Source of the DNA: a virus
Virus record (IMG/VR): IMGVR_UViG_3300009370_002433
Coordinates: 1-37,409 of that record
Length of the DNA stretch: 37,409 nt
Strand: one strand, 5' to 3'
The number at the start of each line of letters is the position of its first letter. Within the stretch, counting starts at the first letter, position 1. A model generated the notes under the pieces. That model did no database searches. It saw only the letters and a program-made list of their open reading frames with translations, and was not told the DNA's origin. Below, piece by piece: positions 1 to 37,409 of the stretch. Both the position numbers and the translations under genes were made by a program.

Positions 1-2
1 TG

Positions 3-2276
3 AGCACCAGGAATAGGAGAAAGCTGGCCTTGTGGTTCAGGGCAATCACAATTTTCACAACCACAATCACTTGTCTGAGTCCAAGTTCCACTTCCGCCAG
101 GGTCAGCACAAGGCAGAGATGCTTCAAACCCAGAGCAAAGACCAGAAATTACTATCTCTGTCTGACCTCCGACCGGTGCGGCTGCTGAGTGCGTCTGTGG
201 ACACTGGTGCGTGACACATGGGCTGGTGCAAGTGTGGCCAATAAGTTGCCATTCATTTGCAGAAGAGTTCCATTCATAAGTACATTCGCCCGGACATCCG
301 ATTTCATGGGCGGGTGGGCATGTACAAGGAGAAGGGCATCCTGAAATGACATCACCAGTAGCAGTATTGTAAGTACAAATCCCATTGCACTCTGCCTCAG
401 AAGTTGCCCACGTCCATTCACATGTTTTGTTGGCACATTGGCAACCAGAATCATTACTTTCCCCACAATCCTCTACAAGTTCCCAATAACATGGATTTGG
501 CGTGTCGGGCGGCACGCCAGGTTGCATGGCATATGGATCATACTGATACGCAAGCGAAAACAAATCGGCGGAGATCTGGCAGGTGTGAGTACACGTAATG
601 GTGTCGATTGGGATGCCGCCAATCACTCCTCCCTGACTTCCACACGAACCGTTTGTCATAGGAGGACAGAAACAGGAAGGCGATTCACCACTACAATGAT
701 TTCCCACTTTGTAGTCGATGCCATTGACCGTGACAACTGTCGGGGTACTGTTCAGTACCCACGGGCCGTTCATCGAAATGGACGTATAAATACAAGTCCC
801 GCATGGTGGTTCTTCTCCACCGGAACATGTACCGTAATACTCCTGATGCTGATCGGGGTTAGGAGGGTCATCAACGCCGGGTGTGCCCCATAACTCGTCG
901 TCAAAATCACATGAACATCCGGGGCAGACAGGGCACGTACTAATTTGTTCCCACGTACCACCTTCGCACCCAGAGTCAGTACAAGCTTCGGACGTGCAGG
1001 GAACGTATTGGTCAAAGAAGGCATCGACCCATGTTCCACATGGGGGATTATAATTGGGATCATTAATATCCCCTTCACAATATTCACAATCTACCTGATT
1101 ATCGTAGTCACAGTCGCTACCATCGGTGCAATTGGTGCAACCTTCTGGTATGAAATATCCATCATCGCAACAGCAGCCTGTCGTCCCGCAATCCGAGAGT
1201 TTTACCGGGAATCCATCGGGCGTCAACTGCGTCGTAGAATATTCGCAGCAAGCCTCGCCGGTACCAGGAGGCGTACTGCCCGCCGTGCAAGGAGGACAGG
1301 TGACTTCTTGAGCCTTCAGCGACCTGCTACCTCTCACCCGCTTGAGGTATTGCTCTATCTTCGCAAACTTCTCTGCGAGGGTTCTTTCTTTCAGGCTATA
1401 CGTTGAAGACAGACTTAGGGCTTCCGTCTGCGCCTGAACACAGTCGCCTTCCCAGGTTGTAGTCCCAGCGGCAGGAGGGGCAGTAGGGCCATTTGTACAT
1501 TCACAATAGCCCTCAATCCCCGTCTCCACGTAGCATTCCACTTCGCATGTGTTTGTGTCTAATGCCCAATGACCGCCAGAGCCGCTGCCCGTTATATAGG
1601 AACATGTCCCAGTAAATGAAGTGCCACTTGCCGTTCCCGCAGGAGGATCGTCGTCGCCAGGAGTTCCCCAAGCCGTTGTCCAAATGCACTCGCAATTGTC
1701 ACATGCAAGGCATGTGTTCGTACAATCCCACGAATCATTTTCCCAAGTACACTGGCAATCTCCGGTCGATTCACATGTGCAATCCTCTTCCACCCAATTC
1801 CATATGCAATCAGAGCCACAAGTACACTCTTCTTCCTCTTCTTCAGTCGGTGTCTCCCCGCATGCGAACGTTATCGTAGTTCCATCATTTTGGTTCGTGG
1901 TTGGATCTCCGCCATCAGGGTAGCCAACGGGCAGTTCCTCGCAAGGGTCACAACTAGAGTCAGCCTCATCGCAGGCAGGCGTGGTAGTCCATGTTCCGCC
2001 GTTCTGACCACATTTCGTTGGAGTGCCCCAAGCCCCGACGCTACAAGTTCCTGCTCTTACCCAGGACCCCGTACAAGAAGGCGGGATGTCTGTGGTGCAC
2101 TCACTGTCCCATACCCATGTGCAGTCCCCGCAGGGGGATGGATCTTCTTCACATGGTGTCCAAACCCATTTGCAAGTGCCGTCGCACCCACATGGATCGC
2201 AACGATAAACCCATTTGCATTCCCCCTCGCATGAGGTCGGACATTCACAACAATCCCAACAATCTTTAAGTGCCAT
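3..2276 (-). CDS. Cysteine-rich repetitive protein, 3' part beyond the left edge
   Basis: The frame is open from the ATG at 2276 to the window edge, 758 codons without a stop, so the C-terminus is missing. About 90 residues are Cys by hand count (near 12%). Many lie in short Cys-x-Trp or Cys-x-Tyr units such as CKWVW, CTWVW, CIWNW, CEWTW and CTYEW, and in CxC, CxxC and CC pairs. A segment of the type GTPGxDDPP followed by GTC occurs twice (near residues 205 and 472). One helical, Cys-free, Lys/Arg-rich stretch (about residues 285-325) interrupts the pattern. There is no clear signal peptide or membrane segment. The gene is richer in GC than its neighbours, which suggests a separate origin or strong compositional selection. 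Family not recognised. A disulfide- or metal-stabilised virion fibre or adhesin is possible, but that is inference. The gene has only a weak GAGA ribosome site, inside a hairpin. Confidence 0.8.
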   Translation of the reverse strand, partial: MALKDCWDCCECPTSCEGECKWVYRCDPCGCDGTCKWVWTPCEEDPSPCGDCTWVWDSECTTDIPPSCTGSWVRAGTCSVGAWGTPTKCGQNGGTWTTTPACDEADSSCDPCEELPVGYPDGGDPTTNQNDGTTITFACGETPTEEEEEECTCGSDCIWNWVEEDCTCESTGDCQCTWENDSWDCTNTCLACDNCECIWTTAWGTPGDDDPPAGTASGTSFTGTCSYITGSGSGGHWALDTNTCEVECYVETGIEGYCECTNGPTAPPAAGTTTWEGDCVQAQTEALSLSSTYSLKERTLAEKFAKIEQYLKRVRGSRSLKAQEVTCPPCTAGSTPPGTGEACCEYSTTQLTPDGFPVKLSDCGTTGCCCDDGYFIPEGCTNCTDGSDCDYDNQVDCEYCEGDINDPNYNPPCGTWVDAFFDQYVPCTSEACTDSGCEGGTWEQISTCPVCPGCSCDFDDELWGTPGVDDPPNPDQHQEYYGTCSGGEEPPCGTCIYTSISMNGPWVLNSTPTVVTVNGIDYKVGNHCSGESPSCFCPPMTNGSCGSQGGVIGGIPIDTITCTHTCQISADLFSLAYQYDPYAMQPGVPPDTPNPCYWELVEDCGESNDSGCQCANKTCEWTWATSEAECNGICTYNTATGDVISGCPSPCTCPPAHEIGCPGECTYEWNSSANEWQLIGHTCTSPCVTHQCPQTHSAAAPVGGQTEIVISGLCSGFEASLPCADPGGSGTWTQTSDCGCENCDCPEPQGQLSPIPGA

Positions 2277-2282
2277 ATAAAA

Positions 2283-2317
2283 TCTCTATATATAAAGTAT
2301 TATTACTTATATAGAGA
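2283..2317 (-). terminator. Hairpin between helicase gene and Cys-rich gene
   Basis: TCTCTATATA (2283-2292) and TATATAGAGA (2308-2317) form a perfect 10-bp stem with a 15-nt loop. On the minus strand the stem is followed by TTTT. It overlaps the stop codon of the helicase gene and lies just before the ATG of the Cys-rich gene. It could end helicase transcripts. It would also hide the only ribosome-site-like GAGA of the next gene. The stem is AT-rich, so termination is likely to be partial. Confidence 0.5.
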
Positions 2318-4324
2318 CTTCGCCTTCTGAATCACCTCTTTAGTTTTATTGTCATCTAATCTAAGGATTTTACTTACGAGAGAAGATTTATTAACAACAT
2401 CTCTATAAGATCTTATATTGGAATTCCAAAGTTTATTTGCTCTAACCTTTCCAATGTGAGGAAGATTGCATAAGCCAACCAAATAATCATCCACCCCATA
2501 AACAACTCTGGTCTGTAGATTTCCCAACCACTCTTTTTGATCCCATTTTGCACTCATGGAATCAATCGACTTCAAAACCGTTGCCAGACGTGGAAAATCC
2601 ATTTGAAGCCCTCTCATATATGGATTAAAGGTCTGGCTGGTCAAGCCTTTAAGCAAAAGATGATATGCATAAGCTGATTTTATGACAGGCTTTTTGATAT
2701 TTCCAAACATTTTCCTTATACGAGCGGAAAAAGGCCCCATTTCTTCTTCTTCATTTTTACTAACTATGCCAAGCTTACAAGACTCCACACTGGCAAGGGC
2801 CATTGAAATCGCATAATCATTATCCTGCCTATTATTTTCAAATATACTAGAAAAATTCCTTCTAAGATCAGCAACATCAAAAGGATCAAAATAAAACATA
2901 CTGGATATTTTTCCTACCGCATTAACCTTATATTCTCCTTCATACTCTCTAATAATCCCTTTTTTTAATAACAAATCAACCAATTGGTCAACAACATCGT
3001 CATCTAATTGCATCGACTGAAATGCAGCCAAACTTCTTGCATACCATTCATGAAAATCATCTTTATTCCTTATGCTTCCATGATGAATTTCACTCACTAC
3101 ATGAAAAGCCATTATTTTATGATGACCACCTAAAGTGTCAAGCATTTGCGATTCAATGTTTTGCTTCCTATTTAATTTCTTTACATAATGATCCGACTGG
3201 CTCTCAGGAACTAATATATAAACATCCCCTGATGGGTCATATTTTGGACGACCTGCACGACCTGACATTTGTTGAATATCATAATTTTCTACTTGGCTCA
3301 AACCACGATGAACTCCCAAAATTACAACACGGCGAGCCGGTAAATTTAATCCCCACGCCACTGTTGATGTGGCAACCAAAACTCTAAGGTCTGAATCTTC
3401 CTTAAAGTCCTTCTCCAATTTAAGCCTTTTAGCTTTTGTCAGATCCGCATTATGATATCCACAATTAATCCCTGCTCGCTCCAACGCTGTCTTCATATAT
3501 CGGCCAGTTCGCTTGGTATGAGAAAACACAAGGAACTTGTCATCTGGATAGTCTTCTACAACCTGTAGGGCGTGTGCAACTTTATGAAGCTCTCTATCTT
3601 CATATTTCTTATCACCATCATAATATTTCTCATAATGGATAGTTAAAGGGCAAGGCCGATAAGAAGATTCAATTAAATATGTCTCTTTTTTCGTTAACTC
3701 GTAACTAACCCACTCGCCAATTTGATCCACATTTGGCATCGTAGCAGATAAAAACACAAGTCGAATGTTTGGATTGACTTGTGTAAATTTCATCAATGCT
3801 GCTTCTAAATGATCCCCTCTACCATCGACTCCTATAAGGTGAAACTCATCAACAATTAAAGTCCCAACTTCAGAAAGAAAATTGTTTCCCTCTGATTTAT
3901 GATTACGGCATCTATGACTCAGCATTTCGCTTGTCATTAATATCAAATTTGCATCAGCCAACTCTTTTTTGCGGTCTTCAGTTATGCGGTAATCACCTGT
4001 ACAAATAGAAATCTTTAAATCTTTAAAATGATGATCATCGGACGACCAATCGTCAATTTTTTCTTGTGCCAAGGCCTTCAAAGGACTCAAATAAAGCCCC
4101 TTGCCGCCTCTCTCACGCACTTCGTTGCTAAGAAACATCTCCGCTATCGCCGTTTTGCCAGAAGACGTTGACGAGGCTATTATAGCGTTACAATCCCTAT
4201 TATAGATCTCATAAGCTCTTGATTGGACAGGATTGAATTCATCAAAAGAAAAATTAGCATAATCAGGAAAGCTGCTAGCTGGAACTAACTCATTTTGGTC
4301 TCCAAGTTTAATAACCGCTGGCAT
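2303..4324 (-). CDS. Ski2/Hel308-like superfamily 2 DNA helicase
   Basis: A 673-residue ATP-dependent helicase of the Ski2-like branch of SF2. Visible motifs are a Q-motif-like FNPVQ (about residue 30), Walker A SSTSSGKT (51-58), DEFH box (159-162), SATMP (193-197), a strand-exchange motif VLVATSTVAWGLNLPA, and motif VI QMSGRAGRP. Near the C-terminus VGLCNLPHIGKVRANKLW looks like the helix-hairpin-helix of Hel308/PolQ-type helicases, which remodel stalled forks. The ATG at 4324 is chosen because GAGGGAG precedes it; a GTG one codon upstream is also possible. Hel308 is best known from archaea and eukaryotes, so it is an unusual member of a T4-like gene set. DNA rather than RNA as substrate is inferred from the HhH and the phage context. 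Confidence 0.85.
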   Translation of the reverse strand: MPAVIKLGDQNELVPASSFPDYANFSFDEFNPVQSRAYEIYNRDCNAIIASSTSSGKTAIAEMFLSNEVRERGGKGLYLSPLKALAQEKIDDWSSDDHHFKDLKISICTGDYRITEDRKKELADANLILMTSEMLSHRCRNHKSEGNNFLSEVGTLIVDEFHLIGVDGRGDHLEAALMKFTQVNPNIRLVFLSATMPNVDQIGEWVSYELTKKETYLIESSYRPCPLTIHYEKYYDGDKKYEDRELHKVAHALQVVEDYPDDKFLVFSHTKRTGRYMKTALERAGINCGYHNADLTKAKRLKLEKDFKEDSDLRVLVATSTVAWGLNLPARRVVILGVHRGLSQVENYDIQQMSGRAGRPKYDPSGDVYILVPESQSDHYVKKLNRKQNIESQMLDTLGGHHKIMAFHVVSEIHHGSIRNKDDFHEWYARSLAAFQSMQLDDDVVDQLVDLLLKKGIIREYEGEYKVNAVGKISSMFYFDPFDVADLRRNFSSIFENNRQDNDYAISMALASVESCKLGIVSKNEEEEMGPFSARIRKMFGNIKKPVIKSAYAYHLLLKGLTSQTFNPYMRGLQMDFPRLATVLKSIDSMSAKWDQKEWLGNLQTRVVYGVDDYLVGLCNLPHIGKVRANKLWNSNIRSYRDVVNKSSLVSKILRLDDNKTKEVIQKAKSLYK

Positions 4325-4386
4325 CACACTCCCTCATTTGTTACCAAATCAACCCCATTAAACCGGATCGCTCTAATAACGACAAA

Positions 4387-4653
4387 TTAAGATCTTCTAG
4401 AAGATTGGGTCTTTTTAAGTCTACTCAATGCCGTCCCAACTTCAACAGACAAAACATCTAACATTTGATAAAAATCTTCGGCACCATCGGCGGCCCCAAG
4501 CCATTTGTCCATTTCTTCATTTTTGGAAATGAAATTAACAGCCTCGCCAAGATCCCCTCCCACTCTTTGAGAAAATCTGGTTTTTAAAAAAAGCAAGTCC
4601 TTATAGGATAAAGATGACACATACTCTTTTAATACACTATTTGAACTTCTCAT
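4387..4653 (-). CDS. Hypothetical protein, 88 aa
   Basis: Small soluble, mostly helical protein with a Ser/Arg/Lys-rich C-terminal tail. No motif recognised. The ATG at 4653 has a good ribosome site, GAGGTAA. It lies directly upstream of the helicase gene on the same strand, 62 bp away, so the two may be co-transcribed. It diverges from the plus-strand gene at 4675 with only 21 bp between the start codons. Confidence 0.6.
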   Translation of the reverse strand: MRSSNSVLKEYVSSLSYKDLLFLKTRFSQRVGGDLGEAVNFISKNEEMDKWLGAADGAEDFYQMLDVLSVEVGTALSRLKKTQSSRRS

Positions 4654-4674
4654 AATTTACCTCGTTCACAAATA

Positions 4675-5010
4675 ATGACTGAAATAATAAACTCAAAAAA
4701 ACTTGAAGAACTGCTTATCGCAAATTGGACTAGCTTCATAAACTACAGCAAACTTATGGCCCGCATCCTAGAAATAGTTCGTGACACAGAACTGGCTGTA
4801 ATGGAACAATCAACAATTCCAAAAATAGGAATACAAATTAGCATCTCCAGGTTTGAATTAACACACAACGGATTCTTAATATGGGTAGAATTTAAGGCTC
4901 CAAAAGAGGAAAACAAAATCGCAATAGGAACAAGCGAACTTAAATTATCCACCTCTGGGGACCTCAGTCACATTAAAACCATAGGCAACCTTTACGCTAC
5001 TAACGATTAA
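4675..5010 (+). CDS. Hypothetical protein, 111 aa
   Basis: A plus-strand gene in a mostly minus-strand stretch. The N-terminal half is amphipathic helix. The C-terminal half alternates strand-like segments (IGIQISISRFELT, GFLIWVEFKAP), suggesting a small alpha/beta fold. No catalytic motif seen. No clear Shine-Dalgarno site precedes the ATG, which lowers confidence, but the composition is protein-like and the opposite strand offers only a 69-codon frame. Its stop overlaps the stop of the convergent gene at 5007. Confidence 0.5.
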   Translation: MTEIINSKKLEELLIANWTSFINYSKLMARILEIVRDTELAVMEQSTIPKIGIQISISRFELTHNGFLIWVEFKAPKEENKIAIGTSELKLSTSGDLSHIKTIGNLYATND

Positions 5011-5315
5011 ACAACATTTACCAAACGAATGTTTTCACCATCCTCATCAATTAAATCTGATTCAAGAAGCATACTATTATAATCTGAAAATCTCAAGCCC
5101 AGATTATAAGAATCCAAACTGACCTCTCTTTCATTTTTAGAAGCCGTGAGCCAACAATATTCATCAACCTTAACCGTTCCGTTTTTCCCTTCTTGTGTAA
5201 TTCCAATTTCTAAAACAACCCGATTGGGCAAAAGTAACTCTATAGAACCATGTTCTTCAAGTTGAGAAATAAGTAGTCTTTGAATTTTAGCACTTTGAGT
5301 TTTTGAACTTGCCAT
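5007..5315 (-). CDS. Hypothetical protein, 102 aa
   Basis: The start at 5315 (MASSKTQS) is set by a strong GGAGGT site 7 bp upstream. A longer reading up to 5537 would overlap the next gene and add an atypical hydrophobic leader, so I rejected it. The protein has short strand-rich segments (SIELLLPNRVVLEIGI, GTVKVDEYCWLTA) and an acidic C-terminal half, like a small beta-rich accessory protein. Function unknown. It lies downstream of the amidoligase and the 148-aa gene on the same strand, so the three may be one unit. Confidence 0.65.
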   Translation of the reverse strand: MASSKTQSAKIQRLLISQLEEHGSIELLLPNRVVLEIGITQEGKNGTVKVDEYCWLTASKNEREVSLDSYNLGLRFSDYNSMLLESDLIDEDGENIRLVNVV

Positions 5316-5364
5316 AATTATACCTCCAAAACCTATAATAAATGGATTTGGAATTATATAGCCT

Positions 5365-5811
5365 TTAATAAAAATTAACCTCATTAGGTTTAATGCAGGC
5401 ATAATTAAAATCTTCATAAGAACATTCATGGCCCTGTGGCGGGTGTAATAAATTACCAACTTTATCAATTGATCGAGTCCAGCAATAAACTTTATTTGAG
5501 TCTGAAAAAAGCTCGATAAACGACAAAGCCTCATCACCCAAAACCCTTCGGGCTATTTTGCAAACAAGAAAAAAGGGAAGAAATGGAACATGCTTACCCA
5601 TTATTTGGATGCTTTCTAAATAATAACTTTTATAATCAGCCTTGCTATAATGGATGTCAACATCATATCCATCAACACAAAAAGTCCCCGTCTTCAATGG
5701 ACTCAAAATGTCTTCTTCGGAACGATCTCCCAAAGGATAGTTGTAAGCTATCAATCTTTCGCCCAATCTTTTTAAATTAATAATTTCTTTATCAAAATTT
5801 CTATTTTCCAT
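5365..5811 (-). CDS. Hypothetical protein, 148 aa
   Basis: Starts at an ATG preceded by GGAGG. An alpha/beta-looking protein with scattered Cys and aromatic residues and a possible buried segment, VPFLPFFLVCKIARRVLG (about residues 75-92). No family recognised. It sits between the amidoligase gene (34 bp upstream) and the 102-aa gene, all on one strand, so it may work with the amidoligase as substrate or partner. That is inferred only from order. Confidence 0.65.
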   Translation of the reverse strand: MENRNFDKEIINLKRLGERLIAYNYPLGDRSEEDILSPLKTGTFCVDGYDVDIHYSKADYKSYYLESIQIMGKHVPFLPFFLVCKIARRVLGDEALSFIELFSDSNKVYCWTRSIDKVGNLLHPPQGHECSYEDFNYACIKPNEVNFY

Positions 5812-5844
5812 TATGCCTCCATCTTATATATGAAAAAAAAAATG

Positions 5845-6873
5845 CTAAATAAATTTCTTAGAATAAATAATACCTTCATCCGATGGATGCAATAATTTAT
5901 TAATTTCATTTAAGCCTAATATTGAAAACATCTCAGAAACTTGAGAATTAGAAACAAACCTAGAATTCATACTCCAAAACCCATCAGAATCTGACGAAAC
6001 TCCATTCTTCTTTAATCTTGCTAAAAACCAATCCCTAGTTTGTTTAACGCCTTCCGTTAAAATCTTATTGCTGTCCCAGAATCCCAATAATCTAAAAACA
6101 TCTTTTGCGTCTAACCATAAAAAAGATGACCATGGATCTCCCTCTACATAATTATAAGGAATCCCTATTTTACTAGTTACATTAATAAAATGAACAATTA
6201 ATCTAACCCAATTTTTAATCAAAAATGGGTCAAGACACCCTAAATTGCCTATAATTCTAAACTCTATAGTTTCCCGCTTCCCCTTCTTAAGATGATAAGT
6301 ATTTAAAGAATAATACTTTACATTTCCTAACCTAGAGATAAGAAGAGATGGCGACATTTCCGCATCATGTTCGATCAAATCAGTCAGTCCTATAAACTGG
6401 CAGTATCGACTACTCTTTCTTTTGCGAGGAACCGAATCAAGAAAAACCGGCTCACATTTAATCCAATGATATAAAACCGAGGCCAACTCGCTCTCTGACA
6501 AATCCGCCACTTCAACATGAACGTGCAAAGAGCACCTCTCATCCGCCGCAATTGATTCATCATCAGAAAATGCTTCAACAACACGACATATGTCTTTAAG
6601 ACCTTTCCACCCCTTAGAAACAGGAGAACAGACCTCTATCCCACAACTCGAATCAGGCTTAACAATCCACAACTCATTGTTATGAGTATGATGCCATTTA
6701 GTTATTTCTACAGTTTTATTTAAAGATCTAGAAATCAAATTGGCAACATAATCAGAACCAGCAGGATTTCTCCCCGCCAATGGCCTACTCTGGCCGTCAA
6801 GCGAATTTAATTCAATTTCAACGCCAAAACGCCTACCGTAATCGAATTCCAGATAACCATCGCCCATGTCCAT
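5845..6873 (-). CDS. Putative amidoligase (Amidoligase_2-like)
   Basis: A 342-residue protein with the motif series of Amidoligase_2, a COOH-NH2 ligase family with a glutamine-synthetase-like fold that joins a carboxylate to an amine using ATP. Visible are FGVEIEL (residues 16-22), IEVCSPV (about 79-85), CSLHVHVEV (about 112-120) and IEFRIIG (about 202-208), matching the family's GxEIE, E-x-x-SP, HxHV and EFR signatures. Length fits the family. The substrate is unknown. Family members are proposed to make small peptides or to modify proteins or cell-wall peptides. It starts close to a 22-bp palindrome that could control it. I saw no ribosome site of normal strength before the ATG; a GTG or ATG a few codons downstream is possible. 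Confidence 0.75.
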   Translation of the reverse strand: MDMGDGYLEFDYGRRFGVEIELNSLDGQSRPLAGRNPAGSDYVANLISRSLNKTVEITKWHHTHNNELWIVKPDSSCGIEVCSPVSKGWKGLKDICRVVEAFSDDESIAADERCSLHVHVEVADLSESELASVLYHWIKCEPVFLDSVPRKRKSSRYCQFIGLTDLIEHDAEMSPSLLISRLGNVKYYSLNTYHLKKGKRETIEFRIIGNLGCLDPFLIKNWVRLIVHFINVTSKIGIPYNYVEGDPWSSFLWLDAKDVFRLLGFWDSNKILTEGVKQTRDWFLARLKKNGVSSDSDGFWSMNSRFVSNSQVSEMFSILGLNEINKLLHPSDEGIIYSKKFI

Positions 6874-6897
6874 AAATTTATTTTAAAATCCTACAAA

Positions 6898-6919
6898 TTT
6901 AAATCAAGCTTGATTTAAA
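6898..6919. promoter_or_regulatory. 22-bp perfect palindrome in a divergent intergenic region
   Basis: The half-site TTTAAATCAAG is followed directly by its reverse complement. The palindrome lies midway between the divergent starts at 6873 and 6944, where an operator for a dimeric regulator would sit. Its ATCAAG core also occurs in the AT-rich region near 22042. With no loop it is a poor terminator. Confidence 0.5.
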
Positions 6920-6943
6920 ACCACAATGTAATAAAATGTTGAT

Positions 6944-7420
6944 ATGAAAAAAATCAAAAACAGACAATGTCTTTTACTCAAAACTAAAGACAAAAGAGAA
7001 TTCCTAACTGAAAAAAGCAATTATTCTTTACTTTTGGAATTTTCTAAAAAATTTAGTCTTGAAGTATCTGTAGTGAAAATAAAAAAAGCAACAATTCTAG
7101 AACTAAGCGAACTCGCCGCTGCGTTCTGCGATCCCAACTATTCATCAGAAGAAATAACTTATGAATTAATTGAAACAAAAATATCTCAAATTAAAAAGCC
7201 TCGCAATAACATTATAAAAACTTCAGAAAAATTAGATGAATATATAAAGAAAGAATTTTTAGCAGGCAAAGTTATATCATTAAAAAAACTTAAAAGAAGA
7301 TTTTCAAGATACGAACTAACTGATTCCTGCTTATGCAACCACATAACAAAAATAAGAAAAGAATTAGAATCAGAAGGATATAAAATAAACAAAGATAAAA
7401 CAGAATATAATATTATTTAA
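6944..7420 (+). CDS. Hypothetical Lys-rich protein, possible C-terminal winged helix
   Basis: A 158-residue basic protein. The N-terminus (about residues 8-50) is a small alpha/beta segment beginning LLLKTKDKREFLT. The C-terminal third (about 105-150) reads like a winged helix: LKKLKRRFSRYELTDS, then LCNHITKIRKELESEGYKI. No family recognised with certainty. It diverges from the amidoligase gene across a 22-bp palindrome, so it could be a DNA-binding regulator acting there, which is inference. No clear ribosome site precedes the ATG. Confidence 0.6.
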   Translation: MKKIKNRQCLLLKTKDKREFLTEKSNYSLLLEFSKKFSLEVSVVKIKKATILELSELAAAFCDPNYSSEEITYELIETKISQIKKPRNNIIKTSEKLDEYIKKEFLAGKVISLKKLKRRFSRYELTDSCLCNHITKIRKELESEGYKINKDKTEYNII

Positions 7421-7423
7421 TTT

Positions 7424-7675
7424 TCATCTACGAGCGACAATAACAAAATCAACTTCTGCCCGAAGTTTTTCTCGCTGGCAGTCATTTAGTGGGCGTCCAC
7501 CAGGAATCGGCGGCAAAACTGGTGTTACGCTAAACACTTCCCAACGACCATTAAGAGAAAGATTGTTCAATTCCTCTTCTAAAGCCAAAACACTAGAACG
7601 AATGACCTTCCATTCGTATTCCGTGTATCTAGTGGGACGAGTCATTCCAGACAAACTTCCTATGTCTCCCGGCAT
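7424..7675 (-). CDS. Small DUF4177-like protein
   Basis: An 83-residue protein whose pattern resembles DUF4177 proteins: an EWKVI strand, a helix rich in Leu and Glu (LEEELNNLSLNG), a WEVFSV strand, and a final FVIVARR strand. That family has no known function. The ATG at 7675 shares one base with the uvsX stop codon (TGATG), and GGAGAGG lies upstream inside uvsX, so it is translationally coupled to uvsX. A TTG one codon earlier is less likely. It converges on the gene at 6944 with 3 bp between stops. Confidence 0.65.
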   Translation of the reverse strand: MPGDIGSLSGMTRPTRYTEYEWKVIRSSVLALEEELNNLSLNGRWEVFSVTPVLPPIPGGRPLNDCQREKLRAEVDFVIVARR

Positions 7676-8880
7676 CAAAGACCCTCTCCGGTTTTTACTT
7701 CTATGTCAAGATCCTCTTCGTTTTTTACTTCTATTTCTTCTAAGTCATCAGCATCTTCTCTATGAATGGCCAACTGGTACTTCGACAGATAATCTTCCAC
7801 TTGCTCTTTCGATTCGGCGCCAATCAAAGACGGACATCGATATAAAACATCTTCAGGGATATCGTTACGAGCCATGCTGCTTCTGAATTTAATCTCTTCA
7901 CCAGCAGCCCAAGGTTCCTTGACAGTAAAACTCCCTTTGCCGCTCACATCGATTCTCTCAGACACGATTAAAGTGTTCAAAAGACCAGAAAGAGGGTTTA
8001 TCCCACGATCAAAATAAAGTTGAACATTTTCGGTTTCCACAAAAGGACGAAAAGTTTTATTTTTCATATTCTTAATCTTCATATTAATGCCGACAATAGA
8101 CCCGATCTTTTTATTTTCAATCTTCTTTTGAGTCTGTGTTCTAATACGACATGAAGCATAAAAAGGCAACGCATTGCCGCCACCGCCTGTCGTCTCAGGG
8201 TTCCCAAACATAACACCTATTTTTGAACGAGTCTGATTAATCACAACCATCGTTGCGTTCTGTTCTTCCAATATAGGAGTCAACTTTCTAAACTCCCGAC
8301 TACAAATCTTGGCACGTTCGCCAGGTTGTTCCTTGCCGCCAACAATTCTCTTCCAATCAGCATCTGTGTAATCTTCAGGAAGCTCAATTTCCCTATATTC
8401 TCTAGCACTAGGAGACACGCTGATAGAGTCATATACGATTACTATAGGAACATCTATGCCTTTAACCTCTCTCACCTTCTTGATAACTGTATAGACTTTA
8501 TTGAAAACTTCCTCTAACGTCTGCGGCGTGTATCTGATAACCTTAGAAACATCTACATGACTAGCCGATTGTACAAAATCTTTATTTATAGTATTTTCAC
8601 AATCTAAATATATTGGAAAACCACCAAGCTTCTGACACCCACGAATAACATTGGTGGCAATAAGAGACTTTCCTGACGAGGCCGGACCATATATCTCTGT
8701 AAGTCTGCCGCCGGGAACTCCGCCATTTATGAATCTGCCACTGCAAACAAAGTTAACTGCCAGGTTCCCAGTGTCCACAAAATATTTAATGCTGTCTATG
8801 TCATCTAGAACACTGCCACCAGTATCCGCAGCAAGTTCTGCAAACAAGTCTTCAGCACCTTTTTTACTCTTCTTCGCCAT
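7675..8880 (-). CDS. uvsX: UvsX/RecA-like recombinase
   Basis: A 401-residue RecA-family strand-exchange protein. Walker A is GPASSGKS (about residues 65-72). A Walker-B-like VIVYDSISVS, an MVVINQTRSKIG segment and a DNA-binding loop 2 region with GGGGNALPFYASCRIRT follow. The acidic C-terminal tail is typical of UvsX. In T4, UvsX with gp32 and UvsY drives recombination-dependent replication; here gp32 lies just upstream. The start has GGTGAG ahead of it, and the gene overlaps the end of the zinc-ribbon gene by 17 bp. Confidence 0.93.
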   Translation of the reverse strand: MAKKSKKGAEDLFAELAADTGGSVLDDIDSIKYFVDTGNLAVNFVCSGRFINGGVPGGRLTEIYGPASSGKSLIATNVIRGCQKLGGFPIYLDCENTINKDFVQSASHVDVSKVIRYTPQTLEEVFNKVYTVIKKVREVKGIDVPIVIVYDSISVSPSAREYREIELPEDYTDADWKRIVGGKEQPGERAKICSREFRKLTPILEEQNATMVVINQTRSKIGVMFGNPETTGGGGNALPFYASCRIRTQTQKKIENKKIGSIVGINMKIKNMKNKTFRPFVETENVQLYFDRGINPLSGLLNTLIVSERIDVSGKGSFTVKEPWAAGEEIKFRSSMARNDIPEDVLYRCPSLIGAESKEQVEDYLSKYQLAIHREDADDLEEIEVKNEEDLDIEVKTGEGL

Positions 8881-9067
8881 TTATTATCTCACCCAAATTA
8901 TCAATAATAGAAACATAACGACTACAATCAGGACAGGGTTTAATTGGATTAAAACCCAAGTCGTCTAAAGGAATCCAATATGTTTTATTGTTCTGACATA
9001 TAAAACAAAACTTTTCAATCAGACAAAGTCCATTTTTCATCCCCAAAACAAGATAATCTTCAGCCAT
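8864..9067 (-). CDS. Small zinc-ribbon-like protein
   Basis: A 67-residue protein with two CxxC pairs, CFIC and CPDC, about 28 residues apart, the layout of a small zinc ribbon. The start at 9067 (MAEDYL) is preferred because AGGGGG lies 8 bp upstream. An ATG at 9094 would add nine residues but has no ribosome site. It overlaps the uvsX start and lies downstream of gp32, after a strong terminator. A role in replication or transcription is guessed from position only. Confidence 0.65.
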   Translation of the reverse strand: MAEDYLVLGMKNGLCLIEKFCFICQNNKTYWIPLDDLGFNPIKPCPDCSRYVSIIDNLGEIINGEEE

Positions 9068-9136
9068 TGCATTCGCCCCCTGCCAACAAGACATTCAAAT
9101 TATATCTTAATTTAAAAATAAAACAATATTAAAAAA

Positions 9137-9186
9137 TGCCTGTAGCAAGCACGGAGGTGACGCCCCCAATGTTCTTGCTACAGGCA
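9137..9186 (-). terminator. Intrinsic terminator after gp32
   Basis: TGCCTGTAGCAAG (9137-9149) pairs with CTTGCTACAGGCA (9174-9186), a 13-bp perfect stem followed on the minus strand by TTTTTT. The 24-nt loop holds a second small stem (GGGGG against CCTCC with one G-U pair, read on the minus strand), so the hairpin is larger than usual. It lies 22 bp after the gp32 stop. Confidence 0.85.
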
Positions 9187-9208
9187 TAATTATCTCAAAA
9201 ACAAGTTT

Positions 9209-10216
9209 TTAGCCCAAACTTCTTAACTCTTTAAGAAAGTCATCATCGGCCAAAACCTCATCATCCCCATCGTCAGATGCTGCTTTCGCTTCATCCTCCG
9301 ACGAGCTAGATTCTTCCACATCAAAGGGCGGCGACTCAACCTTTTTAGTCTCTACCCCCTCTTGTGCCTTCATTGAATCCGGCACGGGAAGAGTGGTGGT
9401 TGGCGACCCTTCAAGCTTGAATTCTGAAGGGTCAAACCCGCCTTCGGCACTCTCCTGAGCCACCCCAAGGAACACCTTTAATTCCTGCTTAAGTTCATCT
9501 TCTGTTTTTAAGTTTCGAAGAGAAGCAAGATCATGAAGGCCAGAAAGCCATTCTTTCGCACTGTCTTTAGTGCCAAGAGGGGAAGGCTCAAGAAACTTGG
9601 ATTCGTTATAATTAGGATAAGATTGAGATCCTGATTTTCTCATTCTCTTAATCAATTTAAAATCACGACCTTCCACCAAGTCACTAATGTCGCCCAACGG
9701 AGACTCGCCAAGTTCCTCATCGCCCACAATAGCACGAATGATCATTTTGTGAACAGTCTTGCCACATGAAAAAATCTTAGGACCAACATTTTCCTCAGTC
9801 TCTCCATTGGCCCCAATTTGAGAACGCACTATGACATTGTAATAGTATCTCTCAATCGGCTTAATAGAACGAGCCTTAGTTTGAAGGGCATCTGCTTCAT
9901 CAGCACTAACACCATCCTTCTCAGACTCTCTCCACAACCAATTATAATATTCACAAACTGGACATTTTCCGAGCCATCTAGCACCTTGAAGTTCTCTCGG
10001 ACAATGAACATTACGACCACTCATCCGGTGTGTTCTAGTTGCACAATAAAAACTAGAACCCTTAGAGGGTGGTAAAAATCTCAAGGTGACAGCACCATTC
10101 CCTTCAGGCATACGAACAAAATTATTTAAAAAATTGTTGCTGTTCTGCCCATCGGCTGAAAGCCGACTGGATTCTTGGTTGATGTCGCCAATGTTTAGTT
10201 TTTCATAGTTACTCAT
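9209..10216 (-). CDS. gp32-like single-stranded DNA-binding protein
   Basis: A 335-residue homologue of T4 gp32, which coats single-stranded DNA and recruits UvsX and helicase. A zinc-binding region is visible near residues 58-88 (C58, H63, H71, C72, C85, C88, ending CPVC), followed by an OB-fold core. The C-terminal tail is strongly acidic (SSSEDEAKAASDDGDDEV and following), the part that contacts partners in T4. The ATG has GAGGTAA upstream. The gene is followed by a strong terminator and preceded by an unusual 91-nt leader that may be used for autoregulation, as in T4. Confidence 0.9.
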   Translation of the reverse strand: MSNYEKLNIGDINQESSRLSADGQNSNNFLNNFVRMPEGNGAVTLRFLPPSKGSSFYCATRTHRMSGRNVHCPRELQGARWLGKCPVCEYYNWLWRESEKDGVSADEADALQTKARSIKPIERYYYNVIVRSQIGANGETEENVGPKIFSCGKTVHKMIIRAIVGDEELGESPLGDISDLVEGRDFKLIKRMRKSGSQSYPNYNESKFLEPSPLGTKDSAKEWLSGLHDLASLRNLKTEDELKQELKVFLGVAQESAEGGFDPSEFKLEGSPTTTLPVPDSMKAQEGVETKKVESPPFDVEESSSSEDEAKAASDDGDDEVLADDDFLKELRSLG

Positions 10217-10307
10217 GTTTGTTACCTCGTTTAAAAAGTTAAAAAGTTTGTTTGCTCAGTTCAGTCTAGTTATCAGTTTCTTTCAAGTCAAGTTCAAGAA
10301 TCGGTTT
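10217..10307 (-). promoter_or_regulatory. gp32 mRNA leader, candidate translational operator
   Basis: This 91-nt untranslated stretch before gp32 contains repeated short units: AACTTGACTTG; a run of ACTGA/ACTAGA copies; then two TTTTTAA copies just before the GAGG ribosome site. In T4 the gp32 leader has a pseudoknot followed by unstructured U/A repeats to which gp32 binds to repress its own translation. The arrangement here is similar, but I could not establish a pseudoknot by eye. Confidence 0.4.
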
Positions 10308-10940
10308 TTAATCACCTCCTTTAGATTCTTTTTTAGAAGACTCTTTTTGTTCACCAATCTTTTCGTATGTGATATCTACAACTTCGCCAACACTATTCCC
10401 GCCCTGCACCATCGAAGCCTTCACAGGCTTAACGTTTTCACTAGGCATTGGAGGGTAATTAGTTGGGTCTGTTATAGAATTTTCCTCATATTCTTTTTTC
10501 GCTTTCTCTTTAAGATACTCCATCTTTTCTTCCATAGTTACCAATCCAGCATCCAGAAATTCCTGATTAAGATCTTCCCGACCAGATTGTTCAGAAAAAT
10601 ATTGATCTTCAAGAGCCTTAAGAATTTCTAAATTATGTTTTAATTTATCTACAATTTTTTCATCTCTTTCTTCAGCAGAAATATTCACTGAAGAATTAGC
10701 ATCTTCTACCATTTTCTCTACTCCATTAAAATCTTCTAAAACATCGTCCACATCTTCTGGTTGTACCTTTCTTAAAGGAGTTTGTCTCTCACGATATTTC
10801 CATTCAAGCCTTTCAATTTCTTTTTTCTGTTTAGCGTCTGCTCTAATTGCCTTCCGACGTGAGAGAACACGTTCTTTCGCTTTTTCTTTTCTTTTTCGCT
10901 CTTTTGCGATTTGCTTTTTATTTTTCTGTTTTTTTACCAT
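10308..10940 (-). CDS. Highly charged, coiled-coil-like hypothetical protein
   Basis: A 210-residue protein with a very basic N-terminus (MVKKQKNKKQIAKERKRKEK) and then long Glu/Lys-rich helices of coiled-coil character (about residues 45-150). The C-terminus is a flexible Pro/Ser/Lys tail. No enzyme motif. It lies directly upstream of gp32 and 4 bp downstream of the 241-aa gene. Its last codons (encoding ESKGGD) contain a near-perfect Shine-Dalgarno sequence at 10311-10322 with no start codon at normal spacing. Confidence 0.7.
   Translation of the reverse strand: MVKKQKNKKQIAKERKRKEKAKERVLSRRKAIRADAKQKKEIERLEWKYRERQTPLRKVQPEDVDDVLEDFNGVEKMVEDANSSVNISAEERDEKIVDKLKHNLEILKALEDQYFSEQSGREDLNQEFLDAGLVTMEEKMEYLKEKAKKEYEENSITDPTNYPPMPSENVKPVKASMVQGGNSVGEVVDITYEKIGEQKESSKKESKGGD
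10311..10322 (-). promoter_or_regulatory. Orphan near-perfect Shine-Dalgarno sequence
   Basis: AAAGGAGGTGAT on the minus strand matches the 16S rRNA anti-Shine-Dalgarno over 11 bases, longer than any true ribosome site I saw in this window. The next gene start (gp32, 10216) is about 95 nt away and has its own GAGG. No ATG, GTG or TTG with a meaningful frame lies at normal spacing. It may act as a ribosome standby or pausing site. Confidence 0.5.
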
Positions 10941-10944
10941 TAAA

Positions 10945-11670
10945 TTACCCCCTTAAATCAGGCATATCTGAAGAAACTGCACCTTGCCAATTAAGCTGAG
11001 TGCCAGCAGCAGCAGAAGAATTGGGATTTTCAAAACCTTTTAAAGTCGCATCAGATGCAAAATGTTTATCATTAATATCTCTCTTTCTCCCATTGTCATC
11101 TAATACCGTATAGATCATTCCATACATCAGCCCTCGCTGATCTGGGGTTTCTTTATAAATGTCATAAAGATTTCCAACAGTAAAAGCATAGCCACGGCGA
11201 TGGCACTCCTGAACTAGCCCAGGAATTTCAGGATTAAAATATTCCTTCCTCAATGGTTTGCCCAAATTCTCTACCTCCGGTAATTTTGCCGGAGGGGAAG
11301 AAACCGCTTTAATCTCTTCGCCTGTTCTACGATCAGGTACAACCTCGTCAACCTCGTCAACCTCGTCAACCTCGTCAACCTCTTCAACAATAGCTTGAGA
11401 AACAGAATCAAAATTAAATTTTCTATTCTTTATGACAATACCGCCCTTAGACTCTCTAAAACTAATTTCCTTTTTAACAAATTCTACAATTTCAACATTA
11501 ACAACCCAAATGTCTCTTCTGGCTAATTGCCTTATAATGGCTGACGCAACTGCATCCAACGACGTATCATCAAAAGATTTTCCAACTCGTTTTGTAAACG
11601 TCTTAGCATCATCAGTGTCATACCCTGACTCGGTTTTATCATGATAATGATATTTTACTTCATAACCCAT
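10945..11670 (-). CDS. Hypothetical protein with a VDE tandem repeat
   Basis: A 241-residue protein in two parts joined by an acidic linker. The N-terminal part (1-95) has strand/helix segments ending GGIVIKNRKFNF. The linker (about 96-110) is a run of Val-Asp-Glu units. The C-terminal part (about 125-240) includes HRRGYAFTVGNLYDIYKETP. No family recognised. It lies between the methyltransferase-like gene (4 bp) and the coiled-coil gene (4 bp) in one tight unit leading to gp32, so a role near replication is possible but unproven. Confidence 0.7.
   Translation of the reverse strand: MGYEVKYHYHDKTESGYDTDDAKTFTKRVGKSFDDTSLDAVASAIIRQLARRDIWVVNVEIVEFVKKEISFRESKGGIVIKNRKFNFDSVSQAIVEEVDEVDEVDEVDEVVPDRRTGEEIKAVSSPPAKLPEVENLGKPLRKEYFNPEIPGLVQECHRRGYAFTVGNLYDIYKETPDQRGLMYGMIYTVLDDNGRKRDINDKHFASDATLKGFENPNSSAAAGTQLNWQGAVSSDMPDLRG
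11341..11385 (-). repeat. 9-bp tandem repeat inside a gene
   Basis: The unit AACCTCGTC (plus strand) occurs five times in a row; the last copy has one change. It encodes the Val-Asp-Glu linker. Such repeats can change copy number by slippage without breaking the frame. Confidence 0.9.
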
Positions 11671-11674
11671 AATT

Positions 11675-12304
11675 TTACTTCTTCACTATCCCAACACCAT
11701 AACGTGTTTTTAAAAAAATCGGGTCTCTATTATTGCCTTTGCAAAAATCTACTAAAGCATCCCCTGCTGGTTTATGAGAGTTTACATAATCCATAACTAC
11801 TAAGCCCTCATGAGAAACATTTGACCAAACATAGTCAAGATAAGTTCTGTGTGTGTCATAGCTCTCTTCTTCATTGATTATAACTAAATCCCAATTTTTA
11901 TAAGAAAGTTTATCAACAAAAACATCATCCAGCACTGACCCCACATAAAAATCCATCAAACCCTTATAACTCTGTTTTATATTGGCTTTCGCCAAACGAG
12001 GGGAATAAAACACCTCAGGTTTATTCTGAAAAGCAAAAAAGTAATCAACAGTAGAACAAGATTTAAAAAATGATCCACTAAACAACCCTAATCTAAATCC
12101 CATCTCCACAACTGTCTTTGGTTTAACATATTTTCCTAAATAATAATAAAATGGAACAAATAAAGGATCGCTATATGCTGGGGTTCTCCTAGACGCCTCG
12201 TCAATAAATCGGAAACCATTCATCAACACTCTAGAACTAATTAACTGCTTCTTGAGATCAGAATTAATATTATCTTCTAACTTATCTAGGTCTACTTTGT
12301 CCAT
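11675..12304 (-). CDS. Class I methyltransferase-like protein
   Basis: A 209-residue protein with the Rossmann layout of class I SAM-dependent methyltransferases. KTVVEMGFRLGLFSGSFFKS (about residues 63-82) is a diverged motif I, WDLVIINEEESYDTHR (about 138-153) fits the strand and acidic turn of motif IV, and a GLVVMDYVNSHK strand follows. Substrate unknown. The glycine pattern of motif I is weak, so SAM binding is not certain. A good hairpin terminator lies just upstream, after hsp20, so this gene may begin a new transcript. Confidence 0.6.
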   Translation of the reverse strand: MDKVDLDKLEDNINSDLKKQLISSRVLMNGFRFIDEASRRTPAYSDPLFVPFYYYLGKYVKPKTVVEMGFRLGLFSGSFFKSCSTVDYFFAFQNKPEVFYSPRLAKANIKQSYKGLMDFYVGSVLDDVFVDKLSYKNWDLVIINEEESYDTHRTYLDYVWSNVSHEGLVVMDYVNSHKPAGDALVDFCKGNNRDPIFLKTRYGVGIVKK

Positions 12305-12318
12305 ACCATTATAAAAGT

Positions 12319-12350
12319 GAGGCTACGCCGGATTTCTCCAGCGTAGCCTC
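12319..12350 (-). terminator. Hairpin terminator after hsp20
   Basis: GAGGCTACGC (12319-12328) and GCGTAGCCTC (12341-12350) form a perfect 10-bp GC-rich stem with a 12-nt loop. On the minus strand ACTTTTAT follows. It lies 29 bp after the hsp20 stop. Confidence 0.75.
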
Positions 12351-12379
12351 TATTAAAATCCCAATAAATCAATATTGGG

Positions 12380-12868
12380 TCAACCCTGATCATCTAATCT
12401 TTTAATAGATATCTTCTTAGTCTCAGGACCAACCTTTACAGGTTCATATACCCATTTTAACTCTAATATGCCATTCTTGAGAGTTGCATCAGGGTCTCCT
12501 TTTAATTCATCAGGTAGCACAATCGCTCTAGAAAAAGAAGATCTGCGTAGCTCCTTCAAATGATAATTACTCTCTTCTGACTCATAGTCATCAGACATTT
12601 TCCCACTGATTTTCAAAATCCGAGTCTTATTTTGATCTTCAGTAACCTCCACACTTATATCATCTTCTGTCAATCCGGGCACAGAAACTTGAAAAGTGTA
12701 CTCATTACCCGTAGAAAATATATCCATTTTGGGGTAATTGACTCTGGCCTTTAAAGAGCTTTTAGCTTTTCCAAAGTCTGAAAAGAAATCATCAAAGAGT
12801 TGATTGAAATGTTGCTCGAAGGGGAAAATTAAATCCCCTCTATTTGGAATTAAACTTCTCACGTTCAT
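12380..12868 (-). CDS. Small heat-shock protein (Hsp20/alpha-crystallin)
   Basis: A 162-residue ATP-independent chaperone. The alpha-crystallin domain covers about residues 45-150, from YTFQVSVPGLTEDDISVEV to the SFSRAIVLPDEL segment and the LKNGILELKW strand typical of the family. A C-terminal K-x-I-x-I (KISIK) resembles the I-x-I oligomer anchor. The start at 12868 (MNVRSLIPN) is chosen for AAAGGAG 8 bp upstream; the frame extends 19 codons further without a ribosome site. Hsp20 genes are common in T4-like cyanophages and are thought to help virion assembly. Confidence 0.92.
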   Translation of the reverse strand: MNVRSLIPNRGDLIFPFEQHFNQLFDDFFSDFGKAKSSLKARVNYPKMDIFSTGNEYTFQVSVPGLTEDDISVEVTEDQNKTRILKISGKMSDDYESEESNYHLKELRRSSFSRAIVLPDELKGDPDATLKNGILELKWVYEPVKVGPETKKISIKRLDDQG

Positions 12869-12966
12869 AGTAATTCTCCTTTCTTTAAAATACCACTGCA
12901 AAGCATGAGGTGTTGATTTAGTCACATAATGTGTCCCAAATCTATACTATATATTATAATAACAAC

Positions 12967-12974
12967 CATAAATA
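12967..12974 (+). promoter_or_regulatory. Late-promoter-like CATAAATA
   Basis: CATAAATA differs by one base from the T4 late consensus TATAAATA. It ends 25 bp before the first ATG of the plus-strand cassette at 13000, nearly the same spacing as the perfect match before the gene at 33556. Supported by position rather than by sequence alone. Confidence 0.4.
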
Positions 12975-12999
12975 ATTTAAAGTCAAACTAAGGATTATC

Positions 13000-13587
13000 A
13001 TGGAATTTAAAAACTGGTTTGGAAAACAAGATGCAGAAGTAGATGAATCTGAAATAGATCGTTTATATGATAAAGCACATATATCTGTAGAACTGGTGCG
13101 TGAATACAAACCAGAATTATTAAATAATATATCTACAATCGCAAATTTAGCCAGCGGAGCTTATGGGCTTTATAATTCAGGTGAAAATAAAAAAGTTCTA
13201 CCTACAAATGCTAAATTCATTTTTGATCAAAAACATATAGATCCAAATACCATCGACTTACTGCCTAAGTCTGTTATTAAACAACAGTTCCCTGAAATAG
13301 ATGAAAAACGAATTAAAGAAAGTGACACTATTCACGTCAACATAAATCGAATAGTTAAAGAATCAAAAACCGATTGGGATGCTGTTTTACAAATAGCAGC
13401 AACCATAATTCACGAATCCACACATGAAATGGAACGAGAAGAAACTGGCCAAACCAGCGAAGTAGGGCCACAAAGAGCCGAAAGAGAATTCATGAACTGG
13501 GCTAAACAAAATATGAAAAGAATTCAGGACAAATATCCTGAACTAAAAGGACAAGAAGATGGACTTCAAAAAATATCTGTTAATTAG
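13000..13587 (+). CDS. HExxH zincin-like protein with capsid-targeting-like N-terminus
   Basis: A 195-residue protein with the zinc-metalloprotease motif HESTH (residues 138-142) at the end of a helix (VLQIAATIIHESTHEME). Acidic residues near 160 could be the third ligand. Protease activity is therefore plausible, but the motif is short and the family is not recognised. The N-terminus MEFKNWFGKQ fits the F-x-x-[W/Y] motif shared by nearby proteins. It is first of four overlapping plus-strand genes. A possible late promoter lies 25 bp upstream, and the ribosome site AAGGA is good. Confidence 0.7.
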   Translation: MEFKNWFGKQDAEVDESEIDRLYDKAHISVELVREYKPELLNNISTIANLASGAYGLYNSGENKKVLPTNAKFIFDQKHIDPNTIDLLPKSVIKQQFPEIDEKRIKESDTIHVNINRIVKESKTDWDAVLQIAATIIHESTHEMEREETGQTSEVGPQRAEREFMNWAKQNMKRIQDKYPELKGQEDGLQKISVN

Positions 13588-14008
13588 CGAAAGCATAGAA
13601 ATTGGCAACCGAACTCTGCCTGAGAGCGAATTAAACTTTTCATTCGTGCGCAGCAGTGGCCCCGGTGGACAAAAAGTAAACAAGACGGCCTCAAAAGCTG
13701 TTCTATCTTGGCACGTCAAAAGTAGCGTTATATGGGGTAGCAACCAAGAAGCACTAAGCCGATTTTTATCAGCCAACAAAACAAGTAATAAAGGACACTT
13801 CCGTGCCGATTGCCAAGAACAAAGAAGCCAAGGGCAAAATAAAGAAGCATGCATCAATAAGCTAAAAAGAGCAATTGAAGAAGCATTAAAAGAACCAGTA
13901 GAAAGACAAACGACCGCCCCAACCACTAGCTCAGTTGAAAAAAGAATTGGAAAGAAAAAACAGCGGTCACAAAGAAAATCTGAACGAAGGCAAAAGTGGA
14001 ACTACTAA
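13559..14008 (+). CDS. ArfB/YaeJ-like ribosome-rescue peptidyl-tRNA hydrolase
   Basis: A 149-residue release-factor-domain protein. GPGGQKVNKTASKAVL (residues 34-49) holds the catalytic GGQ that hydrolyses peptidyl-tRNA. The basic C-terminus (SSVEKRIGKKKQRSQRKSER) matches the tail that ArfB inserts into the empty mRNA channel of stalled ribosomes. Aligned with E. coli ArfB from memory, the GGQ is ten residues further from the start. The extra N-terminal residues (MDFKKYLLISES) look like a capsid-targeting sequence, including I-S-E before Ser, a possible prohead-protease site. The start overlaps the upstream gene by 29 bp and has AAAGGA upstream. Confidence 0.88.
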   Translation: MDFKKYLLISESIEIGNRTLPESELNFSFVRSSGPGGQKVNKTASKAVLSWHVKSSVIWGSNQEALSRFLSANKTSNKGHFRADCQEQRSQGQNKEACINKLKRAIEEALKEPVERQTTAPTTSSVEKRIGKKKQRSQRKSERRQKWNY

Positions 14009-14283
14009 ACTTCAAGCAATACCTAGAAGCCGGATCAAACATAGGAGACACCGGAGGCGGTTCACACTATGACCAAGGACTGATATACACTGGCAGTGGA
14101 AGTTATATGCCGCCAGAAGAAGCCGCTCGAAGACAAGCACACAACGCAGGCATCCCTTTCCCAACACCTCTGACACCGGATGTTCAACAATTTTATCCTG
14201 AGCCAACTACAATAAATTTACAAAAAAAAAGAAAGCTCAAAGTCAAGAAAAGGAATAAAGAAAGAAAGTTGGGAAAATCATGA
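13996..14283 (+). CDS. Small protein with basic tail and capsid-targeting-like N-terminus
   Basis: A 95-residue protein beginning at a GTG with GAAGG upstream (MELLNFKQYLEAGSN). A Gly-rich middle is followed by a Pro-rich segment and a strongly basic tail rich in Lys and Arg, suited to binding nucleic acid. NFKQYLEAG resembles the motif of the neighbouring gene products. The start overlaps the ArfB-like gene by 13 bp and the end overlaps the next gene by ATGA, so the four genes are translationally coupled. A small DNA-associated head protein is a reasonable inference. Confidence 0.65.
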   Translation: MELLNFKQYLEAGSNIGDTGGGSHYDQGLIYTGSGSYMPPEEAARRQAHNAGIPFPTPLTPDVQQFYPEPTTINLQKKRKLKVKKRNKERKLGKS

Positions 14284-14834
14284 AAACATTTTTAGAATAT
14301 CATAAAGAACAAGAAATTAAAGAATTTTCCCAATGGTTAGAATTTCAAGGTTACGATCCGCAAACACTAGATCTAGAATCACTATTAGAAGCTGGTACGT
14401 GGGAAAAAGTTAAAAAGTGGGGCAAAGGAGCCGCTTTAGCTGGAGTTTTAGGAGCCGCTGCACTTGGAGGAATGACCCCAGGTGATTCAGATGCCCCATC
14501 AAAACAACCACAAACTCAATCTCAATCTCAAGAAGCTGAAGATGGGGTCACGGTTAAAGGGGACACTATCACAGTCCGCTTCTCCCATAAAAATATGAAC
14601 TACAGTCAAGCCAAAGCTCTTGACATGCTTGCTAAACATCTAAAAACAGATCAGATACCTGCTGGCCATACATCGGGCACAAAAAAAGGAGATGACGGAC
14701 TTTGGCATACTACAGTTGAATTATCAAAAAGCGGACAAGAAAATGCCGCAGCAGCACGTTCAGGAATGGGCGGTTCAAGTAACATCGTAAAACCATTACC
14801 CAGCGGACAAATTTCTCCTGACGCTGATCTATAA
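14280..14834 (+). CDS. Hypothetical protein with capsid-targeting-like N-terminus and hydrophobic segment
   Basis: A 184-residue protein. The N-terminus MKTFLEYHKEQEIKEFSQWL closely resembles the T4 internal-protein leader. A possible prohead-protease site L-L-E before Ala-Gly lies at residues 35-38. A Gly/Ala-rich hydrophobic stretch (GAALAGVLGAAALGG, about 48-62) follows, then a Gln/Ser linker and a compact C-terminal domain (about 85-150). Function unknown. It is last in the plus-strand cassette, and its stop overlaps the stop of the convergent beta-helix gene. Confidence 0.7.
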   Translation: MKTFLEYHKEQEIKEFSQWLEFQGYDPQTLDLESLLEAGTWEKVKKWGKGAALAGVLGAAALGGMTPGDSDAPSKQPQTQSQSQEAEDGVTVKGDTITVRFSHKNMNYSQAKALDMLAKHLKTDQIPAGHTSGTKKGDDGLWHTTVELSKSGQENAAAARSGMGGSSNIVKPLPSGQISPDADL

Positions 14835-16793
14835 AGGTGCAAATGTGTGAGTTGTTGTTTTCGTTGCAGCATCCACATGTAACGTATAAATAGGCACACC
14901 GGACGCATCTGTAAACTTAACTATAACATCTGATCCAATGTGATTTAGATTAGGACCGGGATCTACTTCCTTTGTTAATCTTTCCCAAGTACCCGATCCC
15001 ACAAAGGTAGTGTTCCTAAATTCAACAGTCCCGCCACCACGATAATCGATCATGTAGGGACTGGGGTGGATAGTTCCGGCTTCACGATATTCGATAGTCG
15101 TGTCCTCGAATACGATATTTCCAGTGTTGCCGCCTTTAAAATCTACTAGGCAGTCATTGAAGATGATATGATTATTCTTATGTGGCCCCAACTGGTCGCC
15201 ATTCACACCTCCCGGTTTAAACACAGAGGATCGGGCGAACGGGCTGCTGTCCGCCACGTTTTCCCTAAGTGACACGAAGGTGTTGTTGATAGCGGATGGC
15301 TTCAACGGCTCTTTATCATTACCACTTAATCGGTAAACAGCCGATTGGCTGTCGCCCTTAATCTCTATATAGTTATCTTGAATAATTAGGTTGTTAGCAC
15401 AGCTTTCTACTTGTATTCCATAACATCCCCCCAGAGGATAGTTTCCTTTATGAAAATACTCCTGATTAAGTGGTAACTCCTTGGTAACAATATGGCAGTT
15501 GTTTATTGAATTGTAACCAGAAGCCTCCGGGTGACCGTCCCAGTGTATACCTCTGCTTCCGTCGTCTACTTCGGTATTGCTGATATGAACATCTTGAACG
15601 ACCGTAGAGCTTGATGGGCCTCCCTCACGAACCATCACAAAGAAGCCGTTGGTAAATCTCACTTGAGTCCTACCCTTACCAGAGATAACCAAACTACCAT
15701 CACTATCTTTTTTAAGACTACAAGCAATAGCACCTTGGGGGCTTCCGATGGAATTTAATCCGAAGAAATTATCTCCCAACATAGAATGAGTGAAAATAGA
15801 GTAGCCGCCAAAGCTTTGTCTGGTCGTCGTTGATGTCGCTCGATTGTTGGTTCTTACAGTCGGGCTGACATGTAGATTACTTGCATACGATGCTTGTATA
15901 CAGCATCCTATCGAATCGTTAATACTTCTTGGATGAAGGGACATGTAAATATTGCCTTCAATCTTACAATTGCTTGAGGATCGCATATTAACACAACAGC
16001 CGCCAAATCCGTATCGACCTTCAACAATTCTTCCTTTGTCGCCTTTTAGGGTAAAACCTTCCATTGTTCTATTATATTCTTTTTTGACGGGAATGTCGGG
16101 AGAGTCGTTGTTCCAGTGGACAGCACTGCCCCTAGTGGTTATGCCGTGGCATCTAGAATAGTTCAACTTTACATTGTCCATCCTAACGTGTCCTTCTTCT
16201 TTGCCCTCAACCAATTTAAAAGTAAACTCGATTGGGCCTGTCACATCTTCTTCTGGCATAAACATGGCCCAAGCAGTCGTTCCGGGTTTGTCTCTTTTGG
16301 GGCCAGCAACTGGTTGCAAACCGCCTATCGTAACGTCTATATCTACTGTTGATCTCGGTCGGTCGTCCCACCATGATAGAGCATAAGTCTCGCCAGCTTT
16401 GAGGGTTCTATTTGCTGTGTGTTTTAAAACATATTCTTTGCCCGGAACCATCTCTGGAATCACAAAAGAACTTTTTCCTACCTGGCATTCTCGTTTTAAA
16501 TAATCACAATCGGATTGAATGTGGGAGCCTTCTGGTAGTTCCCATCCTCGCCCTCGCCGTGTCCACTTTGAACCAAATGCAAAATTCCAAATCCTCTGCA
16601 TTGTCATATTGGCGAATGAAATCGTGTGGTCTTGGATGTCAAAGGTGATGTTTTTTGCAGCGACAGCAAATGCTGTTCGTGGAGTTGTTACATCTGTCTC
16701 TAGCACGTAGGTCGCACCCTCTTGTTCCAGTGCGTAGCCACCCCATTCTTTTCCATTATTGTCTAACCACTCTTGATCTATGATTATATTCAT
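14829..16793 (-). CDS. Parallel beta-helix protein, tailspike or fibre candidate
   Basis: A 654-residue protein dominated by short repeated strands with Asn and Gly turns, typical of right-handed beta-helix proteins (for example NNCHIVTKE, NNLIIQDNYIEIKG, NNHIIFNDCLVDFKG, GNIVFEDTTIEYRE, GTVEFRNTTF; about residues 250-610). The N-terminal 200 residues contain beta-sandwich-like segments that could bind carbohydrate. No signal peptide. In phages such proteins are usually tailspikes, some of which cut host polysaccharide; I see no catalytic motif to prove that. AAAGGTAA lies upstream of the ATG. Confidence 0.75.
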   Translation of the reverse strand: MNIIIDQEWLDNNGKEWGGYALEQEGATYVLETDVTTPRTAFAVAAKNITFDIQDHTISFANMTMQRIWNFAFGSKWTRRGRGWELPEGSHIQSDCDYLKRECQVGKSSFVIPEMVPGKEYVLKHTANRTLKAGETYALSWWDDRPRSTVDIDVTIGGLQPVAGPKRDKPGTTAWAMFMPEEDVTGPIEFTFKLVEGKEEGHVRMDNVKLNYSRCHGITTRGSAVHWNNDSPDIPVKKEYNRTMEGFTLKGDKGRIVEGRYGFGGCCVNMRSSSNCKIEGNIYMSLHPRSINDSIGCCIQASYASNLHVSPTVRTNNRATSTTTRQSFGGYSIFTHSMLGDNFFGLNSIGSPQGAIACSLKKDSDGSLVISGKGRTQVRFTNGFFVMVREGGPSSSTVVQDVHISNTEVDDGSRGIHWDGHPEASGYNSINNCHIVTKELPLNQEYFHKGNYPLGGCYGIQVESCANNLIIQDNYIEIKGDSQSAVYRLSGNDKEPLKPSAINNTFVSLRENVADSSPFARSSVFKPGGVNGDQLGPHKNNHIIFNDCLVDFKGGNTGNIVFEDTTIEYREAGTIHPSPYMIDYRGGGTVEFRNTTFVGSGTWERLTKEVDPGPNLNHIGSDVIVKFTDASGVPIYTLHVDAATKTTTHTFAPL

Positions 16794-16955
16794 TGCTAAT
16801 TACCTTTATTTTTTTTCTACTAATAATCATGTTGTCTCTCAAGTGCGTAACAATGTTAAGTGCTGATGTTCTAAACGCTAACGGAACAACCGTATGTGTT
16901 GTGCAACAAACTACAGCGACAATTAAAATATTCCTATATAGGCCCTAACCTATAA
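16794..16955 (-). promoter_or_regulatory. Intergenic leader of the beta-helix gene
   Basis: A gene-free stretch between the terminator palindrome and the beta-helix start, so the beta-helix gene probably has its own promoter here. I see no convincing TATAAATA or TTGACA/TATAAT pair on the minus strand. A T-run on the plus strand (16809-16817) gives an A-run just before the ribosome site. Confidence 0.3.
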
Positions 16956-16987
16956 AAATAGGCCCAATCTTAAGATTGGGCCTATTT
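16956..16987 (-). terminator. 32-bp perfect palindrome, terminator
   Basis: The half-site AAATAGGCCCAATCTT is followed by its exact reverse complement, giving a strong hairpin with a GGCCC core. It lies 34 bp after the stop of the 2H-phosphoesterase-like gene on the minus strand, and TTTTAT follows there. A further copy of TAGGCCC (on the minus strand GGGCCTA) lies nearby at 16939-16945. Confidence 0.75.
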
Positions 16988-17020
16988 GGATCGTGCTTCA
17001 AGTGAATCCGTGATTTATAC

Positions 17021-17386
17021 TCACTCAACGTGAGTTACAACGCCCTTAAGGGTAATAGGAGAAATAGATTTCCAATGTGTTAATTTATTACTAAAAAATG
17101 GTTTCCCGCCTGCCTCTCGATTGACGGCAACCGTTATATGCTTAATTTCGTTACTACTAGGGATTGGCAACTCCACTCCAGCGGCCATCACCAACTCATC
17201 CTGTGCCTGCGTATTGACCGTTAGCGGAGCCTCTTGACCCACCAATTCTGCGGCGGGGCCTTTATCAGGAGAACCCATATTAATTGTCATATGATGAGCA
17301 ACAACTTCCCAATTCTCCGGTATGTCCAGAGAATCAACAAGCTTCTTATGGGAACCTTCATCTAAAACAAGTGCCGTATAACTCAC
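17021..17386 (-). CDS. 2H phosphoesterase-like protein
   Basis: A 121-residue protein with two H-x-T-x motifs, HMTI (in VVAHHMTINMG, about residue 32) and HITV (in IKHITVAVN, about residue 83), the signature of 2H phosphoesterases. These hydrolyse 2',3'-cyclic phosphates or cyclic oligonucleotides. The short spacing and the strand patterns around both motifs fit a minimal domain. Two phage uses are known for this fold: RNA end repair, and Acb1-type destruction of CBASS defence signals. The sequence alone does not decide between them. The start overlaps the preceding gene by ATGA, and a strong terminator follows. Confidence 0.65.
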   Translation of the reverse strand: MSYTALVLDEGSHKKLVDSLDIPENWEVVAHHMTINMGSPDKGPAAELVGQEAPLTVNTQAQDELVMAAGVELPIPSSNEIKHITVAVNREAGGKPFFSNKLTHWKSISPITLKGVVTHVE

Positions 17387-17568
17387 TTCTTCTCCTTGAC
17401 AGTTTTCTTAACTACTGAATCAAACCGTCTCTTGTGTTCGTTCAACCCTACTCCAGACGTTACAAATTTACCTACAAACTGCCCTTTATCGTTCCTGATG
17501 TAAGAGGTTACTTGATACCCCTTCTGCGTCATCTCCGACTCAAGGCTCTTAAGCGAAACCTGCGACAT
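17383..17568 (-). CDS. Hypothetical protein, 61 aa
   Basis: Small basic protein with an alpha/beta pattern (GYQVTSYIRNDKGQFVGKF) and a Lys-rich end. Its stop overlaps the start of the 2H-phosphoesterase-like gene by ATGA, so they are translated together. No ribosome site of standard strength was identified before the ATG. Function unknown. Confidence 0.5.
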   Translation of the reverse strand: MSQVSLKSLESEMTQKGYQVTSYIRNDKGQFVGKFVTSGVGLNEHKRRFDSVVKKTVKEKK

Positions 17569-17628
17569 TTGTCCAATCTCATTAGTTTAAAATCCATAAT
17601 GTAAATTGTACTAATGAAATCTACAAAC

Positions 17629-17958
17629 TCAAACATAATCCTCTTTATTTGGCATATATTCTTCTAAATTTGGCAAATCAAAGGGAGAATTTATTTTATC
17701 CTCATCCACTGGGAACAATCCGTAATTGTCGCATCTCCCATCACTTGGATGCTTATATGTTAAGACTTTCTTAAGCTCAGGTTTATGTTCTTCATAAAGT
17801 TTCCTCAACACTTCAACTCTGTCTGTGATGTATTGTTCCAAACAGGCATGCCTTCTTCCTCTTCCAGAGTGATTCCCTGATTTCTTTGAGCTTTGATGAA
17901 GATCAAGGTTCAGCACTTTCTTAGCAATCAAGCCCGAAATCAAATCTGTGTCATCCAT
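17629..17958 (-). CDS. Hypothetical protein, 109 aa
   Basis: The start at 17958 (MDDTDLISGL) has AGGATAGAG upstream. A TTG nine codons earlier is possible but lacks a site. The protein has a basic, His/Arg-rich middle (HSGRGRRHACLEQYI) and an acidic Pro-rich end. No domain recognised. It lies downstream of the UvsY-like candidate and helicase on the same strand, 34 bp after the former, so it probably belongs to the replication operon. Confidence 0.55.
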   Translation of the reverse strand: MDDTDLISGLIAKKVLNLDLHQSSKKSGNHSGRGRRHACLEQYITDRVEVLRKLYEEHKPELKKVLTYKHPSDGRCDNYGLFPVDEDKINSPFDLPNLEEYMPNKEDYV

Positions 17959-17992
17959 TGACTCTATCCTTTTGTTTCCTTCCAAAATCGGA

Positions 17993-18496
17993 TCAAACGT
18001 CAGCTTCCTTAATGATCTTACTCACCTTACTATCAATGTCCGCATCAAACTGTTTGCTTTTATAAATATCAATATTAAGTTTATCCATTTCCTTGCGAAT
18101 CATATGCCCTCGACTTTGAGCATTATCATGATTTTTGTCCCAAGCCCTCAAATGCTGTTGAAGCAATCTGACTTTATGCTTAGAAGCAATTGATCTATTT
18201 TTAGCTTCTTCCACCTGAGGTTCACTTTTTGCATAAGCCTCAGCCAACTTATCACTTGAACCCTGTTCTTTGTAATGTTTGAATTTTTCAGCATATTTAA
18301 CATCATACTCTAAATCGTGCCTTGCCAAAAACGCTTCGGCGTCAGCAAGTCGTTGCCCAAAATAGTCATACCACGAACCTTCACGTTCTAGGTACATACT
18401 TAAATTTGATTCATTAAATTTCATATTTTCAGGATCAATAATGACTTCCATTGAACCCAATTTAATCGCTTGTTTTTTATGACTTGATTCGGCCAT
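17993..18496 (-). CDS. UvsY-like recombination mediator candidate
   Basis: A 167-residue, mostly helical protein. The segment from FKHYKEQG through YAKSE to QSRGHMIRKEMDKL matches in order and spacing the T4 UvsY pattern as I remember it (a LDYYSGRG-like turn, YEKSE, then KSRGFAIKH before a final helix). UvsY loads UvsX onto gp32-coated DNA, and both partners are present here. The match is by eye and the protein is about 30 residues longer than T4 UvsY. The start is the second of two adjacent ATGs because AAGGAG, which overlaps the helicase stop, is then correctly spaced. Confidence 0.5.
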   Translation of the reverse strand: MAESSHKKQAIKLGSMEVIIDPENMKFNESNLSMYLEREGSWYDYFGQRLADAEAFLARHDLEYDVKYAEKFKHYKEQGSSDKLAEAYAKSEPQVEEAKNRSIASKHKVRLLQQHLRAWDKNHDNAQSRGHMIRKEMDKLNIDIYKSKQFDADIDSKVSKIIKEADV

Positions 18497-18506
18497 CATA
18501 ATCTCC

Positions 18507-20042
18507 TTAATCTGGAAGCCCATTCAGAGCGTCATTTGAAACGCTGCCATCGTCATTAAAAGTGGCAGCAAGAGTTTTGTCAAGTTTAACGTCGTCCATA
18601 TTTTCTTCTTTGTATTCATTCATCTTAGCATGATATACAGAACTATCAATCTCGCTCATCTTCAACGTCTGTGAATCATACTCAACATGAAAAGAATATC
18701 TACTTTTTCCATTACGATGTTTAACAACAAACACACGCCCAACACCCTGTTTCTTTTCTTGATAACTTTGATTCAAAGACCAAAGACAATCAAGTGGTCG
18801 CACTTGCGCAAATGCATCGGCAATCATATCATCGTCAATAAACCCGCCATTTTGCTGGGCTTCTCTGGCCGCTCGACCTGGTTGCATTGCGGTTAAAATG
18901 CAAACCCACTCCTCGGTTGCAAACCCTCTCAAATCACGAACGAGACGGTATCGAGATTCATGGGTGGGCAGACCCGCTATGTCTTTCATTTCACCCACAT
19001 AATCAAGAATAATCATGTCCGGTCGAAATCCATTCATAACACATTGAGAAAAATAAGCTCGCAATGTGTTAACATCAGCACCACCAGCAGGAAATTGTTT
19101 AATAACTAAAAGATTGTTGCTAGCAGACTCATCATACCATTCAAAATCTTTCAAATGGTTTTCTAAGCTCTCTATAACAACTTCCCGATTTTCATAAAGA
19201 TCTTGAATAGGTTGACCAGTAAATTGAGCATCAAATCTCTGCGCAATTCGATCCTCATCCATTTCTAGAGACACATAAAGCACCTTTTTGCCCCTATTAA
19301 TGTTTTCTACAGCACCAGCCACAAGAGCTAAAGATTTACCAGATCCAGAAATTCCCATCCAAGACCCAACTTCACCACGACAAATTCCGCCTCCGGTAAT
19401 CTCGTTATCAATAGAAGGAAATCCAGAAGTAAATCTCTCTACAGACTCTTGTTCTTCGCCCATTTTTTCATAACGAACACTGGGGTCTTCGAAATACTCT
19501 AAGCCAATATTGAAATCACGATCAATATTCATGGAATCACGAAGTATTCCATACACCTTAGTCCACGTCTCCTCTTTCTCTGGGTTTCTTTTAATCTCCT
19601 GTATAGATTCATTGAAGGCTTTGCGAAGACCTTGCATCTTCGCAAAGTTAACAATCTTATCAAGAAGATATTCTTTAGCATCTAATCCAGGAACATAATA
19701 TTCGTAAAGAGAATCTAACTCCCCCAGGTAGCGAAGTTCAACATCTTCGCTTCGATCTAATACCTTATCTTTAATTTCCTGAACCAAAACAGACTTGGAA
19801 GGAGCCGCTTTATATTTTTTAAAATACGAAAATAAAATCTTGGCAATAACTGAATGTGCATCATTAACAAAATAAGATGGATTAACTAAATCTACGCTCT
19901 GTACTAAAAAATACCGATCAACCAAAAGCATCCCAAGAATGTTTTTTTGATAATCATCATCCCAACGATATTTTGCTTGCCCTGGACCATCAGGGTCAAT
20001 CAAAGACTCAAGCACAGCCTGATCTCTATCACTCAATTCCAT
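18507..20042 (-). CDS. Replicative DNA helicase, DnaB/gp41-like
   Basis: A 511-residue hexameric helicase of the DnaB family. The N-terminal domain (1-170) resembles the DnaB primase-binding region. The RecA-like motor has Walker A GISGSGKS (about 230-237), VLYVSLEMDEDRIAQRF (motif H1a), MIILDYVGEM (Walker B, about 345) and an RDLRGFATEEWVCILTAMQP segment. It unwinds the fork for the polymerase encoded two genes upstream. GGGAGA lies ahead of the ATG, one base after the stop of the sigma-like gene. No primase gene is visible in the window. Confidence 0.92.
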   Translation of the reverse strand: MELSDRDQAVLESLIDPDGPGQAKYRWDDDYQKNILGMLLVDRYFLVQSVDLVNPSYFVNDAHSVIAKILFSYFKKYKAAPSKSVLVQEIKDKVLDRSEDVELRYLGELDSLYEYYVPGLDAKEYLLDKIVNFAKMQGLRKAFNESIQEIKRNPEKEETWTKVYGILRDSMNIDRDFNIGLEYFEDPSVRYEKMGEEQESVERFTSGFPSIDNEITGGGICRGEVGSWMGISGSGKSLALVAGAVENINRGKKVLYVSLEMDEDRIAQRFDAQFTGQPIQDLYENREVVIESLENHLKDFEWYDESASNNLLVIKQFPAGGADVNTLRAYFSQCVMNGFRPDMIILDYVGEMKDIAGLPTHESRYRLVRDLRGFATEEWVCILTAMQPGRAAREAQQNGGFIDDDMIADAFAQVRPLDCLWSLNQSYQEKKQGVGRVFVVKHRNGKSRYSFHVEYDSQTLKMSEIDSSVYHAKMNEYKEENMDDVKLDKTLAATFNDDGSVSNDALNGLPD

Positions 20043-20609
20043 CTAAAGCGTCTCCCCCGCACCCAAATAACTGAATTCAGATAAACTCACCTGGCCGGAT
20101 CTAATTGACTTTTCTTTAGTGATTTTCTTGCCCATTGACTTTTGAGTGTTCCAAGCAATTGCCTTGCAATAAGTTGTAAACTTAGTATCGATCTTAAGTT
20201 TCTGTTTTTTAGAAGGCCTTACGTTAAGCGGGACAACCTCTTTGACAATTTTGTCTAACAGCCTTTCTTGGAAAGGACCGAACTTTTGACGATTTGCCCC
20301 ATGACGAGTACGATTGATCCATAAGTCCTCCAATTCTTCAACAACAGTAGAAGTAAATCCGTCTTTAATATAATCTTTCACATGCCTAAAACAAGACTCA
20401 ATATAAACTTGCCTTTTGTAATATGATCCGGCCCGAACCATAGACAATCTTAATTCTTGAGAAATATCATCAACATCATCCGTATAATTATTGTTTAAGT
20501 TTTTCTTAACAAGCTGCCATGCCGCATAGTGTGCTAAATTGCCAAATTTCTCATCCAATTCACTATATTCAGTCTCCGTAACAGGAAACGTTTCAAAAAT
20601 AGACTGCAT
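20043..20609 (-). CDS. Sigma-factor-like protein, possible late sigma (gp55 analogue)
   Basis: A 188-residue helical protein. DDVDDISQELRLSMVRA (about residues 43-59) resembles sigma-70 region 2.1-2.2, and FTTYCKAIAWNTQKSMGKKI (about 142-161) resembles region 2.3-2.4, which melts the promoter. T4 uses a small sigma, gp55, to read TATAAATA promoters, and such sequences exist here. Similarity is by pattern only. The start at 20609 has AAAGGAG upstream and lies 11 bp after the polymerase stop; a longer start at 20669 would overlap the polymerase. Confidence 0.45.
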   Translation of the reverse strand: MQSIFETFPVTETEYSELDEKFGNLAHYAAWQLVKKNLNNNYTDDVDDISQELRLSMVRAGSYYKRQVYIESCFRHVKDYIKDGFTSTVVEELEDLWINRTRHGANRQKFGPFQERLLDKIVKEVVPLNVRPSKKQKLKIDTKFTTYCKAIAWNTQKSMGKKITKEKSIRSGQVSLSEFSYLGAGETL

Positions 20610-20620
20610 ATGTCTCCTTT

Positions 20621-21913
20621 CTAAATTTTTAAATGCTTTAACTCTACAAGTCGATTGCCAACTTGACATTCCGTCTTTAATTTCAATCCATTATACATTT
20701 CACAACTCTCCTCTAGAAGAATTTTAATATCCTTACACAGACTGGTAACTCGCAATGGTCGTGCCAATATAACAAAAGCATCATGCACATGAAAGACAAC
20801 TTCCGCATCGAACGACTCTAGCAAATCATAAAGTTTTATAAGTTTATCAAGGCACACCAAAGATGCAGGTGCTTGGATGGCAAAATTTCTAGCACGATAT
20901 TTCTTCTCTTTAAAAATTCGGTTTCTACCAAAATAATCAACTGAGATATCTGCTTTACAGGTTTGGTATCGTTCTACCCAAGATATTGCAGTTTTGAAAT
21001 GGAGAGAGATACCATTATAAATATGGTCAGCCATGCTTGTCGAAACGCCCAGTTTCTTTGACAAAGCATTCTTAGACAAACCATAAACAACCGGCAAGAA
21101 AAAACTTTTACATAGCTTTCTTTGCTTGCTGTTTTCGCAATCAACTCCAAATATCTTTTTAAATATAGAACTATACAAGTCCTCGCCTGAATTAATCATG
21201 TCACCAAGCACGGCATCTTCAGAGAGCCATTGAAGTACACTTACCTCCATATGTCGATAATCAAAATGTAAAAATAAATCGTTAGGATAACGTGAACAAA
21301 GATTAAGTTTATCTTCGTTACTCAAGGTGTGAGGGTTGAAACTATTTTCTAGAACTTTAGAACAAAGTAATCTTCCGTTCGATTGGCCTTCAATTTGGTA
21401 GGCGGGAAAAACTTCTCTACGAAGTTCTTTGTTGATTAGGCCAACAGTTTCTATCCCAGGTAGTATTTTATTTATTAACGGCAAATGTATTTTTTTATAT
21501 ATTTTCTGGAGATCTTGCCACGATTTATTGCCCATCATAGACTGGATTCTTGCCTTGCATTCAGCCACCCCCTTAGGCGTTTGCCCCCTACAATCCAAAA
21601 AAGACTCCAAAACCTTCAAATCAAGAATTATTGCTTCCGTACTAAACGCCTTGCCAGAAACAGCTAAAACGTAGCTAAAAAAACTCTTAATCCCCCAGCA
21701 AAAAACAAGTTTTTCAGGTTTGAAAACAGATTGTTTCAGATAGGAAAAAACAGTAAATGCATTTTTCTTGTCAACTTTGATTTCAATATAGTCAGATTTA
21801 CCGATGACATAAAAAACCACCCCGCCACCAACTGTGAAATCCAGGTAGCTGGGTGAGGACAAGAATAAAACTTCCTTGTCTTGAGATATCTTAGATAATT
21901 TTTCTATGTCCAT
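20621..21913 (-). CDS. Family A DNA polymerase with a reduced N-terminal domain
   Basis: A 430-residue polymerase. Motif A is HFDYRHMEVSVLQW (catalytic D218), motif B is RKLCKSFFLPVVYG (265-278) and motif C is VFHVHDAF (D378). Full family A enzymes are much longer. Here about 200 residues precede motif A, and part of them (KLVFCWGIKSFF to LDLKVLESFLD) looks like the later half of a 3'-5' exonuclease domain without its D-x-E motif, so proofreading is probably lost or supplied elsewhere. No Shine-Dalgarno site before the ATG. It replaces the family B gp43 of T4. Confidence 0.9.
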   Translation of the reverse strand: MDIEKLSKISQDKEVLFLSSPSYLDFTVGGGVVFYVIGKSDYIEIKVDKKNAFTVFSYLKQSVFKPEKLVFCWGIKSFFSYVLAVSGKAFSTEAIILDLKVLESFLDCRGQTPKGVAECKARIQSMMGNKSWQDLQKIYKKIHLPLINKILPGIETVGLINKELRREVFPAYQIEGQSNGRLLCSKVLENSFNPHTLSNEDKLNLCSRYPNDLFLHFDYRHMEVSVLQWLSEDAVLGDMINSGEDLYSSIFKKIFGVDCENSKQRKLCKSFFLPVVYGLSKNALSKKLGVSTSMADHIYNGISLHFKTAISWVERYQTCKADISVDYFGRNRIFKEKKYRARNFAIQAPASLVCLDKLIKLYDLLESFDAEVVFHVHDAFVILARPLRVTSLCKDIKILLEESCEMYNGLKLKTECQVGNRLVELKHLKI

Positions 21914-22260
21914 AAATATTCAGATATAAAGCAAAATATTCCAACAAGATTGTAAATGAGATCAGAAAATTTTGCAACTATTTAAACAAGATTATTTCAG
22001 CGCACACAACGCCCCATGGGTTAAATGATTATTTCATTTAATCAAGATTAATTAAACAGAAAGAAATATTCTTAAAGAATAAGAGATATAACACTGTTAA
22101 CAGAAGAAAAGATAAGATAATTATCTTTTACAATTGAATAACAAGAACAACAAGAACAAAGATCATTACTCTTCATTTGTTTGTTCAATAAGTTATTCAA
22201 AATAAACTTTCCTTCAATAATCTTGATCAATAATCAAAAAACTTAAATAGACTAATCAAT
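21914..22260. other. AT-rich repeat region, possible replication origin
   Basis: Gene-free, very AT-rich DNA upstream of the polymerase. ACAAGATT occurs at 21944-21951 and 21986-21993, TCAAGATT at 22042-22049, and the inverted form AATCTTGA at 22219-22226. Short hairpins are present: TTAAATGA with TCATTTAA (around 22021-22041), TATTCTT with AAGAATA (around 22068-22082) and the palindrome AAGATAATTATCTT (around 22113-22126). The mix of repeated words, palindromes and low melting temperature fits an origin or a regulatory region. Function is inference. Confidence 0.35.
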
Positions 22261-22274
22261 TGCACCTGTTGAGA

Positions 22275-22560
22275 ATTTCTAACTATAACCTCTAGCCTTC
22301 GTACTCATTACTTCGGAAGACACATTTACAACAAATTAATGTTGACCCTTTTCGGCTTAATTTCGGACTATAGCTCACTCTCATTCTCGGTCGGTGGAAA
22401 GAGCAGGACCAGTTGAAAGCCCTGTCGGGTTCCGGTTGATAACCGGCCACCTAGAGTTTTTGACAAGAAACCAATTTAGCGGGTACTGGCCAAGTTGCTT
22501 TCTTTGCCGTCATCGAAAGAACGGCTGTCAGTTAAATGTTAGTATTTGTTGTTTCTAGCG
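22275..22560 (+). ncRNA. GC-rich structured region, candidate non-coding RNA
   Basis: This block is much richer in GC than its surroundings and has no reading frame of note. Visible pairings include CCGGTT-GAT-AACCGG (22432-22446); GGTGG near 22393 with CCACC near 22448, enclosing it; and GCCGT with ACGGC (22506-22525). These fit a folded RNA upstream of the dipeptidase gene, or a large leader. I do not recognise a known RNA (not tmRNA, RNase P, tRNA or a common riboswitch by its conserved words). The strand is assumed from the downstream gene, and the ends are approximate. Confidence 0.4.
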
Positions 22561-22692
22561 ATAACGCAGTTTTTTTGTTTTTAAAGTTCAGCTTTAGTTT
22601 AGTTTGGTTCGGGGAAAGTTACATTGACAATATTAGAAAATAATTTAAAACATGTCTAGTCAAATAATTATTTTTAAGATGCGAGGCCTATT

Positions 22693-23934
22693 ATGTCTGA
22701 CTGGAATGAATTACACCATAAAGCAACTGTAGTTGATCTTCATACTCATCCTGCTCTTAAGTCAACCATATTCCACAGAAATTTGAGCGCCCCTCCAGGT
22801 AAATTTCTTCAACGATTCTTTAAGGAGAAATTTTGGCCCTTTAGCGGAAGAGTTACTTTTCCAAAAATGCAAGCTGGAGGCATGGATGTGCTTTTATCTA
22901 CAGCATATGTTTTAGAACAAGGTTGGATAGATGACATATCTTTAATTAAATGGTTATTTAAAATAGCGCCAGGTGTTCGTAAAAAATTAGTTGATCCTAC
23001 TTACTTTGATGCCACAAATATTATGCTAGATGAAATGGAAAAACAAATTGATCAATATAACAAAAATGCGAAAAAAGGAATGCGATTAGCTCGACTTGTG
23101 ACCTCTGGTGATAAATTGCAAGAAGGAGTGGATAGTGGCGACATGTGTGTTGTTCATTCCGTAGAAGGCGCACATAGCTTACAAGATACACTTGCCGGAA
23201 AAAAACCAGGCGTTAACGGGTGGCCGGATTCCCCCGAAGTTGAAACAGAAATATTGTCTAATTTAGAACATTTCTTCAATAAAGGGGTTGCTTATCTGAC
23301 TCTGGCACATTTTTATCCTAATCAATGCGCCAATCCGGTATTCCCATACCCAGAATATGGCGCCAAGCATTTGAAGTGGAGAAAAGTATTGGGGGAATGG
23401 GATGAAACCAAGGGATTGACCCCCATTGGAATTAAAGTAGTAGAAAAAATGCTTGATCTTGGAATGTTAATAGATGTTTCCCACTGTACGCTGGCAGCGA
23501 GAAAACAAATATATGACATAGTTGATTCTAACAATTATGAAAATTGCCTTCTTGCCACACACACAGGATGTTTTGAAGTAAATAGAATTACTTATAATAT
23601 TCAAGATTGGGAATTAAAATGGTTTGCTGATCATGGTTGCGTGGTAGGAATAATATTTATGAATTATTGGATATCCGCTGTGGATAGTGGATTGGGTTTA
23701 AAACACATAGAACAAACATTAAATCACATCATAAATATTTGCGGGGCAGAAACACCGGCTCTTGGGACAGATTTTGACGGATTTACTGACCCTCCAGATG
23801 AGATAGTTGACATGTCGGAATTACCCAGATTAACTTGTTATTTAAAGGGTTTAGATTATAGTGATGACATTGTTAAAAAGTTTTTAGGTGGAAATGCCTT
23901 GAGAATTTTGTTAGAAGGTTGGAAAAAGAAATAG
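22693..23934 (+). CDS. Membrane-dipeptidase-family (M19) metallopeptidase
   Basis: A 413-residue zinc dipeptidase of peptidase family M19, which cleaves dipeptides, including some with D-residues. Family signatures appear in order: VVDLHTHP (about residues 13-20), HSVEGAH (about 156-162), LTLAHFYPNQCAN (about 202-214), DVSHCT (about 260), LLATHTGCFEVNR (about 285-297) and LGTDFDG (about 357-363). The first metal site reads H-x-H instead of the usual H-x-D. No signal peptide, so it is probably cytoplasmic. GAGG lies before the ATG, after a long untranslated region. A peptidase gene of this kind is unexpected in a phage and may recycle peptides for amino acids. Confidence 0.88.
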   Translation: MSDWNELHHKATVVDLHTHPALKSTIFHRNLSAPPGKFLQRFFKEKFWPFSGRVTFPKMQAGGMDVLLSTAYVLEQGWIDDISLIKWLFKIAPGVRKKLVDPTYFDATNIMLDEMEKQIDQYNKNAKKGMRLARLVTSGDKLQEGVDSGDMCVVHSVEGAHSLQDTLAGKKPGVNGWPDSPEVETEILSNLEHFFNKGVAYLTLAHFYPNQCANPVFPYPEYGAKHLKWRKVLGEWDETKGLTPIGIKVVEKMLDLGMLIDVSHCTLAARKQIYDIVDSNNYENCLLATHTGCFEVNRITYNIQDWELKWFADHGCVVGIIFMNYWISAVDSGLGLKHIEQTLNHIINICGAETPALGTDFDGFTDPPDEIVDMSELPRLTCYLKGLDYSDDIVKKFLGGNALRILLEGWKKK

Positions 23935-23954
23935 ATAAGTTAAAGGAATAATAT

Positions 23955-24641
23955 ATGTGGCGCTTGGATGCAATTGTAGAACACAACATGACCCCGATTG
24001 AGGCTAAAGCAGTCAAAGTTGGGATTCTTTGGATGAAACTCTCTAAAGAAGTTTTTCCCGAATATAACCACATGAGGGTAAAAAGAGGAGATCCAAGAAA
24101 GTCAACATTGTTTCGCTATTGTTATAAGCTCATTAAAGAAACTAAAGGTCTTTTAGCTGACGATGAGTATAAACTTTATATAAAAGCACAGCTTGATGTA
24201 TTAAAGACAATTACAGATGGTCAAGTTAATGCGATGATAACTCCAAATGTTATTGTTGGAGAAAAAGCATGGAAACGATGGTTGGTTTGGAAAAAAAGAT
24301 ATGATAAGAAAGCATTGGCTTCAAATACTAAAGAAGCAGGCATAAAATCTCATAAAGATTCACATACAATAAATGAATTAGAGAAAACTAAAAAATTCTT
24401 CTTAAGAATATTTGAAAATGACCTTAAAAAAGAAGATATTATTGAAGCAATTGAAAATCGTACAATGACACGATGGCTGATACAGGGGAAAGTAAGTCCG
24501 TATTATGCTGTGTTATCTCCTCTGATGAAGAAATACTTCAAAGACGAATCTAAGGTCAACTTTAACATCCCGTTTTATTCTGGGGGCATTACGGGGCCTG
24601 TAGAGGTAGAATACAGGTCTTTGTTTAGTTGCGAATTTTAA
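23955..24641 (+). CDS. Hypothetical protein, 228 aa
   Basis: A basic, largely helical protein with an AAAGGAATA ribosome site, 20 bp after the dipeptidase gene and probably co-transcribed with it. Notable segments are YNHMRVKRGDPRKSTLFRYC (about residues 37-56) and VGEKAWKRWLVWKKRYDKK (about 99-117). The density of Lys, Arg and Trp suggests nucleic-acid binding. No domain recognised. Confidence 0.7.
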   Translation: MWRLDAIVEHNMTPIEAKAVKVGILWMKLSKEVFPEYNHMRVKRGDPRKSTLFRYCYKLIKETKGLLADDEYKLYIKAQLDVLKTITDGQVNAMITPNVIVGEKAWKRWLVWKKRYDKKALASNTKEAGIKSHKDSHTINELEKTKKFFLRIFENDLKKEDIIEAIENRTMTRWLIQGKVSPYYAVLSPLMKKYFKDESKVNFNIPFYSGGITGPVEVEYRSLFSCEF

Positions 24642-24744
24642 TTTTTATATAATCTATCTTAGGAATTAACATCATTCCTCCGGGGCACCCTGGACAACAT
24701 GTTTTAATGTCGTCTCCAAGAGGCTTCCCACAACAACTCGCCAC
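24625..24744 (-). CDS. Very small Cys-rich protein, 39 aa
   Basis: Reads MASCCGKPLGDDIKTCCPGC then a short basic tail. Two CC pairs and a CPGC suggest a small zinc knuckle. The GTG start shares one base with the TAG stop of the upstream gene (TAGTG), which suggests coupled translation, but no separate ribosome site exists. The end overlaps the convergent gene at 24641 by 17 bp. Small size makes this tentative. Confidence 0.4.
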   Translation of the reverse strand: MASCCGKPLGDDIKTCCPGCPGGMMLIPKIDYIKIKIRN

Positions 24745-25004
24745 TAATTTACTTTTTTTTTTGAAGCGTGCATTTCTTTCATTGCTTTACTTCTTTTTAA
24801 TGACTTTTGTCGATGTCCATTTTTATTGAGAATTTCATATACATGTTGTTTACTGATGCCTAATTTTTGTGCAATTTCCAAAGGCCTCAGCCCATCTTCG
24901 TGCAAACTGAAAATATCGGCAACGAACTTGCCGTGGCTGAGTTTGTTTTTACAAACCCAGCAGGTATCTTCATTTATCATTTCATTTAATTGGAAAAAGT
25001 TCAT
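24744..25004 (-). CDS. Small helix-turn-helix protein with a CxxC
   Basis: An 86-residue protein starting MNFFQLNEMINED, close to the shared N-terminal motif. It then has CWVC, and a helix-turn-helix (about residues 41-63) with RPLEIAQKLGISKQHVYEIL, like resolvase- or Trp-repressor-type DNA readers. The C-terminus is Lys-rich. The ATG at 25004 is preferred over a TTG four codons upstream. It follows the 257-aa gene by 8 bp on the same strand. It could be a regulator; if the N-terminus is a packaging signal, it would enter with the DNA. Confidence 0.65.
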   Translation of the reverse strand: MNFFQLNEMINEDTCWVCKNKLSHGKFVADIFSLHEDGLRPLEIAQKLGISKQHVYEILNKNGHRQKSLKRSKAMKEMHASKKKVN

Positions 25005-25012
25005 TTTAGTTC

Positions 25013-25786
25013 TCAATAATATTTCAAAATTGTTGCCATAGTTTCTATTATTTCGTCATTACTTTGAGTTGAAACAAATTTCATAATGCAATCTGCGGGC
25101 ATGATTTCCCACTTATTAGATGATCCCACTCCTGCTTCAACATTTGTATTAACAACTTTAAGTATTCCAGTGTCTTCTTCAAAAACTATATCAGTTTGAT
25201 TTTGTATCACTTTTTTGTGGTCTGGTGCTTCTACTCCATGGCCTCTAACCGAAAAATGAATTACATAATGGTTGTCTTTTAATTTGTGTATTCCTTCAAA
25301 GATAAATATTGGTCTTGCTGTTGACCTTAGTCGATTTGCCATATCGACAATAAGCTTTTCCATATTCTCCCATTTATCCTTAGGAGTATCTAATTTTTTT
25401 TCATTAATCTTTAATACTTCTGACATAAGTTCGTTGGCAACATAAACTTCAAATCCTCCATATCCTTCTCTGTTTATTTGATATACTTTCTTTGACAGCC
25501 ATTGTGGTGTACCTTGTAGATCATGAGTTAAACGTTCGATAAACACGTTGATTCCGGTGCCTAATCTTATTTTTATAGATCCTTCTCCTTCCCCCCATTG
25601 AACAACATCTACAAATTTCAAAGAAGGAACTTTTTCTCCCAATTTCTGCTCCGACAGAGATTTGCACATAGTTTCAACATTGAATTTATGTGTTGGCGTC
25701 TTTGCTTTAGGTTCTTTTCGTTGAACTTTTGGCTTAGAGTCAAACCCAAATATATCTTTCCATTCCATAAAGTCTTTATATCTCAT
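25013..25786 (-). CDS. Hypothetical protein with shared N-terminal motif, 257 aa
   Basis: Begins MRYKDFMEWKDIFGFD, with Phe/Trp spacing like the capsid-targeting-type N-termini nearby, followed by a basic Pro-rich linker (about residues 17-33). The body is an alpha/beta protein with alternating strands (GSIKIRLGTGINVFIERL, ARPIFIFEGIHKL, HYVIHFSVRGHGVE) and an acidic C-terminal part. No family recognised. No clear ribosome site; a GATAAATA lies only 6 bp before the ATG, too close for a normal leader. Confidence 0.7.
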   Translation of the reverse strand: MRYKDFMEWKDIFGFDSKPKVQRKEPKAKTPTHKFNVETMCKSLSEQKLGEKVPSLKFVDVVQWGEGEGSIKIRLGTGINVFIERLTHDLQGTPQWLSKKVYQINREGYGGFEVYVANELMSEVLKINEKKLDTPKDKWENMEKLIVDMANRLRSTARPIFIFEGIHKLKDNHYVIHFSVRGHGVEAPDHKKVIQNQTDIVFEEDTGILKVVNTNVEAGVGSSNKWEIMPADCIMKFVSTQSNDEIIETMATILKYY

Positions 25787-25820
25787 AACATTATTTATCG
25801 TTTAAATCGTATATATTTTT

Positions 25821-26102
25821 ATGAAATCATTTGAATCTTGGTTAGAAAACAAATTGTGGCTGGAAGATAAAAAGGTGGTAAAAGACACCATTCTTGGATT
25901 ATTGGACTTTTTAGGAGATTCAGAAAAAGACAGACTTAATTTTCATGTGAACAATATTGATACTGATACTAAAAGAAAAATTAAGAATTTAGGTATTTTA
26001 ACCAATATCAAGGATGATGACCCTGTTAAATATAAAGATATTATTGAAATACTTGACAAGGGGAGACAAACGGTATCTGAATTAATAGACAAAATATCAT
26101 GA
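25821..26102 (+). CDS. Small protein with capsid-targeting-like N-terminus, 93 aa
   Basis: Starts MKSFESWLENKLWLEDKK, a clear member of the shared N-terminal pattern. The rest is helical and charged with no motif. No Shine-Dalgarno site; the ATG follows TATATATTTTT directly. The stop overlaps the next ATG (ATGA), so the arginine-type hydrolase downstream is translated from the same message. It diverges from the 257-aa gene. Confidence 0.65.
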   Translation: MKSFESWLENKLWLEDKKVVKDTILGLLDFLGDSEKDRLNFHVNNIDTDTKRKIKNLGILTNIKDDDPVKYKDIIEILDKGRQTVSELIDKIS

Positions 26103-26887
26103 CGGAATTTCTCCTGTGTAAACCAACTTTTTATGGTGTCAAGTATGAGATAAACCCATGGATGGACATTAAAAAGGCACCTAGTTGGGCTAAAGCAAAT
26201 AGTCAATGGAGTAAGTTAAAAACAGTCATTTCTAAATGTAAAGCCAAGATACATTATTTAAATCCTTCTCCCGACCTCCCTGATATGGTATTCACAGCAA
26301 ACGCAGGGATATTAAAGGGTAATACTTTTTTGCCTTCTAATTTTAGGCATAAAGAAAGACAAGGAGAAAAAGATCACTTCAAAAGGTGGTTTAAAAGCGA
26401 AGGGTATCAAGTTTATGAAGTGCACCCAGAGATCAATTGTGAGGGGGCTGGAGATGCTTTATTTGAAGGAAAAACTCTTTTTGCAGGTTATGGCATAAGA
26501 ACCGACAAAGAGGCTTATGGCACGATATGTAAGGCCCTAGAGGTAGATGACTTAATTTTTTGTCAACTAGTTGATGATTACTTTTATCATTTAGACACTT
26601 GTTTTTGCCCTCTAGGTAATGGACATGCAATTGTTTATCCTAAAGCTTTTAGTTCGATTTCTTTAGAAAGAATGTCCAAAGAAATTGAATTGCATGAAGT
26701 TCCTATGAAAGATGCAAAGAAATTCGCTTGTAACGCTGTTGTGATAGATGACAAAGTTATAATTCCATCAGGTTGTGATAAAACTAGAAAGATACTTGAA
26801 GATTTAGGGATGATTGTGTTTGATGTAAATATGGATCAATTTATTCTTGCAGGCGGTGCTTGCAAGTGTCTTACTATTAAAATCTAA
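26099..26887 (+). CDS. Amidinotransferase/arginine-dihydrolase-family enzyme
   Basis: A 262-residue protein of the guanidino-group-modifying superfamily (COG1834 type). Visible are YEINPWMDIKKAP (about residues 18-30), DMVFTANAG (about 61-69), a GAGDAL acidic turn (about 119), YHLDTCFCPLGNGHA with the catalytic-type His (about 161-175), and GGACKC near the end holding the likely nucleophilic Cys. Relatives include dimethylarginine dimethylaminohydrolase, CtlX-like hydrolases and cyanobacterial arginine dihydrolase (ArgZ/AgrE). Choosing among these needs alignment. It is coupled to the 93-aa gene and convergent with a proline dehydrogenase gene (11-bp overlap). Confidence 0.82.
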   Translation: MTEFLLCKPTFYGVKYEINPWMDIKKAPSWAKANSQWSKLKTVISKCKAKIHYLNPSPDLPDMVFTANAGILKGNTFLPSNFRHKERQGEKDHFKRWFKSEGYQVYEVHPEINCEGAGDALFEGKTLFAGYGIRTDKEAYGTICKALEVDDLIFCQLVDDYFYHLDTCFCPLGNGHAIVYPKAFSSISLERMSKEIELHEVPMKDAKKFACNAVVIDDKVIIPSGCDKTRKILEDLGMIVFDVNMDQFILAGGACKCLTIKI

Positions 26888-27698
26888 ATAAGTTTTTTAA
26901 AACTTTTATTGCCAATAATGGATTTTCTTTAAATCTCCTTAATGAATATTCATACCAACTATTGCCAAAAGGAACATAAACTGATGTTTTGTGCTTGTAT
27001 TTGACTTCGTCTATGAATGGGATCACATGTTTTACTCCAAATAAAAATTGATATTCTACATCATGACCAAACCACCTTTTGGCCAATCTTAGATCGTGTG
27101 TGGCCACCGCAACTTGGCAATTGTTTTTTATTAATTCTTTAACTATCCCTGTAAAATTTGTAAGTACATTTGTTCCGCTTAAAGAGAAGTTCCTATTTTC
27201 TTTATATGCTCCTTTGCAGACTCGCACATGTATGTTTTTAAGTCTGCCTGCGTCAGCCAAACTTCTTTTTAAATTGGCCTGTAAAACACAACCAACTGGG
27301 TATTTTTCATTTATTTCTTTAATTAAAACCAGTGTTCTTTCTGTGTATTTTGAATCTTCCATATCCACAGTGAGTTGCTTTTTTTCTTTATCGCACGCAG
27401 CCGCAATCTCAAGCAAGTTATCTCTACACTTCCAATACCCTTTAAGCATTCCAATGTTTGTTAGTTTGACGGATAGAGATGATTTTGTATTCTTTGATAA
27501 GTCTACAACTTCTAAATATTTTTCCAAATTGTCTCTTGCTTCTTTATCTGATTCCCCTAGTAGATCATACACTCCGTAGATGCTTCTCTCATTTAAATGT
27601 TTTACAACGTCCTCTGCATCTTTAAACGAATCTCCTGCGATGTATTGTTCCGCTATTTTTTTAACAAGTTTTTTAGGAACGAGTTTAAGTATGTTCAT
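26877..27698 (-). CDS. Proline dehydrogenase
   Basis: A 273-residue FAD-dependent enzyme that oxidises L-proline to pyrroline-5-carboxylate. The TIM-barrel signatures are in order: SVKLTNIG (about residues 75-82), LTVDMEDSKYTERTL (about 108-122), CVLQANLKRSLADA (about 137-150), VRVCKGAYKE (about 157-166), VAVATHDLRLAKR (about 194-206), EYQFLFGV (about 214) and YSLRRFKENP near the end, where paired Arg residues bind the carboxylate. Length is close to single-domain bacterial enzymes (about 300). The ATG overlaps the upstream stop (ATGA). No pyrroline-5-carboxylate dehydrogenase is seen in the window. Confidence 0.88.
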   Translation of the reverse strand: MNILKLVPKKLVKKIAEQYIAGDSFKDAEDVVKHLNERSIYGVYDLLGESDKEARDNLEKYLEVVDLSKNTKSSLSVKLTNIGMLKGYWKCRDNLLEIAAACDKEKKQLTVDMEDSKYTERTLVLIKEINEKYPVGCVLQANLKRSLADAGRLKNIHVRVCKGAYKENRNFSLSGTNVLTNFTGIVKELIKNNCQVAVATHDLRLAKRWFGHDVEYQFLFGVKHVIPFIDEVKYKHKTSVYVPFGNSWYEYSLRRFKENPLLAIKVLKNLFRF

Positions 27699-28138
27699 AG
27701 ATTTGCTGGGTCGAACGAATTGGGATTTGTTTCTGACCCTCCGAAATAGTGAATGCTTACGGCAATAGTTTCGATGCCGAGATCTTTTGCTGCTCGCATT
27801 CGATGATTTCCTTCATTGATTTTAGTTTCTCCATTATGAAAAACATTCACCTGAATGGGGTTTTTGTAGAGAACTTTAGGATCGTTTTTCAAGACTTCTC
27901 TCCAGTGTTTATATTTTTCTGGTATTACATTTTTATGTTCATCATTTTGACCGGGTAGTCTTTCAACATGTTTGATTGGTATAATGACAGTGTTGTATTT
28001 GGCTGTGATACTTGTTTTGTTATGCTTAAGCCATTGTGGGTCATTTGGGTTATCGGACCAGAATCCTAGTTCATCACGCTTCGCTGCTCTTTCAGGCGTT
28101 ATTTCTTTTTTTCCAAACCATTGTGAAAACGTTTTCAT
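27695..28138 (-). CDS. ParB/Srx-domain protein with capsid-targeting-like N-terminus
   Basis: A 147-residue protein. KINEGNHRMRAAKDLGIETI (about residues 104-123) is the conserved box of the ParB/sulfiredoxin fold (usually D-G-x-H-R), and VIIPIKHVERLPG opens the domain. ParB-like domains can bind or hydrolyse CTP or act as nucleases; which applies here is unknown. The N-terminus MKTFSQWFGKKE matches the shared motif. AGGAAA lies before the ATG. The stop overlaps the proline dehydrogenase start by ATGA. Confidence 0.75.
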   Translation of the reverse strand: MKTFSQWFGKKEITPERAAKRDELGFWSDNPNDPQWLKHNKTSITAKYNTVIIPIKHVERLPGQNDEHKNVIPEKYKHWREVLKNDPKVLYKNPIQVNVFHNGETKINEGNHRMRAAKDLGIETIAVSIHYFGGSETNPNSFDPANL

Positions 28139-28180
28139 GATGATTTCCTATTAAAATTCAACATATCAATATATATCTTT

Positions 28181-28747
28181 ATGGAATTAATAATCGTTAG
28201 ACACGGAGAAAGTGAGTATAACACTGACATTTCCGAGAGTTTAGATAGCAGTCTGACTACTGAAGGTATTTTACAAGTAAAAAAGACAGCCGAGTACTTA
28301 AAAAAAATTGATTTAAGTGAGTTTGAAGGAATAACGTCGCCTTATTTAAGAACTCTTCAGACTGCTAAAATTATTCAGGGGGAAACGGACATTCCGTTTC
28401 GAGTAGACAATGGCCCTGCTGAATTGACAATTTACTATTATGACATTGATTTTTTAGATGTTCCTAAGCGGGACTTTGAGTTTGATTGGCCGTCTGATTG
28501 GGATGGAAGATTTGCTGCCAAAGAAAATTTAGACGACTTTCTTTGTAGAATAGAATCGTTTTTATCTGGCTTAGACAAGAATAAAAAATATTTGATTGTT
28601 TCACACGGATCTCCAGTACATACTATGTCTAATTTAATGCAAGGCATTAAAGAAGTCCCAGAGTGGACAGATTCGATAGCTAATTCTAGTATAACTTGGT
28701 TAGAAAATGATAATTTGAAATGTCTTTCTAAGGTGGTTTATGATTAA
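28181..28747 (+). CDS. Histidine phosphatase (phosphoglycerate-mutase-like)
   Basis: A 188-residue phosphatase of the histidine-phosphatase superfamily. IIVRHGESEYN (about residues 4-14) carries the catalytic His and Arg, SPYLRTLQTAKII (about 58-70) a second Arg, and LIVSHGSPVHTM (about 146-157) the second His. Substrates range from sugar phosphates to phosphoproteins and cannot be told here. Its N-terminus starts directly at the first strand, with no targeting motif. No Shine-Dalgarno site before the ATG. The end overlaps the kinase gene by 8 bp. Confidence 0.88.
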   Translation: MELIIVRHGESEYNTDISESLDSSLTTEGILQVKKTAEYLKKIDLSEFEGITSPYLRTLQTAKIIQGETDIPFRVDNGPAELTIYYYDIDFLDVPKRDFEFDWPSDWDGRFAAKENLDDFLCRIESFLSGLDKNKKYLIVSHGSPVHTMSNLMQGIKEVPEWTDSIANSSITWLENDNLKCLSKVVYD

Positions 28748-29276
28748 TTTTTCAAAATGGATAGAATCTAAAGAATCTAAGATTCTTTACATAATGCGTG
28801 GGGTTTCTGGATCTGGCAAGAGCACGTTGGCCAATAGCCTTGCTGACCCTTCTGGCATTTTCTCTACGGATGATTTTTTTGGGCATGGAGATGAATATAT
28901 TAAGAATTTTAATCCATCTAAACTGGGAAAAGCTCATCAATGGAACCAAGATAGAGTTATTGAAGCCATGTCAAAAGGAATCAATCCTATAGTAGTTGAC
29001 AATACTCACACTCAAGCTTGGGAAGCAAAACCATATGTAAAAGCCGCTCTTAAAAACGGTTATGAAGTCATTATAAAAGAGCCAAATTCTCCTATGTGGA
29101 AAGTGGTTCTAGATACTATAGAAAAGGATGGAGATCTTGATTCGGTGGCTGCGAAACTTTCTAGTTTGAATAAGCATGGTGTTCCAAAAGAGGCAATTGA
29201 AAGAATGCTTCGAAGATATGAGCCGAATATTACTGTGGACAAGATATTAGATTCTAAGTCTCCTTTTGATAAATAA
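28740..29276 (+). CDS. P-loop polynucleotide-kinase-like protein (AAA_33/N4BP2 type)
   Basis: A 178-residue kinase. Walker A is GVSGSGKST (about residues 21-29), followed by a IFSTDDFF segment with acidic residues (about 39-46) and INPIVVDNTHTQAWEAKPY (about 81-99), the pattern of 5'-polynucleotide-kinase-like N4BP2 and T4 Pnk kinase domains. The first 14 residues (MINFSKWIESKESK) precede the first strand and match the shared N-terminal motif. AAGGTGG lies upstream. No phosphatase domain is fused, but a separate histidine phosphatase gene overlaps it. Repair of broken RNA ends is a possible role. Confidence 0.82.
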   Translation: MINFSKWIESKESKILYIMRGVSGSGKSTLANSLADPSGIFSTDDFFGHGDEYIKNFNPSKLGKAHQWNQDRVIEAMSKGINPIVVDNTHTQAWEAKPYVKAALKNGYEVIIKEPNSPMWKVVLDTIEKDGDLDSVAAKLSSLNKHGVPKEAIERMLRRYEPNITVDKILDSKSPFDK

Positions 29277-29281
29277 ACTGA

Positions 29282-30688
29282 TTAAAAATCAATTTTTTCT
29301 TTTGTGGTTACATCATGACCTTCTTTGGTCAAGATTCTTATTCTCTTTCTAGAATGCTCAAGAAGATAATCATTTATATTAAAAATAAAATCATAGTATT
29401 GTAATATCTCTTTATCGTCTGCCGTTCTTAATCCACGACCCATTCTTTGTATTATTTGATGGTCTGCCTGTCCTCCTGCGGCGTTGATTAGGTTGTGTGT
29501 GAAAACATTGATCCCAGAGTTAAAGATGCCTTGCGTTGCTATGGCTATAACATCATCTTTAGATTTTTGAAGTTGTTTGATTACTTCTTTTCTTGTTTCA
29601 ATGTCATCTTTACCTTGCACCCACAATGAATTCGGCAACAAACCTTGCAAAGCATCTCCGTGAGCAAGTCGATCAACCAATATTAAAGTTCTTCCTTTCA
29701 AGCTGGTGGCTAATCGTGAAACAATTTCATGGAAGTGCCACGATTCGGCAATTCCATGAGTGACAGCATCAAGATAAATGTCATAGGGCAGTTGAGGTTC
29801 ATCAATAGGATAAAAAGTTGCTTTAGATGGTGCCAATATGTCTCTATCTTGTAAACTTTTTGTGGTAAGGACGCCAGTTTCAGAGGCTTTGGTTTTTAGT
29901 ACTGGCCCAAAGAATCCTTTGACTGAATATTTTTGAGTTTTATCTTTCCCTCCAAATTTGAATGGTGTGGCACTCAAGGCGATCCGCACGCCAGCAGATT
30001 TAAGCTTTTTATATATTGTCTTTGGTCTTTTGCTCATGTTTTCATGAATTTCATCCACTATAACCACTTGTATTTTTGGGAGCAATTTTTCTATTTTATG
30101 CAACGATTGTACGGTTGCACAGGTGATCATGTTTGGTTCTTTATATTTGTCATATAATCTTCCTACATCTTTAAATCCCCATTTTTTAATTTCTTCATAG
30201 TTTTGAGATACAAGGCTTTTCCTGTTGGCTAATACTAAAGTTGGGGTGTTAGGCGGGATTGCCTTCAAAGTTCCAACCATTATGAATGTTTTGCCTGAAG
30301 ATGTTGGGGAATAAATTATCCCTCTTTTATTTTTTATTATTTGATTTATGAAATCTACTTGGTAATCATGCAAAGTTATATTGTTGCCCAAAAAATCTTC
30401 GTCAATGTTTTTAACTTTAAATTCAATTTCTTCTCGGCAATCTTCTATTTCAAATTCTGATTCTAATATTTTTAATGCGGTTGTTACTTCTGGTAGCAAT
30501 CCGGTAAGAAATTTACCAGACAACTTATTGAAAAATTCAGTATATCCATCCCATAATTTTTGTTTATACAAACGACTGTGGAAATAGTTTTTTTCTCTAA
30601 ACCTTAATGAACTCCAAAGTTTTGTTTTTAGTTCATTATCTTCAGAGATTAACCAAGAATAATCATTTTTTATTTTAAGCAAATTCAT
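29282..30688 (-). CDS. UvsW-like SF2 helicase
   Basis: A 468-residue helicase. The N-terminal 100 residues (ending before LHDYQVDFIN, a Q-motif-like start) fit the small UvsW N-terminal domain. Walker A is SPTSSGKT (about residues 134-141), then VIVDEIHE (DEIH box, about 212), SATPF (about 238) and QRMGRGLRT (motif VI, about 420). In T4, UvsW branch-migrates recombination and origin intermediates. The gene ends 5 bp from the convergent kinase gene. No Shine-Dalgarno site; a TATAAATA overlaps the ATG, too close to serve as its promoter. Confidence 0.88.
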   Translation of the reverse strand: MNLLKIKNDYSWLISEDNELKTKLWSSLRFREKNYFHSRLYKQKLWDGYTEFFNKLSGKFLTGLLPEVTTALKILESEFEIEDCREEIEFKVKNIDEDFLGNNITLHDYQVDFINQIIKNKRGIIYSPTSSGKTFIMVGTLKAIPPNTPTLVLANRKSLVSQNYEEIKKWGFKDVGRLYDKYKEPNMITCATVQSLHKIEKLLPKIQVVIVDEIHENMSKRPKTIYKKLKSAGVRIALSATPFKFGGKDKTQKYSVKGFFGPVLKTKASETGVLTTKSLQDRDILAPSKATFYPIDEPQLPYDIYLDAVTHGIAESWHFHEIVSRLATSLKGRTLILVDRLAHGDALQGLLPNSLWVQGKDDIETRKEVIKQLQKSKDDVIAIATQGIFNSGINVFTHNLINAAGGQADHQIIQRMGRGLRTADDKEILQYYDFIFNINDYLLEHSRKRIRILTKEGHDVTTKEKIDF

Positions 30689-30706
30689 ATTTATATTGTA
30701 TCAAAA

Positions 30707-31375
30707 TCAAGATACCCTGTCAGGGTAGTCGGTAATAATTCCGTCTACCCCCATTCTTGTAAAATGTTCAATTTCTTCAACATCATTAACTGTAAAGACA
30801 AAAATTTTCAACCCTATGTCACGCAATTGGATGAACACATCTTTTTTAAGGCAATTTTTTTCTAAGCCAATTGAATAAAAACTTAATTTATTCAACTCTT
30901 TGGCTTGCTTCGCTGTCACTTCCATGGCCAAGTATCCTAATCTTACGTCAGGAAGAAATGAATTAAATGTTTTAAGTTCATTTATTTTAAAACTTGAGAC
31001 AAGAATATTATCTAAATTCCATTTATTTGACTTAAGCAATTCCGCCGTGGCCGCTCCTGCGCCTTCAGAAACCAATTCAATGTTGACTTGGCATTGTTGA
31101 TTTATATAATCAAGTGTCTTGGATAGTGTTGGTATTGTTTCGTTTTTCCCCGCATCTAATGATTTAATTTCTTCTATAGTTTTAAACTCAACAAGGCCTT
31201 CACCGTTAGTGGTTCGCTTCAAATCATCATCGTGAATTATCACCAACTCCCCAGTTTTACATAATCGAGCATCAAATTCAATCATGTCCACTTGTAGTTC
31301 AAGTGCTTTTTTAAATGCCAATATAGTATTTTCTGGTTCATACCCACTGGCTCCTCGATGTGCTACTTTAAACAT
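30707..31375 (-). CDS. Glycerophosphodiester phosphodiesterase
   Basis: A 222-residue TIM-barrel enzyme that splits glycerophosphodiesters to glycerol-3-phosphate and alcohol. VAHRGASGYEPENT (about residues 4-17), IEFDARLCKTGELVIIHDDDLKRTTNG (split by family into E-x-D and HD motifs, about 37-63) and the terminal GVDGIITDYPD are family hallmarks. Length is normal for a short bacterial form. No signal peptide, so it acts in the cytoplasm. GGAGGG precedes the ATG at 10 bp. It could supply phosphate or glycerol phosphate from host lipids. Confidence 0.9.
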   Translation of the reverse strand: MFKVAHRGASGYEPENTILAFKKALELQVDMIEFDARLCKTGELVIIHDDDLKRTTNGEGLVEFKTIEEIKSLDAGKNETIPTLSKTLDYINQQCQVNIELVSEGAGAATAELLKSNKWNLDNILVSSFKINELKTFNSFLPDVRLGYLAMEVTAKQAKELNKLSFYSIGLEKNCLKKDVFIQLRDIGLKIFVFTVNDVEEIEHFTRMGVDGIITDYPDRVS

Positions 31376-31412
31376 ATATTATTTACCCTCCATTTAAAGA
31401 ATACATCGATCT

Positions 31413-32441
31413 ATGAAAATTAAATTTAATTTGTTAAAAAAATTTGTTTCACATGTTTTTGTCAAATTAGGAGTTTCTTTAGAAGATAGTTTAATTGTAT
31501 CGGACGTGATAGTCAAAGCTGATATGTATGGTTTTAATACCCATGGGGTGAGTCGATTAAGGTATTATATACAACGAATATATGACGGAATTCAAAATTC
31601 CTCTACGTTATTTCAAATAGTTAATTCCAATCGTGCCGTTGCTGTTGTTGATGGGAATAATGGCATGGGACAAGTTGTTGGATATAATTCAATGAATATG
31701 GCAATTGAAAGGGCGTCTGAATATGGAGTGGGATGTGTAGTTGCCAAAAATTCCTCTCATTTCGGGATATGCGGGTATTATTCTTTGATGGCTGTTGAAG
31801 AGGACATGATAGGTGTCGTTTTCACTAATGCTCGGCCTGCTGTTGCTGCTTTTGGTGGGGATAAATCTATTCTAGGAACTAACCCGTTTTCTATTGGGAT
31901 GCCTTCTAACACACACCCTTTTCTTATTGATTGTTCCACTTCTATTGTTCAGCGAGGAGATATTGAAGTATGGGAAAGAGAGGGAAGACCTGTTTCCAAG
32001 GACGTGGCAATTCCAGAGACTGAGAATCCGACTGATTTGTTAAAATTATTGAACGTTGGACAAGCCGCTTTAAAAACCATAGGAGGGCACAAGGGATATG
32101 GATTGTCTGTGGCCATAGAATTATTTTGCTCCGCACTCAGCAATGGGTCTGCGTTGGGTGAATTACGAGGTCATTATGAGGGGTTGAAAGGAACGTCATA
32201 TGATATGGGTCACTTTTTTTTAGTCATAAACCCTTCACATTTTATAGAAATTGAATTGTTTAGGAACAAGGTTTCTGAAGTTAGAGACGAATTGAAGAAA
32301 ACAGGAAATTGTGTATTGGTTCCGGGCGACATTGAGTTTGAAAATAAATCAGATAAAATTGAAATCAATTCCGACCTATATAATGAGATTAAAAATATAG
32401 CATTACAATTTGATTATAATTTAGAGGTTGATGAGGTATGA
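31413..32441 (+). CDS. Ldh2/Mdh2-family NAD(P)-dependent oxidoreductase
   Basis: A 342-residue protein of the malate/L-lactate dehydrogenase-2 family, which is unrelated to ordinary LDH. Signatures are ADMYGFNTHGVSRL (about residues 35-48), VVDGNNGMGQVV (about 77-88), VAKNSSHFGICGYYS (about 110-124), LGTNPFSIGMP (about 155-165) and GGHKGYGLSVAIEL (about 225-238). Known members reduce 2-keto acids, sulfolactate, ureidoglycolate or the cyclic imine pyrroline-2-carboxylate, which gives proline. Substrate unknown. The start lacks a Shine-Dalgarno site; the end overlaps the next ATG (ATGA). Confidence 0.85.
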   Translation: MKIKFNLLKKFVSHVFVKLGVSLEDSLIVSDVIVKADMYGFNTHGVSRLRYYIQRIYDGIQNSSTLFQIVNSNRAVAVVDGNNGMGQVVGYNSMNMAIERASEYGVGCVVAKNSSHFGICGYYSLMAVEEDMIGVVFTNARPAVAAFGGDKSILGTNPFSIGMPSNTHPFLIDCSTSIVQRGDIEVWEREGRPVSKDVAIPETENPTDLLKLLNVGQAALKTIGGHKGYGLSVAIELFCSALSNGSALGELRGHYEGLKGTSYDMGHFFLVINPSHFIEIELFRNKVSEVRDELKKTGNCVLVPGDIEFENKSDKIEINSDLYNEIKNIALQFDYNLEVDEV

Positions 32442-32950
32442 AATTATCCGCCAGAGTTCCAGAATCCGTTAAAAATGGTTTTTTTTGCACAAGCGTAATT
32501 GTTGTTACTGGATCTCATGAGTTTATCTTAGATTTCGTACAAGGCTTTGAAACTCCTGCCGTGATATGCGCTCGTGTTATAATCCCACATGCTGTAATGG
32601 GTTCATTTTCTGCGGCACTTAAACAGAACTTAGAAGATTATGAAACTGCGCATGGCCCATTGCCCGTCGATAAAAAAGTAGAACCTTTGAAAGTAGAAAC
32701 CGTAAAAGAATCCACCTCTCCTACGCCTCAAGAAGTTTATGATGATCTGTCTATTACAGATGAAACTATAATGGGATTCTATGCGAATGGAATTATGATG
32801 CGATACACCGATGCAGAGTTTAAGTTTGACTTTTTATCTAATTTTGTGCCGAGAGCGACAGTCAATTGCAGAATTTTTATGAGCGCTGTTCAAACAGCTA
32901 GAATGTCTGATACCATCTCTAGCACTTATGCTGCCTTTTTAAAGTCTTAA
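32438..32950 (+). CDS. Tandem DUF3467-like protein
   Basis: A 170-residue protein with two copies of a DUF3467-like module. Copy one (about residues 13-73) runs SVIVVTGSHEFILDFVQGFE to SAALKQNLEDYETAHG; copy two (about 107-168) runs FYANGIMMRYTDAEFKFDF to the final helix. Both have the F-x-F/L-D-F strand and the ARV- or CRI-type strand. A flexible Lys/Pro/Thr linker joins them. DUF3467 has no established function and is usually single. GAGGT lies before the ATG, which overlaps the upstream stop. Confidence 0.7.
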   Translation: MKLSARVPESVKNGFFCTSVIVVTGSHEFILDFVQGFETPAVICARVIIPHAVMGSFSAALKQNLEDYETAHGPLPVDKKVEPLKVETVKESTSPTPQEVYDDLSITDETIMGFYANGIMMRYTDAEFKFDFLSNFVPRATVNCRIFMSAVQTARMSDTISSTYAAFLKS

Positions 32951-32983
32951 ACTCCCGCAGCAGATTTAGCGGCTGGAGCCACT

Positions 32984-33556
32984 CTATATTCGTTGACCTG
33001 ACTCCGCTGCCTTGGCATCTAACTTTGCCGACCCTGCTCTGGCTCTGGCAGCGGCGGCTGGATCTGGCTTTCCACGCATGGCTGTACTGGTGGTTTTAGG
33101 TGCTCTGGGTTGCGTTTTCTCCCAATCCCCAACACCCTTGTCACTCAGCGGGAATCCTCCTGGAACGGTTTTCGCAGCGTGAAGTCTGGCACGGTATGCA
33201 TTGAGTTTTTTTATAATAGGAATGAATTCTCTCGATAGTTCATCACCACCTAATTTTCCAGCGTCGGTTAAATTGGAAATTGCATTCTTAATCATTGGGC
33301 CAGGATCTTTTCCTTTTCCCATCGCTACACTTAAGGCTCTTTTCCCACCTTCTATAGCTCCTCGTCCAACACCACTGACGGCGGTATCTAAAGCACGTTT
33401 TCCAACGGCAACGCCAGCGTCTACAACGCCTTTAGCGGCTCTTCCAGCCAAGTTTCCTAAAACCCCTTCTTCCATAACACCTTGAGATTCTAGGTATTCT
33501 AATATTTGTACGGCTTCTTCAATGTTTCTATTAATGCAATATTTTTTAAAGGTCAT
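32984..33556 (-). CDS. Ala/Gly-rich probable internal head protein with targeting-like N-terminus
   Basis: A 190-residue basic protein starting MTFKKYCINRNIEEAVQILE. I-E-E before Ala at residues 12-15 is a possible prohead-protease cut. The body is rich in Ala, Gly and Lys (VVDAGVAVGKRALDTAVSG) with amphipathic helix, and has a disordered Pro/Ala C-terminus. AGGAG lies before the ATG. A perfect late-promoter-like TATAAATA lies 26 bp upstream. All this fits a small DNA-associated head protein, though no homologue is recognised. Confidence 0.65.
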   Translation of the reverse strand: MTFKKYCINRNIEEAVQILEYLESQGVMEEGVLGNLAGRAAKGVVDAGVAVGKRALDTAVSGVGRGAIEGGKRALSVAMGKGKDPGPMIKNAISNLTDAGKLGGDELSREFIPIIKKLNAYRARLHAAKTVPGGFPLSDKGVGDWEKTQPRAPKTTSTAMRGKPDPAAAARARAGSAKLDAKAAESGQRI

Positions 33557-33582
33557 TGTTTTCTCCTAATATCTAAGTATAT

Positions 33583-33590
33583 TATTTATA
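33583..33590 (-). promoter_or_regulatory. Late promoter TATAAATA
   Basis: A perfect match to the T4 late promoter box on the minus strand, 26 bp upstream of the ATG at 33556, with an AGGAG ribosome site in between. The gap leaves room for a 15-20 nt leader, as in T4. An almost equal arrangement (CATAAATA, 25 bp) precedes the gene at 13000. Confidence 0.55.
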
Positions 33591-33611
33591 CTTTGATGTG
33601 TTTTTTTGATG

Positions 33612-34160
33612 TTAATCTACAGCCACAATTGGCGTAGCATTTGCGTCAGTCGTAACAGTCTTAGACGCATGCACTGTGGTGCCATTTGTTCTTTTTATCT
33701 TCCATGTGGAACCTGCAATACTTGATTCTAAAGTTGCTAGTATAATTGTTGCCAATGAATGTTCTGGTGCTGTGGCTTCAACATTAGAAACATTTCTTTG
33801 TAGTATAGCATCTGCTATTTCATTTACGGCATCTGTCTCCAAAGAGCCAGAAGTTATAGGTCCTGTAACTTCAACTCCATTTTCTACAGAAATTGTTTGT
33901 TGGGCTATGACTACGTCAGAATCAGAATCATCATGTATTCTGATTTTTATCTTATGAGTTCCAAGTCCACTTACACTTGCAGAATATGAACCTTTATTTT
34001 CGTTACTGCCTTCAGTGAGAGATATTTTTTTGTCGCTTAAACTAGGTGACGATTCGTAAGCACTGGTGCTATTGTTCCAAAAATCACCACCAGATACTCG
34101 CTCAATTGTTGCGAATAATGTCTCATCAGGGAAATCAGCGATAGTAATATCTAATGGCAT
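33612..34160 (-). CDS. Probable phage structural protein, 182 aa
   Basis: A strand-rich protein with an acidic, Ser/Thr-rich N-terminal beta domain (about residues 1-95, including SYSASVSGLGTHKIKIRI). The C-terminal segment NEIADAILQRNVSNVEATAP, then HSLATIILATLESS and a WKIKRTNGTTV strand, resembles the ends of structural proteins found in marine phage genomes. Likely part of tail, baseplate or head decoration; the exact part is unknown. The start shares one base with the stop of the 109-aa gene. Confidence 0.65.
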   Translation of the reverse strand: MPLDITIADFPDETLFATIERVSGGDFWNNSTSAYESSPSLSDKKISLTEGSNENKGSYSASVSGLGTHKIKIRIHDDSDSDVVIAQQTISVENGVEVTGPITSGSLETDAVNEIADAILQRNVSNVEATAPEHSLATIILATLESSIAGSTWKIKRTNGTTVHASKTVTTDANATPIVAVD

Positions 34161-34489
34161 TATTCAGGATCTTCCTCTGAGGTGATAAGACTTTCATTGG
34201 ATGCGACCAGTGCATCCCATTGAGCTAAGGCATTTTCAACAGCTTGTTCTTTTGCGACTGTTATGGAATAAGCCTTAACAATTTCCGAAACGAAATCTAT
34301 AACGACTTGCCTCGTGAATTCTCCCTTTGACATTGGATTTGGTATTTTTTGAGGATTTGACCCACTTATTACTTCTTCTGGGTTGAATTCAGGGTTATCT
34401 ATCTCTTCTAAATATCCATATTGAGAACACGCAGCATTGTGAACCAATTCTTGTAATTCATTGGGGTATGTAAAGGTTACGCTAGGCAT
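34160..34489 (-). CDS. Small probable structural-operon protein, 109 aa
   Basis: An acidic, mainly helical protein with FTRQVVIDFVSEIVKAYSIT (about residues 58-77) and a Glu-rich end. AGGAAGGAA precedes the ATG, giving a strong ribosome site. An AGTAAATA box 18 bp upstream could be a variant late promoter. It is coupled to the 182-aa gene. No domain recognised. Confidence 0.65.
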   Translation of the reverse strand: MPSVTFTYPNELQELVHNAACSQYGYLEEIDNPEFNPEEVISGSNPQKIPNPMSKGEFTRQVVIDFVSEIVKAYSITVAKEQAVENALAQWDALVASNESLITSEEDPE

Positions 34490-34506
34490 TTTTATTCCTT
34501 CCTGAG

Positions 34507-34514
34507 TATTTACT
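34507..34514 (-). promoter_or_regulatory. Variant late-promoter box AGTAAATA
   Basis: AGTAAATA on the minus strand differs at two bases from TATAAATA. It lies 18 bp before the ATG at 34489, a gap similar to but shorter than that at 33583. Weak on sequence alone. Confidence 0.25.
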
Positions 34515-34530
34515 AATATATATGAAGGCC

Positions 34531-35583
34531 TTAGGCGTTTCTGACTATTCCCAACTCTGATTCTAATCCTTTTATATCATTGACGACTCCCTGCTCCATT
34601 TCGTTGCTCACTTTTAATTTGAAGAAATCTATTCCGTTTGCATTTTGTTTAAATGTTGCCGCTTTATTTTTATAGCCTAGCAATTCTAACATATAAAGAG
34701 TTCTTAAACATTTCTTGCACTCTGTGCAATTATAGTCTTGATTTTTATTAACATAACAAACTCTTAAATGTTCTAAACATTTGATATCATAATTGGTAAT
34801 GAACTTTACTTTTTCTGTCCTTCTTATATCTCCATTGTGCTTGATATTAAACATGCTAGATGAATAATGTTCATCTAGCATGAAATGTGAACCCCATTTA
34901 AATTCATCTTTTGACTCAAAGGTGCTTGGTATAATTAAATCATCAAAGATATTAGATAATCCATATGCGATATTGAATATAGCCGCCCCGTGAAAGTAGT
35001 ACGCCCAATCAAATCCTTTACCATGATCTATTTTATTTTTTAATTCTGTTTCACATAAAATTAATTCTTTTTCATATATTTTAGATATTTCTTTTAAGCT
35101 TTTTATGGTCATTCCCAATAAGGTTTCTTGATGTTTTTTAACATCAAAACCAATTATAAATAAAATGCTGTCTAAATTGTTTATGTTGGAATATAATGTG
35201 TAAAAACTATCAACACCTAGTGTAAAAGCTGCTATGTTTTTATTATGTAAAGTCTTGGTAGAACGTGTCGTATTTGGTGCATGTATATTTAAATTTAATT
35301 TGTCATTATTATGTAATCTTTTAAATACATCTACTAGATTTTGTACGTTATCTAAATATTTTTTATCAACTGGTATATCTGTTTCGACTCTGCTTCCTGT
35401 TAAAATGCAATGCGGGATAAATATACTAATTAATCCCTCTATGCCTGTATACAAATTATCAATTTTTGATAAAAACTTATTTGTAAATGAATATTTTTTA
35501 TTATTGTACAAATATTCATATGTAATCGTGCTGAATGTGTCGTGAGTTTCAACAAGTGGTTGTAGTATTCGGATTTTATTCAT
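34531..35583 (-). CDS. PP-loop (adenine nucleotide alpha hydrolase) family protein, QueC-like
   Basis: A 350-residue protein. AAFTLGVDSFYTLYS (about residues 118-132) is a variant of the SGGxDS PP-loop that binds ATP in QueC, ThiI and related enzymes, with the second Gly replaced by Val. Near the C-terminus a Cys cluster, LRVCYVNKNQDYNCTECKKC (about 269-288), resembles the zinc site of QueC. It probably adenylates a substrate carboxyl or carbonyl. Its place beside a radical SAM protein and a sulfotransferase suggests synthesis or modification of a sugar or peptide, not tRNA or DNA bases, but 7-deazaguanine-type DNA modification is not excluded. Confidence 0.65.
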   Translation of the reverse strand: MNKIRILQPLVETHDTFSTITYEYLYNNKKYSFTNKFLSKIDNLYTGIEGLISIFIPHCILTGSRVETDIPVDKKYLDNVQNLVDVFKRLHNNDKLNLNIHAPNTTRSTKTLHNKNIAAFTLGVDSFYTLYSNINNLDSILFIIGFDVKKHQETLLGMTIKSLKEISKIYEKELILCETELKNKIDHGKGFDWAYYFHGAAIFNIAYGLSNIFDDLIIPSTFESKDEFKWGSHFMLDEHYSSSMFNIKHNGDIRRTEKVKFITNYDIKCLEHLRVCYVNKNQDYNCTECKKCLRTLYMLELLGYKNKAATFKQNANGIDFFKLKVSNEMEQGVVNDIKGLESELGIVRNA

Positions 35584-35592
35584 TTGACAAAG

Positions 35593-36621
35593 TTATATCT
35601 GATCTATGTAAACCGTTGCCCGCAGCAGGTTTCTTATAATATCATGTCCATCTGGCATTATTCTTGACGCATCTACTATTGGGTGACTTAAAAGATGTTT
35701 CTCTTTTTCTAGTAAGTCTAAAAATTTTCCATAATTAGGATGTTCTTTATTGGATAGATCTTTTTCTTTAAACCTTTCTATTCCGCCACCAAGATCCGGC
35801 CAATTTTTAAGCATGGTAAGATTTACTCTAGTTGCGTTGTTGTCTATTGCTCTCTCTATGAAAAGAGGGATATCTGTAAAATTGTCTGATTGAACTATCA
35901 TGTTAAGAATGAATTGTTTTCCTAGTTTGGATATAAATTTCATTGCATAATCCATATCTTCAAACTTTCCACCTAGTCTCGTTTTTTCATATATCTTTTT
36001 ACTAGCGGCATCAACGCTCATTTTTATTCGAGTTATATTGTCATGTAGATGATTGATTGAGTCCCAATATTTTGGAATCAATAATCCATTAGTAAATATT
36101 TCTATGTCAGGATTGTTGTATTCTTTTATGTCTAGAGTCTGCAATATTTTCAACCAAGCTGGGCTGGCAAATGGATCACCAGACCCAATGGCAGAGAAAA
36201 ATTTTATACTTTCCTTAAAAGTTTCTAGCACTTTTTTGGTTTGTTTAAATATTTCTTCTTGACGTTTTTCTATTATTGGCTTTGATCTGCACGACCAACA
36301 ATGTAGATTGCAGGTCATATCGTTTGCAAAAACAATCGTCGATGGGCCTTTCTGCATTATGGGGGTCATGGAATCATTTTTAATTTGCATGCCTTTTGGT
36401 TTAGTTAAAAACAAAGGACAATTTAGACACAGTGATTTGTCTTTATTCAGCCAAGCTTCTCTTAATTTCTGAAATTTGTCGTGATTCCACACGTCCCATA
36501 AATTTTCATATTCTCCCTCAACAATGACCTTAGACGAGTCTGAAAACCAACTAGGGCAACAAGATATATAACTTCTGGGATGAACATGCAAAGTCCTGAA
36601 AGGGTTTATACAGAATTGCAT
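35593..36621 (-). CDS. Radical SAM protein with SPASM-like cysteines
   Basis: A 342-residue protein. CNLHCWSC (about residues 104-111) is the CxxxCxxC that binds the [4Fe-4S] cluster and SAM. FSAIGSGDPFASP (about 142-154) resembles the conserved GGE/GDP region, and IEIFTNGLLI the next barrel strand. Extra Cys at CINPFRTLHVHPRSYISCC (4-22) and CLNCPLF (about 65) fit an auxiliary iron-sulfur site of the SPASM type, here placed N-terminally. Such enzymes often modify peptides or sugars. The gene overlaps the sulfotransferase gene by 16 bp and lies 9 bp from the PP-loop gene, so the three are one operon. Confidence 0.85.
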   Translation of the reverse strand: MQFCINPFRTLHVHPRSYISCCPSWFSDSSKVIVEGEYENLWDVWNHDKFQKLREAWLNKDKSLCLNCPLFLTKPKGMQIKNDSMTPIMQKGPSTIVFANDMTCNLHCWSCRSKPIIEKRQEEIFKQTKKVLETFKESIKFFSAIGSGDPFASPAWLKILQTLDIKEYNNPDIEIFTNGLLIPKYWDSINHLHDNITRIKMSVDAASKKIYEKTRLGGKFEDMDYAMKFISKLGKQFILNMIVQSDNFTDIPLFIERAIDNNATRVNLTMLKNWPDLGGGIERFKEKDLSNKEHPNYGKFLDLLEKEKHLLSHPIVDASRIMPDGHDIIRNLLRATVYIDQI

Positions 36622-37187
36622 TTAATTGCCTTGTATCCAAAATTTTCACAATCTTTATTTGCCCACCCAGAGTTTACTTCGTTTATCACTTCATCTTGAC
36701 AATACCACTCTGATATCACATTAGGATCATGATACCTTGGCAGCAAATCAACTTTAGTTGAAAGCAATTGATTTAAATCATCTTCAATTGATTCATATTT
36801 TATGGTTGCATATCTCTTAATACCATGATCTGATAAAAAATCAGTTATCGTTTTATTGTCAATCCATGAATCCGGTCTTTTAAGTACATATTGGCTAAAT
36901 GTTTTTATATTTTCAATTTCGTTCTTTTTAAGCCACCACTCATAATGCCTGTATAATCCAATCAACCTATCATAAGGATCTCTCACCACCACTACAATTT
37001 TACACCCTTCATGTTTCCACCCTGTGGGTATTTCGCTGTAATGATGATTGACGTTGCCTGTGTATAAACAAGGCCCTATGACCCATTGTCCCCCATAATC
37101 AGCCGAACATAAAGTCTTATGCAAATTGCCGCTGGCGGTGTGAGGAGGGGTTATTATCGCAATTTTTCTTTCTGGAAAATAAATCAT
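36606..37187 (-). CDS. Sulfotransferase-family protein
   Basis: A 193-residue protein. ITPPHTASGNLHKTL (about residues 12-26) fits the 5'-phosphosulfate loop that binds PAPS, and IVVVVRDPYDRLIGLYRHY (about 64-82) the 3'-phosphate-binding R-D-P-x-x-R motif. It would move a sulfate group from PAPS to a hydroxyl of a glycan or peptide. It is shorter than many relatives but complete in both binding motifs. A possible AGGTG ribosome site lies about 12 bp upstream. Such genes occur in large marine phages, but their substrates are not known. Confidence 0.75.
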   Translation of the reverse strand: MIYFPERKIAIITPPHTASGNLHKTLCSADYGGQWVIGPCLYTGNVNHHYSEIPTGWKHEGCKIVVVVRDPYDRLIGLYRHYEWWLKKNEIENIKTFSQYVLKRPDSWIDNKTITDFLSDHGIKRYATIKYESIEDDLNQLLSTKVDLLPRYHDPNVISEWYCQDEVINEVNSGWANKDCENFGYKAIKCNSV

Positions 37188-37205
37188 AAAACTTTTGTTA
37201 ACACC

Positions 37206-37407
37206 TCATAACGAGGTTTGTCCAGCGGCATCCAAGGGGGGCTAACCACTCCTCAAACATTGCTAGGTTTTTGTGATAGTTTATAGGAAGTAGAGTCGCC
37301 TTGGTTTTCATGCCTAAAGAACATATCGCAAGATGCAACCTATCTGTGGTGATCTCCTCAAACTGACCTGCGAGCTTCCAATAATCTTCGGGGGTGTGGC
37401 AAAACGT
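37206..37407 (-). CDS. C-terminal part of a polysaccharide-pyruvyl-transferase-like protein
   Basis: Open at the right edge; only the last 67 residues are present. ITTDRLHLAICSLGMKTKAT then LLPINYHKN matches the conserved end of polysaccharide pyruvyl transferases and related glycan enzymes (a T/S-x-R-L-H-x-A-I box followed by a strand and an NxxHK turn). It ends 19 bp before the sulfotransferase start on the same strand, so it probably leads the same operon. A short fragment, so the family call is moderate. Confidence 0.5.
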
Positions 37408-37409
37408 GG

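Follow-up and report, generated by a model that had tools for sequence, protein, structure and literature searches.

The viral DNA analysed here (37,409 nt, IMG/VR record IMGVR_UViG_3300009370_002433; hereafter the window) raises the question of why proteins with unrelated bodies should begin with nearly the same short peptide. A first-pass annotation had listed ten such proteins and likened their N-termini to the leader that takes T4 internal proteins into the prohead, suggesting a family of enzymes packaged in the head and injected into the host. All ten listed starts were found to be open frames when the window sequence was checked. N-termini were scored with a tag matrix (the group matrix), and a protein was called tagged at a score above 7 bits. 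The ten candidates and their group-matrix scores were as follows.

13000..13587, plus strand: tagged HExxH protein, 195 aa, MEFKNWF at residues 1-7, 12.8 bits
13559..14008, plus strand: tagged ribosome-rescue factor ArfB, 149 aa, MDFKKYLLISE, 12.5 bits
13996..14283, plus strand: tagged 95-aa protein, GTG start, MELLNFKQYLE, 16.7 bits
14280..14834, plus strand: tagged 184-aa protein, MKTFLEY, L/I-x-E near residue 15, 13.6 bits
24744..25004, minus strand: HTH protein, tag not confirmed, 0.8 bits (2.2 bits with the far-trained matrix described below)
25013..25786, minus strand: tagged 257-aa protein, MRYKDFMEW, 9.6 bits
25821..26102, plus strand: tagged 93-aa protein, MKSFESWL, 15.8 bits
27695..28138, minus strand: tagged ParB-like protein, 147 aa, MKTFSQWF, 18.8 bits (PHROG ParB-like, 1.6e-5)
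28740..29276, plus strand: tagged P-loop kinase, 178 aa, MINFSKWI, 18.5 bits (AAA_33, 47.4 bits at a cut-off of 27)
32984..33556, minus strand: tagged 190-aa protein, MTFKKYC, L/I-x-E near residue 14, 13.0 bits

Occurrence of the tag in the window

Nine of the ten proteins carried the tag. The HTH protein was dropped on its scores with the two matrices. The second of these, the far-trained matrix, was trained only on the far relatives G014, G019 and G022 and never saw the window; it scored the same nine proteins at 9.1-16.9 bits. Among the 45 genes called in the window, nine exceeded 7 bits with this matrix (shuffle mean 0.23, maximum 2). Eight were proteins of the list above. The ninth, at 16793, scored 8.3 and 7.4 bits, but its anchor has no aromatic residue and we read it as a chance match. 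The 257-aa protein at 25786 was missing from these nine because its gene call used a downstream start; scored from its true start, it is the ninth true tagged protein of the window. The remaining called genes all scored below 0 bits. They include UvsX, gp41, DNA polymerase, helicases and DDAH, together with M19, proline dehydrogenase, GDPD, Ldh2-like and histidine phosphatase enzymes, the last five of which had been correctly singled out before as metabolic enzymes without the tag.

Likeness to T4 and distribution in relatives

The consensus of the tag is K-[TNS]-F-K-[QE]-[WFY]-L-E, with the anchor aromatic at residue 3, 4, 5 or 6. It is thus a short N-terminal peptide with key aromatics near residues 4 and 7, as expected of a T4-type capsid-targeting sequence. 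According to PMC9026906, residues 4 and 7 of the T4 sequence mainly drive targeting and residues 8 and 10 processing, and the sequence is suggested there as a route by which T4-like phages take various proteins into capsids. In a blind scan of T4, the group matrix ranked ipI, ipIII and ipII at positions 2, 4 and 9 of 264 genes, and the far-trained matrix at 2, 5 and 15. The best T4 match was gp61.1, which to our knowledge is not known as a virion protein. With the full group matrix no gene passed the threshold in phiKZ (0/363), lambda (0/62) or RaK2 (0/542), and two of 47 did in T7. The far-trained matrix gave 1/47 in T7 and 2/363 in phiKZ, compared with 1.1 in shuffles of the latter. RaK2 combines a T4-type head with an absence of tagged proteins, and possession of such a head is therefore no predictor of the tag; RaK2 virion proteomics was dropped as a test of the tag on the same ground.

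Scanning the whole phage genome with a profile of these N-termini had been proposed in the first-pass annotation. Because the window is a fragment, the scan was run on the genomes of relatives, and the tag was found group-wide, in 51 of 1089 genes of a 595-kb relative and 42 of 578 genes of a 341-kb relative. Comparison of 248 tag carriers by the residues after position 14 gave 168 clusters, the same N-terminal peptide thus sitting on unrelated mature parts; about 11 chance matches are expected among the 248 (summed shuffles). This clustering counts the proteins of G003, near-duplicates of those of the window and G001, which were omitted from the analysis of cut sites in 231 tags below. In 59 further loci, each at least 12 kb long and none from the training genomes, 43 of 659 genes were tagged after 27 genes shared with earlier genomes had been dropped; when all 686 genes were shuffled once, four exceeded the threshold. 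Homologues of T4 genes carried the tag in one case of 80, versus 232 of 2974 for all genes. Genes were called by our own script, several homologues scored as untagged proved to have miscalled starts, and the counts cover proteins of at least 40 or 45 residues and are not independent across genomes, since these are related. Searches of open-access literature turned up no description of this tag in huge phages.

Cut sites and head genes

The first-pass annotation had noted L/I-x-E, the site after which gp21 cuts in T4, soon behind the tag in the proteins at 13559, 14280 and 33556. All three sites were confirmed in the sequence, that at 13559 predicting a cut after residue 11, and they account for three of the nine tagged proteins of the window. 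Across the group, 88 of 231 tags were followed by L/I-x-E (mean of shuffles 49.9, maximum 70), with no such site in the examined stretch behind the other 143. Enrichment was also seen for L/I-N-E (23 versus 3.2 in shuffles, maximum 11) and extended to the wider set L/I/M/F/V-x-E (120, shuffle maximum 105). With the Asn-before-Glu sites removed, the wider set fell to 97 (mean 76.7), inside the shuffle maximum of 101, and replacing E by D, Q, K or N in this set gave counts within shuffles. An x-L-E site was rejected as an alternative, [FWY]LE occurring in 2/231 tags (2.6 in shuffles).

A gp21-like prohead protease, also proposed for a search, was found in some of the relatives: the family is present in four of 30 records (G006, G014, G019 and G022) and in LR756511. 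Of the eight group records searched besides the window, five have gp23 and four a T4-type portal. An S77 search of the window record found nothing, and gp21, gp23 and portal were all missing from the window, G001, G003 and G005, presumably because these are fragments. In G006, G022 and G014, a small tagged gene lies between those for the portal and gp21; in G019, which yielded no portal, such a gene comes just ahead of the gp21 block.

Putative late promoters

Boxes resembling T4 late promoters lie near several tagged genes of the window.

12969..12974, plus strand: late-promoter-like box CATAAATA, 25 nt before 13000
25792..25797, minus strand: late box TAAATA, upstream of the 25786 ATG by exactly 5 nt
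25810..25815, plus strand: late box TATATA, upstream of the 25821 ATG by exactly 5 nt
28170..28175, no strand assigned: TATATA box, lying 31 nt ahead of 28138 on the minus strand and 5 nt ahead of 28181 on the plus strand
33583..33590, minus strand: late box TATAAATA, 26 nt before 33556

The boxes at 25792..25797 and 25810..25815 form a divergent pair. CATAAATA probably serves the four-gene tagged operon 13000-14834, whose internal tagged genes (13559, 13996 and 14280) have no start-adjacent box. The gene at 28181 heads the 28181-28740 unit, and its 5-nt box distance was read from the intergenic sequence.

In the relatives, a T4-type late box frequently precedes the ATG of a tagged gene by 4-6 nt. 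A box 3-9 nt before the start was present in LR756511 for 30 of 51 tagged genes versus 57 of 1038 others (p = 2e-22), several of the latter looking structural. The promoter pattern was chosen after inspecting LR756511 and then tested on other genomes; the link was also seen in G006, G005, G022, G014 and G001, and was repeated in the 59 further loci (22/43 tagged versus 36/616 others). No significant enrichment at 3-9 nt was obtained in G003 (p = 0.08), G019 (p = 0.6) or the window as called (1/9 tagged versus 4/36). PMC1524935 gives the T4 late promoter as TATAAATA at -13 to -6 and that of Aeh1 as CTAAATA. The box found here, which precedes tagged genes and certain others, is similar and fits the T4-type promoter in sequence and spacing; it differs in ending 4-6 nt before the ATG. 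The transcript start would then fall at the start codon, and many cargo genes are probably carried on leaderless late mRNAs.

Domains of the tagged proteins

The mature parts of the tagged proteins are basic (+1.78 versus -1.07 per 100 aa). A Pfam scan of 39 tagged proteins gave matches at E up to 0.01 for 15, a figure that is not from a random sample since the first ten were picked for their enzymatic look, and no match for 24. The general scan returned no MuF or portal match among the 39. The recognisable domains are mostly enzymes: ArfB, kinases, C39 peptidase, HAD, UvrD helicase, GNAT, 2H phosphoesterase and ART-like. The tagged 2H phosphoesterase comes from G014, and none of its three homologues is clearly tagged, so the tag there may reflect chance or recent acquisition. 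Within the window, the description of the family as enzymes holds only in part. ArfB, the P-loop kinase, the HExxH protein and the ParB-like protein are recognisable; profile searches gave no family match worth naming for 13996, 14280, 25821 and 33556 and only a weak one for 25786, and the tagged set is not enzymatic throughout. In a PADLOC run on ten proteins, the window kinase matched the AAA part of a CARF model, a tagged UvrD protein matched GajB helicases and a tagged HD protein weakly matched Cas3 HD. These matches say nothing beyond domain identity.

Alternative explanations

Short hydrophobic N-termini look alike, and a reader may have selected a chance resemblance. The two T7 genes above threshold and, probably, 16793 are what this would produce. 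It is the least credible explanation, given the nine window genes above threshold with the far-trained matrix and the frequency of the anchor, found at 189 of 7075 internal Met positions versus 199 of 1846 N-termini. The motif could also act at the RNA level, if leaderless late mRNAs require a certain run of codons behind the ATG, the encoded amino acids being incidental. Such a requirement would explain the strong link to a box 4-6 nt before the ATG, and the tag codons do lean moderately to A/T-ending forms (AAA 0.71 versus 0.50 and GAA 0.84 versus 0.69 in the genomes). Yet synonymous codons of every kind occur at the tag positions, the aromatic anchor shifts among residues 3, 4, 5 and 6, the 57 untagged genes of LR756511 have the same box, and the operon-internal tagged genes of the window do not. 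We therefore rejected an RNA-level cause as highly improbable.

Two further alternatives concern destination. The tag might be a short amphipathic helix for the tail, the baseplate or a membrane-bound assembly centre instead of the head interior. The late box before untagged, structural-looking genes would suit this, as would tagged proteins of more than 1000 aa, which are large for passage through the portal. The T4 head-tag residue pattern and the blind recovery of T4 internal proteins point to the head instead, as do the enriched prohead-protease sites, the basic mature parts and the small tagged gene beside portal and gp21, and we consider another site unlikely. Alternatively, the tag may load the prohead with cargo that is mostly scaffold-like or structural and stays in the capsid, a view that overlaps with head targeting because it denies only the injection step. 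Several tagged proteins are Pro/Gly-rich or Lys-rich, tagged genes occur in the head cluster and 24 of the 39 scanned proteins lack a Pfam match, all in keeping with retention; the enzymes that dominate the recognisable domains, 2H phosphoesterase and ART-like proteins included, argue against it. Retention of most cargo is possible but doubtful.

Proposed mechanism and related systems

We propose, with a probability of roughly 0.8, that the N-terminus common to these proteins loads the head as a capsid-targeting sequence like that of the T4 internal proteins. A packaging signal, as suggested in the first-pass annotation, is supported for nine of the ten proteins by the profile scan, gp21 in relatives and the untagged cytoplasmic enzymes, and is further supported by the blind T4 recovery, the late box, the basic mature parts and the head-cluster genes. 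We strongly infer head packaging of the tagged proteins from these sequence data. The tag would act as a peptide, with two aromatics three apart and then an aliphatic, at about residues 4, 7 and 8. Late in infection, the tagged proteins would be made, bind the growing prohead core via the tag and be enclosed in the prohead ahead of DNA packaging, and gp21 would cut part of them after L/I-x-E just behind the tag. In T4, Alt and IPI leave the head along with the DNA and become active in the host straight away. Assuming the same here, the head contents would exit with the DNA and act immediately in the new host; by this analogy, we give injection of most tagged enzymes slightly better than even odds. 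In this huge-phage group the tag would have come to sit on tens of mutually unrelated proteins in each genome, and the best reading is that a T4-type head-targeting tag has been expanded into a large cargo system. We lean narrowly towards a fuller picture, in which huge phages would pre-load some 20-50 proteins via a portable 8-10-residue tag, expressed on leaderless mRNAs from late promoters that directly abut the start codon, divergent back-to-back pairs among them. The resulting arsenal would act before phage genes are read and comprise a ribosome-rescue factor, kinases, a peptidase, and ADP-ribosyltransferase-like and 2H phosphoesterase (anti-CBASS-like) enzymes.

The closest known system is that of T4 IPI, IPII and IPIII, which share with the present proteins an N-terminal tag of about 10 residues, aromatics at about 4 and 7, an aliphatic at 8, unrelated basic bodies and, for part of the present tags, a predicted gp21 cut site after L/I-x-E. 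T4 has three such proteins, whereas each genome here has tens of genes with the tag. The present tags also favour Trp as the second aromatic and Glu at positions +5 and +8 counted from the first aromatic, their cut site varies more or is absent, and a late box adjoins the ATG of many of the genes. The head-packaged ARTs and polyvalent proteins of PMC9503650 are likewise predicted injected enzymes, ART and 2H phosphoesterase types among them; in the parts of that source drawn on here, packaging is deduced from MuF/portal-type fusions and gene neighbourhood and not from a portable tag. The phiKZ inner-body proteins (PMC13282480) and the SPN3US ejection proteins are similar in large head cargo, a prohead protease and ejection, features that are predicted from sequence in the present group; phiKZ differs in having no tag by the counts above.

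Reading a phage's injected proteins from sequence is rarely possible. If the proposal is true, a 10-residue pattern and a late box would list the likely injected proteins of an uncultured huge-phage group, and the tag that T4 is known to use on three small proteins would be an expandable sorting code. As most scanned tagged proteins have no known family, the list would be a source of candidate host-takeover or anti-defence proteins.

Tagged families of the window

The kinase at 28740 gave no match in a sequence search of the PDB, and three of its four homologues in relatives begin directly at the domain. For the HExxH protein at 13000, nine of 12 loci were examined, with two near-copies and one truncated locus left out. 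H138, E139, H142 and E161 were invariant in the nine aligned sequences, and eight of the nine loci had the tag, residues 1-13 otherwise varying. It is a candidate zinc metallopeptidase, its Pfam matches lying under the cut-off; the predicted structure (pLDDT 62) matched no PDB entry at E up to 0.001. The structure predicted for the 25786 family (pLDDT 80) gave RnlA as best PDB match, at an E of 0.0099 and a TM of 0.18 that are not meaningful. This family is conserved across the group, with the tag in all 11 loci found. The protein at 13559 passed the curated ArfB cut-off (NCBIfam NF006718, 111.7 bits versus 100) and contains GPGGQKVNK of the GGQ release-factor domain. Its homology to ArfB/YaeJ (4v95) begins at residue 19, which corresponds to ArfB residue 9.

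Results and Discussion

The window, a 37,409-base virus record combining T4-type replication genes with many metabolic genes, appears to be a fragment of a larger genome. Its near relatives are records of 85, 95, 37 and 22 kb (UvsX identity 92–93%); middle relatives (50–55%) include 187- and 341-kb records, and far relatives (~45% in gp41) include records of 223, 299 and 88 kb. The group includes very large phages, since the 595-kb GenBank record LR756511 is a member. The gp21 prohead protease of LR756511 is 84.5% identical to that of the 341-kb relative (G006). Within the 'phages' collection, LR756511 alone encodes a homologue of a certain conserved protein bearing the N-terminal tag considered here. 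Two side features of the window are:

3–2276 (minus): open frame truncated by the window edge, at least 758 residues long and very rich in Cys, CxxC-type stretches recurring along it
22693–32441: M19 dipeptidase, DDAH-like protein, proline dehydrogenase, GDPD and Ldh2-type malate/lactate dehydrogenase, unusual in phage

A simple pattern for the tag (Met, 1–4 residues, F/Y, two residues, F/W/Y, hydrophobic) matched 7 of 45 genes in the window, where shuffles gave 0.4. Its count exceeded the shuffle mean in every relative except G009 (0/26), and did not pass the shuffle maximum in G001 and G007. The pattern was refined into a log-odds matrix built from this phage group (full matrix, threshold >7 bits). 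The profile scan proposed in the first-pass annotation, run on the window and its relatives, gave tag counts over shuffles in every record but G009 (Table), and a matrix trained on G014, G019 and G022 only (far-trained) again tagged 9/45 window genes. A further 59 loci held 43 tagged genes among 659, after removal of 27 genes common to the earlier genomes; a single shuffled draw of the full 686 genes placed 4 above threshold. An aromatic anchor followed Met at 199/1846 N-termini versus 189/7075 internal methionines. The tag is a real feature.

Table. Tagged genes (full matrix), chance expectation from shuffles, and genes with a late box ending 3–9 nt before the start codon, in the window and related virus records.
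Record; tagged/genes; shuffles; box in tagged vs other genes
Window; 9/45; 0.23; 1/9 vs 4/36 as called (not significant)
G005; 31/275; 1.2; 16/31 vs 15/244
G006; 42/578; 1.9; 22/42 vs 37/536
G014; 34/351; 1.4; 9/34 vs 15/317
G019; 22/108; 0.7; 6/22 vs 18/86 (not significant)
G022; 27/294; 0.7; 11/27 vs 10/267
G001; 8/117; 0.2; 4/8 vs 9/109
G008; 5/70; 0.6
G007; 3/47; 0.1
G009; 0/26
LR756511 (outside training set); 51/1089; 3.8; 30/51 vs 57/1038

Likeness to T4 leaders

Anchored on the first aromatic and in T4 numbering, the enriched residues are K2, T/N/S3, F4, K5, Q/E6, W/F/Y7, L8, E9 and E12, positions 4 and 7 being part of the search pattern itself. In T4 IPIII the first ten residues are enough for packaging, with residues 4 and 7 mainly governing targeting and 8 and 10 processing (PMC9026906). 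The full matrix, trained without T4, placed ipI, ipIII and ipII 2nd, 4th and 9th among the 264 genes of T4; three genes drawn at random would rank so high with a probability of 2.8e-5. Top-ranked was gp61.1 (MKTFKEFIKED, annotated as hypothetical), a candidate additional T4 internal head protein despite its acidic mature part:

T4 NC_000866 18966–19130 (locus L250): gp61.1, 54 aa; mature part at -4.5 net charge per 100 residues

The full matrix tagged none of the 363 phiKZ, 62 lambda or 542 RaK2 genes, though the RaK2 head is T4-type; T7 (2/47), S-PM2 (2/228) and HTVC008M (2/196) each had two genes above threshold. Corresponding far-trained counts were 2/363 for phiKZ, 0/62 for lambda, 1/47 for T7 and 7/381 for KVP40. 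Because control phages have few tags or none, with a small set in T4 and none in RaK2, the expansion belongs to this phage group. KVP40 (NC_005083), a T4 relative, may have a tagged set of its own, since 8/381 of its genes exceeded 7 bits with the full matrix versus 0.9 in shuffles.

Tagged proteins

After removal of the first 14 residues, the 248 tagged proteins, ~11 of them expected by chance from shuffles, fell into 168 clusters. Homologues of the window HExxH protein (13000) share a VDE..ID core preceded by MEFKNWF-, MRFKLWLE-, MKSFIQWLE- (TTG start) or MNFKHWFIE-, and the tag was kept amid changing neighbouring residues in 8 of 9 loci examined; at locus L284 the motif is in frame and the usual start codon is absent directly at it. 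The family of window gene 25786 carries the tag in 11/11 loci. For the window kinase (28740), four homologues were compared: three begin directly at the P-loop domain, and the fourth, in G022, has a short N-terminus scoring 1.6. Homology of the window ArfB (13559) to ArfB/YaeJ starts at residue 19, equivalent to ArfB residue 9, and the predicted cut after ISE (residue 11) would yield an N-terminus close to the native one. Judged from these sequences, the tag is a portable module.

Mature parts of tagged proteins are basic, at +1.78 net charge per 100 residues; other proteins matched for length have -1.07. The sign of the median difference agreed in 8/8 genomes, and in the window the difference was not significant (p=0.16). 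Those of T4 ipI–ipIII range from +1.2 to +5.6. Among tagged proteins, curated cut-offs were passed by ArfB and the P-loop kinase, both in the window, and also by two more kinases, a HAD protein of the RNA-repair type, a C39 peptidase, DUF5661, a UvrD helicase, a GNAT acetyltransferase and a 2H phosphoesterase. Below-cut-off matches comprised ART-PolyVal, DnaJ, alpha/beta hydrolase and Acb1; 15 of the 39 tagged proteins scanned had any match at E up to 0.01. Among huge-phage homologues of T4 proteins 1/80 was tagged, versus 232/2974 of all genes, and this one, the G019 terminase, may be a chance hit. The first-pass annotation had described the window's metabolic enzymes as untagged, which was borne out for M19, proline dehydrogenase, GDPD and the Ldh2-type enzyme, and also for the DDAH-like protein.

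Late boxes at the start codon

Late-promoter-like boxes (TA[TAG]A[TA]A; distance from box end to start codon) were concentrated 3–9 nt before tagged genes in six records (Table). The excess was not significant in G003 (4/16 tagged vs 9/100 others), and the 59 further loci repeated the enrichment (22/43 vs 36/616). Distances peak at 4–6 nt, and 90 of 104 tagged genes with such a box lacked a Shine-Dalgarno match by our score. The T4 late box TATAAATA occupies -13 to -6, and that of Aeh1 is CTAAATA (PMC1524935). Given the T4 spacing and the 4–6 nt peak, the transcript would begin at the start codon. At 10–20 nt a weak excess was seen in LR756511 only (p=0.01); at 21–40 nt there was an excess in the window (4/9 vs 4/36, p=0.04), G003, G006 and LR756511, with boxes 25–31 nt upstream of window genes 13000, 28138 and 33556. 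In the window, the divergent genes 25786 and 25821 lie 34 bases apart, and each ATG has a box exactly 5 nt ahead of it. Further observations on upstream regions are:

G005:34235/34766, G005:87230/87688, G006:149761/150114, G019:53023/53527, LR756511:397976/398794: divergent tagged pairs, each with a common near-palindromic TATATA-rich stretch that looks like a single bidirectional element
Window 28181–28747: untagged histidine phosphatase, TATATA box 5 nt before ATG, first gene of a unit whose last gene is the tagged kinase
G006: second upstream motif AATTGTACC, before 59/536 untagged vs 1/42 tagged genes (p=0.11, not significant)
LR756511: second upstream motif AGCTGTACT, before 70/1038 untagged vs 0/51 tagged genes (p=0.07, not significant)

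The second motif is perhaps an early or middle promoter.

An origin of the tag motif at the RNA level was considered. The box also precedes untagged genes in LR756511 and G006, tag positions draw on all synonymous codons while moderately favouring those that end in A/T, and the tagged operon-internal genes 13559, 13996 and 14280 have no box. These observations argue for a peptide feature rather than an RNA feature.

Prohead protease and cut site

A search for a gp21-like protease, also proposed earlier, found the family in 4 of 30 records (G006, G014, G019, G022) and in LR756511; gp21, gp23 and portal were each looked for in the window and none was found. All five gp21 carriers have the capsid protein gp23, and four have a portal, none being found in G019. 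Between portal and gp21, and encoded on the other strand from gp21, sits a small gene in G006, G022, G014 and LR756511, and G019 has two small opposite-strand genes just ahead of its gp21 block. The small gene near gp21 is tagged by score in G006, G022, G014 and also G019; its LR756511 homologue has the N-terminus MTQKVADKMKRFLDYYRFRE, and the true start may be a later Met.

T4 gp21 cuts after L/I-x-E (PMC9026906). This site lay behind 88 of 231 tags (shuffles 49.9, maximum 70) and L/I-N-E behind 23 (3.2, maximum 11). For the wider [LIMFV]-x set, Glu was enriched (120, shuffle maximum 105), and D, Q, K or N showed no enrichment over shuffles. Minus cases with Asn before Glu, the wider count fell to 97 (mean 76.7), under the shuffle maximum of 101. 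L/I-x-E was absent from the stretch examined in 143/231 tags, which counts against the cut-site reading. In the group's own gp23, [FMI]-N-E aligns near L-T-E of T4 gp23, which we take to be the T4 cut site.

The tag appears to work like a T4-type capsid-targeting sequence, agreeing with it in the sequence features tested apart from the nearby cut site, which not all tags have. Packaging of tagged proteins into the head is strongly indicated; their injection into the host would follow by analogy with T4. The idea that T4-like phages may use such sequences to load a variety of proteins has already been published (PMC9026906), head-packaged enzymes have been recognised by fusion and gene neighbourhood (PMC9503650), and inner-body proteins are known from phiKZ (PMC13282480). 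We found no description of the tag in huge phages in the open-access literature searched. New here are the large scale on which the tag is used, the enzymes among its cargo and the association with late boxes placed at start codons.

One head gene of the group has an unusual structure:

G014 59602–63459 (locus L156 into L157): portal gene of ~1285 codons, two separate pieces matching the portal family

Its length and two-piece match suggest an intein or a large insert.

Follow-up and report, generated by a model that had tools for sequence, protein, structure and literature searches.

The window, a stretch of viral DNA of 37,409 nucleotides, raises the question of why a phage gene for what looks like the ribosome-rescue factor ArfB should begin with a short N-terminal extension, and what this extension might do for the phage. 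The gene and its parts are located as follows, all on the plus strand.

13559 to 14008, plus strand: ArfB-type codon-independent release factor with an N-terminal leader, 149 amino acids, ATG start
13559 to 13591, plus strand: leader MDFKKYLLISE, resembling a T4 capsid-targeting sequence (CTS); F3/Y6 match targeting residues 4/7, and I9/E11 match processing residues 8/10, of T4 IPIII (PMC9026906)
13592 to 13618, plus strand: variable junction past the predicted cleavage site, where relatives show a codon indel and the majority of their amino acid differences
13664 to 13672, plus strand: GGQ catalytic motif, residues 36-38
13904 to 13987, plus strand: linker residues R116 and T119 and basic C-terminal tail (R129, I130, K133, K140, R143) (PMC3950681)

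The product of this ORF matched the RF-1 family of Pfam (7e-20) and scored 111.7 bits with the NCBIfam ArfB equivalog model NF006718, whose cut-off is 100 bits; the leader-ArfBs of its relatives also exceeded this cut-off (110.9-115.9 bits), and ArfB/YaeJ structures were the top PDB sequence matches of the window protein (1e-14). The GGQ lies in a GxGGQxVNK context within the RF-1 domain, and an alignment with 45 bacterial proteins revealed that the invariant positions G34, G36, G37, Q38, V40, N41, K42, N94, R116, K133 and R143 are all present. According to mutagenesis of the E. coli protein, activity requires, outside the GGQ motif, residues R105, T108, R118, L119, K122, K129 and R132 (PMC3950681); these correspond to R116, T119, R129, I130, K133, K140 and R143 in the window ArfB, which retains all seven of them, one as a conservative L-to-I change. 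Unlike RF1/2 and PrfH, the protein lacks a codon-recognition domain and consists only of the RF-1 domain and the tail. When its AlphaFold2 model (mean pLDDT 86) was compared with known structures, ribosome-bound ArfB (6yss) ranked first (7.6e-9), and a core dN/dS of about 0.1 between the window ArfB and its relatives indicated that the gene is under purifying selection. Taken together, these results indicated that ORF 13559-14008 encodes, as judged by its sequence, a complete ArfB whose hydrolase activity is predicted. The original prediction of an ArfB-type protein that keeps the GGQ and the basic C-terminal tail was thus borne out by the equivalog score, the best PDB match and a full complement of tail residues.

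PHROGs contained no ArfB family for the window protein, and a tblastn search of INPHARED with it returned two weak matches only, both leaderless. Small stand-alone RF-1-domain proteins, most of them without the ArfB tail, were observed in many viral contigs, at L027-L031, L134, L138, L161, L164, L175 and other loci, and two viral contigs, 236 and 395 kb long, encode a leaderless, somewhat C12orf65-like protein of 113 residues that has a GGQ and a basic tail (L172, 5123-5461, minus strand; L202, 1718-2056, plus strand).

The window ArfB starts 33 residues before GxGGQ and bacterial ArfBs 18-28 residues before it, and the extension therefore amounts to 10 residues relative to E. coli, and up to 15 relative to flavobacteria, in agreement with the earlier estimate of about ten extra residues. 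Because residues 2-25 contain no ATG, GTG or TTG, a mis-called start was ruled out. In the AlphaFold2 model the leader has a pLDDT below 50, with residues 1-9 disordered and the fold beginning at residue 12. The close relatives, which contribute two distinct sequences besides that of the window, retain MDFK[KE]YLLISE and share the same layout, i.e. the leader, then a variable junction that holds a codon indel and the majority of the local changes, and then the conserved domain; the processing site reads I-S-E followed by S or N in all of them. A 29-nt overlap between ArfB codons 1-10 and the end of the upstream ORF partly confounds this conservation among the close relatives. In LR756511, a 595-kb uncultured phage that is the closest relative found outside IMG/VR, the homolog of the upstream ORF does not align with the final residues of the window ORF, so that a constraint on the leader from the upstream frame is possible but not evident.

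The extension resembles the leaders of the T4 internal proteins, which read MKTFKEF in IPI and MKTYQEFIAE/A (the slash marks the cut) in IPII and IPIII. Mutagenesis of IPIII assigned targeting to residues 4 and 7 and processing to residues 8 and 10, and the T4 gp21 protease cleaves after [LI]xE (PMC9026906). The window leader likewise is an N terminus of about 10 residues whose aromatics, F3 and Y6, are three positions apart as in the T4 CTS, and it ends in an [LI]xE-type site, I9-S-E11. Moreover, the ArfB gene is the second of four overlapping plus-strand genes, all leader-tagged and flanked by minus-strand genes, and additional leader-bearing ORFs are present elsewhere in the window.

13000 to 13587, plus strand: leader-bearing ORF (MEFKNWFGK...) whose product contains HESTHE, an HExxH motif; it opens the four-gene cluster and overlaps the ArfB start by 29 nt
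13996 to 14283, plus strand: leader-bearing ORF (MELLNFKQYLEAG...), overlapping the ArfB stop by 13 nt
14280 to 14834, plus strand: leader-bearing ORF (MKTFLEYHKEQ...), which ends the cluster
25013 to 25786, minus strand: leader-bearing ORF (MRYKDFMEWKD...), whose LR756511 homolog is also leader-bearing
25821 to 26102, plus strand: leader-bearing ORF (MKSFESWLENK...)
27695 to 28138, minus strand: leader-bearing ORF (MKTFSQWFGKK...)
28740 to 29276, plus strand: leader (MINFSKWIESKES) followed by an AAA_33 kinase, with a homolog in the record G002
32984 to 33556, minus strand: leader-bearing ORF (MTFKKYCINRN...)

The HESTHE protein is conserved and belongs to no Pfam family; its LR756511 homolog, 52% identical, may also carry a leader (MRTWHEF).

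Two leader motifs, a loose and a strict one, were both defined after the leaders had been seen, and the resulting P values are therefore indicative: the loose motif was found in 9 of the 53 window ORFs (1.1 expected, P 1e-6) and the strict motif in 6 of the 53 (0.10 expected, P 1e-9), and the strict motif compared with internal positions gave P values from 1e-9 to 1e-23 across the window, its 95-kb relative (9/116 ORFs), LR756511 (36/1051 ORFs) and G004 (10/206 ORFs). More weight can be placed on the comparison between collections. In the phage group the strict motif is carried by 3-11% of the ORFs, on dozens of unrelated proteins, versus 0.5% (6/1181) of the ORFs in other viral contigs and none of the 372 ORFs surrounding bacterial genes for ArfB or release factors. 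The leaders are T4-CTS-like also outside the positions of the loose motif, with E at +2 in 31% of them (7% background) and L or F at +4; their enrichment in [LI]xE sites is only about twofold. In bacterial loci the leader motif was found upstream in none of 78 ArfB-like ORFs, which rules out a host-derived extension; bacterial ArfBs with the same extension were what the original prediction had named as evidence against itself.

When IMG/VR was scanned for GGQNVNK, a second lineage of leader-ArfBs was detected, starting with MRSFQEYVVLREAM... in two contigs and with MKFHEYCLMREAM... in a third. These proteins are about 42% identical to the window ArfB and above the ArfB equivalog cut-off, they have the leader residues M, F, Y and E in common with it, and their predicted cut sites fall in the same place (L-R-E/A in L158 and, with M at the first position, M-R-E/A in L186). 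An internal Met follows the leader, so that a shorter start is possible in this lineage; its leader changes are at third codon positions in 7 of 13 cases, consistent with coding. Two of the contigs also carry gp23 and gp21 (in one of them, gp23 at 1.6e-85 and gp21/S77 at 1.7e-28). The tree contained two supported phage ArfB lineages, with a single origin in 44% of the bootstraps, and one common origin of the leader-ArfBs is possible on this basis. The second lineage does not share the upstream-gene overlap context of the window ArfB. The recurrence there of the same leader pattern, its enrichment in several phage contigs or genomes and its absence from the 78 bacterial ArfB-like ORFs all argue against the reading that the N terminus of a phage ArfB simply drifted, under the influence of the upstream overlap, and came to match the CTS by chance; this explanation, which could appeal to the 29-nt overlap and to a short motif defined after inspection, is disfavored and seems very improbable. 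The match to the T4 CTS, the second lineage with gp21 and gp23 and the absence of the leader from bacterial ArfBs thus support the assignment of the leader to the T4 capsid-targeting type, and with it the earlier suggestion of a packaging leader.

The head genes of the phage group point in the same direction. LR756511 encodes T4-type gp23 (5e-87), gp20 (1e-74) and gp21/S77 (7e-28), and an ORF of the size of gp22 lies between gp21 and gp23, so that the machinery by which T4 reads such leaders is available in the group. The records G004 and G005 also contain gp23 and the gp21/S77 prohead protease; neither was seen in the fragmentary clade of the window, where the S77 protease was not found in the window or in the three relatives closest to it (all fragments, unlike the complete LR756511), nor gp23, gp20 and gp21 in the window or its 95-kb relative. 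The protease of this clade was not seen because the window and the 95-kb relative are fragments without head genes. A second, diverged S77 copy is located at 242621-242989 of LR756511.1 (L125). A ClpP-like head-protease match in G002 was not accepted as the prohead protease; at 61086-66838 (L008) it follows a PrkA-type serine kinase and sporulation-protein-like ORFs, a PrkA/YhbH/SpoVR-like trio. LR756511 contains no ArfB, and its one RF-1 domain protein has no leader; this 192-residue protein (413855-414433 of LR756511.1, L120) is like RF1/RF2 in its C-terminal part and is encoded near a leader-tagged CPD gene.

A leader need not imply delivery to the host. It could be a localization peptide that is not meant for the virion, tethering the protein to the prohead core during assembly only or directing it to another compartment, with ArfB acting late in the infected cell. 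In favor of this explanation, leader-bearing proteins are so numerous (LR756511 has 36 strict matches) that perhaps not all of them are ejected. However, foreign proteins are packaged into heads and delivered to the host by the T4 leader, which has the same targeting residues (PMC9026906; PMC3012670), and gp21 and gp23 occur on the same contig as a leader-ArfB, which makes a role confined to localization improbable. We infer from the T4 system that the leader-ArfB would be packaged and injected, and we regard this part of the proposal as well supported.

The other leader-tagged proteins of the group bear on what an injected ArfB might be for. A CCA/poly(A) polymerase and a SAK-type HAD RNA-repair phosphatase are leader-tagged in LR756511 and G004, a CPD-type phosphodiesterase and a C39 peptidase in LR756511, and a Pnk-like AAA_33 kinase in G002, as is its window homolog at 28740. 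The LR756511 homolog of this AAA_33-type kinase (L014, 8090-9962) has no leader and adjoins a T4 Rnl1-type RNA ligase, and the CPD-type 2H phosphodiesterase has a leader in LR756511.1 (411779-412324, L120) and none in the window (17021-17386, minus strand). Because the leader is present or absent on orthologs, it behaves as a detachable module that is gained or lost on the same domain. The leader-tagged polymerase and phosphatase genes are close together both in G004 (64634-68553, L231) and in LR756511.1 (580680-583582, L123), and the pair is possibly a packaged RNA-repair cassette. That leaders fall preferentially on RNA-repair genes is an impression gained from the annotated subset. A specific link to RtcB/PrfH repair is unsupported, since these records contain no RtcB.

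Because ArfB acts on truncated mRNA regardless of what cut it (PMC7427801), the leader could also package it for a housekeeping use, clearing host ribosomes stalled on phage-degraded mRNAs and recycling them for phage translation with no specific defense involved. In agreement with this, the neighborhood names no defense system, the four cluster genes having no match in PADLOC. Nevertheless, the leader-tagged tRNA end-repair and RNA-repair enzymes of the relatives fit RNA damage better than simple recycling, and we consider housekeeping alone rather unlikely. The same enzymes make a counter-defense role of the leader-ArfB, put forward here as a hypothesis, plausible without demonstrating it.

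We propose that the ArfB ribosome-rescue factor encoded in the window is probably cargo of the phage head and injected, most likely for undoing jamming caused by RNases. By analogy with T4, the two aromatics of the leader would dock ArfB onto the prohead core, a gp21-like (S77) protease would cut after ISE11 to leave an ordinary ArfB N terminus (SIEIGNRTLPE...), and the cleaved protein would be retained in the mature head and enter the host with the DNA. In T4, injected IPI and IPIII allow growth on particular hosts (PMC9391042; PMC3012670). From what is known of ArfB biochemistry (PMC7427801), the basic tail would then insert into the mRNA channel, which is empty in non-stop ribosomes, and the GGQ loop would hydrolyze the peptidyl-tRNA on truncated mRNA, freeing ribosomes ahead of any phage gene expression. 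The purpose may be to undo jamming by host RNases, whether these act as defense toxins or in mRNA decay at takeover, with the injected ArfB working alongside the leader-tagged RNA-repair enzymes of the same phage group. More tentatively, and with chances just short of even, T4-headed large phages may inject a pre-made ribosome-rescue and RNA-repair kit, ArfB included, that would restore translation blocked by RNA-cleaving host defenses before the first phage gene is translated.

No report of a phage ArfB or of an injected rescue factor was found among the open-access texts searched; ArfB and T4 targeting are each known, and their combination is unreported in the literature searched. If packaged, the protein would be the first ribosome-rescue factor known to be delivered by a virion, to the extent that this search can tell. 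It would provide phage translation with support at DNA entry and not only after phage gene expression, and would broaden the internal-protein strategy of T4, which blocks restriction enzymes, to include repair of the translation machinery. With the leader as a search pattern, candidate injected proteins can also be catalogued in uncultured giant phages.

Among known systems, E. coli ArfB/YaeJ and mitochondrial ICT1/mL62 share with the window protein the GGQ domain, the linker, the basic tail, the activity residues and the predicted fold (6yss); the window protein differs from them in being encoded by a phage, in an N terminus that is 10 residues longer and carries a CTS-type leader, and in its clustering with other leader-tagged genes. 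PrfH, which has been linked to RNA repair after RNase attack (PMC6514570), occurs with RtcB, and both it and the stand-alone phage RF-1 proteins have the RF-1/GGQ peptidyl-tRNA hydrolase fold. However, PrfH retains the codon-recognition domain that the window ArfB lacks, and the small phage RF-1 proteins found here are mostly without the ArfB tail and the leader. The Pth1/PTH2 fold differs from that of ArfB. PTH2, Pth1, RF1/2, tmRNA and SmpB have been reported in jumbo and huge phages (PMC7824862; PMC7162821), and peptidyl-tRNA hydrolysis during ribosome rescue was proposed for the Pth1/PTH2 of jumbo phages, with no leader reported and ArfB unmentioned there (PMC7824862). The T4 proteins IPI, IPII, IPIII and Alt resemble the window protein in their leader of about 10 residues, in which the aromatics are separated by three positions and an [IL]xE cut site is followed by A or S, and in the gp21/gp23-type head found in the phage group of the window. 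In contrast, the T4 internal proteins are small anti-restriction or unknown proteins and the window cargo is a predicted ribosome-rescue enzyme, and the phage group of the window has many more leader-tagged genes per genome than T4.
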